DNA from: Chamaelirium japonicum
Taxonomy: Eukaryota > Streptophyta > Magnoliopsida > Liliales > Melanthiaceae
DNA length: 64,000 nt
Direction of reading: 5' to 3'
Assembly: GCA_947650365.1 (NCBI GenBank)
Contig: OX393553.1
Coordinates: forward strand, 40,409,949 to 40,473,948
In this document: one piece after another, positions 1 to 64,000 of the stretch
How positions within the stretch are numbered: the first letter of the stretch is position 1
How the letters are laid out: each line of letters opens with the position of its first letter
Made by a program: the position numbers and the translations under genes
The notes under the pieces: model-generated
What the model was told of the DNA's origin: nothing
Seen by the model: only the letters and a program-made list of their open reading frames with translations
Database searches by the model: none

Positions 1-1608
1 CACGATCCACACTACTTCATTCGTACGATCCATTCTATTTCATTCGTTCGATCTATTATTACGATCCATTCTAATTCATTCATATGATCCATTCTAATTC
101 ATTCACACAATCTATTCTAATTCATTCGTACGATCCATTCTAATTCATTAGCACGATCCATTCTAATTCATTCATACAATCCATTCTAATTCTTTTGCAC
201 GAATGTTTCCATTCTAATTCATTCGTATGATCCATTCTAATTCATTCGCACGATCCATTCTAATTCATTCGCACGGTCCATTCTAATTCATTCATACGAT
301 CCAATCTAATTCATTCATACAATCCATTCTAATTCATTCATACGATCTATTCTAATTCTTTTGCACGAATGTATCCATTCTAATTCATTCGTACGATCCA
401 TTCTAATTCATTCGAACGATCCATTCTAATTCATTCATACAATCCATTCTAATTCATTCGTACGATCCATTCTCATTCATTCATACGATCTATTCTAATT
501 CTTTCGCACGAATGTATCCATTCTAATTCATTCGTACGATCCATTCTAATTCATTCGCACTATCCATTCTAATTCATTCATACAATACCTTCTAATTCTT
601 TTGCACGAATGTATCCATACTAATTCATTCGTACGATCCATTCTAATTCATTCATACGATCCATTCTTATTCATTCCCATGAATGTATCCATTCTAATTC
701 ATAAGTACGATCCATTCTAATTCATTTATACGATCCAATCTAATTCATTCATACAATCCATTCTAATTCATTCATACGATCCATTCTAATTCATTCGTAC
801 GATCCATTCTAATTCATTCGTACGATCCATTCTAATTCATTCGCACGATCCATTCTAATTCATTCATACGATCCATTCTAATTCATTCGTACGATCCACT
901 CTAATTCATTCGCACGATCCATTCTAATTCATTCATACGATCCATTCTAATTCATTCATACAATCCATTCTAATTCTTTCACATGATCCATTCTAATTCA
1001 TTCGTACGATCCATTCTCATTCATTCGCACAATCCATTCTATTTCATTCATACGATCCATTCTATTTCATTCATACGATCCAATCTTACTCTACAATCTA
1101 TTCTTACTCAATCGTATGATCCATTCTAATTCTTTCGCACGAATGTATCCATTCTAATTCATTCGTACGATCCATTCTAATTCATTTGCACAACCCATTC
1201 TAATTCATTAATACGATCCATTCTAATTCCTTCGTACGATCCATTCTAATTCATTCGCACGAATGTATCCATTCTAATTCATTCATACGATCCAATCTAA
1301 TTCATTTGTACGATCCATTCTAATTCATTAATACGATCCAATCTAATTCATTCATACAATCCAATCTAATTCATTCGCACAATCCATTCTAATTCATTCA
1401 TACGATCCAATCTAATTCATTCATATGATCCATTCTAATTCATTCGCATGAATGTATCCATTCTAATTCATTCGTACGATCCATTATAATTCATTCATAC
1501 AATCCATTCTAATTTATTCGTACGATCCATTCTAATTCATTTGCATGATCCACTCTAATTCATTCATACGATCCAATCTAATTCATTCGTACGATCCATT
1601 CCTTCGTA
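1..1608 (+). repeat. Forward satellite block
   Basis: All units read CCATTCTAATTCATTC on the + strand. Mostly 23-bp units, with eight 28-bp units carrying GAATGTATCC or a close variant (near 199, 368, 508, 608, 680, 1141, 1260 and 1448). The block starts with a diverged unit (CACACTACTTC near 10) and an early short unit reading CTATTATTACGATCC (about 50-66). A copy of the recurrent cassette marked by CCCATGAATG lies near 664-770. No gene or other element is seen. Confidence 0.95.
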
Positions 1609-4437
1609 CGACGAATGAATTAGAATGGATCGTACGAATGAATTAGAATGGATCGTGCGAATGAATTAGAATGGATCGTACGAATGAATTAGAGTGGATA
1701 TATTCGTACGAAGGAATTAGAATGGATCGTACGAATGAATTAGAATAGATACATTCGTGCGAATGAATTAGAATGGATCGTATGAATGAATTAGAATAGA
1801 TTGTGCAAATGAATTAGAATGGATCGTGCGAATGAATTAGAATGGATCATACGAATGAATTAGAATGGATACATTCGTGCGTTCTAATTCATTCATACGA
1901 TCCATTCTAATTCAATCGCACGAATGTATCCATTCTAATTCATTCATACGATCCATTCTAATTCCATCGTACGATCCATACTAATTCGTACGAAGGATTT
2001 AGAATGGATCGTACGAAGGAATTAGAATGTACGATCTTTTCTAATTCATTCGTACGATCCATTCTAATTCATTCGTATGATCCATTCTAAGTCATTCGCA
2101 CGAATGAATCCATTCTAATTCATTCGTACGATCCATTCTAATTCATTCGTACAATCCATTCTATTTCGTTCGTACGATCCATTCTTACTCATTCGTATGA
2201 TCCATTCTAATTCATTCATACGATCCATTCTAATTCATTCATACGATCCATTCTAATTCATTCGAACGATCCATTCTAATTCATTCGCACAATCTATTCT
2301 AGTTCATTCATACGATCCATTCTAATTCATTCGCACGAATGTATCCATTCTAATTCATTCGTACGATCCATTCTAATTCCTTCGTATGATCCATTCTAAT
2401 TCATTCGCACAATCCATTCTAATTCATTCATACGATCTATTCTAATTCTTTCCCACGAATGTATCCATTCTAATTCATTCGCATGAATGTATCCACTCTA
2501 ATTCATTCGTATGATCCATTCTAATTCCTTCGTACGATCCATTCTATTTCATTCGTACAATCCATTCTTACTTATTCGTACGAAGAAATTAGAATGGATC
2601 GTGCGAATGAATTAGAATGGATCTTACGAATGAATTAGAATGGATCGTGCGAATGAATTAGAATGGATCGTACGAATGAATTAGAGTGGATATATTCGTA
2701 CGAAGGAATTAGAATGGATCGTACGAATGAAATAGTATAGATGGTACGAATGAATGAATTTGGATCGTGCTAATGAATTAGAATGGATCGTACGAATTAC
2801 GAATAAATTAGAATGAATTAGAATGGATCGTACGAATTACGAATTACGAATGAATTAGAATGGATCGTACGAATTACGAATGAATTAGAATGGATCGTAC
2901 GAATTACGAATGAATTAGAATGGATCGTACGAATGAATTAGAATGGATACATTCGTGCGAATGAATTAGAATGGATCATACGAATGAGTAAGAATGGATC
3001 GTACGAATGAAATAGAATGGATTGTACGATCCATTCTAATTCATTCGTACAATCCATTCTATTTCATTCGTACGATCCATTCTTACTCATTCGTACAATC
3101 CATTCTAATTCATTCGCACGAATGTATCCATTCTAATTCATTCGTACGATCCATTCTAATTCATTCGCACGATCTATTCTAATTCATTCGTACGATCCAT
3201 TCTAATTCTTTCGTACAATCCATTCTAATTCCTTCGTACGATCCATTCTAATTCATTCGTACGATCCATTCTAATTCATTCGTATGATCCATTCTAATTC
3301 ATTCGCACGATCCATTCTAATTCATTCACACGAATGTATCCATTCGTACGAATGAAATAGAATGGATCGTACAAATGAATTAGAATGGATAAATTCGTGC
3401 GAATGAATTAGAATGGATTGTATGAATGAATTAGATTGGATCGTATAAATGAATTAGAATGGATCGTACGTATGAATTAGAATGGATACATTAATGGGAA
3501 TGAATAAGAATGGATCGTATGGATACATTCGTGCGAATGAATTAGAATGGATAGATTCGTGCGAATGAATTAGAATGGATCGTATGAATGAATTAGATTG
3601 GATCGTATGAATGAAATAGAATGGATCGTATGAAGGAATTAGAATGGATCGTACGTATGAAGGAATATGAATTAGAATGGATCGTGCGAATGATTTAGAA
3701 TGGATCGTACGAATGAAATAGAATGGATCGTACGAATGAATTAGGATGGATAAATTCGTGCAAATGAATTAGAATGGATCATACGAATGAGTAAGAATGG
3801 ATCGTACGAATGAGTAAGAATGGATCGTACGAATGAGTAAGAATGGATCGTACGTATGATCCATTCTAATTCATTCGTACGATCCATTCTAATTCATTCG
3901 TACAATCCATTCTATTTTATTCGTACGATCGATTCTTACTCATTCCTACGATCCATTCTAATTCATTCACACGAATGTATCCATTCTAATTCATTTGTAC
4001 GATCAATTCTAATTCATTCGTACGATCCATTCTAATTCATTCGTATGATCCATTCTAATTCATTCCCACGATCCATTCAAATTCATTCGTACGATCCATT
4101 CTAATTCATTCGCAGGAATGTATACATTCTAATTCATTCGTACAATCCATTCTAATTCATTCGTACGATGCATTCTAATTCCTTCGTACGATCCATTCTA
4201 ATTCCTTCGTACGTAGGATCCATTCTAATTTTTTCGTACGATCCATTCGATTTCATTCGTATGATCCATTCTAATTCCTTCGTACGATCCATTCTTATTC
4301 ATTCGTACAATCCATTCTAATTCATTTGTACATTCGCACGATCCATTCTAATTCATTCATACGATCCATTCTAATTCATTCGCACAATCCATTCTATTTC
4401 ATTCGTACGATCCATTCTATTTCATTCGTACGATCCG
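1609..4437. repeat. Mosaic of short inverted satellite blocks
   Basis: Orientation alternates: reverse 1609-1880, forward 1881-1989, reverse 1990-2030, forward 2031-2579, reverse 2580-3026, forward 3027-3347, reverse 3348-3855, forward 3856-4437. The switch near 3347 is a perfect palindrome, CATTCGTACGAATG, made by abutting two opposite units. The block 1871-2060 is a compact double inversion found again near 44.5 and 55.7 kb. An open frame of 62 codons at 2994-3182 only reflects units with CTATTTC in place of CTAATTC and is not called a gene. Confidence 0.92.
2793..2930 (-). repeat. Local 30-bp satellite variant (7-bp CGAATTA expansion)
   Basis: Several consecutive reverse units carry an extra CGAATTA, reading GTACGAATTACGAATG where a normal unit reads GTACGAATG, so the unit grows to 30 bp or more. 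One unit has two extra steps. The variant is clustered here and was not seen as a run elsewhere in the window, which suggests recent local slippage followed by short-range amplification. Confidence 0.85.
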
Positions 4438-4754
4438 ATCGTACGAATGAATTTGAATGGATATATTCGTGCAAATGAATTAGAATGGATCGTATGAATG
4501 AATTTGAATGGATCGTACGAATGAATTAGAATGGATCGTACGAATGAATTAGAATGGATCATGCGAATGAGTAAGAATGGATCGTATGAATGAATTAGAT
4601 TGGACCATATGACTGAATTAGAATGGATCGTGCGAATGAATAAAAATGGATCGTATGAATGAAATAGAAAGGATTGTACGAATGAATTAGAATGGATCGT
4701 ACGAATGAATTAGAATGGATCGTATGAATGAATTAGAATGGACCGTGCGAATGA

Positions 4755-4774
4755 ATTCTAATTCATTCGTACGT
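4755..4774 (+). repeat. Single-unit forward island in a reverse block
   Basis: The reverse array reads GTGCGAATGAATT and turns at once into CTAATTCATTCGTAC, then returns to reverse with GTGCGAATG. The turn creates an EcoRI-type GAATTC palindrome. The same island recurs at about 15952, 25526 and 34792, so it is an inherited marker and not an isolated event. Confidence 0.88.
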
Positions 4775-5924
4775 GCGAATGAATTAGAATGGATCGTATG
4801 AATGAATTAGATTGGATCGTACGAATGCATTAGAATGGATCATGCGAATGAATTAGAATGGATCGTACGTGTGAATGAATTAGAATGGATTGTACGAATG
4901 AATTAGAATGGATTGTATGAATGAATTAGGATGGATCGTGCGAATGAATTAGAATGGATCGTATGAATGAATTAGAATAGATCGTACGAATGAATTAGAA
5001 TGGATCGTATTAATGAATTAGAATGGATCATGCGAATGAATTAGAATGGATCGTACGAATGAATTAGAATGGATCATATGAAGGAATTAGATTGGATATA
5101 TTCGTGCGAATGAATTAGAATGGATCGTACGAATTAATTAGAATGGATCGTGCGAATGAATTAGAATGGATACATTCGTGCGAATGAATTAGAATGGATT
5201 GTGCGAATGAAATAGAATATATCATACGAATGAATTAGAATAGATCGTACGAATGAATTAGAATGGATACATTCGTGCGAATGAATTAGAATGGATCGTA
5301 CGAATGAGTAAGAATGGATTGTACGAATGAATTAGAATTGATCGTGCGTATGAATTAGAATGGATCGTATGAATGAATTAGAATGGATCGTAATAATGGA
5401 TCGTACGAATGAAATAGAATAGATCGTACGAATGAATTAGCATTGATCGTGCTAATGAATTAGAATGGAACGTACGAATGAATTAGAATAGATTGTGCGA
5501 ATGAATTAGAATGGATCGTACGAATGAATTAGAATGGATAAATTCGTGCGAATGAATAAGAATGGATTGTATGAATGAATTAGATTGGATCGTATAAATG
5601 AATTAGAATGGATCGTACGTATGAATTAGAATGGATACATTCATGGGAATGAATAAGAATGGATCGTACGAAGGAATTAGAATGGATCATACGAATGAAA
5701 TATAATGGGTCGTACAAAGGAATTAGAATGGATCGTACGAAGGAATTAGAATGGATCGTACGAAGGAATTAGAATGGATCGTACGAATGAATTAGAACGG
5801 ATACATTCGTGCGAATGAATTAGAATGGATCGTACGAATGAGTAAGAATGGATCGTACGAATGAAATAGAATGGATATATTCGTGCAAATGAATTAGAAT
5901 GGATCGTATGAATGAATTAGAATG

Positions 5925-6575
5925 GATACATTCGTGCGAAAGAATTAGAATGGATCGTATGAATGAATTAGAATGGATCGTATGAATGAATTAGAATGGA
6001 TCTTACGAATGAAATAGAATGGATCGTACGTATGAATTAGAATGGATCGTGCGAATGAATTAGAATGGATCGTACGAATGAATTAGAATGGATCGTATGA
6101 ATGAATTAGAATGGATCGTACAAAGGATGGATACATTCATGCGAATGAATTAGAATGGATCGTACGAATGAATTAGAATGGATCGTACGAATGAATTAGA
6201 ATGGATCGTATGAATGAATTAGAATGGATCGTACGAATGAATTAGAATGGATACATTCGTGCGAAAGAATTAGAATGGATCGTATGAATGAATTAGAATG
6301 GATCGTATGAATGAATTAGAATGGATCTTACGAATGAAATAGAATGGATCGTACGTATGAATTAGAATGGATCGTGCGAATGAATTAGAATGGATCGTAC
6401 GAATGAATTAGAATGGATCGTATGAATGAATTAGAATGGATCGCACAAAGGATGGATACATTCGTGCGAATGAATTAGAATGGATCGTACGAATGAATTA
6501 GAATGGATTGTACGAATGAATTAGAATGGATCGTATGAATGAATTAGAATGGATCATATAAATGAGTAAGAATGG
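5925..6575 (-). repeat. 325-bp tandem duplication inside the satellite
   Basis: Two adjacent copies share a series of rare variants in the same order: GTGCGAAAG, GATCTTACG (near 5999 and 6324), CGTACGTATG, and a truncated unit CAAAGGATGG (near 6121 and 6446). Two independent markers give the same offset of 325 bp. The edges are approximate because flanking units are alike. Confidence 0.85.
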
Positions 6576-8172
6576 ATCATACGAATGAATTAGAATTGAT
6601 CGTACGAAGGAATTAGAATGGATCGTACGAATGAATTATAATGGATACATTCGTGCTAATGACTTAGAATGGATCGAACGAATGAATTAGAATTGATTGT
6701 GCGAATGAATTAGAATGGATCGTACCAATGAATTAGAATGGATCGTAATAATGGATCGTACGAATGAATTAGAATGGATCGTACGAATGAATTAGCATGG
6801 ATCGTGCTAAGGAATTAGAATGGATCGTACGAAGGAATTAGAATGGATCATACGAATGAATTAGAATAGATATATTCATGCAAATGAATTAGAATGGATC
6901 GTATGAATGAATTAGATTGGATCGTATGAATGAATTAGAATGGATCGTATGAATGAATTAGAATGGGTCGTACGTATGAATTAGAATGGATCGTGCGAAT
7001 GAATTAGAATGGATCGTATGAATGAATTAGAATGGATCGTACGAATGAAATATAATGGATCGTACGAATGAATTAGAATGGATCGTACGAATGAATTAGA
7101 ATAGATCGTACGAAGGAATTAGAATGGATCATACGAATGAATTAGAATGGATCGTACGAATAAATTAGAATGGATCGTGTGAAAGAATTAGAATGGATTG
7201 TATGAATGAATTAGAATGGATCGTATGAATGAATTAGATTGGATCGTATTAACGAATTAGAATGGATCGTGCGAATGAATTAGAATGGATCGTACGAATG
7301 AATTAGAATGGATCCTACGAAAGAATTAGAATGGATCGTGCGAATGAATTAGAATGGATCGTACGAAGGAATTAGAATGGATCGTACGAAGGAATTAGAT
7401 TGGATGGTACGAAGGAATTAGAATGGATCGTACGAATGAATTAGAATGGATCGTATGAATGAATTAGAATGGATCGTACGAATGAATTAGAATGGATCGT
7501 ATGAATGAATTAGAATGGATCGTACGAAGGAATTAGAATGGATCGTACGAATGAATTAGAATGGATCGTAATAATGGATCGTACGTATGAATTTGTATGT
7601 ATGAATGAATTAGAATGGATCGAATTAGAATGGATCGTACGAAGGAATTAGAATGGATCGTACGAATGAATTAGAGTGGATACATTCGTGCGAATGAATT
7701 AGAATGGATCGTACGAATAAGTAAGAATGGATCGTAGGAATGAAATAGAATGGATCGTACTTATCAATTAGAATGGATACATTCATGGGAATGAATTAGA
7801 ATGGATCATACGAAGGAATTAGAATAGATCGTACGAATGAATTAGAATGGATGCATTCGTGCAAAAGAATTAGAATGGATCGTACGAATGAGTAAGAATG
7901 GATTGTACGAATGAATTAGAATGGATCGTGCGAATAAATAAGAATGGATCGTGCGAATGAATTAGAATGGATCTGGATACATTCGTGCGAATGAATTAGA
8001 ATGGATCGTACGAATGAATTAGAATGGATCGTACGAATGAATTAGAATGGATCGTGTGAAAGAATTAGAATGGATTGTATGAATGAATTAGAATGGATCG
8101 TTTGAATGAATTAGATTGGATCGTATTAATGAATTAGAATGGATCGTGCGAATGAATTAGAATGGATCGTAC

Positions 8173-9264
8173 GGATCCATTCTATTTCATTCGTATGATC
8201 CATTCTAATTCCTTCGTACGACCCATTCTTATTCATTACCATGAATGTATCCATTGTAATTCATACGTAAGATCCATTCTAATTCATTTATACGATCCAA
8301 TCTAATTCATTCATACAATCCATTCTAATTCATTTGCACAAATTTATCCATTCTAATTCATTCGTACGATCCATTCTAATTCATTCGCACAATCTATTCT
8401 AATTCATTCGTACGTTCCATTCTAATTCATTAGCACGATCCATGCTATGTCATTCGTACGATCCATTCTATTCATTCGTACGATCCATTCCAATTCATTC
8501 GTACGATCCATTCTAATTCATTTGTATGATCCATTCTAATTCATTCGTACGATCTATTCTAATTCATTCGTACGATGCATTATAAATCATTAGCACGATC
8601 CATTCTAATTCATTCATACAATCCATTCTAATTCTTTTCCACGAATGTATCAATTCTAATTCATTCGTACAATCCATTCTAATTCATTCGCACGATTGAT
8701 TCTAATTCATTCGCACAATCCATTCTAATTCATTCATACGATCCAATCTAATTCATTCATACGACCCATTCTAATTCATTCGCACGAATGTATCTATTCT
8801 AATTCATTCGTACGATCCATTCTAATTCATTCATACGATCCATTCTAATTCATTCGCACTCATACGATCCAATCTAATTCATTCGCACGAATGTATCCAT
8901 TCTAATTCATTCGTATGATCCATTCTAATTCATTCGCACAATCTATTCTAATTCATTCGTACGATCCATTCTAATTCATTTGTACGATCCATTCTAATTC
9001 ATTCGTTTGATCCATTCTAATTCATTCGCATGATCTATTCTAATTCATTCGCACCATCCATTCTAATTCATTCGTACGATCCATTCTAATTCATTAGCAC
9101 GATCCATTCTAATTAATTCGTACGATCCATTCTAATTCATTTATACGATCCAATCTAATTCATTCATACGATCCATTCTAATTCTTTCGCACGAATGTAT
9201 CCATTCTAATTCATTCGTATGATTCGTTCTAATTCATTAGCACGAAAAAACACGATCCACTCAT
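8173..9264 (+). repeat. Forward satellite block
   Basis: Forward units with a copy of the recurrent cassette (ATTACCATGAATG near 8235) followed downstream by TTAGCACGATCCATGCT (near 8430). The last units are aberrant: an A6 run (about 9245-9250) followed by CACGATCCACTCATG lies at the switch to reverse orientation. This is the least satellite-like stretch in the window. It is too short to be a recognisable insertion. Confidence 0.93.
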
Positions 9265-9860
9265 GTACGAATAAATTAGGATGAATTAGAATGGATTGTA
9301 TGAATGAATTAGAATGGATCGTGCGAATGAATTAGAATGGATCGTGCGAATGAATTAGAATGGATCGTACGAAGGAATTAGAATGGATCGTACGAATGAA
9401 TTCGAATGTATCCATTCTAATTCATTCGTACGATCCATTCTAATTCCTTTGTACGATCCATTCTAATTCATTTGTACGATCCATTCTAATTCATTCGCAC
9501 GATCCATTCTAATTCATTCGTACGATCCATTCTAATTCATTCATACGATCCATTCTAATTCAATCATACGATCTTTTCTAATTCTTTCGCACGAATGTAT
9601 CCATTCTAATTCATTCGTACGATCCATTCTAATTCATTCGCACGATCCATTCTAATTCATTCATACAATCCATTCTAATTCTTTTTCATGAATGTATCCA
9701 TTCTAATTCATTCGTACAATCCATTCTAATTCATTCGTACGATCCATTCTAATTCATTCGCATGATCCATTCTAATTCATTCATACGATCCAATCTAATT
9801 CATTCATACGATCCATTCTAATTCATTCGCACGAATGTATCCATTCTAATTCATTCGTAT
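9265..9860. repeat. Small reverse block then forward block
   Basis: Reverse units at 9265-9402 are followed by forward units at 9403-9860. The reverse-to-forward turn near 9402 reads GAATGAATTCGAATGTATCC, so the GAATG half-dyad of a 28-bp unit lies at the break. The forward block ends in TCATTCGTATATGTAAG, a slightly damaged join into the next reverse block. Confidence 0.92.
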
Positions 9861-12442
9861 ATGTAAGAATGAATTAGAATGGATCGTACGAATCAGTTAG
9901 AGTTGATACATTCGTGCGAATGAATTAGAATGGATCGTATGAATAAATTAGATTGGATCGTATGAATGAATTAGAAGGGATCATGCGAATGAATTAGAAT
10001 GGATCATACGAATGAATTAGAATGGATACATTCGTGCAAATGCAAAAGAATTAGAATGGATTGTATGAATGAATTTGAATAGATCGTGCGAATGAATTAG
10101 AATGGATACATTTGTGCGAATGATTTAGAATGGATCGTATGAATGAATTAGATTGGATCGTATGAATGAAATAGAATGGATCGTGCGAATGAAATAGAAT
10201 GGATCGTACGAATGAATTAGGATGGATCGTATGAATGAATTAGAATGGATCGAACTTATGAATTAGAATGGATCCTACGAATGAATTAGAATGGATCCTA
10301 CGAAGGAATTAGAATGGATCGTATGAATGAAATAGAATGGATCGTACGAATGAATTAGAATGGATCGTGTGAAAGAATTAGAATGGATCGTATGAATGAA
10401 TTAGAATGGATCGTATGAATGAATTAGAATGGATCGTACGAAGGAATTAGAATGGATCGTACGAATGAATTAGAATGGATCGTATGAATGAATTAGAATG
10501 GATCGTGCGAATGAATTAGAATGGATCGTATGAATGAAATAGAATGGATCGTATGAATTTGAATGGATCGTACGAATGAAATAGAATGGATCATACGAAT
10601 GAATTAGAATAGATTGTGCGAATGAATTAGAATGGATCATACGAATGAATTAAAATGAATCGTATGAATGAATTAGAATGGATCGTGCGAATGAAGTAGA
10701 ATGGATCGTACGTACGAAGGAATTAGAATGTATCGTACGAAGGAATTAGAATGGATCATACAAATGAATTGGAATAGATTGTGCGAATGAATTAGAATGG
10801 ATCGTGCAAATGAATTAGAATGGATCGTACGAATGAATTAGAATGGATCGTACGAATGAATTAGAATGGATCGTATGAATGAATTAGAATGGATCGTACA
10901 AAGGAATTAGAATGGATCGTACGAATAAATTAGAATGGATCGTATGAATGAATTAGAATGGATCGTACGAATGAATTAGAATGGATACATTCGTGCAAAA
11001 GAATTAGAATGGATTGTATGAATGAATTAGAATGGATCGTGCGAATGAATTAGAATGGATCATGATCGTACGAAGGAATTAGAATGGATCGTACGAATGA
11101 ATTAGAATGGATCGTATGAATGAAATAGAATGGATCGTATGATTTAGAATGGATCGTACGAAGGAATTAGAATGGATCGTATGAATGAATTAGATTGGAT
11201 CGTATTAATGAATTAGAATGGATCGTACGAATGAATTAGAATGGATCGTACGAATGAATTAGAATGGATACGAATGGATCGTACGAAGGAATTAGAATGG
11301 ATCGTACGAATGAATTAGAATGGATCGTATGAATGAATTAGAATGGATCGTACGAATGAATTAGAATGGATCGTACGAATGAGTAAGAATGATTTGTACG
11401 AATAAATTAGAATGGATCGTGCGAATGAATTAGAATGGATCATACGAATGAATTAGAATGGATCGTACGAATGAATTAGAATGGATCGTGCCAATGAATT
11501 AGAATTGATCGTACGAATGAATTAGAATAGATTATGCGAATGAATTAGAATGGATCATACGAATGAATTAGAATGAATACATTCGTGCGAATGAATTAGA
11601 ATGGATCGTACGAATGAGTAAGAATGGATCGTAAGAATGAAATAGAATGGATTGTACGAATGAATTAGAATGGATTCATTCGTGCGAATGAATTAGAATA
11701 GATCGTGCGAATGAATTAGAATGGATCGTATGAATGAATTAGAATGGATACATTCGTGCAAAAGAATTAGAATGGATTGTTTGAATGAATTAGAATGGAT
11801 CGTGCTAATGAATTAGAATGGATCGTACGAATGAATTAGAATAGATTGTGCGAATAAATTAGAATGGATCGTACGAATGAATTAGAATGGATCGTAATAA
11901 TGGATCGTACGAATGAAATAGAATGGATCGTACGAATGAATTAGCATGGATCGTGCTAACGAATTAGAATGGAATGTACGAATGAATTAGAATAGATTGT
12001 GCGAATGAATTAGATTGGATCGTACGAATGAATTAGAATGGATCGTACGAATGAATTAGAATGGATACATTCGTGCAAATGAATTAGAATGGATCGTACG
12101 AATGAGTAAGAATGGATCGTACGAATGAAATAGAATGGATTGTACGAATAAATTAGAATGGATTTATTCGTGCGAATGAATTAGAATGGATCGTGCGAAT
12201 GAATTAGAATGGATCGTATGAATAAATTAGAATGGATGAATTCGTGTGAATGAATTAGAATGGATCATACGAATGAATTAGAATGGATCGTACGAAGGAA
12301 TTAGAATGGATCGTACAAATGAATTAGAATGGATACATTCGTGCGAATTAATTAGAATCGATCGTACAAAATGAGTAAGAATGGATCGTACGAATGAAAT
12401 AGAATGGATTGTACGTATCAATTAGAATTGATACATTCGTGA
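9861..12442 (-). repeat. Long reverse satellite block
   Basis: About 2.6 kb of reverse units. Many carry GAAGGAATTAG in place of GAATGAATTAG, and 28-bp units are regular. The TTAGCA/TGCTAA pair occurs near 11941, and the 13-bp short unit GATCGTAATAATG near 11885. Ordered runs of GAGTAAG, GAAATAG and GATTGTACG units recur (for example near 11610 and 12100). No gene seen. Confidence 0.95.
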
Positions 12443-12983
12443 CCATGCATTCTAATTCATTCATACGATCCATTCTAGTTCATTCGCACGTACGAATGAA
12501 TTAGAATGGATCATACGAATGAAATAGATGGATACATTCGTGCGAATGAATTAGAATAGATTGTATGAATGAATTAGATTGGATTGTATGAATGAATTAG
12601 AATGGATCGTGCGAATTAATTAGAATGGATCGTATGAATGAATTAGATTGGTTCGTATTCATACGATCCAATCTAATTTATTGATACGATCCATTCTAAT
12701 TCATTCGTATGATCCATTCTAATTCCTTTGTACGATCCATTGTATTTCATTCGTACGATCCATTCTTACTCATTCGTATGATCCAGTCTAATTCATTCGC
12801 ACGAATGTATCCATTCTAATTCATTCATACAATCCATTCTAATTCATTCGTACGATCCATTCTAATTCATTCGCACGAATGTATCCATTCTAATTCATTC
12901 GTACGATCCATTCTAATTCATTCGCACGAATGTATCCATTCTAATTCATTCGTACGATCCATTCTAATTCCTTCGTACGATCC
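12443..12983. repeat. Short inverted satellite blocks
   Basis: Forward 12443-12489, reverse 12490-12656, forward 12657-12983. The last forward block contains three closely spaced 28-bp units and ends in CTTCGTACGATCCAATG, a turn into reverse units that recurs near 17030, 30769 and 35833. From about 12733 the sequence matches the segment starting near 30570. Confidence 0.92.
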
Positions 12984-15548
12984 AATGAATTAGAATAGAT
13001 TGTGCGAATGAATTAGAATTGATCGTACGAATGAATTAGAATGGATACATTCGAGCGAATGAATTAGAATGGATATATTCGTGCGAAAGAATTAGAATAG
13101 ATCAAATGAATGAATTAGAATGGATCGTATGAATGAATTAGAATGGATCGTGCGAATGAATTAGCATGGATCGTGCTAATGAATTAGAATGGAACGTACG
13201 AATGAATTAGAATAGATTGTGCGAATGAATTAGAATGGATCGTGCGAATGAATTAGAATGGATCGTACGAATGAATTAGAATGGATCGTATGAATGAATT
13301 AGAATGGATCGTACGAATGAATTAGAATGGATACATTCGTGCGAATGAATTAGAATGGATCGTATGAAATGAATTAGAATGGATCGTATGAGTGAATTCG
13401 AATGGATCGTGCGTGAGTAAGAATGGATCGTACGAATGAAATAGAATGGATTGTACGAATGAATTAGAATGGATACAGAATGAATTAAAATGGATCATGC
13501 GTCGTACGAATGAATTAGAATGAACCGTATTAATGAATTAGAATGGATCGTGCGAATGAATTAGAATGGATCGTACGAATGAATTAGAATGGATCGTATG
13601 AATGAATTAGAATGGGTACATACGAATGGATTAGAATGGATCGTATGAATGAATTAGAATGGATTGTGCGTCACACTTATGAATTAGAATGGATCGTATG
13701 AATGAATTAGATTGGATCGTATGAATGAATTAGAATGGATCATTCGATATAGTAAGAATGGATCGTACGAATGAAATAGAATAGATCGTATGAATGAATT
13801 TGAATGGATCGTGCTAATGAATTAGAATTGATCGTACGAATAAATTAGAATAGATTATGCGAATGAATTAGAATGGATCATTCGAATGAATTAGAATGGA
13901 TCATGCGAATGAATTAGAATGGATCGTACGAATGAATTAGAATGGATCGTACGAATGAATTAGAATGGATACATTCGTGCAAAAGAAATAGAATGGATTG
14001 TATGAATTAATTAGAATGGATCGTGCGAATGAATTAGAATGGATCGTACGAATGAATTAGAATGGATACATTCGTGCGAATGAATTAGAATGGATTGTAC
14101 GAATGAATTAGAATGGATCGTACGAATGAATTAGAATGGATCGTGTGAAAGAATTAGAATGAATTGTATGAATGAATTAGAATGGATCGTATGAATGAAT
14201 TACAATGGATCATGTGAATGAATTAGAATGGATCGTACGAATGAATAAGAATGGATAGACAAGTGAATTAGAATGGATCGTGCGAATGAATCAGAATGGA
14301 TCGTACGAATGAATTAGAATGGATACATTCGTGCGAATGAATTAGAATGGATCGTACGAATAAGTAAGAATGGATCGTACGAACGAAATAGAATGGATCG
14401 TACGTATCAATTAGAATGGATACATTCATGGGAATGAATTAGAATGGATCGTACGAAGAAATTAGAATGGATCGTATGAATGAATTAGAATGGATACTTT
14501 CGTGCAAAAGAATTAGAATGGATTGTATGAATGAATTAGAATGGATCGTGCTAATGAATTAGAATGGATCGTACGAATGAATTAGAATAGATTGTGCGAA
14601 TGAATTAGAATGGATCGTACGAATGAATTAGAACGGATCGTAATAATGGATCGTACGAATGAAATAGAATGGATCGTACGAATGAATTAGCATGGATCGT
14701 GCTAATGAATTAGAATGGAACGTACGAATGAATTAGAATAGATTGTGCGAATGAATTAGAATGGATCGTACCAATGAATTTGAATGGATCGTGCTAATGA
14801 ATTAGAATGGATCGTACTTAAGAATTAGAATGGATCGTACGTGCGAATGAATTAGAATAGATTATACGAATGAAATAGAATGGATCATACGAATGAAATA
14901 GAATGGATCGTACGAAGGAATTAGAATGGATCGTATGAATGAATTAGAGTGGATATATTCGTGCGAATGAATTAGAATGGATCGTACGAATGAATTAGAA
15001 TGGAATGGATACATTCATGGGAATGAATTAGAATGGATCGTACAAAGGAATTAGAACGGATCATACGAATGAATTAGAATGGATCGTGCTAATGAATTAG
15101 AGTGGATACATTCGTGCGAATGAATTAGAATGGATCATATGAATGAATTAGATTGGATCATATTAATGAATTAGAATGGATTGTGCGAATGAATTAGAAT
15201 GGATCGTACGAATCAATTAGAATGGATACATTCGTGTGAATGAATTAGAATGGATCGTGCGAATGAATTAGAATGGATCGAATTAGAATGGATACATTCG
15301 TTCGAATGAATTAGAATGGATCATACGATTGAGTAAGAATGGATCGTACGAATGAAATTGAATGGATCGTATGAATGAAATAGAATGGATTGTACGAATG
15401 AATTAGAATGGATCGTACGAATGAAATAGAATGGATCGTGTGAAAGAATTAGAATGGATCGTGCTAATGAATTAGAAGGGATCGTACGAATGACTTAGAA
15501 TAGATTGTGCGAATGAATTAGAATGGATCGTACGAATGAATTAGAATG

Positions 15549-15798
15549 GATACATTCGTACGACGGAATTAGAATGGATCGTACGAAGGAATTAGAATGG
15601 ATCGTACGTATGAATTAGAATAGATCGTACGAATGAATTAGAATGGATACATTCGTGCGAATGAATTAGAATGGATACATTCGTACGACGGAATTAGAAT
15701 GGATCGTACGAAGGAATTAGAATGGATCGTACGTATGAATTAGAATAGATCGTACGAATGAATTAGAATGGATACATTCGTGCGAATGAATTAGATTG
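15549..15798 (-). repeat. 125-bp tandem higher-order repeat, two copies
   Basis: Two near-identical 125-bp copies, each made of two 28-bp and three 23-bp units (56+69). Both start with the rare GATACATTCGTACGACGG (15549 and 15674) and share a CGTACGTATG unit and an ATAGATCGTACG unit in the same order. Their near identity implies a recent duplication. Confidence 0.92.
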
Positions 15799-15951
15799 GA
15801 GCGTATGAATGAATTAGAATGGATCCTGCGAATGAATAAAAATGGATCGTACGAATGAAATAGAATGGATTGTACGAATGAATTAGAATGGATCGTACGA
15901 ATGAATTAGAATGGATCGTATGAATGAATTAGAATGGATCGTGCGAATGAA

Positions 15952-15969
15952 TTCTAATTCATTCGTACG
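15952..15969 (+). repeat. Single-unit forward island
   Basis: Same turn as at 4755: GAATGAATTCTAATTC, then CATTCGTACGTGCGAATG back into reverse orientation. Its counterpart in the macro-repeat is at about 34792. Confidence 0.88.
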
Positions 15970-16923
15970 TGCGAATGAATTAGAATGGATCGTACGAAGG
16001 AATTAGAATGGATCGTACGAAGGAATTAGAATGGATATATTCGTGCGAATGAATTAGAATGGATCGTACGAATGAATTAGAATAGATTGTGCGAATGAAT
16101 TAGAATGGATCGTACGAATGAATTAGAATGAATACATTCGTGCGAATGAATTAGAATGGATCGTATGAATGAATTAGATTGGATCGTATGAATGATTTAG
16201 AATGGATCGTGCGAAGGAATTAGAATGGATCGTACGTGCGAATGAATTAGAATGGATTGTACGAATGAATTAGAATGGATTGTACGAATGAATTAGAATG
16301 GATCGTGCGAACGAATTAGAATGGATCGTATGAATGAATTAGAATAGATCGTATGAATGAATTAGAATGGATCGTATTAATGAATTAGAATAGATCATAC
16401 GAATGAATTAGAATGGATCGTACGAATGAATTAGAATGGATCGTATGAATGAATTAGAATGGATAGATACGATTGAATTAGAATGGATCATATGAATGAA
16501 TTAGATTGGATCGTATGAATGAATTAGAATGGATCGTACGAATGAATTAGAATGGATACATTCGTGCGAATAAATTAGAATGGATCATACGAATGAGTAA
16601 GAACGGATTGTACGAATGAAATAGAATGGATTGTACGAATGAATTAGAATGGATCGTACGAATGAATTAGAATGGATACATTCGTGCGAATGAATTAGAA
16701 TGGATCGTATGAATGAATTAGAATGGATAATTAGAATGGTTCGTATGAATGAATTAGAATGGATCGTATGAATGAATTAGAATGGATCGTGCGAATGAAT
16801 TAAAATGGATCGTATGAATGAATTAGTATGTATCGTGCTAATGAATTAGAATGGAACATACTAATGAATTAGAATGGATCGTAGAATGGATCGTATGAAT
16901 GAATTAGATTGGATCATATGTCG

Positions 16924-18454
16924 TACAATCCATTCTAATTCATTCGTACGATCTATTCTAATTCATTCGCACGAATGTATCCATTCTAATTCATTCGTAC
17001 GATCCATTCTAATTCTTTCGTACGATCCAATGAATTAGAATAGATTGTGCGAATGAATTAGAATGGATCATACGAATGAATTAGAATGGATACATTCGTG
17101 CGAATGAATTAGAATGGGTACATTCGTGCGGAAGAATTAGAATAGATCGTATGAATGAATTAGAATGGATCGTATGAATGAAATTGAATTGATCGTACGA
17201 ATGAATTAGAATAGATTGTGTGAATGAATTAGAATGGATTGTATTAATGAATTAGAATGGATCGTACGAATAAATTAGAATAGATCGTACGAATGAATTA
17301 GAATGGATCGTACGAATGAATTAGAATGGATCGTACGAATGAATTAGAATGGATCGTACGAATGAATTAGAATGGATCATGCTAATGAATTAGAATGGAT
17401 CGTACGAATGAATTAGAATGGATATATTCGTGCAAATGAATTAGAATGGATCGTATGAATGAATTAGAATGGATCGTACAAATGAATTAGAATGGATACA
17501 TTCGTGCGAATGAATTAGAATGGATCGTACGAATGAATTAGAATGGATCGTACGAATGAATTAGAAAGGATCGTGCGAAAGAATTAGAATAGATTGTATG
17601 AACGAATTAGAATGGATCGTGCGACTGAATTAGAATGGATCGTACGAATGACTTAGAATGGATCGTATGAATGAATTAGAATGGATCTTGCGAATGAATT
17701 AGAATGGATCGTACGAATGAATTAGAATGGATACATTCGTGCGAATGAATTAGAATGGATCGTACGAATGAATTACAATGGATCGTACGAATGAAATAGA
17801 ATGGATCGTACGTATGAATTAGAATGGATCGTGCGAATGAATTAGAATGGATCGTATGAATGAATTAGAATGGATACATTCGTGCGAATGAATTAGAATG
17901 GATCGTATGAATGAATTAGCATAGATTGTACGAATGTATCCATTCTAATTCATTCTAATTCATTCATACGATCCATTCTAATTCATTTGCACGAATATAT
18001 CCATTCTAGTTCATTCGTATGATCCATTCTAATTCACTCGTACGATCCATTCTAATTCATTCGCACAATCTATTCTAATTCATTCGTACGATCGATTCTA
18101 ATTCATTTGCACGATCCATTCTAATTCATTCGCACAATCTGTTCTAATTCCGAATGAATTAGAATGGATCATATGAATGAATAAGAATGGATCGTGTGAA
18201 AGAATTAGAATGGATTGTATGAATGAATTAGAATGGATCATATCAATGAATTAGAATGGATCGTGCGAATGAATTAGAATGGATCGTACGAATGAGCAAG
18301 AATGGATCGTACGAATGAAATAGAATGGATCATACGAATGAATTAGAATGGATCGTGCGAATGAACTATAATGGATCGTACGAATGAATTAGAGTGGATA
18401 CATTCGTACAAATGAATTAGAATGGATCATACGAATGAGTAAGAATGGATCGTA
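16924..18454. repeat. Inverted block mosaic
   Basis: Forward 16924-17030, reverse 17031-17935, forward 17936-18150, reverse 18151-18454. The entry TGTCGTACAATCC and the turns near 17030, 17935, 18150 and 18454 all recur in the same order at 35726, 35833, 36661, 36880 and 37235. The last three recur again at 21490, 21704 and 22008. The start of the second forward block carries a 10-bp duplication, ATTCTAATTCATTCTAATTC. Confidence 0.93.
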
Positions 18455-20349
18455 CTCTAATTCCTTCGCACGAATGTATCCATTCTAATTCATTCGTACG
18501 ATCTATTCTAATTCATTCGCACGATCCATTCTAATTCATTCATACAATCCATTCTAATTCTTTTGCACGAATGTATCCATTCTAATTCATTCGTACGATC
18601 CATTCTAATTCATTCGTACAATCCATTCTAATTAATTTGCATGATCCATTCTAATTCATTCATACGATCAAATCTAATTCATTCATACGACCCATTCTTA
18701 CTCATTCGTATGATCCATTCTAATTCATTCGTATGATCCATTCTAATTCATTCGTACGATCCATTCTAATTCATTCATACGATCCATTCTAATTCATTTG
18801 CACGAATATATCCATTCTAATTCATTCGTACGATCCATACTAATTCATTCGTACGATCCATTCTTATTCATTCCCATGAATGTATCCATTCTAATTCATA
18901 CGTACAATCCATTCTAATTCATTTATACGATCCAATTTAATTCATTCATACAATCCATTCTAATTCATTCGCACGAATTTATCCATTCTAATTCATTCGT
19001 ACGATCCATTCTAATTCATTCGCACAATCTATTCTAATTCATTCGTACGTTCCATTCTAATTCATTAGCACGATCCATGCTAATTCATTCGTACGATCCA
19101 TTCTATTTCATTAGTACGATCCATTCTAATTCATACGATCCATTCTATTTCATTTATATGATCCATTCTAATTCATTCGCACGATCCATTCTAATTCATT
19201 CATACGATCCATTATAATTCATTCGTACGATCCATTCTAATTCATTCGCACGATCCATTCTAATTCATTCATACGATCCAATCTAATTCATTCATACGAT
19301 CCATTCTAATTCATTCGCACAATCTATTCTAATTCATTCGTACGTTCCATTCTAATTCATTAGCATGATCCATGCTAATTCATTCGTACGATCCATTCTA
19401 TTTCATTCGTACGATCCATTCTAATTCATACGATCCATTCTATTTCATTCATACGATCCATTCTAATTCATTCGCACGATCCATTATAATTCATTCGTAC
19501 AATCCATTCTATTTCATTCGTACGATCCATTCTAATTCATACGATCCATTCTATTTCATTCATACGATCCATTCTAATTCATTCGCACGATCCATTATAA
19601 TTCATTCATACGATCCATTCTAATTCATTCGTACGATCCATTCTAATTCATTCTCACGATCCATTCTAATTCATTCATACGATCCAATCTAATTCATTCA
19701 TACGATCCATTCTAATTCATTCGCACAATCTATTCTAATTCATTCGTACGATCCATTCTAATTCATTCGTACGATCCATTCTAATTCATTCGTACGATCC
19801 ATTCTAATTCATTAATACGATCCAATCTAATTCATTCATACGATCCATTCTAATTCCTTCGTACGATCCATTCTAATTCATACAATCCATTCTATTTCAT
19901 TCATACGATCCATTCTAATTCATTCGCACGATCCATTCTAATTCATTCGTACGATCCATTCTAATTCATTCGTACGATCCATTCTAATTCATTCGCACGA
20001 TCCATTCGAATTAATTCACACGATCCATTCTAATTCATTCATACCATCCATTCTAATTCATTCGTACGATCCATTCTAATTCATTCGCACGATCCATTCT
20101 AATTCATTCATACGATCCATTCTAATTCATTCAAACAATCCATTCTAATTCATTCGCACGAATGTATCCATTCTAATTCATTCGTACGATCCATTCTAAT
20201 TCATTCGCACGATCCATTCTAATTCATTCATACGATCCATTCTAATTCATTCGCACGATCCATTCTAATTCTTTCATACGATCCATTCTAATTCATTCGT
20301 ACGATATATTCTAATTCATTCGCACGATCCATTCTAATTCATTCGCACG
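18455..20349 (+). repeat. Forward satellite block with 295-bp higher-order repeats
   Basis: Entered through GATCGTACTCTAATTC. Contains the six-unit cassette (CCCATGAATG near 18869, CGCACGAATTTATCC near 18970), then two 295-bp repeats set by TTAGCACGATCCATGCT (19065) and TTAGCATGATCCATGCT (19360), then a 111-bp duplication. It ends in CATTCGCACGAATGGATCG, a turn shared with 23909, 27079 and 39042. An 83-codon open frame at 19372-19623 is explained by the 111-bp duplication. Confidence 0.94.
19390..19611 (+). repeat. 111-bp tandem duplication producing an 83-codon open frame
   Basis: Two 111-bp copies (four 23-bp units plus one 19-bp unit). Because 111 is a multiple of three, the frame is kept and the predicted peptide repeats every 37 residues. 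The usual TAA of CTAATTC is lost where the unit reads CTATTTC, and is passed out of frame elsewhere. The open frame has no feature beyond the repeat: no signal peptide, domain or promoter context. It is absent from the sister copy near 22.9 kb, which lacks this duplication. I do not call it a gene. Confidence 0.9.
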
Positions 20350-21490
20350 AATGGATCGTACGAATGAATTAGAATGGATCGTACGAGTACGAATGAGTAA
20401 GAATGGATCGTACGAATGAAATAGAATGGATTGTATGAATGAATTAGAATGGATCGTACGAATGAATTAGAATGGATCATGTGAAAGAATTAGAATGGAT
20501 CGTATGAATGAATTAGAATGGATATATTCGTGCAAAAGAATTAGAATGGATTGTATGAATGAATTAGAATGGATCGTGCTAATGAATTAGAATGGATCGT
20601 ACGAATGAATTAACAGTATGAATGAATTAGAGTAGATTGTGCGAAACGTACGAATGAATTAGAACAGATTCTGCGAATGAATTAGAATGGATCGTACGAA
20701 TGAATTAGAATGGATAAATTCGTGCGAATGAATTAGAAGGGATTGTACGAATGAATTAGAATGGATCGTACGAATGAATTAGAATGGATCGTACGAATGA
20801 ATTAGAATGGATACATTCATGGGAATGAATTAGAATGGATTGTACGAATGAATTAGAATGGATCATACGAATGAATTAGAATGGATATATTCGTGCAAAT
20901 GAATTAGAATGGATCGTTTGAATGAATTAGAATAGATCATACGAATGAATTAGAATGGATCGTACGAATAAATTAGAATGGATCGTACGAATGAATTAGA
21001 ATGGATCATACGAATGAGTAAGAATGGATCGTATGAATGAATTAGATTGGATCATATGAATGAATTAGAATGGATTTTGCGAATGAATAAGAATGGATCG
21101 TACGAATGAAAAAGAATGGATTGTACGAATGAATTAGAATGGATCGTACGAATGAAATAGAAAGGATTGTATGAATGAATTAGAATGAATTAGGATCGTA
21201 CGAATGAATTAGAATGAATGAATTAGAATGAATGAATTAGGATCGTACAAATTAGAATGGATCATACGAATGAAAAAGAATGGATTGTACGAATGAATTA
21301 GAATGGATCGTACGAATGAAATAGAAAGGATTGTATGAATGAATTAGAATGAATTAGGATCGTACGTATGAATTAGAATGGATCGTGCGAATGAATTAGA
21401 ATGGATCGTATGAATGAATTAGAATGGATACATTCGTGCGAATGAATTAGAATGGATCGTATGAATGAATTAGAATAGATTGTACGAATG
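20350..21490 (-). repeat. Reverse satellite block
   Basis: Reverse units with rare markers CGTACGAGTACGAATGAG (about 20382) and CAGTATGAATG (about 20614). Near 21140-21330 there is a 165-bp duplication that includes runs of the truncated step GAATGAATTAG repeated every 12-14 bp. Ends in GTACGAATGTATCC, turning forward on the half-dyad of a 28-bp unit. A related copy of 20.37-21.12 kb lies near 34.03-34.74 kb. Confidence 0.93.
21141..21345 (-). repeat. 165-bp duplication with 12-14 bp sub-repeats
   Basis: The marker GAATGAAATAGAAAGG occurs twice about 165 bp apart (about 21149 and 21314). Between them lie truncated units reading GAATGAATTAG repeated every 12-14 bp, with the GGATCGT part lost. 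The sister copy shows the same pair about 164 bp apart (about 24782 and 24946), with sub-repeats near 24815-24880 and 24985-25035. Confidence 0.85.
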
Positions 21491-22008
21491 TATCCATTCT
21501 AATTCATTCTAATTCATTCATACGATCCATTCTAATTCATTTGCACGAATATATCCATTCTAATTCATTCGTATGATCCATTCTAATTCACTCGTACGAT
21601 CCATTCTAATTCATTCGCACAATCTATTCTAATTCATTTTTACGATCGATTCTAATTCATTAGCACGATCCATTCTAATTCATTCGCACAATCTGTTCTA
21701 ATTCCGAATGAATTAGAATGGATCATATGAATGAATTAGAATGGATCGTGTGAAAGAATTAGAATGGATTGTATGAATGAATTAGAATGGATCGTATGAA
21801 TGAATTAGAATGGATCGTGCGAATGAATTAGAATGGATCGTACGAATGAGCAAGAATGGATCGTACGAATGAAATAGAATGGATCATACGAATGAATTAG
21901 AATGGATCGTGCGAATGAACTAGAATGGATCGTACGAATGAATTAGAGTGGATACATTCGTACGAATGAATTAGAATGGATCGTGCGAATGAGTAAGAAT
22001 GGATCGTA
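21491..22008. repeat. Forward 21491-21704 and reverse 21705-22008 blocks
   Basis: Copy of 17936-18454. The forward block opens with the ATTCTAATTCATTCTAATTC duplication and closes with TCTAATTCCGAATG. The reverse block closes with GATCGTACTCTAATTC. Small differences from copy 1 are mostly single-base changes at CpG or at the AAT/ATT position. Confidence 0.93.
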
Positions 22009-23909
22009 CTCTAATTCCTTCGCACGAATGTATCCATTCTAATTCATTCGTACAATCTATTCTAATTCATTCGCACGATCCATTCTAATTCATTCATACA
22101 ATCCATTCTAATTCTTTTGCACGAATGTATCCATTCTAATTCATTCGTACGATCCATTCTAATTCATTCGTACAATCCATTCTAATTAATTTGCACGATC
22201 CATTCTAATTCATTCATACGATCAAATCTAATTCATTCATACGACCCATTCTTACTCATTCGTATGATCCATTCTAATTCATTCGTATGATCCATTCTAA
22301 TTCATTCGTACGATCCATTCTAATTCATTCATACGATCCATTCTAATTCATTTGCACGAATATATCCATTCTAATTCATTCGTACGAACCATACTAATTC
22401 ATTCGTACGATCCATTCTTATTCATTCCCATGAATGTATCCATTCTAATTCATACGTATAATCCATTCTAATTCATTTATACGATCCAATCTAATTCATT
22501 CATACAATCTATTCTAATTCATTCGCACGAATTTATCCATTCTAATTCATTCGTACGATCCATTCTAATTCATTCGCACAATTTATTCTAATTCATTCGT
22601 ACGTTCCATTCTAATTCATTAGCACGATCCATGCTAATTCATTTGTACGATCCATTCTATTTCATTAGTACGATCCATTCTAATTCATACGATCCATTCT
22701 ATTTCATTTATATGATCCATTCTAATTCATTCGCACGATCCATTCTAATTCATTCATACGATCCATTATAATTCATTCGTACGATCCATTCTAATTCATT
22801 CGCACGATCCATTCTAATTCATTCATACGATCCAATCTAATTCATTCATACGATCCATTCTAATTCATTCGCACAATCTATTCTAATTCATTCGTACGTT
22901 CCATTCTAATTCATTAGCATGATCCATGCTAATTCATTCGTACGATCCTTTCTATTTCATTCGTACGATCCATTCTAATTCATACGATCCATTCTATTTC
23001 ATTCATACGATCCATTCTAATTCATTCGCACGATCCATTATAATTCATTCATACGATCCATTCTAATTCATTCGTACGATCCATTCTAATTCATTCGCAC
23101 GATCCATTCTAATTCATTCATACGATCCAATCTAATTCATTCATACGATCCATTCTAATTCATTCGCACAATCTATTCTAATTCATTCGTACGATCCATT
23201 CTAATTCATTCGTACGATCCATTCTAATTCATTCGTACGATCCATTCTAATTCATTAATACGATCCAATCTAATTCATTCATACGATCCATTCTAATTCC
23301 TTCGTACGATCCATTCTAATTCATACAATCCATTCTATTTCATTCATACGATCCATTCTAATTCATTCGCACGATCCATTCTAATTCATTCATACGATCC
23401 ATTCTAATTCATTCGTACGATCCATTCTAATTCATTCGCACGATCCATTCTAATTCATTCACACGATCCATTCTAATTCATTCATACCATCCATTCTAAT
23501 TCATTCGTACGATCCATTCTAATTCATTCGCACGATCCATTCTAATTCATTCGCACGATCCATTCTAATTCATTCACACGATCCATTCTAATTCATTCAT
23601 ACCATCCATTCTAATTCATTCGTACGATCCATTCTAATTCATTCGCACGATCCATTCTAATTCATTCATACGATCCATTCTAATTCATTCATACAATCCA
23701 TTCTAATTCAATCGCACGAATGTATCCATTCTAATTCATTCGTACGATCCATTCTAATTCATTCGCACGATCCATTCTAATTCATTCATACGATCCATTC
23801 TAATTCATTCGCACGATCCATTCTAATTCTTTCATACGATCCATTCTAATTCATTCGTACGATATATTCTAATTCATTCGCACGATCCATTCTAATTCAT
23901 TCGCACGAA
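22009..23909 (+). repeat. Forward satellite block, sister of 18455-20349
   Basis: Carries the same cassette (CCCATGAATG near 22427) and two 295-bp repeats (TTAGCACGATCCATGCT near 22619 and a TTAGCATGATCC copy near 22914). It lacks the 111-bp duplication of copy 1. It has gained a short duplicated run around 23440-23620 in which CACACGATCC and CATACCATCC units appear twice. Ends with CATTCGCACGAATGGATTG. Confidence 0.94.
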
Positions 23910-25667
23910 TGGATTGTACGAATGAATTAGAATGGATACATTCGTGCGAATGAATTAGAATGGATCATACGAATGAATTAGAATGGATCGTACGAATGAA
24001 TTAGAATGGATCGTACGAGTACGAATGAGTAAGAATGGATCGTACGAATGAAATAGAATGGATTGTATGAATGAATTAGAATGGATCGTACGAATGAATT
24101 AGAATGGATCATGTGAAAGAATTAGAATGGATCGTATGAATGAATTAGAATGGATATATTCGTGCAAAAGAATTAGAATGGATTGTATGAATGAATTAGA
24201 ATGGATCGTGCTAATGAATTAGAATGGATCGTACGAATGAATTAACAGTATGAATGAATTAGAGTAGATTGTGCGAAACGTACGAATGAATTAGAACAGA
24301 TTCTGCGAATGAATTAGAATGGATCGTATGAATGAGTTAGAATGGATAAATTCGTGCGAATGAATTAGAATGGATTGTACGAATGAATTAGAATGGATCG
24401 TACGAATGAATTAGAATGGATCGTACGAATGAATTAGAATGGATACATTCGTGGGAATGAATTAGAATGGATTGTACGAATAAATTAGAATGGATCATAC
24501 GAATAAATTAGAATGGATATATTCGTGCAAATGAATTAGAATGGATCGTATGAATGAATTAGAATAGATCATACGAATGAATTAGAATGGATCGTACGAA
24601 TAAATTAGAATGGATCGTACGAATGAATTAGAATGGATCATACGAATGAGTAAGAATGGATCGTATGAATGAATTAGATTGGATCATATGAATGAATTAG
24701 AATGGATCGTGCGAATGAATAAGAATGGATCGTACGAATGAAAAAGAATGGATTGTACGAATGAATTAGAATGGATCGTACGAATGAAATAGAAAGGATT
24801 GTATGAATGAATTAGAATGAATTAGGATTGTACGAATGAATTAGAATGAATGAATTAGAATGAATGAATTAGGATCGTACGAATTAGAATGGATCATACG
24901 AATGAAAAAGAATGGATTGTACGAATGAATTAGAATGGATCGTACGAATGAAATAGAAAGGATTGTATGAATGAATTAGAATGAATTAGGATCGTACGAG
25001 TGAATTAGAATGAATGAATTAGAATGAATGAATTAGGATCGTATGAATGAATTAGAATGGATTAATTCATGCGAATGAATTAGAATGGATCGTACGAATG
25101 AATTAGAATGGATCGTACGAATGAATTAGAATGGATACATTCATGGGAATGAATTAGAATGGATTGTACGAATGAATTAGAATGGATCATACGAATGAAT
25201 TAGAATGGATATATTTGTGCAAATGAATTAGAATGGATCGTATGAATGAATTAGAATAGATCATACGAATGAATTAGAATGGATCGTACGAATAAATTAG
25301 AATGGATCGTACGAATGAATTAGAATGGATCATACGAATGAGTAAGAATGGATCGTATGAATGAATTAGATTGGATCGTATGAATGAATTAGAATGGATC
25401 GTGTGAATGAATAAGAATGGATCGTACGAATGAAAAAGAATGGATTGTACGAATGAATTAGAATGGATCGTACGAATGAATTAGAATGGATCGTATGAAT
25501 GAATTAGAATGGATCGTGCGAATGAATTCTAATTCATTCGTACGTACGAAGGAATTAGAATGGATCGTACGAAGGAATTAGAATGGATCGTTTGAAGCAA
25601 TTAGAATGGATACATTCGTGTGAATGAATTAGAATGGATCGTACGAATGAATTAGAATGGATCATAC
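23910..25667 (-). repeat. Reverse satellite block with partial extra copies
   Basis: Second copy of the 20.35-21.36 kb block, then a partial third copy from about 25030 to 25480 (GATACATTCATGGG near 25134, CGAATGAAAAAG near 25430). The one-unit forward island seen at 4755 and 15952 is present at 25526-25544. Ends near 25667 in ATCATACGATCC. Confidence 0.92.
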
Positions 25668-27079
25668 GATCCATTCTAATTCATTTGCACGAATATATCC
25701 ATTCTAATTCATCCGTACGATCCATTCTAATTCATTCGTACGATCCATTCTTATTAATTCCCATGAATGTATCCATTCTAATTCATACGTACAATCCATT
25801 CTAATTCATTTATACGATCCAATCTAATTCATTCATACAATCCATTCTAATTCATTCGCACAAATTTATCCATTCTAATTCATTCGTACGATCCATTCAA
25901 ATTCATTCGCACAATCTATTCTAATTCATTCGTACGTTCCATTCTAATTCATTAGCACGATCCATGCTAATTCATTCGTACGATCCATTCTATTTCATTC
26001 GTACGATCCATTCTAATTCATACGATCCATTCTATTTCATTCATACGATCCATTATAATTCATTCGCACGATCCATTCTAATTCATTCATACGATCCATT
26101 ATAATTCATTCGTACGATCCATTCTAATTCATTCGCACGATCCATTCTAATTCATTCATATGATCCAATCTAATACATTCATACGATCCATTCTAATTCA
26201 TTCGCACAATCTATTCTAATTCATTCGTACGTTCCATTCTAATTCATTAGCATGATCCATGCTAATTCATTCGTACGATCCATTCTATTTCATTCGTACG
26301 ATCCATTCTAATTCATACGATCCATTCTATTTCACTCATACAATCCATTCTAATTCATTCGCACGATCCATTCTAATTCATTCATACGATCCATTCTAAT
26401 TCATTCGTACGATCCATTCTAATTCATTCGCATGATCCATTCTAATTCATTCATACGATCCAATCTAATTCATTCACACGATCCATTCTAATTCAGTCGC
26501 ACAATCTATTCTAATTCTTTCGTACGATCCATTCTAATACATTCGTACGATCCATTCTAATTCATTAATACGATCCAATCTAATTCATTCATACGATCCA
26601 TTCTAATTCCTTCGTACGATCCATTCTAATTTATACAATCCATTCTATTTCATTCATACGATCCATTCTAATTCTTTCGCACGATCCATTCTAATTCATT
26701 CGTACGATCCATTCTAATTCATTCGCACGATCCATTCTAATTCATTCACACGATCCATTCTAATTCATTAATACCATCCATTATAATTCATTCGTACGAT
26801 CCATTCTAATTCATTCGCACGATCCATTCTAATTCATTCATACGATCCATTCTAATTCATTCATACAATCCATTCTAATTCATTCGCACGAATGTATCCA
26901 TTCTAATTCATTCGTACGATTCATTCTAATTCATTCGCACGATCCATTCTAATTCATTCATACGATCCATTCTAATTCATTCGCACGATCCATTCTAATT
27001 CATTCATACGATCCTTTCTAATTCATTCGTACGATCTATTCTAATTCATTCGCACGATCCATTCTAATTCATTCGCACG
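25668..27079 (+). repeat. Forward satellite block, third copy of the forward arm
   Basis: Matches the 3' three quarters of 18455-20349, starting at the units around CATTTGCACGAATATATCC. Has the cassette (CCCATGAATG near 25760), the TTAGCACGATCCATGCT repeat (about 25950) and a second 295-bp copy (TTAGCATGATCC about 26245). The start of the arm is missing, so the block begins with a new join at 25667. Confidence 0.92.
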
Positions 27080-28688
27080 AATGGATCGTACGAATGAATT
27101 AGAATGGATACATTCGTACGAATGAATTAGAATGGATCATACGAATGAGTAAGAATGGATCATACGAATGAATTAGAATGGAATGGATTGTATGAATGAA
27201 TTAGAATGGATCGTGCGAATGAATTAGAATGGATCGTACGAATGAATTAGAATGGATCGTACGAATGAATTAGAATGGATACATTCGTGCGAATGAATTA
27301 GAATAGATTGTGCGACATACAATCCATTCTAATTCATTCGTACGATCTATTCTAATTCATTCATACCATCCATTCTAATTCATTCATACAATCCATTCTA
27401 ATTCTTTCGCACGATCCTTTCTAATTCATTCGTACGATCCATTCTAATTGATCGTACGAAGGAATTAGAATGGATCGCATACATTCGTGCGAATGAATTA
27501 GAATGGATCGTGCAAATGAAATAGAATGGATCATACGAATGAATTAGAATGGATCGGATACATTCGTGGATCCATTCTAATTCATTTATACGATCTATTC
27601 TAATTCTTTTGGCACGAATGTATCCATTCTAATTCATTCGCACAAATGTATCCATTCTATCGTGCGAATGAATTAGAATGGATCGTGCGAATGAATTAGA
27701 ATGGATCGTACGAATGAATTAGAATGGATCGTATAAATCAATTAAAATGGATACATACAAATGAATAAGAATGGATCGTATGAATGAATTAGAATGGATC
27801 GTGCGTCGTACGAATGAATTAGAATGGATCGTACGTATGAATTAGAATGGATACATTCATGGGAATGAATAAGAATGGATCATACGAATGAATTAGAATG
27901 GATCATACAAATGAATTAGAATGGATATATTCGTGCAAATGAATTAGAATGGATCGTATGAATGAATTAGAATGGATCGTATGAATGAATTAGAATGGAT
28001 CGTATTAATGAATTAGAATGGATAGTACGAAGGAATTAGAATGGATCGTACTAATGAATTAGAATGGATCGTCCGAATGAATTAGAATGGATCGTACGAA
28101 TGAATTAGAATGGATACATTCGTGCGAATGAATTAGAATGGATCGTACGAATGAATTAGAATGGATCATACGAATGAATTAGAATGGATCGTACTAATGA
28201 AATAGAATGGATTGTACGAATAAATTAGAATGGATCGTACAAATGAATTAGAATGGATCGTGCGAATGAATTAGAATAGATTGTGCGAATGAATTAGAAT
28301 GGATCGTACGAATGAATTAGAACGGATCATAATAATGGATCGTACGAATGAAATAGAATGGATCGTACGAATGAATTAGCATGGATCGTGCTAATGAATT
28401 AGAATGGATCGTACGAATGAAATAGAATGGATTGTACGAATGAATTAAAATGGATCGTACGAATAAATTAGCATGGATCGTGCTAATGAATTAGAATGGA
28501 ACGTACGATTGAATTAGAATGGATCGTAGAATGGATCATATGAATTAATTACATTGGATCGTATGAATGAATTAGAATGGGTCATACGAATGAATTAGAA
28601 TAGATCGTACGAAGGAATTAGAATGGATCGTACGAAGGAATTAGAATGGATACATTCGTGCGAAGGAATTAGAATGGATACATTCGTA
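27080..28688. repeat. Short inverted blocks, then reverse block
   Basis: Reverse 27080-27315, forward 27316-27449, reverse 27450-27568, forward 27569-27659, reverse 27660-28688. The five turns (GTGCGACATACAATCC, CTAATTGATCGTACG, CATTCGTGGATCC, CTATCGTGCG and the entry turn) recur in the same order at 39042-39645. The long reverse block includes the TTAGCA/TGCTAA pair at 28376 and 28468. Similarity to 39.6-40.3 kb fades near 28310. Confidence 0.92.
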
Positions 28689-30769
28689 GGATCCATTCTA
28701 TTTCATTCGTATGATCCATTCTAATTCCTTCGTACAATCCATTCTATTTCATTCGTACGATCCATTCTTACTCATTCGTACGATCCATTCTAATTCATTC
28801 GTACAAATGTATCCATTCTAATTCATTCGTACGATCCATTCTAATTCATTCGTATGATCCATTCATTCTAATTCATTCGTATGATCCATTCTAATTCCTT
28901 CGTACGATCTATGATCGTATGAATGAATTAGAATGGATCGTACGAATGAATTTGAATGGATACATTCGTCGCATAATCTATTCTAATTCATTCGTACGAT
29001 TCATTCTAATTCATTCGTACGATCCATTCTATTTCATTCCCACGATCCATTCTAATTCATTCGCACGAATGTATCCATTCAAATTCATTCTTACGATCCA
29101 TTCTAATTCATTCATACAATCCATTCTAATTCTTTCACACGATCCATTCTAATTCATTCGTACGATCTATTCTAATTCATTCGTACGATCCATTCTAATT
29201 TATTTGTACGATCCATTCTAATTCATTCGTATGACCCATTCTAATTCATTCGCACGAATGTATCCATTCTAATTCATTCTTACGATCCATTCTAATTCAT
29301 TCGCACAATCTAATCTAATTCATTCATACGATCCATTCTAATTCATTCGCACGAATGTATCCATACGAATGAATTAGAATGGATACATTCGTGCGAATGA
29401 ATTAGAATGGATCATACTAATGAGTAAGAATAGATCGTACGAAAGAAATAGAATGGATTGTACGAATTAATTTGAATGGATTGATTCGTGCGAATGAATT
29501 ATAATAGATTGTGCGAATGAATTAGAATGGATCGTACGAATGAATTAGAATGGATAAATTCGTGCAAATGAATTAGAATGGATTGTATGAATGGGTAAGA
29601 ATGGATCGTACGAATGAATTAGAATGGATTGAATTAGAATGAATCGTACGAATGAATTAGAATGGATCGTATGAATGAATTAGAACAAAGGAATTAGAAT
29701 GGACCTACGAAGGAATTAGAATAGATCGTACGAAGGAATTAGAATGGATCGTACGAATGAATTAGAATGGATACATTCGTGCGAAAGAATTAGAATAGAT
29801 CGTATGAATGAATTAGAATGGATCGTGCGAATGAATTAGAATGGATCGTGCGAATGAATAAGAATGGATCGTACGATCCATTCTTACTCATTTGTATGAT
29901 CCATTCTAATTCATTCGCACGAATGTATCCATTCTAATTCATTTAGAATGGATACATTCGTGCGAATGAATTAGAATGGATCGTACGAAGGAATTAGAAT
30001 GGATCGTACGTACGAAGGAATTAAAATAGATTGTGCGAATGAATTAGAATGGAACGTACGATCTAATTCATTCGCACGATCCATTCGAATTCACTCATAC
30101 GATGCATTCTAATTCATTCATACGATCTATTCTAATTCATTCGTATGATCCATTCTAATACATTCATACGATCCATTCTAATTCATTCGTACGATCCATT
30201 CCAATTCATTCGCACGATCCATTCTAATTCATTCATACGATCCAATCTAATTCATTCATACGATCCATTCTAATTCATTCGTATGATCCATTCTAATTCA
30301 TTCGCACGATCCATTCCAATTCTAATTCATTCGCACGAATGTATCCATTCTAATTCATTCGTACATGTATTAATTCATTCGTATGATCCATTCTAATTCA
30401 TTCATACGATCCATTCTAATTCATTCGTACAATCCATTCTATTTCATTCGTACGATCCATTCTAATTCATTCGTACGATCCATTCTAATTCATTCGTACG
30501 ATCCATTCTAATTCATTCATACGATCAATTCTAATTCATTCGTACGATCCATTCTAATTCATTCGCATGATCCATTCTATTTCATTCGTACGATCCATTC
30601 TTACTCATTCGTATGATCCATTCTAATTCATTCGCACGAATCTATCCATTCTAATTCATTCGTACAATCCATTCTAATTCATTCGTACGATCAATTCTAA
30701 TTCATTCGCACGAATGTATCCATTCTAATTCATTCGTACGATCCATTCTAATTCCTTCGTACGATCCAA
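28689..30769. repeat. Inverted block mosaic, copy of 41.7-43.8 kb
   Basis: Forward 28689-28912, reverse 28913-28970, forward 28971-29364, reverse 29365-29873, forward 29874-29941, reverse 29942-30060, forward 30061-30769. All six internal turns recur about 13.03 kb downstream. Rare markers include TCGCATAATCTATTC (28969) and CGTACATGTAT (30361, also near 41334 and 43441). A 77-codon open frame at 28919-29152 spans two turns and is not a gene. Confidence 0.92.
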
Positions 30770-33670
30770 TGAATTAGAATAGATTGTGCGAATGAATTAA
30801 AATGGATCGTACGAATGAATTAGAATGGATACATTCGTGAGAATGAATTAGAATGGATACATTCGTGCGAAAGAATTAGAATAGATCGTATGAATGAATT
30901 AGAATGGATCGTATGAATGAATTAGAATGGATCATGCGAATGAATTAGTATGGATCGTGCTAATGAATTAGATTGGAACGTACGAATGAATTAGAATAGA
31001 TTGTGCGAATGAATTAGAATGGATCGTGCGAATGAATTAGAATAGATCGTACGAACGAATTAGAATGGATCGTATGAATGAATTAGAATGGATCGTACGA
31101 ATGAATTAGAATGGATACATTCGTGCGAATGAATTAGAATGGATCGTATGAATGAATTAGAATGGATCGTATGAGTGAATTCGAATGGATCGTGCGTGAG
31201 TAAGAATGGATCGTACGAATGAAATAGAATGGATTGTACAAATAAATTAGAATGGATACAGAATGAATTAGAATGGATCTTGCGTCGTACGAATGAATTA
31301 GAATGGATCGTATTAATGAATTAGAATGGATCGTGCGAAAGAATTAGAATAGATCGTACGAATGAATTAGAATGGATCGTATGAATGAATTAGAATGGAT
31401 ACATACGAATGAATTAGAATGGATCGTATGAATGAATTAGATTGGATCGTATGAATGAATTAGAATGGATCGTGCGTCGTACTTATGAATTAGAATGGAT
31501 CGTATGAATGAATTTGATTGGATCGTATGAATGAATTAGAATGGATCATACGATTGAGTAAGAATGGATCGTACGAATGAAATAGAATAGATCGTATGAA
31601 TGAATTAGAATGGATCGTGCTAATGAATTAGAATTGATCGTACGAATGAATTAGAATAGATTGTGCGAATGAATTAGAATGGATCATTCGAATGCATTAG
31701 AATGGATCGTGCGAATGAATTAGAATGGATCGTACGAATGAATTAGAATGGATACATTCGTGCAAAAGAATTAGAATGGATTGTATGAATGAATTAGAAT
31801 GGATCGTGCGAATGAATTAGAATGGATCGTACGAATGAATTAGAATGGATACATTCGTGCGAATGAATTAGAATGGATTGTACGAATGAATTAGAATGGA
31901 TCGTACGAATGAATTAGAATGGATCGTGTGAAAGAATTAGAATGGATTGTATGAATGAATTAGAATGGATCGTATGAATGAATTAGAATGGATCGTGCGA
32001 ATGAATTAGAATTGATCGTACGAATGAATTAGAATGGATCGTATGAGTGAATTAGAATTGATCGTGCGAATAAATTAGAATGGATTGTACGAATGAATTA
32101 GAGTGGATACATTCGTGCGAATGAATTAGAATGGATCGTACGAATGAGTAAGAATGGATCATACGAATGAAATAGAATGGATCGTACGTATCAATTAGAA
32201 TGGATACATTCATGGGAATGAATTAGAATGGATCGTACGAAGGAATTAGAATGGATCGTACGAAGGAATTAGAATGGATCATACGAATGAATTAGAATGG
32301 ATACATTCGTGCAAAAGAATTAGAATGGATTGTATGAATGAATTAGAATGGATCGTGCTAATGAATTAGAATGTATCGTACGAATGAATTAGAATAGATT
32401 GTGCGAATGAATTAGAATGGATCGTACGAATGAATTAGAGTGGATCGTACTAATGGATCGTACAAATGAAATGGAATGGATCGTACGAATGAATTAGCAT
32501 GGATCGTGCTAATGAATTAGAATGGAACGTACGAATGAATTTGAATAGATTGTGCGAATGAATTAGAATGGATCGTACGAATGAATTAGAATGGATCGTA
32601 CGAATGAATTAGAATGGATCGTGCTAATGAATTAGGATGGATCGTACTTATGAATTTGAATGGATCGTACGTGCGAATGAATTAGAATGGATTATACGAA
32701 TGAAATAGAATGGATCATACGAATGAAATAGAATGGATCGTAAGAAGGAATTAGAATGGATCATACGAATGAATTTGAATGGATCGTGCTAATGAATTAG
32801 AATGAATTAGAATGGATCATACGAATGAATTAGAATGAATCATACGAATGAATTTGAATGGATCGTGCCAAAGAATTAGAGTGGATACATTCGTGCGAAT
32901 GAATTAGAATGGATTGTATGAATGAATTAGATTGGATCGTATTAATGAATTAGAATGGATCGTGCGAATGAATTAGAATGGATCGTACGAATGAATTAGA
33001 ATGGATACATTCATGCGATCGAATTAGAATGGATCGTGCGAATGAATTAGAATGGATCGAATTAGAATGGATTCATTCGTTCGAATGAATTAGAATGGGT
33101 CATACGATTGAGTAAGAATGGATCGTACGAATGAAATAGAATGGATCTTATGAATGAAATAGAATGGATTGTATGAATGAATTAGAATGGATCGTACGAA
33201 TGAATTAGAATGGATCGTGTGAAAGAATTTGAATGGATCGTGCTAATGAATTAGAATCGATCGTACGAATGAATTAGAATAGATTGTGCGAATGAATTAG
33301 AATGGATCGTACGAATGAATTAGAATGGATACATTCGTACGAAGGAATTAGAATGGATCGTACGAATGTATTAGAATAGATTGTGCGAATGAATTAGAAT
33401 GGATCGTACGAATGAAGTAGAATGGATACATTCGTGCGAATGAATTAGAATGGATCGTACGAATGAGTAAGAATGGATCGTACGATTGAAATAGAATGGA
33501 TTGTATGAATGAATTAGAATGGATTCATTCGAATGAATTAGAATGGATCATGTGAAAGAATTAGAATGGATTATATGAATGAATTAGAATGGATCGTATG
33601 AATGAATTAGAATGGATCATACGAATGAATTAGAATGGATCGTACGATTGAATTAGAATGGATACATTCC
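30770..33670 (-). repeat. Long reverse satellite block
   Basis: Counterpart of the 5' part of 12984-16923. Carries GTATGAGTGAATTCG (about 31166), GTGCGTGAGTAAG, the TTAGCA/TGCTAA pair at 32494, and a run with CATTCATGGG (about 32210). The end turn GATACATTCCGAACGATCC recurs at 60802 with one base changed. No gene seen. Confidence 0.94.
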
Positions 33671-35726
33671 GAACGATCCATTCTAATTCATTCGTACAAT
33701 CTATTCTAATTCATTCATACAATCCATTCTAATTCATACGTACGAATGAATTAGAATGGATCGTACGAATGAATTAGAATGGATCGTATGAATGAAATAG
33801 AATGGATCGCACTTATGACTTAGAATGGATCGTACGAATGAATTAGAATGGATCGTACGAATGAATTAGAATAGATCGTACGAATGAATTAGAATGGATA
33901 CATTTATGCGAATGAATTAGAATGGATCGTACGAATAAGTAAGAATGGATAGTATGAATGAATTAGAATGGATCGTGCGAATGAATTAGAATGGATCGTG
34001 CGAATGAATTAGAATGGATCATACGAATGAATTAGAATGGATCGTATGAGTACGAATGAGTAAGAATGGATCGTACGAATGAAATAGAATGGATTGTACG
34101 AATGAATTAGAATGGATCATACGAATGAATTAGAATGGATCGTGTGAAAGAATTAGAATCGATCGTACGAATGAATTAGAACGTATACATTCGTGCAAAA
34201 GAATTAGAATGGATTGTATGAATGAATTAGAATGGATCGTGCTAATGAATTAGAATGGATCGTACGAATGAATTAACAGTATGAATGAATTAGAATAGAT
34301 TGTGCGAAACGTACGAATGAATTAGAATAGATTGTGCGAATGAATTAGAATGGATCGTACGAATGAATTAGAATCAATAAATTCGTGCGAATGAATTAGA
34401 ATGGATTGTACGAATGAATTAGAATGGATCGTACAAATGAATTAGAATGGATCGTACGAATGAATTAGAATGGATATATTCGTGCAAATAAATTAGAATG
34501 GATCGTATGAATGAATTAGAATAGATCGTACAAATGAATTAGAGTGGATCGTACGAATGAATTAGAATGGATCGTACGAATGAATTAGAATTGATCATAC
34601 GAATGAGTAAGAATGGATCGTATGAATGAATTAGATTGGATCGTATGAATGAATTAGAATGGATCGTGCGAATGAATAAGAATGGATCGTACGAATGAAA
34701 TAGAATGGATTGTACGAATGAGTTAGAATGGATCGTACGAATGAATTAGAATGGATCGTATGAATGAATTAGAATGGATCGTGCGAATGAATTCTAATTC
34801 ATTCGTACGTGCGAATGAATTAGAATGGATCGTACAAAGGAATTAGAATGGATCGTACGAAGGAATTAGAATGTATACATTCGTGCGAATGAATTAGAAT
34901 GGATCATACGAATGAATTAGAATAGATTGTGCGAATGAATTAGAATGGATCATTCGAATGAATTAGAATGGATACATTCGTTCGAATGAATTAGAATGGA
35001 TCGTATGAATGAATTAGATTGGATCGTATGAATGAATTAGAATGGATCGTGCGAAGGAATTAGAATGGATCGTACGTGCGAATGAATTAGAATGGATTGT
35101 ATGAATGAATTAGAATGGATGTTACGAATGAATTAGAATGGATCGTGCGAATAAATTAGAATAGATCGTACGAATGAATTAGAATGGATCGTATTAACGA
35201 ATTAGAATGGATCATTCAAATGAATTAGAATGGATCGTACGAATGAATTAGAATGGATCGTATGAAAGAATTAGAATAGATACATACGAATGAATTAGAA
35301 TGGATCGTATGAATGAATTAGATTGGATCGTATGAATGAATTAGAATGGATCGTACAAATGAATTAGAATGGATCGTACGAATGAATTCGAATGGATACA
35401 TTCGTGCGAATAAATTAGAATGGATCATACGAATGAGTAAGAATGGATCATACGAATAAAATAGAATGGATTGTACGAATGAATTAGAATGGATCGTACG
35501 AATGAATTAGAATGGATACATTCGTGCGAATTAATTAGAATGGATCGTATGAATGAATTAGAATGGATCGTATGAATGAATTAGAATGGATTGTGCGAAT
35601 GAATTAGAATGGATCGTACGAATGACTTAGCATGGATCGTGCTAATGAATTAGAATGGAACGTACGAATGAATTAGAATGGATCGTAGAATGGATCGTAT
35701 GAATGAATTAGATTGGATCGTATGTC
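33671..35726. repeat. Short forward block then long reverse block
   Basis: Forward 33671-33740, reverse 33741-35726 with the one-unit forward island at 34792-34808. The markers CGTATGAGTACGAATGAG (about 34044) and CAGTATGAATG (about 34267) tie 34.03-34.74 kb to the reverse arm of the 3.55-kb segment. This module is inserted here relative to macro-repeat copy 1. TTAGCA/TGCTAA pair at 35627. Confidence 0.92.
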
Positions 35727-37235
35727 GTACAATCCATTCTAATTCATTCGTACGATCCATTCTAATTCATTCGCACGAATGTATCCATTCTAATTCATTC
35801 GTACGATCCATTCTAATTCCTTCGTACGATCCGATGAATTAGAATAGATTGTGCGAATGAATTATAATGGATCGTACGAATGAATTAGAATGGATACAAT
35901 CGCGCGAATGAATTAGAATGGATACATTCGTGCAAAAGAATTAGAATAGATCGTATGAATGAATTAGAATTGATCGTATGAATGAATTAGAATATATTGT
36001 GCGAATGAATTAGAATGGATTGTATTAATGAATTAGAATGGATCGTACGAATGAATTAGAATGGATCATACGAATGAATTAGAATGGATCGTACGAATGA
36101 ATTAGAATGGATCGTGCTAATGAATTAGAATGGATCGTACGAATGAATTAGAATGGATATATTCGTGTAAATGAATTAGAATGGATCGTATGAATGAATT
36201 AGAATGGATCGTATGAATGAATTAGAAACATTCGTGCGAATGAATTAGAATGGATCGTACGAATGAATTAGAATGGATCGTACGAATGAATTAGAAAGGA
36301 TCGTGTGAAAGAATTAGAATAGATTGTATGAATGAATTAGAATGGATCGTGCGAATGAATTAGAATGGATCGTACGAATGACTTAGAATTGATCGTATGA
36401 ATGAATTAGAATGGATCGTGCAAATGAATTAGAATGGATCGTACGAATGAATTAGAATGGATACATTCGTGCGAATGAATTAGAATCGATCGTACGAATG
36501 AATTAGAATGGATCGTACGAATGAAATAGAATGGATTGTACGTATGAATTAGAATGGATCGTGCGAATGAATTAGAATGGATCATACGAATGAATTAGAA
36601 TGGATACATTCGTGCGAATGAATTAGAATGGATCGTATGAATGAATTAGAATGGATTGTATGAATGTATCCATTCTAATTCATTCTAATTCATTCATACG
36701 ATCCATTCTAATTCATTTGCATGAATATATCCATTCTAATACATTCGTATGATCCATTCTAATTCATTCGTACGATCCATTCTAATTCATTCGCACAATC
36801 TATTCTAATTCATTCGTACGATCGATTCTAATTCATTAGCATGATCCATTCTAATTCATTCGCACAATCTATTCTAATTCCGAATGAATTAGAGTGGATC
36901 GTATGAATGAATTAGAATGGATCGTGTGAAAGAATTAGAATGGATTGTATGAATGAATTAGAATGGATCGTATAAATGAATTAGAATGGATCATTGGAAT
37001 GAATTAGAATGGATCGTACGAATGAATTAGAATGGATACATTTGTGTGAACGAATTAGAATGGATCGTACAAATGGATAAGAATGGATCGTACGAATAAA
37101 ATAGAATGGATCATACGAATGAATTAGAATGGATCGTGCGAATGAATTAGAATGGATCGTACGAATGAATTAGAGTGGATACATTCGTACGAATGAATTA
37201 GAATGGATCATACGAATGGGTAAGAATGGATCGTA
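35727..37235. repeat. Inverted block mosaic, counterpart of 16924-18454
   Basis: Forward 35727-35833, reverse 35834-36661, forward 36662-36880, reverse 36881-37235. Order and breakpoints match the first macro-repeat copy. The ATTCTAATTCATTCTAATTC duplication is again at the start of the second forward block (about 36670). Confidence 0.93.
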
Positions 37236-39042
37236 CTCTAATTCATTCGCACGAATGTATCCATTCTAATTTATTCGTACGATCCCTTCTTATTCATTCG
37301 CACGATCCATTCTAATTCATTCATACAATCCATTCTAATTCTTTTGCACGAATGTATCCATTCTAATTCTTTCATACGATCCATTCTAATTCATTCGTAC
37401 GATCCATTCTAATTCATTCGCACGATCCATTCTAATTCATTCATACGATCCAATCTAATTCATTCTTACGATCCATTCTTACTCAATCGTATGATCCATT
37501 CTAATTCATTCGTACGATCCATTCGAATTCATTCGTATGATCCATTCTAATTCATTCGTACGATCCATTCTAATTCATTCATACGATCCATTCTAATTCA
37601 TTTGCACGAATATAGCCATTCTAATTCATTCGTACGATCCATTCTAATTCATTTGTACGATCCATTCTTATTTATTCCCATGAATGTATCCATTCTAATT
37701 CATACGTACGATCCATTCTAATTTATTTATACGATCCAATCTAATTCATTAATACAATCCATTCTAATTCATTCGCACGAATTTATCAATTCTAATTCAT
37801 TCGTACGATCCATTCTAATTCATTCGCACAATCTATTCTAATTCATTCGTACGTTCCATTCTAATTCATTAGCACGATCCATGCTAATTCATTCGTACGA
37901 TCCATTCTATTTCATTCGTACGATCCATTCTAATTCATACGATCCATTCTATTTCATTCATACGATCCATTCTAATTCATTCGCACGATCCATTCTAATT
38001 CATTCATACGATCCTTTCTAATTCATTCGTACGATCCATTCTAATTCATTCGCACGATCCATTCTAATTCATTCATATGATCCAATCTAATTCATTCATA
38101 CGATCCATTTTAATTCATTCGCACAATCTATTCTAATTCATTCGTACGTTCCATTCTAATTCATTAGCACGATCCATGCTAATTCATTCGTACGATCCAT
38201 TCTATTTCATTCGTACGATCCATTCTAATTCATACGATCCATTCTATTTCATTCATAAGATCCATTCTAATCTATTCGCACGATCCATTCTAATTCATTC
38301 ATACGATCCATTCTAATTCATTCGTATGATCCATTCTAATTCATTCGCACGATCCATTCTAATTCATTCATACGATCCAATCTAATTCATTCATACGATC
38401 CATTCTAATTCATTCGCACAATCTATTCTAATTCATTCGTACGTTCCATTCTAATTCATTAGCACGATCCATGCTAATTCATTCGTACGATCCATTCTAT
38501 TTCATTCGTACGATCCATTCTAATTCATACGATCCATTCTATTTCATTCATACGATCCATTCTAATTCATTCGCACGATCCATTCTAATTCATTCATACG
38601 ATCCATTCTAATTCATTCGTACGATCCATTCTAATTCATTCGCACGATCCATTCTAATTCATTCATACGATCCAATCTAATTCATTCATACGATCCATTA
38701 TAATTCATTCGCACAATCTATTCTAATTCATTCGTACGATCCATTCTAATTCATTCGTACGATCCATTCTAATTCATTAATACGATCCAATCTAATTCAT
38801 TCATACGATCCATTCTAATTCATTCATACAATCCATTCTAATTCATTCGCACGAATGCATCTATTCTAATTCATTCGTACGATCCATTCTAATTAATTCG
38901 CACGATCCATTCTAATTCATTCATACGATCCATTCTAATTCATTCGCACGATCCATTCTAATTCATTCATACGATCAATTCAAATTCATTCGTACGATCC
39001 ATTCTAATTCATTCGCACGATCCATTCTAATTCATTCGCACG
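37236..39042 (+). repeat. Forward satellite block with three 295-bp repeats
   Basis: Fourth version of the forward arm. Cassette near 37678 (CCCATGAATG), then TTAGCACGATCCATGCT at 37869, 38164 and 38459. The sister arms have two such repeats. Ends in CATTCGCACGAATGGATCG at 39042. Confidence 0.94.
37871..38755 (+). repeat. 295-bp higher-order repeat, three copies
   Basis: Each copy has thirteen units: twelve of 23 bp and one of 19 bp (276+19). I counted these units directly in 37871-38165. Marker units keep their order: CATGCT, CTATTTC, the 19-bp unit with TAATTCATACGATCC, CTATTTC, CAATCT, CGCACAATCTATTC, CGTACGTTCC, TTAGCAC. The third copy loses its TTCC/TTAGCAC end. Two-copy versions lie at about 19067-19656, 22621-23190 and 25952-26530. 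Confidence 0.93.
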
Positions 39043-40449
39043 AATGGATCGTACGAATGAATTAGAATGGATATATTCGTTCGAATGAATTAGAATGGAT
39101 CATACGAATGAGTAAGAATGGATCGTATGAATGAATTAGAATGGAATGGATTGTATGAATGAATTAGAATGGATCGTGCGAATGAATTAGAATGGATCGT
39201 ACGAATGAATTAGAATGGATCGTACGAATGAATTAGAATGGATACATTCGTGCGAATGAATTAGAATAGATTGTGCGACATACAATCCATTCTAATTCAT
39301 TCGTACGATCTATTCTAATTCATTCGTACGATCCATTCTAATTCATTCATACAATCCATTCTAATTCTTTCGCATGATCCTTTCAAATTCATTCATACGA
39401 TCCATTCTAATTGATCGTACGAAGGAATTAGAATGGATCGGATACATTCGTGCGAATGAATTAGAATGGATCGTGCGAATGAATTAGAAAGGATCGTACG
39501 AATGAATTAGAATTGATCGTACGAAGGAATTAGAATGGATCGGATACATTCGTGGATCCATTCTAATTCATTCATACGATCTATTCTAATTCTATCGCAC
39601 GAATGTATCCATTCTAATTCATTCGCACGAATGTATCCAATCTATCGTGCGAATGAATTAGAATGGATTAGAATGGATCGTGCGAATGAATTAGAATGGA
39701 TCGTACGAATGAATTAGAATGGATCGTATGAATCAATTAGAATGGATACATACGAATGAATTAGAATGGATCGTATGAATGAGTTAGATTGGATCGTATG
39801 AATGAATTAGAATGGATCGTGCGTCGTACGAATGAATTAGAATGGATTGTACGTATGAATTAGAATGGATACATTCATGGGAATGAATAAGAATGGATCG
39901 TACGAATGAATTAGAATGGATCGTACGAATGAATTAGAATGGATATATTTGTGCAAATTAACTAGAATGGATCGTATGAATGAATTAGAATGGATCGTAT
40001 TAATGAATTAGAATGGATCGTAAGAAGGAATTAGAATGGATCGTACTAATGAATTAGAATGGATCGTGCGAATGAATTAGAATGGATCGTACGAATGAAT
40101 TAGAATGGATACATTCGTGCGACTGAATTAGAATGGATCGTACGAATGAATTAGAATGGATCGTACGAATAAATTAGAATGGATCATACGAATGAAATAG
40201 AATGGATTGTACGAATAAATTAGAATGGATCGTACGAATGAATTAGAATGGATCGTGCGAATGAATTAGAATAGATTGTGCGAATGAATTAGAATGGATC
40301 GTATGAATGAATTAGAATGGATACATTCGTGCGAATGAATTAGAATGTATCATACGAATGAGTAAGAATGGATCGTACGAATGAAATAGAATGGATTGTA
40401 CGAAGGAATTAGAATGGATCGTACGAATGAATTAGAATGGATACATTCC
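39043..40449. repeat. Short inverted blocks, then reverse block
   Basis: Reverse 39043-39280, forward 39281-39412, reverse 39413-39554, forward 39555-39645, reverse 39646-40449. Breakpoints match 27080-27660. Ends in GATACATTCCTACAATCC near 40449. A 60-codon open frame at 39535-39717 crosses two turns and has no gene character. Confidence 0.92.
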
Positions 40450-41960
40450 TACAATCCATTCTAATTCATTTGTACGATCCATTCTAATTCATTCGTATGA
40501 TTCATTCGTATGATCCATTCTAATTCATTCGTACGAATGTATCCACTCTAATTCATTCATACGATCCATTCTAATTCATTCGTACGATCCATTCTAATTC
40601 CATCGTACAATCCATTCTAATTCATTCATACGATCCATTCTAATTCATTCATATGATCCATTCTAATTCATTCGCACGATCCATTCTAATTCATTCATAC
40701 GATCCTTTCTAATTCATTCATATGATCCATTCTAATTCATTCGTACAATACATTCTAATTCATTCGTATGATCCATTCTAATTCTTTCGTACGATACATT
40801 CTAATTCATTCAGACGATCCATTCTAATTCATTCGCACGATCCATTCTATTTCATTCGTACGATCCATTCTAATTCCTTCGTACGATCCATTCTAATTCA
40901 TTCGTACGATCCATTCTAATTCATTCGTACAATCCATTCTAATTCATTCGCACGATCCATTCTAATTCATTCGCATGATCCATTCTAATTCATTCGCACG
41001 ATCCATTATAATTCATTCGTACGATCCATTCTAATTCATTCATACGATCCATTCTAATTCATTCGCACGATCCATTCTAATTCATTCGCACGATCCATTC
41101 TAATTCATTCATACAATCCAATCTAATTCATTCATACGATCCATTCTAATTCATTGGTACGATCCATTCTAATTCATTCGTATGATCCATTCTAATTCAT
41201 TCGCACGAATGTATCCATTCTAATTCATTTGCACCATCCATTCTAATTCATTCATACGATCCATTCTAATTCATTCGCACGATCCATTCTAATTCTAATT
41301 CATTCGCATGAATGTATCCATTCTATTTCATTCGTACATGTATGAATTCATTCATACGATCCATTCTAATTCATTCGTACAATCCATTCTATTTCATTCG
41401 TACGATGCATTCTAGATTATTCATATGATCCATTCTAATTCATTCGTACGATCAATTCTAAATCATTCGTACGATCCATTCTAAATCATTCGCATGATCC
41501 ATTCTAATTCATTCGCACGATCCATTATAATTCATTCGTACGATCCAATCTAATTCATTCATACGATCCATTCTACGATCCATTCTAATTCAGTCGTACG
41601 TTCCATTCTAATTCATTAGCACGATCCATGCTAATTCATTCGTACGATCCAGTCTAATTCATTCGTACAATCCATTCTATTTCATTCGTACGATCCATTC
41701 TAATTCATTCATACGATCCATTCTAATTCCTTCGTATGATCCATTCTATTTCATTCGTATGATCCATTCAAATTCCTTCGTACAATCCATTCTATTTCAT
41801 TCGTACAATCCATTCTTACTCATTCGTACGATCCATTCTAATTCATTTGCACGAATGTATCCATTCTAATTCATTCGTACGATCCATTCTAATTCATTCA
41901 TACGATCCATTCATTCTAATTCATTCGTATGATTCATTCTAATTCATTCGTACGATCTAC
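40450..41960 (+). repeat. Forward satellite block
   Basis: Forward units, with GAATTCATTCATACG after CGTACATGTAT near 41334, a truncated join CATTCTACGATCC near 41570, and TTAGCACGATCCATGCT at about 41608. From about 41738 it matches 28689 onward. Most of 40.45-41.73 kb has no counterpart in the first macro-repeat copy. No gene seen. Confidence 0.93.
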
Positions 41961-44670
41961 GATCGTATGAATGAATTAGAATGGATCGTACGAATGAATT
42001 AGAATGGATACAATCGTCGCACAATCTATTCTAATTCAGTCGTACGATCCATTCTAATTCATTCGTACGATCCATTCTATTTCATTCACACGATCCATTC
42101 TAATTCATTCGCACGAATGTAACCATTCTAATTCATTCATACGATCCATTCTAATTCATTCATACAATCCATTCTAATTCTTTCACACGATCCATTCTAA
42201 TTCATTCGTATGATCCATTCTAATTCATTCGTACGATCCATTCTAATTCATTCGTACGACCCATTCTAATTCATTCGCACGAATGTATCCATTCTAATTC
42301 CTTTATACGATCCATTCTAATTCATTCGCACAATCTATTCTAATTCATTTATATGATCCATTCTAATTCATTTGCACGAATGTATCTATACGAATGAATT
42401 AGAATGGATACAATCGTGCGAATGAATTAGAATGGATCATATGAATGAGTAAGAATGGATCGTACGAATGAAATAGAATAGATTGTACGAATGAATTAGA
42501 ATGGATTCATTCGTACGAATGAATTAGAATAGATTGTGCGAATGAATTAGAATGGATCGTACGAATGAATTACAATGGATAAATTCGTGCGAATGAATTA
42601 GAATGGATTGTATGAATGAGTAAGAATGGATCGTACGAATGAATTAGAATGGATTGAATTAGAATGAATCGTACGAATGAATTAGAATGGATCGTATGAA
42701 TGAACTAGAACAATGGAATTAGAATGGATCGTACGAATGAATTAGAATGGATCGTACGAAGGAATTAGAATGGATCGTACGAATGAACTAGAATGGATAC
42801 ATTCGTGCGAATGAATTAGAATGGATACATTCGTGCGAAAGAAATAGAATAGATCGTATGAATGAATTAGAATGGATCGTGCGAATGAATTAGAATGGAT
42901 CGTACGATCCATTCCTACTCATTCGTTTGATCCATTCTAATTCATTCACGCGAATGTATCCATTCTAATTCATTCGTAATGGATACATTCGTGCGAATGA
43001 ATGAGAATGGATCGTACGAAGGAATTAGAATGGATCGCACGTACGAAGGAATTAGAATAGATTGTGCGAATGAATTAGAATGGAACATACGGTCTAATTC
43101 ATTCGCACGATCCATTCGAATTCACTCATACGATCCATTCTAATTCATTCATACGATCCATTCTAATTCATTCGTACGATCCATTCTAATTCATTCGTAC
43201 GATCCATTCTAATTTATTCGCACGATCCATTCTAATTCATTCATACGATCCAATCTAATTCATTCATACGATCCAATCAAATTCATTCGTATGACCTATT
43301 CTAATTCATTCGCACGAATGTATCTATTCTAATTCATTCATAAGATCCTTTCTAATTCATTCGTACGATCCATTCTAATTCATTCGCAAGATCCATTCTA
43401 ATTCTAATTCATTCGCACAAATGTGACCATTCTAATTCATTCGTACATGTATGAATTCATTCGTACGATCCATTCTAATTCATTCATACGATCCATTCTA
43501 ATTCATTCATACAATCCATTCTATTTCATTCGTACGATCCATTCTAATTCATTCGTACGATCCATTCTAATTCATTCGTACGATCCATTCTAATTCATTC
43601 ATACGATCCATTCTAATTCCTTCATACGATCCATTCTAATTCATTCGTACGATCCATTCTAATTCATTCGCACGATCCATTCTAATTCATTCATACGATC
43701 CAATCTAATTCATTCGTACGATCCATTCTAATTCATTCGTACGATCCAATCTAATTCATTCGTACGATCCATTCTAATTCCTTCGTACAAATGTATGGAT
43801 TGTACGAATGAATTAAAATGAATCGTACGAATGATATAGAATGGATTGTACGAAGGAATTAGAATGGATCATACGAATGAATTAGAATGGATCGTACGAA
43901 TGAATTATATTGGATCGTATGAATGAATTAGAATGGATCGTGCGAATGAATTAGAATGGATCGTACGAACGAATTATAATGGATCGTATGAATGAATTAG
44001 AATGGATCGTACAAAGGATGGATACATTCGTGCGAATGAATTAGAATGGATCGTACGAATGAATTAGAATGGATCGTACGAATGAATTAGAATGGATCGT
44101 ATGAATGAATTAGAATGGATCATACGAATGAGTAAGAATGGATCGTACGAATGAAATAGAATGGATTGTACGAATGAATTAGAATGGATCATACGAATGA
44201 ATTAGATGGATACATTCGTGCGAATGAATTAGAATGGATCATACGAATGAATTAGAATGGATCGTACGAATGAATTAGAATAGATCGTACATTCTAATTC
44301 CTTCGTATGATCCATTCTAATTCCTTCGTACGAATTAGAATGGATCGTACGAAGGAATTAGAATCGATCGTATGAATGAATTAGAATGGATACATTCGTG
44401 CGAATGAATTAGAATGGTTCGTATGAATGAATTAGAATGGATCGTATGAATGAATTAGAATGGATCGTGCGAATGAATTTGAATGGATCGTACGAAGGAA
44501 ATAGAATGGATACATTCGTGCGTTCTAATTCATTCATACGATCCATTCTAATTCATTCACACGAATGTATCCATTCGAATTCATTCGTACGATCCATTCT
44601 AATTCCTTCGTAAGATCCATTCTAATTCGTACGTAGGAATTAGAATTGATCGTATGAAGGAATTAGAATG
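41961..44670. repeat. Dense mosaic of inverted blocks
   Basis: Reverse 41961-42018, forward 42019-42390, reverse 42391-42905, forward 42906-42979, reverse 42980-43091, forward 43092-43795, reverse 43796-44290, forward 44291-44330, reverse 44331-44521, forward 44522-44630, reverse 44631-44670. Turns up to 43091 match 28912-30060. The last ones (44521, 44630, 44670) match a cassette at 1880-2030 and 55736-55884. No gene seen. Confidence 0.9.
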
Positions 44671-45949
44671 TACGATCTATTCTAATTCATTCGTACGATC
44701 CATTCTAATTCATTCGTATGATCCATTCTAATTCATTCGCACGAATGTATCCATTCTAATTCATTCGTACGATCCAATCTAATTCATTCGTACAATCCAT
44801 TCTATTTCACTCATACGATCCATTCTTACTCATTCGTATGATCCATTCTAATTCATTCATACGATCCATTCTAATTCATTCGTACGATCCATTCTAATTC
44901 ATTCGTACGATCCATTCTAATTCATTCGCACGAATGTATCCATCCTTTGTACGATCCATTCTAATTCATTCATACGATCCATTCTAATTCATTCATACGA
45001 TCCATTCTAATTCATTCGCACGATCCATTCTAATTCATACGATCAATTCAAATTCATTCGCACAATCTATTCTAATTCATTCGTACGATCCATTCTAATT
45101 TATTCGTACGATCTATTCTAATTTATTCGTATGATCCATTCTAATTCATTCGTACGATGCACGATCCATTCTAATTCATTCATACGATCTAATCTAATTC
45201 ATTCATACGATCCATTCTAATTCATTCGTACGATCCATTCTAATTCATTCACACGATCCATTCTAATTCATTAATACGATCCATTCTAATTCATTCGTAC
45301 GACGCACGATCCATTCTAATTCATTCATATGATCCAATCTAATTCATTCATACGATCCATTCTAATTCATTCGTACGATCTATCCTAATTCATTTGCACA
45401 ATCCATTCTAATTCATTCATACGATCCAATCTAATTCATTCATACGATCCATTCTAATTCATTCGCACAATCTATTCTAATTCATTCGTACGATCCATTC
45501 TAATTCATTCGTACGATCTATTCTAATTCATTCATACGATCCATTCTAATTCATTCATACGACGCACGATCCATTCTAATTCATTCATGCGATCCAATCT
45601 AATTCATTCATACGATCCATTCTAATTCATTCGTACGATCCATTCTAATTCATTCGCACGATCCATTCTAATTCATTAATACGATCCATTCTAATTCATT
45701 CGTACGACACACGATCCATTCTAATTCATTCATACGATCCAATCAAATTCATTCATATGATCCATTCTAATTCATTCGTACGATCCATTCTAATTCATTC
45801 GCACGATCTATTCTAATTCATTCATATGATCCAATCTAATTCATTCATACGATCCATTCTAATTCATTCGCACAATCTATTCTAATTCATTCGTACAATC
45901 CATTCTAATTCATTCGTACGATCCATTCTAATTCATTCGCACAATCTAT
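44671..45949 (+). repeat. Forward satellite block with a 405-bp higher-order repeat
   Basis: Forward units. The second half is set by short 7-bp steps reading GACGCAC or close variants, which give CGTACGACGCACGATCC. Ends in CGCACAATCTATGAATTAG, where forward CTATTC is cut and replaced by reverse ATGAATTAG. No gene seen. Confidence 0.94.
45160..45949 (+). repeat. 405-bp higher-order repeat, about two copies
   Basis: CACGATCC following the extra 7-bp step occurs at 45160, 45305, 45565 and 45710, giving spacings of 145, 260 and 145 bp. The repeat period is therefore 405 bp, built of a 145-bp and a 260-bp part. Second copy 45565-45949 is cut slightly short by the orientation switch. The CAATCT unit and the CGCACAATCTATTC unit hold the same places in both copies. 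Confidence 0.9.
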
Positions 45950-47178
45950 GAATTAGAATGGATCGTACGAATGAATTAGAATAGATTGTGCGAATGAATT
46001 AGAATGGATCGTACGAATGAATTAGAATGGATCGTACGAATGAATTAGAATTGATCGTATGAATGAATTAGAATGGATCGTACGAATAAATTAGAATGGA
46101 TTATACGAATGAAATAGAATGGATCATACGAATGAAATAGAATGGATCGTACGAAGCAATTAGAATGGATCGTATGAATTAATTAGAGTGGATACATTCG
46201 TGCGAATGAATTAGAATGGATCGTACGAATGAATTAGAATGGAATGGATACATTCATGGGAATGAATTAGAATGGGTCGTACAAAGGAATTAGAATGGAT
46301 CATACGAATGAATTATAATGGGTCGTACAAAGGAATTAGAATAGATCGTACGAAGGAATTTCAATGGATCGTACGAATGAATTAGAATGGATACATTCGT
46401 GCAAAAGAATTAGAATGGATTGTATGAATGAATTAGAATGGATCGTACGAATGAGTAAGAATGGATTGTACGAATGAATTAGAATGGATCGTGCGAATGA
46501 ATTAGAATGAATCGTCCGAATGAATTAGATTGGATCTGGATACATTCGTGCGAATGAACTAGAATGGATCGTACGAATGAATTAGAATGGATCGTACGAA
46601 TGAATTAGAATGGATCGTATGAATGAATTAGAATGGATACATTCGTGCGAATGAATTAGAATGGATGGTTTGAATGAATTAGATTGGGTCGTATAAATGA
46701 ATTAGAATGGATCGTACGTATGAATTAGATTGGATCGTACGAATGAATTAGAATAGATACATTCGTGCGAATGAATTAGAATGGATCATACGATTGAGTA
46801 AGAATGGATCGTACGAATGAAATAGAATAGATCGTAAGCATGAATTAGAATGGATCTTGCTAATGAATTAGAATTGAACGTACGAATGAATTAGAATGGA
46901 TCGTGCTAATGAATTAGAATGGATCGTATGAATGAATTAGAATGGATCGTACGAATGAATTAGAATGAATCGTACGAATGAATTAGAATGGATCATACGA
47001 ATGAGTAAGAATGGATCGTACGAATGAAATAGAATGGATTGTACGAATGAATTAGAACGGATTCATTCGTGCGAATGAATAAGAATAGATTGTACGAATG
47101 AATTAGAATAGATTGTGCGAATGAAATAGAATGGTACGAATGAATTAGAATGGATCGTACGAATGAAATAGAATGGAT
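45950..47178 (-). repeat. Reverse satellite block
   Basis: Reverse units. Positions about 46090-46300 match 14865-15070, sharing GATTATACG, two GAAATAG units and GAATGGAATGG before GATACATTCATGGG. A 67-codon open frame on the minus strand at 46993-47196 is the same unit read with CTATTTC-type variants, and is not a gene. Confidence 0.93.
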
Positions 47179-47496
47179 TCGCACGAATGTATCCATTCTA
47201 ATTCATTATAATTCCTTCGTACGATCCATTCTAATTCCTTTGTACGACCCATTATATTTCATTCGTATGGAGTAAGAATGGATCGTACGAATGAAATAGA
47301 ATAGATCGTACGAATAAATTAGAATGGATCGTGCTAATGAATTAGAATTGATCGTATGAATGAATTAGAATAGATTATGCGAATGAATTAGAATGGATCA
47401 TACGAATGAAATAGAATGGAAACATTCGTGCGAATGAATTAGAATGGATCGTATGAATGAATTAGAGTGGATACATTCGTACGAATGAATTAGAGT
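47179..47496. repeat. Forward 47179-47269 and reverse 47270-47496 blocks
   Basis: Entered through GGATTCGCACGAATGTATCC, where the turn lies on the half-dyad of a 28-bp unit. The forward part contains CATTATATTTC. Turns reverse at CGTATGGAGTAAG and forward again at GAGTGTATCC near 47496. Confidence 0.9.
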
Positions 47497-48170
47497 GTAT
47501 CCATTCTAATTCATTCGTACGATCCATTCTAATTCATAAGTATGATCCATTCTAATTCATTCATACGATCCATTCTAATTCATTTGCACGAATATATCCA
47601 TTCTAATTCATTCGTACGATCCATTCTAATTCCTTCGTAAGATCCATTCTAATTCCTTCCTACGATCTATTCTAATTCCTTCGTACGATCCATTCTATTT
47701 CATTCGTATGATCCATTCTAATTCCTTCGTACGATCCATTCTTATTCATTCCCATGAATGTATCCATTCAAATTCATACGTACGATCCATTCTAATTCAT
47801 TTATACGATCCAATCTAATTCATTCATACAATCCATTCTAATTTATTCGCACGAATTTATCCATTCTAATTCATTCGTACGATCCATTCTAACTCATTCG
47901 CATAATCTATTCTAATTCATTCGTACGTACCATTCTAATTCATTAGCACGATCCATGCTAATTCATTCGTACGATCCATTCTATTTCATTCGTACGATCC
48001 ATTATTACGATCCATTCTAATTCATTCGTAAGATCCATTCTAATTCATTCGCACAATCTATTCTAATTCATTCGTACGATCCATTCTAATTCATTAGTAC
48101 AATCCATTCTAATTCATTCATACAATCCATTCTAATTCTTTTGCACGAATGTATCCGTTCTAATTCATTT
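47497..48170 (+). repeat. Duplicated segment, copy 1 (partner 49064-49690)
   Basis: Shares with 49064-49690 the ordered markers CATTTGCACGAATATA, CCCATGAATG, CATTTATACG, CGCACGAATTTATCC, CGTACG with a TTCC or TACC start, TTAGCACGAT and CATTATTACG. Two markers give the same offset of 1521 bp. The copies are separated by about 0.9 kb of other forward units. Confidence 0.85.
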
Positions 48171-49037
48171 GTACGATCCATTCAAATTCCTTCGTACTAT
48201 CCATTCTAATTCATTTGTACGATCCATTCTAATTCATTCGTACGATCCATTCTAATTCATTCATACGATCCAATCTAATTCATTCATACGATCGATTCTT
48301 ATTCATTCATATGATCCATTCTAATTCATTCGTACGATCGTACGATCTATTCTATTTTATTCGTATGATCCATTCTAATTCATTCATACGGTCCATTCTA
48401 ATTCATTCGTACGAACCATTATAATTCCGATCCATTCTAATTCATTTGTACGATCCATTCTAATTTATTCGTACGATCCATTCTAATTCATTCGCACGAT
48501 CCATTCTAATTCATTCGTACGATCCATTCTATTTCATTCGTACGATCCATTCTTACTCATTCGTACGATCCATTCTAATTCATTCGCACGAATGTATCCA
48601 TTCTAATTCATTCGTACGATCCATTCTAATTCCTTCGTACGATCCATTCTAATTCCTTTGCACGACCCATTATATTTCATTCGTATGATCCATTCTAATT
48701 CATTCGTATGTTCCATTCTAATTCATTCGCACGAATGTATCCATTCTAATTCACTCATACGATCCATTCTAATTCATTCGTACGATCAATTCTAATTCAT
48801 TCTTACTCATTCGTACTCGTACGATCCATTCTAATTCATTCGTACGATCCATTCTAATTCATTCGCACAAATGTATCCAGATCCATTCTAATTCATTCGC
48901 ACGATTCATTCTAATTCATTCGCACGATCCATTCTAATTCATTCGTACGATCCATTCTTACTCATTCGTACGATCCATTCTAATTCATTCGCACGAATGT
49001 ATCCATTCTAATTCATTCGTACGATCCATTCTAATTT

Positions 49038-49063
49038 TGTATGAATGAATTAGAATGGATCGT
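49038..49063 (-). repeat. Single reverse unit in a forward block
   Basis: Forward CTAATTTTG runs into TATGAATGAATTAGAATGG and then GATCGTGTATCCATTC, returning to forward. One unit is inverted within 3.5 kb of otherwise uniform orientation. I did not see this junction elsewhere in the window. Confidence 0.85.
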
Positions 49064-49690
49064 GTATCCATTCTAATTCATTCGTACGATCCATTCTAAT
49101 TCATTCATACGATCCATTCTAATTCATTTGCACGAATATACCCATTCTAATTCATTCGTACAATCCATTCTAATTCCTTTGTACAATCCATTCTAATTCC
49201 TTCGTACGATCCATTCTATTTCATTCGTATGATCCATTCTAATACCTTCGTACGATCCAGTCTTATTCATTCCCATGAATGTATCCATTCTAATTCATAC
49301 GTACGATCCATTCTAATTCATTTATACGATCCAATCTAATTCATTCATACAATCCATTCTAATTCATTCGCACGAATTTATCCATTCTAATTCATTCGTA
49401 CGATCCATTCTAATTCATTCGCACAATCTGTTCTAATTCATTCGTACGTTCCATTCTAATTCATTAGCACGATCGATGCTAATTCATTCGTACGATCCAA
49501 TCTATTTCATTCGTATGATCCATTATTACGATCCATTCTAATTCATTCGTACGATCCATTCTAATTCATTCGCACAATCTAATCTAATTCATTCGTACGA
49601 TCCATTCTAATTCATTAGCACGATCCATTCTAATTCATTCATACAATCCATTCTAATTCTATTGCACGAATGTATCCATTCTAATTCATT
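49064..49690 (+). repeat. Duplicated segment, copy 2 (partner 47497-48170)
   Basis: Second copy, directly after the single reverse unit at 49038-49063. It differs from copy 1 by scattered single-base changes, for example GATCGATGCT for GATCCATGCT and CTGTTC for CTATTC. Confidence 0.85.
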
Positions 49691-51035
49691 CGTACGATCC
49701 ATTCTAATTCCTTCGTACGATCCATTCTAATTCATTCGTACGATCCATTCTAATTCATTCGCACGATCCATTCTAATTCATTCATACGATCCAATCTAAT
49801 TCATTCGTACGATCCATTCTAATTCATACATACGATCCATTCTAATTCATTTGTATGAATATATCCATTCTAATTCATTCGTACGATCCATTCTAATTCC
49901 TTCGTACGATCCATTCTAATTCATTCGCACGAATGTATCCATTCTAATTCATTCGTACGATCCATTCTAATTCCTTCGTACGATCCATTCTAATTCATTC
50001 ATACAATCCATTCTAATTCTTTCACACGATCCATTCTAATTCATTCGTACGATCCATTCTAATTCATTCGCACGATCCATTCTAATTCATTCGCACGTTC
50101 CATTCTAATTCATTCGTACGAATGTATCCATTCTAATTCATTCGTACGATCCATTCTAATTCATTCGCACAATCTATTCTAATTCATTCGTACAATCCAT
50201 TCTAATTCATTCGCACTATCCATTCTAATTCATTTGCACGATCCATTCTAATTCATTCATCACACGATCCATTCTAATTCATTCGTACGATCTATTCTAA
50301 TTCATTCGTAAAATCCATTCTATTTCATTTGTACGATCCATTCTATTTTATTCGTACGATCCATTCTAATTCATTCATACGATCCATTCTAATTCATTCA
50401 TGCGATCCATTCTAATTCATTCGTACGATCCATTCTAATTCATTCGTACAATCTATTCTATTTCATTCGTACGATCCATTCTTACTCATTCGTATGATCC
50501 ATTCTAATTCATTCGTACGATCCATTCTTATTCATTCGCACGATCCATTCTAATTCCTTCGTACGATCCATTCTATTTCATTCGTATGATCCATTCTAAT
50601 TCTTTTGTACGATCCATTCTAATTCATTCTCACGATCCATTCTAATTCATTCGTACGATCCATTCTAATTCATTAGCACGATCCATTCTAATTCATTCGT
50701 ACGATCCATTCTTATTCATTCGCACGATCAATTCTAATTCCTTTGTACGACCCATTATATTTCATTCGTATGATCCATTCTAATTCCTTTGTACGATCAA
50801 TTCTAATTCATAAGTACGATCCATTCTAATTCATTCGTACGATCCATTCTAATTCATTCGCACGAATGTATCCATTCTAATACATTCATACGATCCATTC
50901 TAATTCATTCGCACGATCCATTCTAATTCATTCGCACGAATGAATCCATTCTAATTCATTCGTACAATCCATTCTATTTCATTCGTACGATCCATTCTTA
51001 CTCATTCGTATGATCCATTCTAATTCATTCGCATG

Positions 51036-52560
51036 AATGAAATAGAATGGATATATTCGTGCAAATGAATTAGAATGGATCGTATGAATAAATTAGAATA
51101 AATTGTGCGAATGAATTAGAATGGATCGTATGAGTGAATTCGAAAGGATCGTGCGAGTGAATTAGAATGGATTGTACGAATGAATTAGAATGGATCGTAC
51201 GAATGAATTAGAATGGATACATTCGTGCAAAAGAATTAGAATGGATTGTATGAATGAATTAGAATGGATCGTGCAAATGAACTAGAATGGATCGTGCAAA
51301 TGAAATAGAGTGGATCGTACAAATGAATTAGAATAGATTGTGCGAATGAATTAGAATGGATCGTACGAATGAAATAGAATGGATCGGTAAGAATAAATTG
51401 AACGAATGAATTAGGATGGATCGTGCGAATGAATTAGAATGGATCGTACGAATGAATTAGAATGGATCGTACGAATGAGTAAGAATGGATCGTACGAATG
51501 AAATAGAATGGATTGTACGAATGAATTAGAATAGATTGTGCGAATGAATTAGAATAGATCGTACCAATGAATTAGAATGGATACATTCGTGCGAATGAAT
51601 TAGATTGGAACGTACGACTGAATTAGAATGGATACATTCGTGCGAAAGAATTAGAATGGATCGTATGAATAAATTAGAATGGACCGTACGAATGAATTAG
51701 AATAGATCGTACGAATGAATTAGAATGGATCGTACGAATGAATTAGATTAGATACATTCGTGCGAATGAATTTGAATGGATCATACGAATGAGTAAGAAT
51801 GGATCGTACGAATGAAATAGAATGGATTGTACGAATGAATTAGAATGGATCGTGCGAATGAATTAGAATGGATCGTACGAATGAGTAAGAATGGATCGTG
51901 CGAATGAATTAGAATGGATCGTACGAATGAGTAAGAATGGATCGTACGAATGAAATAGAATGGATCATACGAATGAATTAGAATGGATCGTGCGAATGAA
52001 TTAGAATGGATCGTACGAATGAATTAGAATAGATTGTGCGAATGAATTAGAATGGATCGTACGAATGAATTAGAATGGATCGTACGAATGAATTAGAATG
52101 GATCGTACGAATGAATTAGAATGGATCGTGCGAATGAATTAGAATGGATCGTACGAATGAATTAGCATGGATCGTGCTAATGAATTAGAATGGAACGTAC
52201 GGATGAATTAGAATGGATCGTACGAATGAATTAGAATGGATCGTATGAATGAATTAGAATGGATCATGCGAATGAATTAGAATAGATCGTATGAATGAAA
52301 TAGAATGGATCGCTTGAATTAGAATGGATCGTACGAAGTAATTAGAATGGATCGTATGAATGAATTAGATTGGATCGTATTAATAAATTAGAATGGATCA
52401 TACGAATGAATTAGAATGGATCGTATGAAAGAATTAGAATGGATTGTATGAATGAATTAGAATGGATCGTATGAATGAATTAGAATGGATTGTACGAAGG
52501 AATTAGAATGGATTGTACGAACGAATTAGAATGGATCGTACGAATGATTTAGAATGGATA
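51036..52560 (-). repeat. Reverse satellite block
   Basis: Reverse units. Ordered runs of a GAGTAAG unit, a GAAATAG unit and a GATTGTACG unit recur at about 51470, 51790 and 51925. TTAGCA/TGCTAA pair at 52162. Ends in GATACATTCTAATTCC, joining reverse to forward through the shared CATTC. No gene seen. Confidence 0.94.
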
Positions 52561-55500
52561 CATTCTAATTCCTTCGCACGATCTATTCTAATTCATTCAT
52601 ACGATCGATTCTAATTCATTCATATGATCCATTCTAATTCATTCGCACGATCCATTCTAATTTATTCGTACGATCCATTCTAATTCATTCATACGATCCC
52701 TTCTAATTCATTCGCACGAATGTATCCATTCTAATTCATTCGTATGATCCATTCTAATTCATTCGTACGATCCATTCTAATTCATTCATACGATCCATTC
52801 TAATTCATTCGTACGATCCATTCTAATTCATTCGCACAATCTATTCTAATTCATTCGTATGATCCATTCTAATTCATTAGCACGATCCATTCTAATTCAT
52901 TCGTACGATCCATTCTATTTCATTAATATGATCCATTTCTAATTCATTCGTACGATCCATTCTAATTCATTCGTACGATCCATTCTAATTCATTCGTACA
53001 ATCCATTCTAATTCATTCATACGATCCATTCTAATTCATTTGCACGAATATATCCATTCTAATTCATTCATAGGATACATTCGTGCGAATGAATTAGAAT
53101 GGATCATACGAATGAGTAAGAATGGATCGTACGAATGAAATAGAATGGATTGTACGAATGAATTAGAATGGATCGTACGAATGAATTAGAAAGGATCGTG
53201 CGAAAGAATTAGAATTGATTGTATGAATGAATTAGAATGGATCGTGCGAATGAATTAGAATGGATCGTACGAATGGCTTAGAATGGATAATATGAATGAA
53301 TTAGATTGGATCGTATGAATGAAATAGAATGGATCGTACGAAGGAATTAGAATGGATCGTACGTACGAAGGAATTAGAATTAGAATGGATCGTGCGAAGG
53401 AATTAGAATGGATCGTACGAAGGAATTAGAATGGATCGTACGAATGAATTAGAATGGATACATTTGTGCAAAAGAATTAGAATGGATTGTATGAATGAAT
53501 TAGAATGGATCGTGCTAATGAATTAGAATGGATCGTACGAATGAATTAGAATAGATTGTGCGAATGAATTAGAATGGATCGTACGCGTACGATCCATTCT
53601 AATTCATTCGCACGATCCATTCTAATTCATTCATGCAATCCATTCTAATTCTTTTGCACGAATGTATCCATTCTAATTCATTCGTACGATCCATTCTAAT
53701 TCATTCGTACAATAATCCAATTCATTCATACGATCCATTCTAATTCATTCGTACGATCCATTCTAATTCATTCGTACGATCCATTCTAATTCATTCGCAC
53801 AATCTATTCTAATTCATTCGTACAATCCATTCTAATTCATTCGCACGATCCATTCTAATTCATTCGTATGATCCATTCTATTTCATTCGTACGATCCATT
53901 TTTACTCATTCGTACGGTCCATTCTAATTCATTCGCACGAATGTATCCATTCTAATTCATTCGTACGATCCATTCTAATTCCTTCGTACAATCCATTCTA
54001 TTTCATTCATACGATCCATTCTAATTCCTTCATACGATCCATTCTATTTCCTTCGTACGATCCATTCTAATTCCTTTGTTCTAATTCATTCATACGATCC
54101 ATTCTAATTCATTCGTACGATTCATTCTAATTCAATCCATTCTAACTCATTCGTACGATCTATTCTTACTCATTCGTACGATCCATTCTAAATCATTCGT
54201 ACGATCCATTCTAATTCTTTCGTGCGAATGAATCCATTCTAACTCATTCGTACGTTCCATTCTATATCTAATTCATTCGTGCGATCCATTCTTACTCATT
54301 CGTACGATCCATTCTAATTCATTTGCACGAATATACCCATTCTAATTCATTCGTACGCTCCATTCTAATTCCTTCGTACGATCGTACGAATGAATTAGAA
54401 TGGATCGTACGAATGAATTAGAATGGATCGTGTGAAAGAATTAGAATGGATCGTATGAATGAATTAGAATGGATCCTGCGAATGAATTAGAATGGATCGT
54501 ACGAATGAATTAGAATGGATACATTCATGCGAATGAATTAGAATGGATCGTACAAATAAGTAAGAATGGATCGTACGAATGAATAGAATGGATCATACGA
54601 ATGAATTAGAATGGATTCATTCGTGCGAATGAATTAGAATGGATCGTGCGAATGAATTAGAATGGATCGTATGAATGAATTAGAATGGATACATTCGTGC
54701 GAATGAATTAGAATGGATCGTACGAATGAATTAGAATGGATCGTACGAATGAGTAAGAATGGATCGTACGAATGAAATAGAATGGATCATACAAATGAAT
54801 TAGAACGGATCGTGCGAATGAATTAGAATGGATCGTACGAATGAATTAGAGTGGATACAATCGTACGAATGAATTAGAATAGATCATACGAATGAGTAAG
54901 AATGGATCGTACTCTAATTCATTCGCACGAATGTATCCATTTTAATTCATTCGTATGATCCATTCTAATTCATTCGTACGATCCATTCTAATTCATTCGC
55001 ACGATCCATTCTAATTCATTCATACAATCCATTCTAATTCATTCGTACGATCCATTCGAATTTATTCGCATGAATGAATTAGAATGGTTCGTGCAAATGA
55101 AATAGAATGGATCGGACGAATGAATTAGAATTGATCGTACGAATAAATTAGAATGGATTGTATGAATGAATTAGAATGGATTGTGCGAATGAATTCGAAT
55201 GGATCGTACGAATGAATTAGAATGGATAAATTCGTGCGAATGAATTAGAATGGATTGTATGAACGAACTAGATTGGATCGTATAAATGAATTAGAATGGA
55301 TCGTACGTATGAATTAGAATGGATACATTCATGGGAATGAATAAGAATGGATCGTACGAAGGAATTAGAATGGATCGTGTGAATGAATTAGAATGGATCG
55401 TACGAATGAATTAGAATAGATCGTATGAATGAATTAGAATGGATCATACGAATGAATTAGAATAGATCGTACGAATGAATTAGAGTGGATCGTGTGAAAG

Positions 55501-55970
55501 AATTAGAATGGATTTTATGAATGAATTAGAATAGATTGTGCGAATGAATTAGAATGGATCGTACGAATGAATTAGAATAGATTGTGCGAATGAATTAGAA
55601 TGGATACATTCGTGCGAATGATATAGAATGGATCGTATGAATGAATTAGAATAGATTGTGCGAATGAATTAGAATGGATCGTGCGAATGAATTATAATGG
55701 ATCGTACGAATGAATTAGAATGGATACATTCGTGCGTTCTAATTCATTCATACGATCCATTCTAATTCATTCGCACGAATGTATCCATTCTAATTCATTC
55801 GTACGATCCATTATAATTCCTTCGTACGATCCATTCTAATTCGTACGAAGGAATTAGAATGGATCGTACGAAGGAATTAGAATGTACGATCTATTCTAAT
55901 TCATTCGTACGATTCATTCTAATTCATTCGTATGATCCATTCTAATTCATTCATACGATCCATTCTAATT
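52561..55970. repeat. Mosaic of inverted blocks
   Basis: Forward 52561-53072, reverse 53073-53586, forward 53587-54382, reverse 54383-54912, forward 54913-55070, reverse 55071-55736, forward 55737-55843, reverse 55844-55884, forward 55885-55970. The 54912 turn (GATCGTACTCTAATTC) is the one seen at 18454, 22008 and 37235. A reverse copy of the six-unit cassette lies at about 55215-55345. Around 54070-54290 several truncated forward units occur (TTGTTCTAATTC, TTCAATCC, TATATCTAATTC). No gene seen. Confidence 0.91.
55726..55915. repeat. Double-inversion cassette (also at 1871 and 44511)
   Basis: A reverse 28-bp unit runs into forward at CATTCGTGCGTTCTAATTC, about 107 bp of forward units follow, then a reverse pair of units (about 41 bp) entered at TAATTCGTACGAAGG and left at TTAGAATGTACGATCT. 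The same order and spacing is seen at about 1871-2060 and 44511-44700, so one complex event was copied to three places. Confidence 0.9.
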
Positions 55971-58318
55971 GATCATACTAATGAATTAGAATGGATCGTA
56001 CGAATGAATTAGAATAGATCGTACGAATGAATTAGAATGGATCGTACGAATGAATTAGAATAGATCGTACGAATGAGTAAGAATGGATCGTACGAATGAA
56101 ATAGAATGGATTGTACGAATGAATTAGAAAGGATCGTACGAATGAATTAGAATGGATCGTTTGAAAGAATTAGAATGAATTGTATGAATGAATTAGAATT
56201 GATCATGCGAATGAATTAGAATGGATCGTACGAATGAATTAGAATGGATCGTACGAATTAATTAGAATGGATCATACGAATAAGTTAGAATGGATCGTAC
56301 GAATGAATTAGAATGGATCGTACGAATGAATTAGAATGGATATATTCGTGCAAATGAATTAGATTGGATCGTATGAATGAATTAGAATGTATCGTACGAA
56401 TGAATTAGAATGGATCGTGTGTAAGAATTAGAATGGATTGTATGAATGAATTAGAATTGATCGTGCGAATGAATTAGAATGGATCGTACGAATGAATTAG
56501 AAAGGATCGTACGAATGAATTAGAATGGATCGTATGAATGAAATAGAATGGATCGTATGAATTAGAATGGATCGTACGAATGAAATAGAATAGATCGTAC
56601 AAATGAATTAGAATGGATCATTCGTGCGAATTAATTAGAATGGATCGTACGAATGAATTAGAATGGATCGTGCGAATGAATTAGAATGGATCGTGCGAAT
56701 GAATTAGAATAGATGCATTCGTGCGAAACAATTAGAATGGATCGTACGAATGAATAAGAATAGATTGTGCGAATGAATTAGAATGGATCGTACGAATGAA
56801 TTAGAATGGATACATTCGTGCTAATGAATTAGAATGGATCGTACGATTGAATTAGAATAGATTATGCGAATGAATTAGAATGGATCGTACGAATGAATTA
56901 GAATGGATCGTACGAATGAAATAGAATGGATCGTACGAATGAATTAGCATGGATCGTGCTAAGGAATTAGAATGGATCGTACAAAGGAATTAGAATGGAT
57001 TGTGCGAATGAATTAGAATGGATCGTACGAATGAATTATTAAGGATCGTAATAATGGATCGTACGAATGAAATAGAATGGATCGTACGAATGAATTAGCA
57101 TGGATCATGCGAATGAATTAGAATGGATCGTGTGAAAGAATTAGAATGGATTGTATGAATGAATTAGAATTGATCGTGCAAATGAATTAGAATGGATCGT
57201 ACGAATGAATTAGAATGGATCGTATGAATGAAATAGAATGGATCATATGAATTAGAATGGATCGTACGAATGAAATAGAATAGATCGTACGAATGAATTA
57301 GAATGGATACATTCGTGCGAATGAATTAGAATGGATCGTACGAATGAATTAGAATGGATCGTGCGAATGAGTTAGAAAGGATACAATCGTGCGAAAGAAT
57401 TAGAATGGATCATACGAATGAATTAGAATAGATTGTGCGAATGAATTAGAATGGATCGTACGAATGAATTAGAATGGATACATTCGCGCTAATGAATTAG
57501 AATGGATCGTACAAATGAATTAGAATAGATTGTGCGAATGAATTAGAATGGATCGTACGAATGAATTAGAATGGATCGTAATAATGGATTGTACGAATGA
57601 AATAGAATGGATCGTACGAATGAATTAGCATGGATCGTGCTAAGGAATTAGGATGGATCGTACAAAGGAATTAGAATGGATTGTGCGAATGAATTAGAAT
57701 GGATCGTACGAATAAATTAGAATGGATCGTAATAATGGATCGTATGAATGAAATAGAATGGATCGTACGAATGAATTAGCATGGATCATGCGAACGAACT
57801 AGAATGGATCGTACGAATGAATTAGAATGGATCGTATGAATGAATTAGAATGGATTGTGCAAATGAATTAGAATGGATCGCACGAATGAATTAGAATGGA
57901 TACATTCGTGCGAATGAATTAGAATGGACCGTATGAATGAATTAGAATAGATTGTGTGAATGAATTAGAATGGATCATGCGAATGAATTAGAATGGATCG
58001 TATGAATGAATTAGAATAGATTGTGCGAATGAATTAGAATGGATCGTACGAATGAATTAGAATGGATCGTAATAATGGATCGTACGAATGAAATAGAATG
58101 GATCGTGCGAATGAATTAGCATGGATCGTGCGAATGAATTAGAATGGATCATACAAATGAATTAGAATGGATCGTATGAATGAATTAGAATTGATTGTGC
58201 GAATGAATTAGAATGGATCGTGCGAATGAATTAGAATGGATACATTCGTGCGAATGAATTAGAATGGATCTTGCTAATGAATTAGAATTGATCGTGCGAA
58301 TGAATTAGAATGGATCGT
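55971..58318 (-). repeat. Reverse satellite block with a 0.7-kb duplication
   Basis: Reverse units. Contains TTAGCA/TGCTAA pairs at 56944 and 57625, and 13-bp short units GATCGTAATAATG near 57046, 57575, 57725 and 58065. The offset between matching markers is about 680-712 bp, giving two tandem copies over about 56.35-57.8 kb. Ends at GATCGTTCTAATTTATTCG. No gene seen. Confidence 0.93.
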
Positions 58319-60513
58319 TCTAATTTATTCGTAATTCGTACGATCCATTCTAATTCATTAGCATGATCCATTCTAATTCATTCGTACGATCTATTCTATT
58401 TCATTCGTACGATCCATTTTTACTCAATCGTATGATCCATTCTAATTCATTCGCACGAATGTATCCATTCTAATTCATTCGTACGATCCATTCTAATTCA
58501 TTCGCACGATCCATTCAAATTCGTTAATACGATCCAAACTAATTCATTCATACGATCCATTCTAATTCATTCGCACGAATGTATCCATTCTAATTCTTTC
58601 GTACGATCCATTCTAATTCATTCGCACAATCCATTCTAATTCATTCATACGATCCATTCTAATTCATTCGTACGATCCATTCTAATTCATTCGCACGATC
58701 CATGCTAATTCATTCGTACGAACCATTATATTTCATTCGTACGATCCATTATTACGATCCATTCTAATTCATTCGTACGATCCATTCTAATTCATTCGCA
58801 CAATCTATTCTAATTCATTCGTACGATCCATTCTAATTCATTAGCACGATCCATACTAATTCATTCATACAATCCATTCTAATTCATTCGTACGATCCAT
58901 TCTAATTCATTCGCATGAATGTATTCATTCTAATTCAATCCGATCCTTTCTAATTCATTCATACGATCCAATCTAATTTATTCATACGATCCATTCTAAT
59001 TCATTCGTACGATCCATTCTAATTCATTCATACGATCCATTCTAATTCATTTGTACGATCCATTCTAATTCATTCGCACGATCCATTCTAATTCATTCGC
59101 ACGATCTATTCTAATTCTATCGTACGATCCATTCTAATTCATTCATACAATCCATTCTAATTCTTTTCCACGAATGTATCCATTCTAATTAGAATGAATT
59201 AGAATGGATACAATCGTACGAATGAATTAGAATAGATCGTACGAATGAATTAGAATAGATCGCACGAATGTATCCATTCTAATTCATTCGTATGATCCAT
59301 TCTAATTCATTCGCACAATCTATTCTAATTCATTCGTATGATCCATTCTAATTCTTTCGCACGAATGTATCCATTCTAATTCATTCGCACGATCCATTCT
59401 AATTCATTCGTACGATCCATTCTAATTCATTCGCACGAATGTATCCATTCTAATTTATTCGTACGATCTATTCTATTTCATTCGCACGATCCATGCTAAT
59501 TCATTCGTACGAACCATTCTATTTCATTCGTACGATCCATTATTACGATCCATTCTAATTCATTCGTACGATCCATTCTAATTCATTCGCACAATCTATT
59601 CTAATTCATTCGTACGATCCATTCTAATTCATTAGCACGATCCATACTAATTCATTCATACAATCCATACTAATTCATTCGTACGATCCATTCTAATTCA
59701 TTCGCATGAATGTATTCATTCTAATTCAATCCGATCCTTTCTAATTCATTCATACGATCCAATCTAATTTATTCATACGATCCATTCTAATTCATTCGTA
59801 CGATCCATTCTAATTCCTTCGTACGATCCATTCTAATTCATTCATACGATCCATTCTAATTCATTTGTACGATCCATTCTAATTCATTCGCACGATCCAT
59901 TCTAATTCATTCGCACGATCCATTCTAATTCATTCGTACGATCCATTCTAATTCATTCATACAATCCATTCTAATTCTTTTCCACGAATGTATCCATTCT
60001 AATTAGAATGAATTAGAATGGATACAATCGTACGAATGAATTAGAATAGATCGTACGAATGAATTAGAATAGATCGCACGAATGTATCCATTCTAATTCA
60101 TTCGTATGATCCATTCTAATTCATTCGCACAATCTATTCTAATTCATTCGTATGATCCATTCTAATTCTTTCGCACGAATGTATCCATTCTAATTCATTC
60201 GCACGATCCATTCTAATTCATTCGTACGATCCATTCTAATTCATTCGCACGAATGTATCCATTCTAATTTATTCGTACGATCTATTCTATTACATTCGTA
60301 CGATCCATTCTAATTCATACGATCCATTCTATTTCATTCATACGATCCATTCTAATTCATTCGTACGATCCATTCTAATTCATTCGTACGATCCATTCTA
60401 ATTCATTCGCATGATCAATTCTAATTCATTCATACAATCCATTCTAATTCTTTCACACGATCCATTCTAATTCATTTGTACGATCCATTCTAATTCATTC
60501 GTACAATCCATTG
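58319..60513 (+). repeat. Forward satellite block with two reverse islands
   Basis: Forward units with reverse islands at 59191-59262 and 60004-60076. The islands are copies of each other, each within one repeat of a 0.8-kb tandem duplication. Entry near 58318 includes a short palindromic run, ATTCGTAATTCGTACG. No gene seen. Confidence 0.93.
58694..60298. repeat. 0.8-kb tandem duplication including a micro-inversion
   Basis: Two copies, 58694-59484 and 59485-60298. The offset is 791 bp at GAATGTATTCATTC (58917 and 59708). It is 814 bp at the reverse island (59191 and 60005), the 23-bp difference being one extra unit with CCTTCGTACG in copy 2. Shared oddities, such as TTCAATCCGATCCTTTC and CATTATTACG, show near identity and a recent copy. 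Confidence 0.94.
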
Positions 60514-62947
60514 ATCGTACGAATGAATTAGAATGGATCGTACAAATGAATTAGAAAGGATACATTCGTGCGAATGAATTAGAATGGATCGTGAGAATGA
60601 ATTAGAATGGATCGTACGAATGAATTAGCATGTATCGTGCTAATGAATTAGAATGGAACGTTCGAATGAATTAGAATGGATCGTGTGAAGAATTAGAATG
60701 GATTGTATGAATGAATTAGAATGGATCGTATGAATGAATTAGAATGGATCGTACGAATGAATTAGAATGGATCGTACGATTGAATTAGAATTGATACATT
60801 CCAAACGATCCATTCTAATTCATTCGTACGATCTATTCAAATGAATTAGAATGGATCGTATGAATGAATTAGAATGGATCGTGCGAATGAATTAGAATGG
60901 ATCGTACGAATGAATTAGAATGGATCGTATGAATGAATTAGAATGGATCGTACGAATGAATTAGAATGGATCGTACAAATGAATTCGAATGGATCGTGCG
61001 AATGAATTAGAATGGATCGTGCAAATGAATTAGAATGGATCGTGCGAATGAATTAGAATGGATCGTGCTAATGAATTAGAATGGATTGTGCGAATGAATT
61101 AGAATGGATCGTACGAATGAATTAGCATGGATCGTGCGAATGAATTAGAATGGATCGTATGAATGAGTAAGAATGGATCGTACGAATGAAATAGAATGGA
61201 TTGTACGAATGAATTAGAATGGATCGTACGAATGAATTAGAATGGATACATTTGTGCGAATGAATTAGAATGGATCGTACGAATGAATTAGAATAGATCG
61301 TACGAATGAATTAAAATGGATCGTATGAATGAATTAGAATGGATCATACGAATAAAATAGAATGGATTGTACGAATGAATTAGATTACGATCCATTCTAT
61401 TTCATTCGTATGATCCATTCTAATTCCTTCGTACAATCTAATTCATTCATTCGATCCATTCTAATTCATTCGCACGAATGTATCCATTCTAATTCATTCG
61501 TACGATCCATTCTAATTCATTCGCACGATCCATTCTAATTCATTCCTACGATCCATTCTAATTCATTTATACGATCTAATCTAATTCATTCATACAATCC
61601 ATTCTAATTCATTCGCACGAATTTATCCATTCTAATTCATTCGTACGATCCATTCTAATTCTTCGCACAATCTATTCTAATTCATTCGTACGTTCCATTC
61701 TAATTCATTAGCACGATCCATTCTAATTCATTCGTACAATCCGTACGAATGAAATAGAATGGATCGTATGAATTTATTAGAGTGGATCGTACGAATAAAA
61801 TAGAATGGATCGTACGAATGAGTAAGAATGGATCGTACGAATGAAATAGACTGGATTGTACGAATAAATTAGAATGGATTGTACGAATTAATTAGAATGG
61901 ATCGTGCGAATGAATTAGAATGGATCGTACGAATGAATTAGAATCGATACATTCGTGCGAATAAATTAGAATGGATCATACGAATGAGTAAGATTGGATC
62001 GTACGAATGAAATAGAATGGATTGTACGAATGAATTAGAATGGATCGTACGAATGAATTAGATTAGATTGTATGAATGAATTAGAATGGATACATTCGTG
62101 CGAAGGAATTAGAATGGATCGTACGAATGAATTAGAATAGATCGTACGAATGAATTAAAATGGATCGTACGAATAAATTAGAATGGATACATTCGTGCGA
62201 ATGAATTAGAATGGATCATACGAATGAGTAAGATTGGATCGTATGAATGAAATAGAATGGATTGTACGAATGAATTAGAATGGATCGTACGAATGAATTA
62301 GATTAGATTGTATGAATGAATTAGAATGGATACATTCGTGCGAATGAATTAGAATGGATCGTACGAATGAATTAGAATAGATCGTACGAATGAATTAGAA
62401 TGGATCGTATGAATGAATTAGAATAGATTGTGCGAATGAATTAGAATGGATCGTGTGAATGAATTAGAATGGATCCTACGAATGAATTAGAATAGAGACA
62501 TTCGTGCGAATGAATTAGAATGGATCGTACGAATGAGTAAGAATGGATCGTACGAATGAAATAGAATGGATTGTACGAATGAATTAGAATGGATTGTACG
62601 AATGAATTAGAATGGATCGTGCGAATGAATTAGAATGGATCGTACGAATGAATTAGAATGGATACATTAGTGCGAATGAATTAGAATGGATCATACGAAT
62701 GAGTAATAATGGATCGTACGAATGAAATAGAATGGATTGTACGAATGAATTAGAATAGATCGTATGAATGAATTAGAATAGATAGTATGAATGAATTATA
62801 ATGGATACATTCTTGCGAATGAATTAGAATGGATCGTACGAATGAATTAGAATAGATCGTACGAATGAATTAGAATGGATCGTACGAATAAATTAGAATA
62901 GATTGTACGAATGAATTAGAATGGATCGTATGAATGAATTGGATTAT
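60514..62947. repeat. Mostly reverse block with short forward pieces
   Basis: Reverse 60514-60802, forward 60803-60839, reverse 60840-61387, forward 61388-61742, reverse 61743-62947. The turn near 60802 (GATACATTCCAAACGATCC) matches 33670. The forward piece at 61388-61742 contains a partial six-unit cassette (CATTTATACG, CGCACGAATTTATCC, TTAGCACGATCC). A 240-bp tandem repeat lies in the last reverse block. No gene seen. Confidence 0.92.
61974..62425 (-). repeat. 240-bp tandem higher-order repeat, about two copies
   Basis: Copy 1 61974-62213 and copy 2 from 62214 to about 62425. Each full copy has ten units: eight of 23 bp and two of 28 bp (184+56), counted directly. The marker pair GAGTAAGATTGG and TTAGATTAGATTG is kept. 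A looser relative follows near 62520-62760. Confidence 0.92.
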
Positions 62948-64000
62948 GATCCATTCTACTTAATTTGTATGATCGATTCTAATTTCTAATTCATTCATAC
63001 GATCCATTCTAATTCATTCGCACGATCCATTCTAATTCATTCATACGATCCATTCTAATTCATTCATACGATCCATTCTAATTCATTCGTATGATCCATT
63101 CTAATTCATTCGCACGATCCATTCTTACTCATTCTTACGATCCATTCTAATTCATTCGCACGATCCATTCTAATTCATTCATATGATCCATTCTAATTCA
63201 TTCGCACGATTGTATCCATTCTAATTTCTTCGTACGATCCATTCTAATTCATTCATACGATCCATTCTAATTCATTCGTACGATCCATTCTAATTCCTTT
63301 GTACGATCCATTCTAATTCATTCATACGATCCATTCTAATTCATTCGTACGATCCATTCTAATTCATTCGCACGATCCATTCTAATTCATTCATACGATC
63401 CAATCTAATTCCTTCGTACGATCTATTCTTACTCATTCGCACAATCTATTCTAATTCATTCGTACGATCCATTCTAATTCATTCGTACGATCCATTCTAA
63501 TTCATTCGAACGATCCATTCTAATTCATTCGCACGAACGTATCCATTCTAAGTCATACGTACGATCTATTCTAATTCATTCGCACGATCCATTCTAATTC
63601 ATTCGTACGATCCATTCTAATTCATTAGCACGATCCATTCTAATTCCTTCGTACGATCCATTCTACTTCCTTCGTACGATCAATTCTAATTCCTTCGTAC
63701 GATCCATTCTAATTCCTTCGTACGATCCATTCTATTTCATTCGTATGATCCATTCTAATTCATTCGCACGATCCATTCTAATTCCTTCGTACGATCCATT
63801 CTAATTCATTCATACGATCCATTCTAATTCATTCGTACGATCCATTCTAATTCCTTTGTACGATCCATTCTAATCCATTCATACGATCCATTCTAATTCA
63901 TTTGTACGATCCATTCTAATTCATTCGCACGATCCATTCTAATTCATTCATACGATCCAATCTAATTCCTTCGTACGATCCATTCTTACTCATTCGCACA
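62948..64000 (+). repeat. Forward satellite block running off the window
   Basis: Forward units to the last base, opening with diverged units (CTACTTAATTTG, GATCGATTCTAATTTC). From about 63630 several successive units carry TTCCTTCGTACG. The array clearly continues past 64000. No gene seen. Confidence 0.95.

What the first reader, a model, noticed from the sequence alone, without database searches (positions are those of the whole stretch)
1..64000. A 23-bp satellite with about 100 orientation switches in 64 kb
Seen directly: units flip between CCATTCTAATTCATTC and GAATGAATTAGAATGG about 92 times between blocks, plus five single-unit islands, with block sizes from one unit to 3.9 kb. Known: most tandem satellites are head-to-tail over long stretches, and flips are usually rare. 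Inference: the array is repeatedly remodelled by foldback or template-switch events. Neighbouring opposite blocks could also form very long hairpins or give double-stranded RNA if transcribed.
Basis: partly seen in the sequence, partly recalled or inferred. Interest (0 to 1): 0.8.

Follow-up and report, generated by a model that had tools for sequence, protein, structure and literature searches.

The report
Known plant centromere satellite, frequently flipped
The window lies inside one of the many centromere patches of the plant Chionographis japonica, whose short repeat is already known to change direction often; what is added here is a count of the flips and evidence that many of them are inherited copies spread by duplication rather than fresh events.

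Summary
A strand-aware parse finds 95 alternating blocks and 94 switches, 26 to 3,936 bp long, and practically every base is satellite. The array is not new. The genome matches the published Chionographis japonica assembly: the 12 largest contigs sum to 1,090.67 Mb (1,090.73 Mb in print) and N50 is 81.11 Mb in both. The unit is the holocentromere satellite Chio1/Chio2 (23/28 bp). Its mixture of forward and reverse arrays was published in 2023 and called "frequently alternating" in 2025.

Many switches are copies: 93 scorable junctions carry 51 breakpoint signatures, against 85-90 per 94 random joins. Direct duplicates of at least 800 bp and 90% identity span 28 of 94 switches, inverted ones none. 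One window junction occurs 74 times on nine chromosomes, and some of the 16 copies fetched share flanks. Foldback-type palindromes fit few switches, with threshold-dependent support; paired-breakpoint inversion is not seen. Genome-wide I estimate roughly 370,000-485,000 switches. An assembly artefact is unlikely, but no raw reads were held.

The parts
1..64000 (.). Chio1/Chio2 satellite array (23-bp unit CCATTCTAATTCATTCGTACGAT and a 28-bp variant with 5 extra bases), 95 blocks of alternating orientation
   Evidence: Viterbi parse: 27,754 bp plus and 36,211 bp minus after merging, 35 bp (9246-9280) between blocks unassigned
12985..16920 (-). longest one-way block, 3,936 bp
49037..49062 (-). 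smallest block, 26 bp
17134..20597 (.). first copy of a tandem direct duplication (second copy 20679-24155) that carries several switch points
   Evidence: 92.8% identity over 3,511 aligned columns
20679..24155 (.). second copy of that duplication
12657..30768 (.). large stretch whose switch order recurs, with internal gains and losses, in 30446-43796 (the two stretches meet at about 30.4-30.8 kb)
   Evidence: collinear direct matches at offsets 17,789 (89.5%), 18,735 (93.2%), 18,804 (91.4%), 11,968 (90.2%), 13,048 (95.4%), 13,025 (91.9%) and 13,077 (90.3%); shared junction families
30446..43796 (.). second copy of the large stretch
43802..44437 (-). left arm of an inverted duplication (right arm 44523-45155, spacer about 86 bp); it appears to mirror the switches at 44628 and 44669 (inference)
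   Evidence: 93.7% identity over 637 columns; 44333/44628 and 44289/44669 fall in shared junction families at 100-bp flanks
44523..45155 (+). right arm of the same inverted duplication
51834..52307 (-). arm of an inverted duplication whose partner 52561-53040 covers most of the plus block 52561-53072
   Evidence: 91.3% over 480 columns, gap 254 bp
57668..58270 (-). arm of an inverted duplication, partner 58554-59163
   Evidence: 91.0% over 613 columns, gap 284 bp
12974..13009 (+). 36-bp sequence across a plus/minus switch, also at 17019 and 30758, dispersed in the genome
   Evidence: 74 exact copies on nine of the twelve chromosomes and on unplaced contigs; shared flanks in part of the copies fetched
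17923..17958 (+). 36-bp sequence across a minus/plus switch, also at 21477, nearly private to the window
   Evidence: 3 exact copies in the whole assembly, two of them here

Best explanation
This is part of a holocentromere unit of Chionographis japonica, made of the CENH3-associated satellite Chio1/Chio2. Orientation switches arise occasionally by short-microhomology joining or template switching, sometimes as foldback inverted duplications. They are then multiplied by direct duplication of segments of several hundred bases to several kilobases within the array, and by transfer of such segments between centromere units and chromosomes. Shown here: the switches, the copied junctions, the direct duplications, a few inverted duplications, and junctions present on several chromosomes with partly shared flanks. 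Inferred: the enzymology (replication template switching, unequal exchange, conversion or circular DNA), the order of events, and any effect on centromere function.
For: Identity: 12 large contigs summing to 1,090.67 Mb with N50 81.11 Mb, against 1,090.73 and 81.11 Mb in print; 2,141 units of 23 bp and 293 of 28 bp among 2,610; the published 9-mer TTCGTACGA lies in the unit. Copying: 51 distinct breakpoint signatures in 93 scorable junctions against 85-90 per 94 in six null batches; 36-43 of 94 junctions fall in 15-16 multi-copy families above the null maximum, depending on flank length. Duplicates of at least 800 bp and 90%: 14 direct and 1 inverted alignments, 0 in three nulls; 28 of 94 switches lie in the direct ones, 0 in the inverted one. 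The longest exact direct match is 358 bp and the longest inverted one 170 bp, against 101-123 bp in three nulls. Dispersal: 74 copies of one junction on nine chromosomes; of 168 flank pairs from 16 fetched copies plus the 3 in the window, 16 exceed the 95% null on both sides, where about 0.4 would be expected if sides and pairs were independent. Joining: shared bases at junctions average 1.38 against 0.61 in simulated joins (p = 0.0002), or 1.20 with one junction per signature (p = 0.002).
Against: Within the window only 36-43 of 94 junctions sit in families, and 20-27 of these are copies beyond the first of their family; the rest may be independent or older. The excess of shared bases is small: 65 of 93 junctions share 0 or 1 base. 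The adjacent-arm test is not significant (p = 0.17 for 207 and 0.13 for 202 junctions of window and samples), and the nearby-palindrome excess depends on the threshold, so the origin of most switches is unresolved. In the 8 sampled stretches neither nearby inverted (6 of 49, 4.8 expected) nor nearby direct pairs (4 of 54, 5.3 expected) are in excess. In the flank test 152 of 168 pairs do not exceed the null on both sides, so identical junctions may partly have arisen more than once. CENH3 binding at this exact window was not tested. The assembly held differs slightly from the printed figures: 3,253 contigs and 1,518,659,071 bp against 3,786 and 1,526,137,861 bp for the printed primary assembly before scaffolding.
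Confidence: 0.75

Rival explanations
1. Nearly every switch is an independent foldback or template-switch event.
For: 3 of 13 inverted pairs of at least 400 bp and 91% lie within 500 bp, 0.2 expected; similar pairs in L027 (gap 164, 92.7%) and L030 (gap 227, 95.0%); gapless palindromes near switches at 2907-3167 and 9281-9540.
Against: Signatures repeat far more than in random joins; 28 of 94 switches lie inside long direct duplicates; arms beside switches are no more alike than arms of other switches; the palindrome excess varies with threshold (p 0.001-0.22) and one of three shuffled nulls had 5 nearby pairs at the loosest cut.
Confidence: 0.15
2. Switches come from ordinary inversions of segments inside a one-way array, with two matched breakpoints each.
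For: Blocks alternate and overall orientation is balanced: 3,228,999 exact forward and 3,182,370 reverse 16-mers genome-wide.
Against: Matched breakpoint phases at both ends are not enriched: 5 of 193 blocks against 9.1 expected. Insertion that keeps the host register is not clearly enriched either: 31 of 193 against 25.2 (p = 0.13); 11 of 89 in the window (11.6 expected) and 20 of 104 in the samples (13.6 expected, p = 0.047). Later duplications and deletions could have erased the signal.
Confidence: 0.12
3. The switches are assembly errors.
For: Very repetitive array; contig joins in such DNA can be wrong.
Against: HiFi reads at 58.5x assembled with hifiasm, with switches about every 0.7 kb, well inside a HiFi read (read length recalled). 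The same junctions recur on different chromosomes with diverged flanks. The authors report the alternation themselves. No N in the window.
Confidence: 0.02
4. Alternating orientation is selected because inverted blocks can fold or help holocentromere chromatin.
For: Frequent alternation in holocentric Chionographis against consistently oriented arrays in the monocentric sister Chamaelirium luteum; macro-dyad arrays in Tribolium; large fold energy across switches.
Against: No symmetry of neighbouring arms as a group; the patterns are explained by neutral copying; one pair of sister genera is one comparison.
Confidence: 0.1

Closest known systems
Chio1/Chio2 centromeric satellite of Chionographis japonica (Kuo et al. 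2023, PMC10264360; outline with abstract, sections 8 and 14, and passages read)
   Different: Nothing that separates the window from it. In the parts read the paper gives no count of switches and no analysis of junction families; figures and supplements were not available to me
Chama satellite of Chamaelirium luteum (Kuo et al. 2025, PMC12722358; section 7 and passages read)
   Same: Centromeric satellite of the sister genus, shares the 9-mer TTCGTACGA
   Different: 60-bp unit, monocentric chromosomes, arrays consistently oriented
Tribolium madens TmSat1/TmSat2 macro-dyad arrays (PMC13081366; passages read)
   Same: Centromere-linked satellite arrays with orientation switches at recurrent, conserved inversion sites
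   Different: Mostly two subarrays per array, dyads of a few to tens of kb tending to symmetry; here blocks have a median of 358 bp and no arm symmetry as a group
Human alpha-satellite live arrays (PMC9549924; passages read)
   Same: Centromeric tandem repeat with higher-order copies
   Different: A figure legend describes an inversion in centromere 1 as the single such event in all live centromeres; here about 1.5 switches per kb

Membership tests
Chio1/Chio2 satellite (Chionographis japonica) | monomers of 23 bp (dominant) and 28 bp, differing by 5 bp and one substitution | tested here: met
   2,141 and 293 of 2,610 units; commonest 28-bp unit ends GCACGAATGTAT, commonest 23-bp unit ends GTACGAT
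Chio1/Chio2 satellite (Chionographis japonica) | 9-mer TTCGTACGA shared with Chama | tested here: met
   present in the consensus unit; published statement
Chio1/Chio2 satellite (Chionographis japonica) | lies in the C. japonica assembly: 12 scaffolds, 1,090.73 Mb, N50 81.11 Mb | tested here: met
   C1-C12 sum to 1,090,673,439 bp and N50 falls on C8, 81,106,678 bp (lengths, total; sums by hand, assuming contigs are numbered by size)
Chio1/Chio2 satellite (Chionographis japonica) | most abundant repeat, about 16-17% of the genome | tested here: inconclusive
   extrapolation from exact 16-mers gives about 327 Mb, 21.5% of the assembly: same order, somewhat higher
[quoted passage not shown]
   94 switches in the window, 117 in 78 kb of other satellite; only a few units were sampled
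Chio1/Chio2 satellite (Chionographis japonica) | bound by CENH3 | not testable with these tools
   no ChIP data held; published for the satellite
Satellite macro-dyad symmetry (Tribolium type) | neighbouring opposite arrays tend to symmetry around the inversion site | tested here: not met
   sequence similarity of arms not above that of unrelated switches; equality of block lengths was not tested
Satellite macro-dyad symmetry (Tribolium type) | recurrent, conserved inversion sites | tested here: met
   junction families, one with 74 exact copies

The most novel reading that the evidence does not exclude
Alternation is not only tolerated but maintained: selection for short inverted blocks that can fold, or for junction motifs, keeps Chio arrays mixed in the holocentric lineage, while the monocentric sister keeps one-way arrays, so orientation mixing is part of how a holocentromere unit is built.
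Probability: 0.08. Interest if true: 0.75.

Novelty: already known. Interest (0 to 1): 0.35.

Why it matters
The alternation itself is published. What could be useful is that switch junctions behave as recognisable scars. Some are nearly private to one array (3 copies) and some are spread over nine chromosomes (74 copies), partly with shared flanks. Kuo et al. 2025 write that the mechanism behind the chromosome-wide distribution of centromere units remains unknown. A tree of junctions could date and map that spread and separate interlocus conversion or circular-DNA reinsertion from local amplification. If common descent holds for most copies, an open question becomes directly testable from data already in hand.

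Tried and rejected
Paired-breakpoint test for simple inversion and for register-keeping insertion: neither clearly enriched. Adjacent-arm foldback tests: not significant. The first was underpowered because it required long blocks on both sides and so left out the switch at 44,522; the HSP-distance test was added for that reason. It found a few short-spacer palindromes, but its p-values ran from 0.001 to 0.22 over five thresholds. Clustering junctions at a low similarity threshold merged almost everything, and the null showed that threshold to be useless, so thresholds were then set just above the null maximum. A duplicate scan without an identity cut gave matches near 82% that unit-shuffled arrays also give; only identities clearly above that are used. 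alignments can overlap one another, so 14 and 1 are alignments, not events. One of 94 junctions was not scorable. The genome-wide excess of plus/minus (41,326) over minus/plus (26,876) exact junctions is not read as biology: alternating blocks must give nearly equal numbers, and the patterns catch only 39 of 211 switches in the 142 kb used for calibration.

Paper searches: searches returned no paper; nothing new beyond PMC12722358; one search was seen as a listing only; some searches gave the papers opened. What is said not to be in print rests (Chionographis japonica with holocentromere and satellite: 13 papers; Chionographis with Chio1: 2 papers) and on the parts of PMC10264360 and PMC12722358 read.
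Full report
What is there. The window (C5:40,409,949-40,473,948 of a 1,518,659,071-bp, 3,253-contig assembly) is satellite throughout. The unit is CCATTCTAATTCATTCGTACGAT (23 bp), with a 28-bp variant that has five extra bases; of 2,610 units cut out of the longer blocks, 2,141 are 23 bp and 293 are 28 bp, and the parse matches the consensus at 93% of aligned bases. Strand-aware parsing gives 94 switches between 95 blocks, stable for switch penalties from -14 to -30; 0 switches in three one-way controls.

What it is. The organism was not given, but three things identify it. The 23/28-bp pair is the published Chio1/Chio2 satellite of Chionographis japonica, whose unit shares the 9-mer TTCGTACGA with the sister-genus satellite. 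The twelve largest contigs sum to 1,090,673,439 bp and the assembly N50 is 81,106,678 bp, against 1090.73 Mb and 81.11 Mb in print; total length and contig number differ slightly from the printed primary assembly (1,526,137,861 bp, 3,786 contigs). Kuo et al. [quoted passage not shown] Kuo et al. 2025 write of the 'frequently alternating orientation' of Chio arrays, in contrast to consistently oriented arrays in Chamaelirium luteum. So the finding as given is known.

How typical it is. Fifteen 10-kb stretches were fetched: seven hold no satellite, and the eight that do (five on C5 near the window, two on C1, one on C12) have 1.10-2.21 switches per kb, together 117 switches in 78.4 kb. Genome-wide there are 26,876 minus/plus and 41,326 plus/minus junctions with an exact 16-mer on both sides within 30 bp, against 3,985,311 same-direction pairs. 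Calibrated on the window plus samples, this suggests about 369,000 switches by the junction ratio or 485,000 by density, in roughly 327 Mb of satellite (both rough). The ratio of opposite to same-direction pairs is 0.017 genome-wide and 0.023 in window plus samples, so the sampled places may be somewhat richer in switches than average.

Where the switches come from: copies. If each switch were an independent join, 94 junctions would show about 85-90 distinct breakpoint-phase signatures; 93 scorable ones show 51. With thresholds just above the maximum of the pooled null, 36-43 of 94 junctions fall in 15-16 multi-copy families (20-27 of them beyond the first of a family), with 23-35 direct and 0-5 inverted links, depending on flank length. 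The longest exact direct repeat is 358 bp and the longest inverted 170 bp; three nulls reach 101-123 bp. Long direct duplicates are visible: 17134-20597 with 20679-24155 at 92.8%, and a collinear series linking about 12.7-30.8 kb with 30.4-43.8 kb. At 800 bp or more and 90% or more there are 14 direct and 1 inverted alignments and none in three nulls; 28 of 94 switches lie within the direct ones and none within the inverted one. At 400 bp and 92% the figures are 16 and 3 alignments, none in the nulls, and 27 and 6 switches.

Copies between units and chromosomes. Single junction sequences are very common: one exact 44-bp plus/minus palindrome occurs 3,221 times (of 41,326) and one 49-bp minus/plus junction 2,532 times (of 26,876), in several separate regions of C1 among the places listed (only the first 100 rows are shown). 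These are close to consensus, so repeated origin is possible. A more distinctive 36-bp sequence across the switch at 12,984 has 74 exact copies on nine of the twelve chromosomes (C2, C5-C12) and on unplaced contigs, in both directions. I fetched 16 of them and compared flanks outside the searched motif, together with the 3 in the window. Left flanks average 0.685 against 0.543 in a phase-matched null, right flanks 0.627 against 0.577. Of 168 pairs, 44 (left) and 28 (right) exceed the 95% null, and 16 exceed it on both sides (pairs are not independent). The 15 such pairs printed link the window with copies on C2, C11 and C12, and also C6 with C8, C7 with C12, and C9 with C10 and C52. So common descent is supported for part of the family and not shown for the rest. 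Junctions in sampled C12 and C1 stretches also match each other at up to 0.95. A second window junction has only 3 exact copies, two of them here, so some switches are young or local.

Where the first switch of a family comes from. Shared bases at junctions exceed those of simulated joins (mean 1.38 against 0.61; 1.20 with one per signature, p = 0.002), and three junctions lie on the palindrome TCGTACGA or most of it. Inverted pairs of at least 400 bp and 91% lie within 500 bp of each other in 3 of 13 cases (0.2 expected, p = 0.001). Other thresholds gave 7 of 101 (p = 0.001), 3 of 45 (0.03), 3 of 38 (0.02) and 1 of 16 (0.22), and three shuffled nulls at the loosest gave 1 of 48, 5 of 46 and 1 of 75. 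The clearest pair, 43802-44437 with 44523-45155, would explain the switch at 44,522 and seems to mirror two older ones (inference). Sampled stretches hold similar pairs but no overall excess (6 of 49, 4.8 expected). Arms beside switches are not more alike than arms of unrelated switches (p = 0.13-0.17; 4 and 7 junctions above the 99% null where about 2 are expected). Matched inversion breakpoints are not enriched (5 of 193, 9.1 expected). My reading is that foldback or template switching makes some switches and that the origin of most cannot be seen any more.

Function. Strands crossing a switch fold far more stably than one-way strands of equal length (RNA -303 against -91, DNA -188 against -41 kcal/mol, n = 29 each). 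In the published data CENH3 chromatin correlates negatively with the transcriptome (r = -0.50).

Comparison. Human live alpha arrays are described with a single inversion. Tribolium arrays have conserved inversion sites but long arms that tend to symmetry. Chio differs from both by short blocks without arm symmetry as a group. Verdict: true, already known, with a quantitative addition that many switches are inherited and some are dispersed copies.

Noticed in passing
window, 28-bp units throughout: The five extra bases of the 28-bp variant complete an inverted repeat (CATTCG-CA-CGAATG, 116 places; the perfect palindrome CATTCGTACGAATG at 8 places, counted on both strands as 16), so the variant itself may be a frozen tiny foldback at the same dyad. 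Inference only.
   Followed up: partly
L031 (C5:40,360,000-40,369,999): Another direct duplication carrying switches, 1-2114 with 4134-6253 at 94.7%; block sizes repeat in order.
   Followed up: no
L021 (C12:1-10,000), 2776-4274: About 1.5 kb of non-satellite DNA inside the array at the very start of the chromosome-scale contig.
   Followed up: no
small unplaced contigs, for example L009-L016: 59 full-length COX1 matches on separate small contigs among 100 candidates: organelle DNA or its nuclear copies left in the assembly.
   Followed up: no
window 1882-2028, 44523-44669, 55737-55883; L024 2762-2908; L027 6025-6171: A small module of a 106-bp plus and a 41-bp minus block recurs at least five times.
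   Followed up: partly
window junctions: Breakpoints fall more often in unit positions 14-21 (the TCGTACGA dyad): 78% of 93 junctions and 71% of 51 signatures have one side there, against 53% in simulated joins. No test was run.
   Followed up: no
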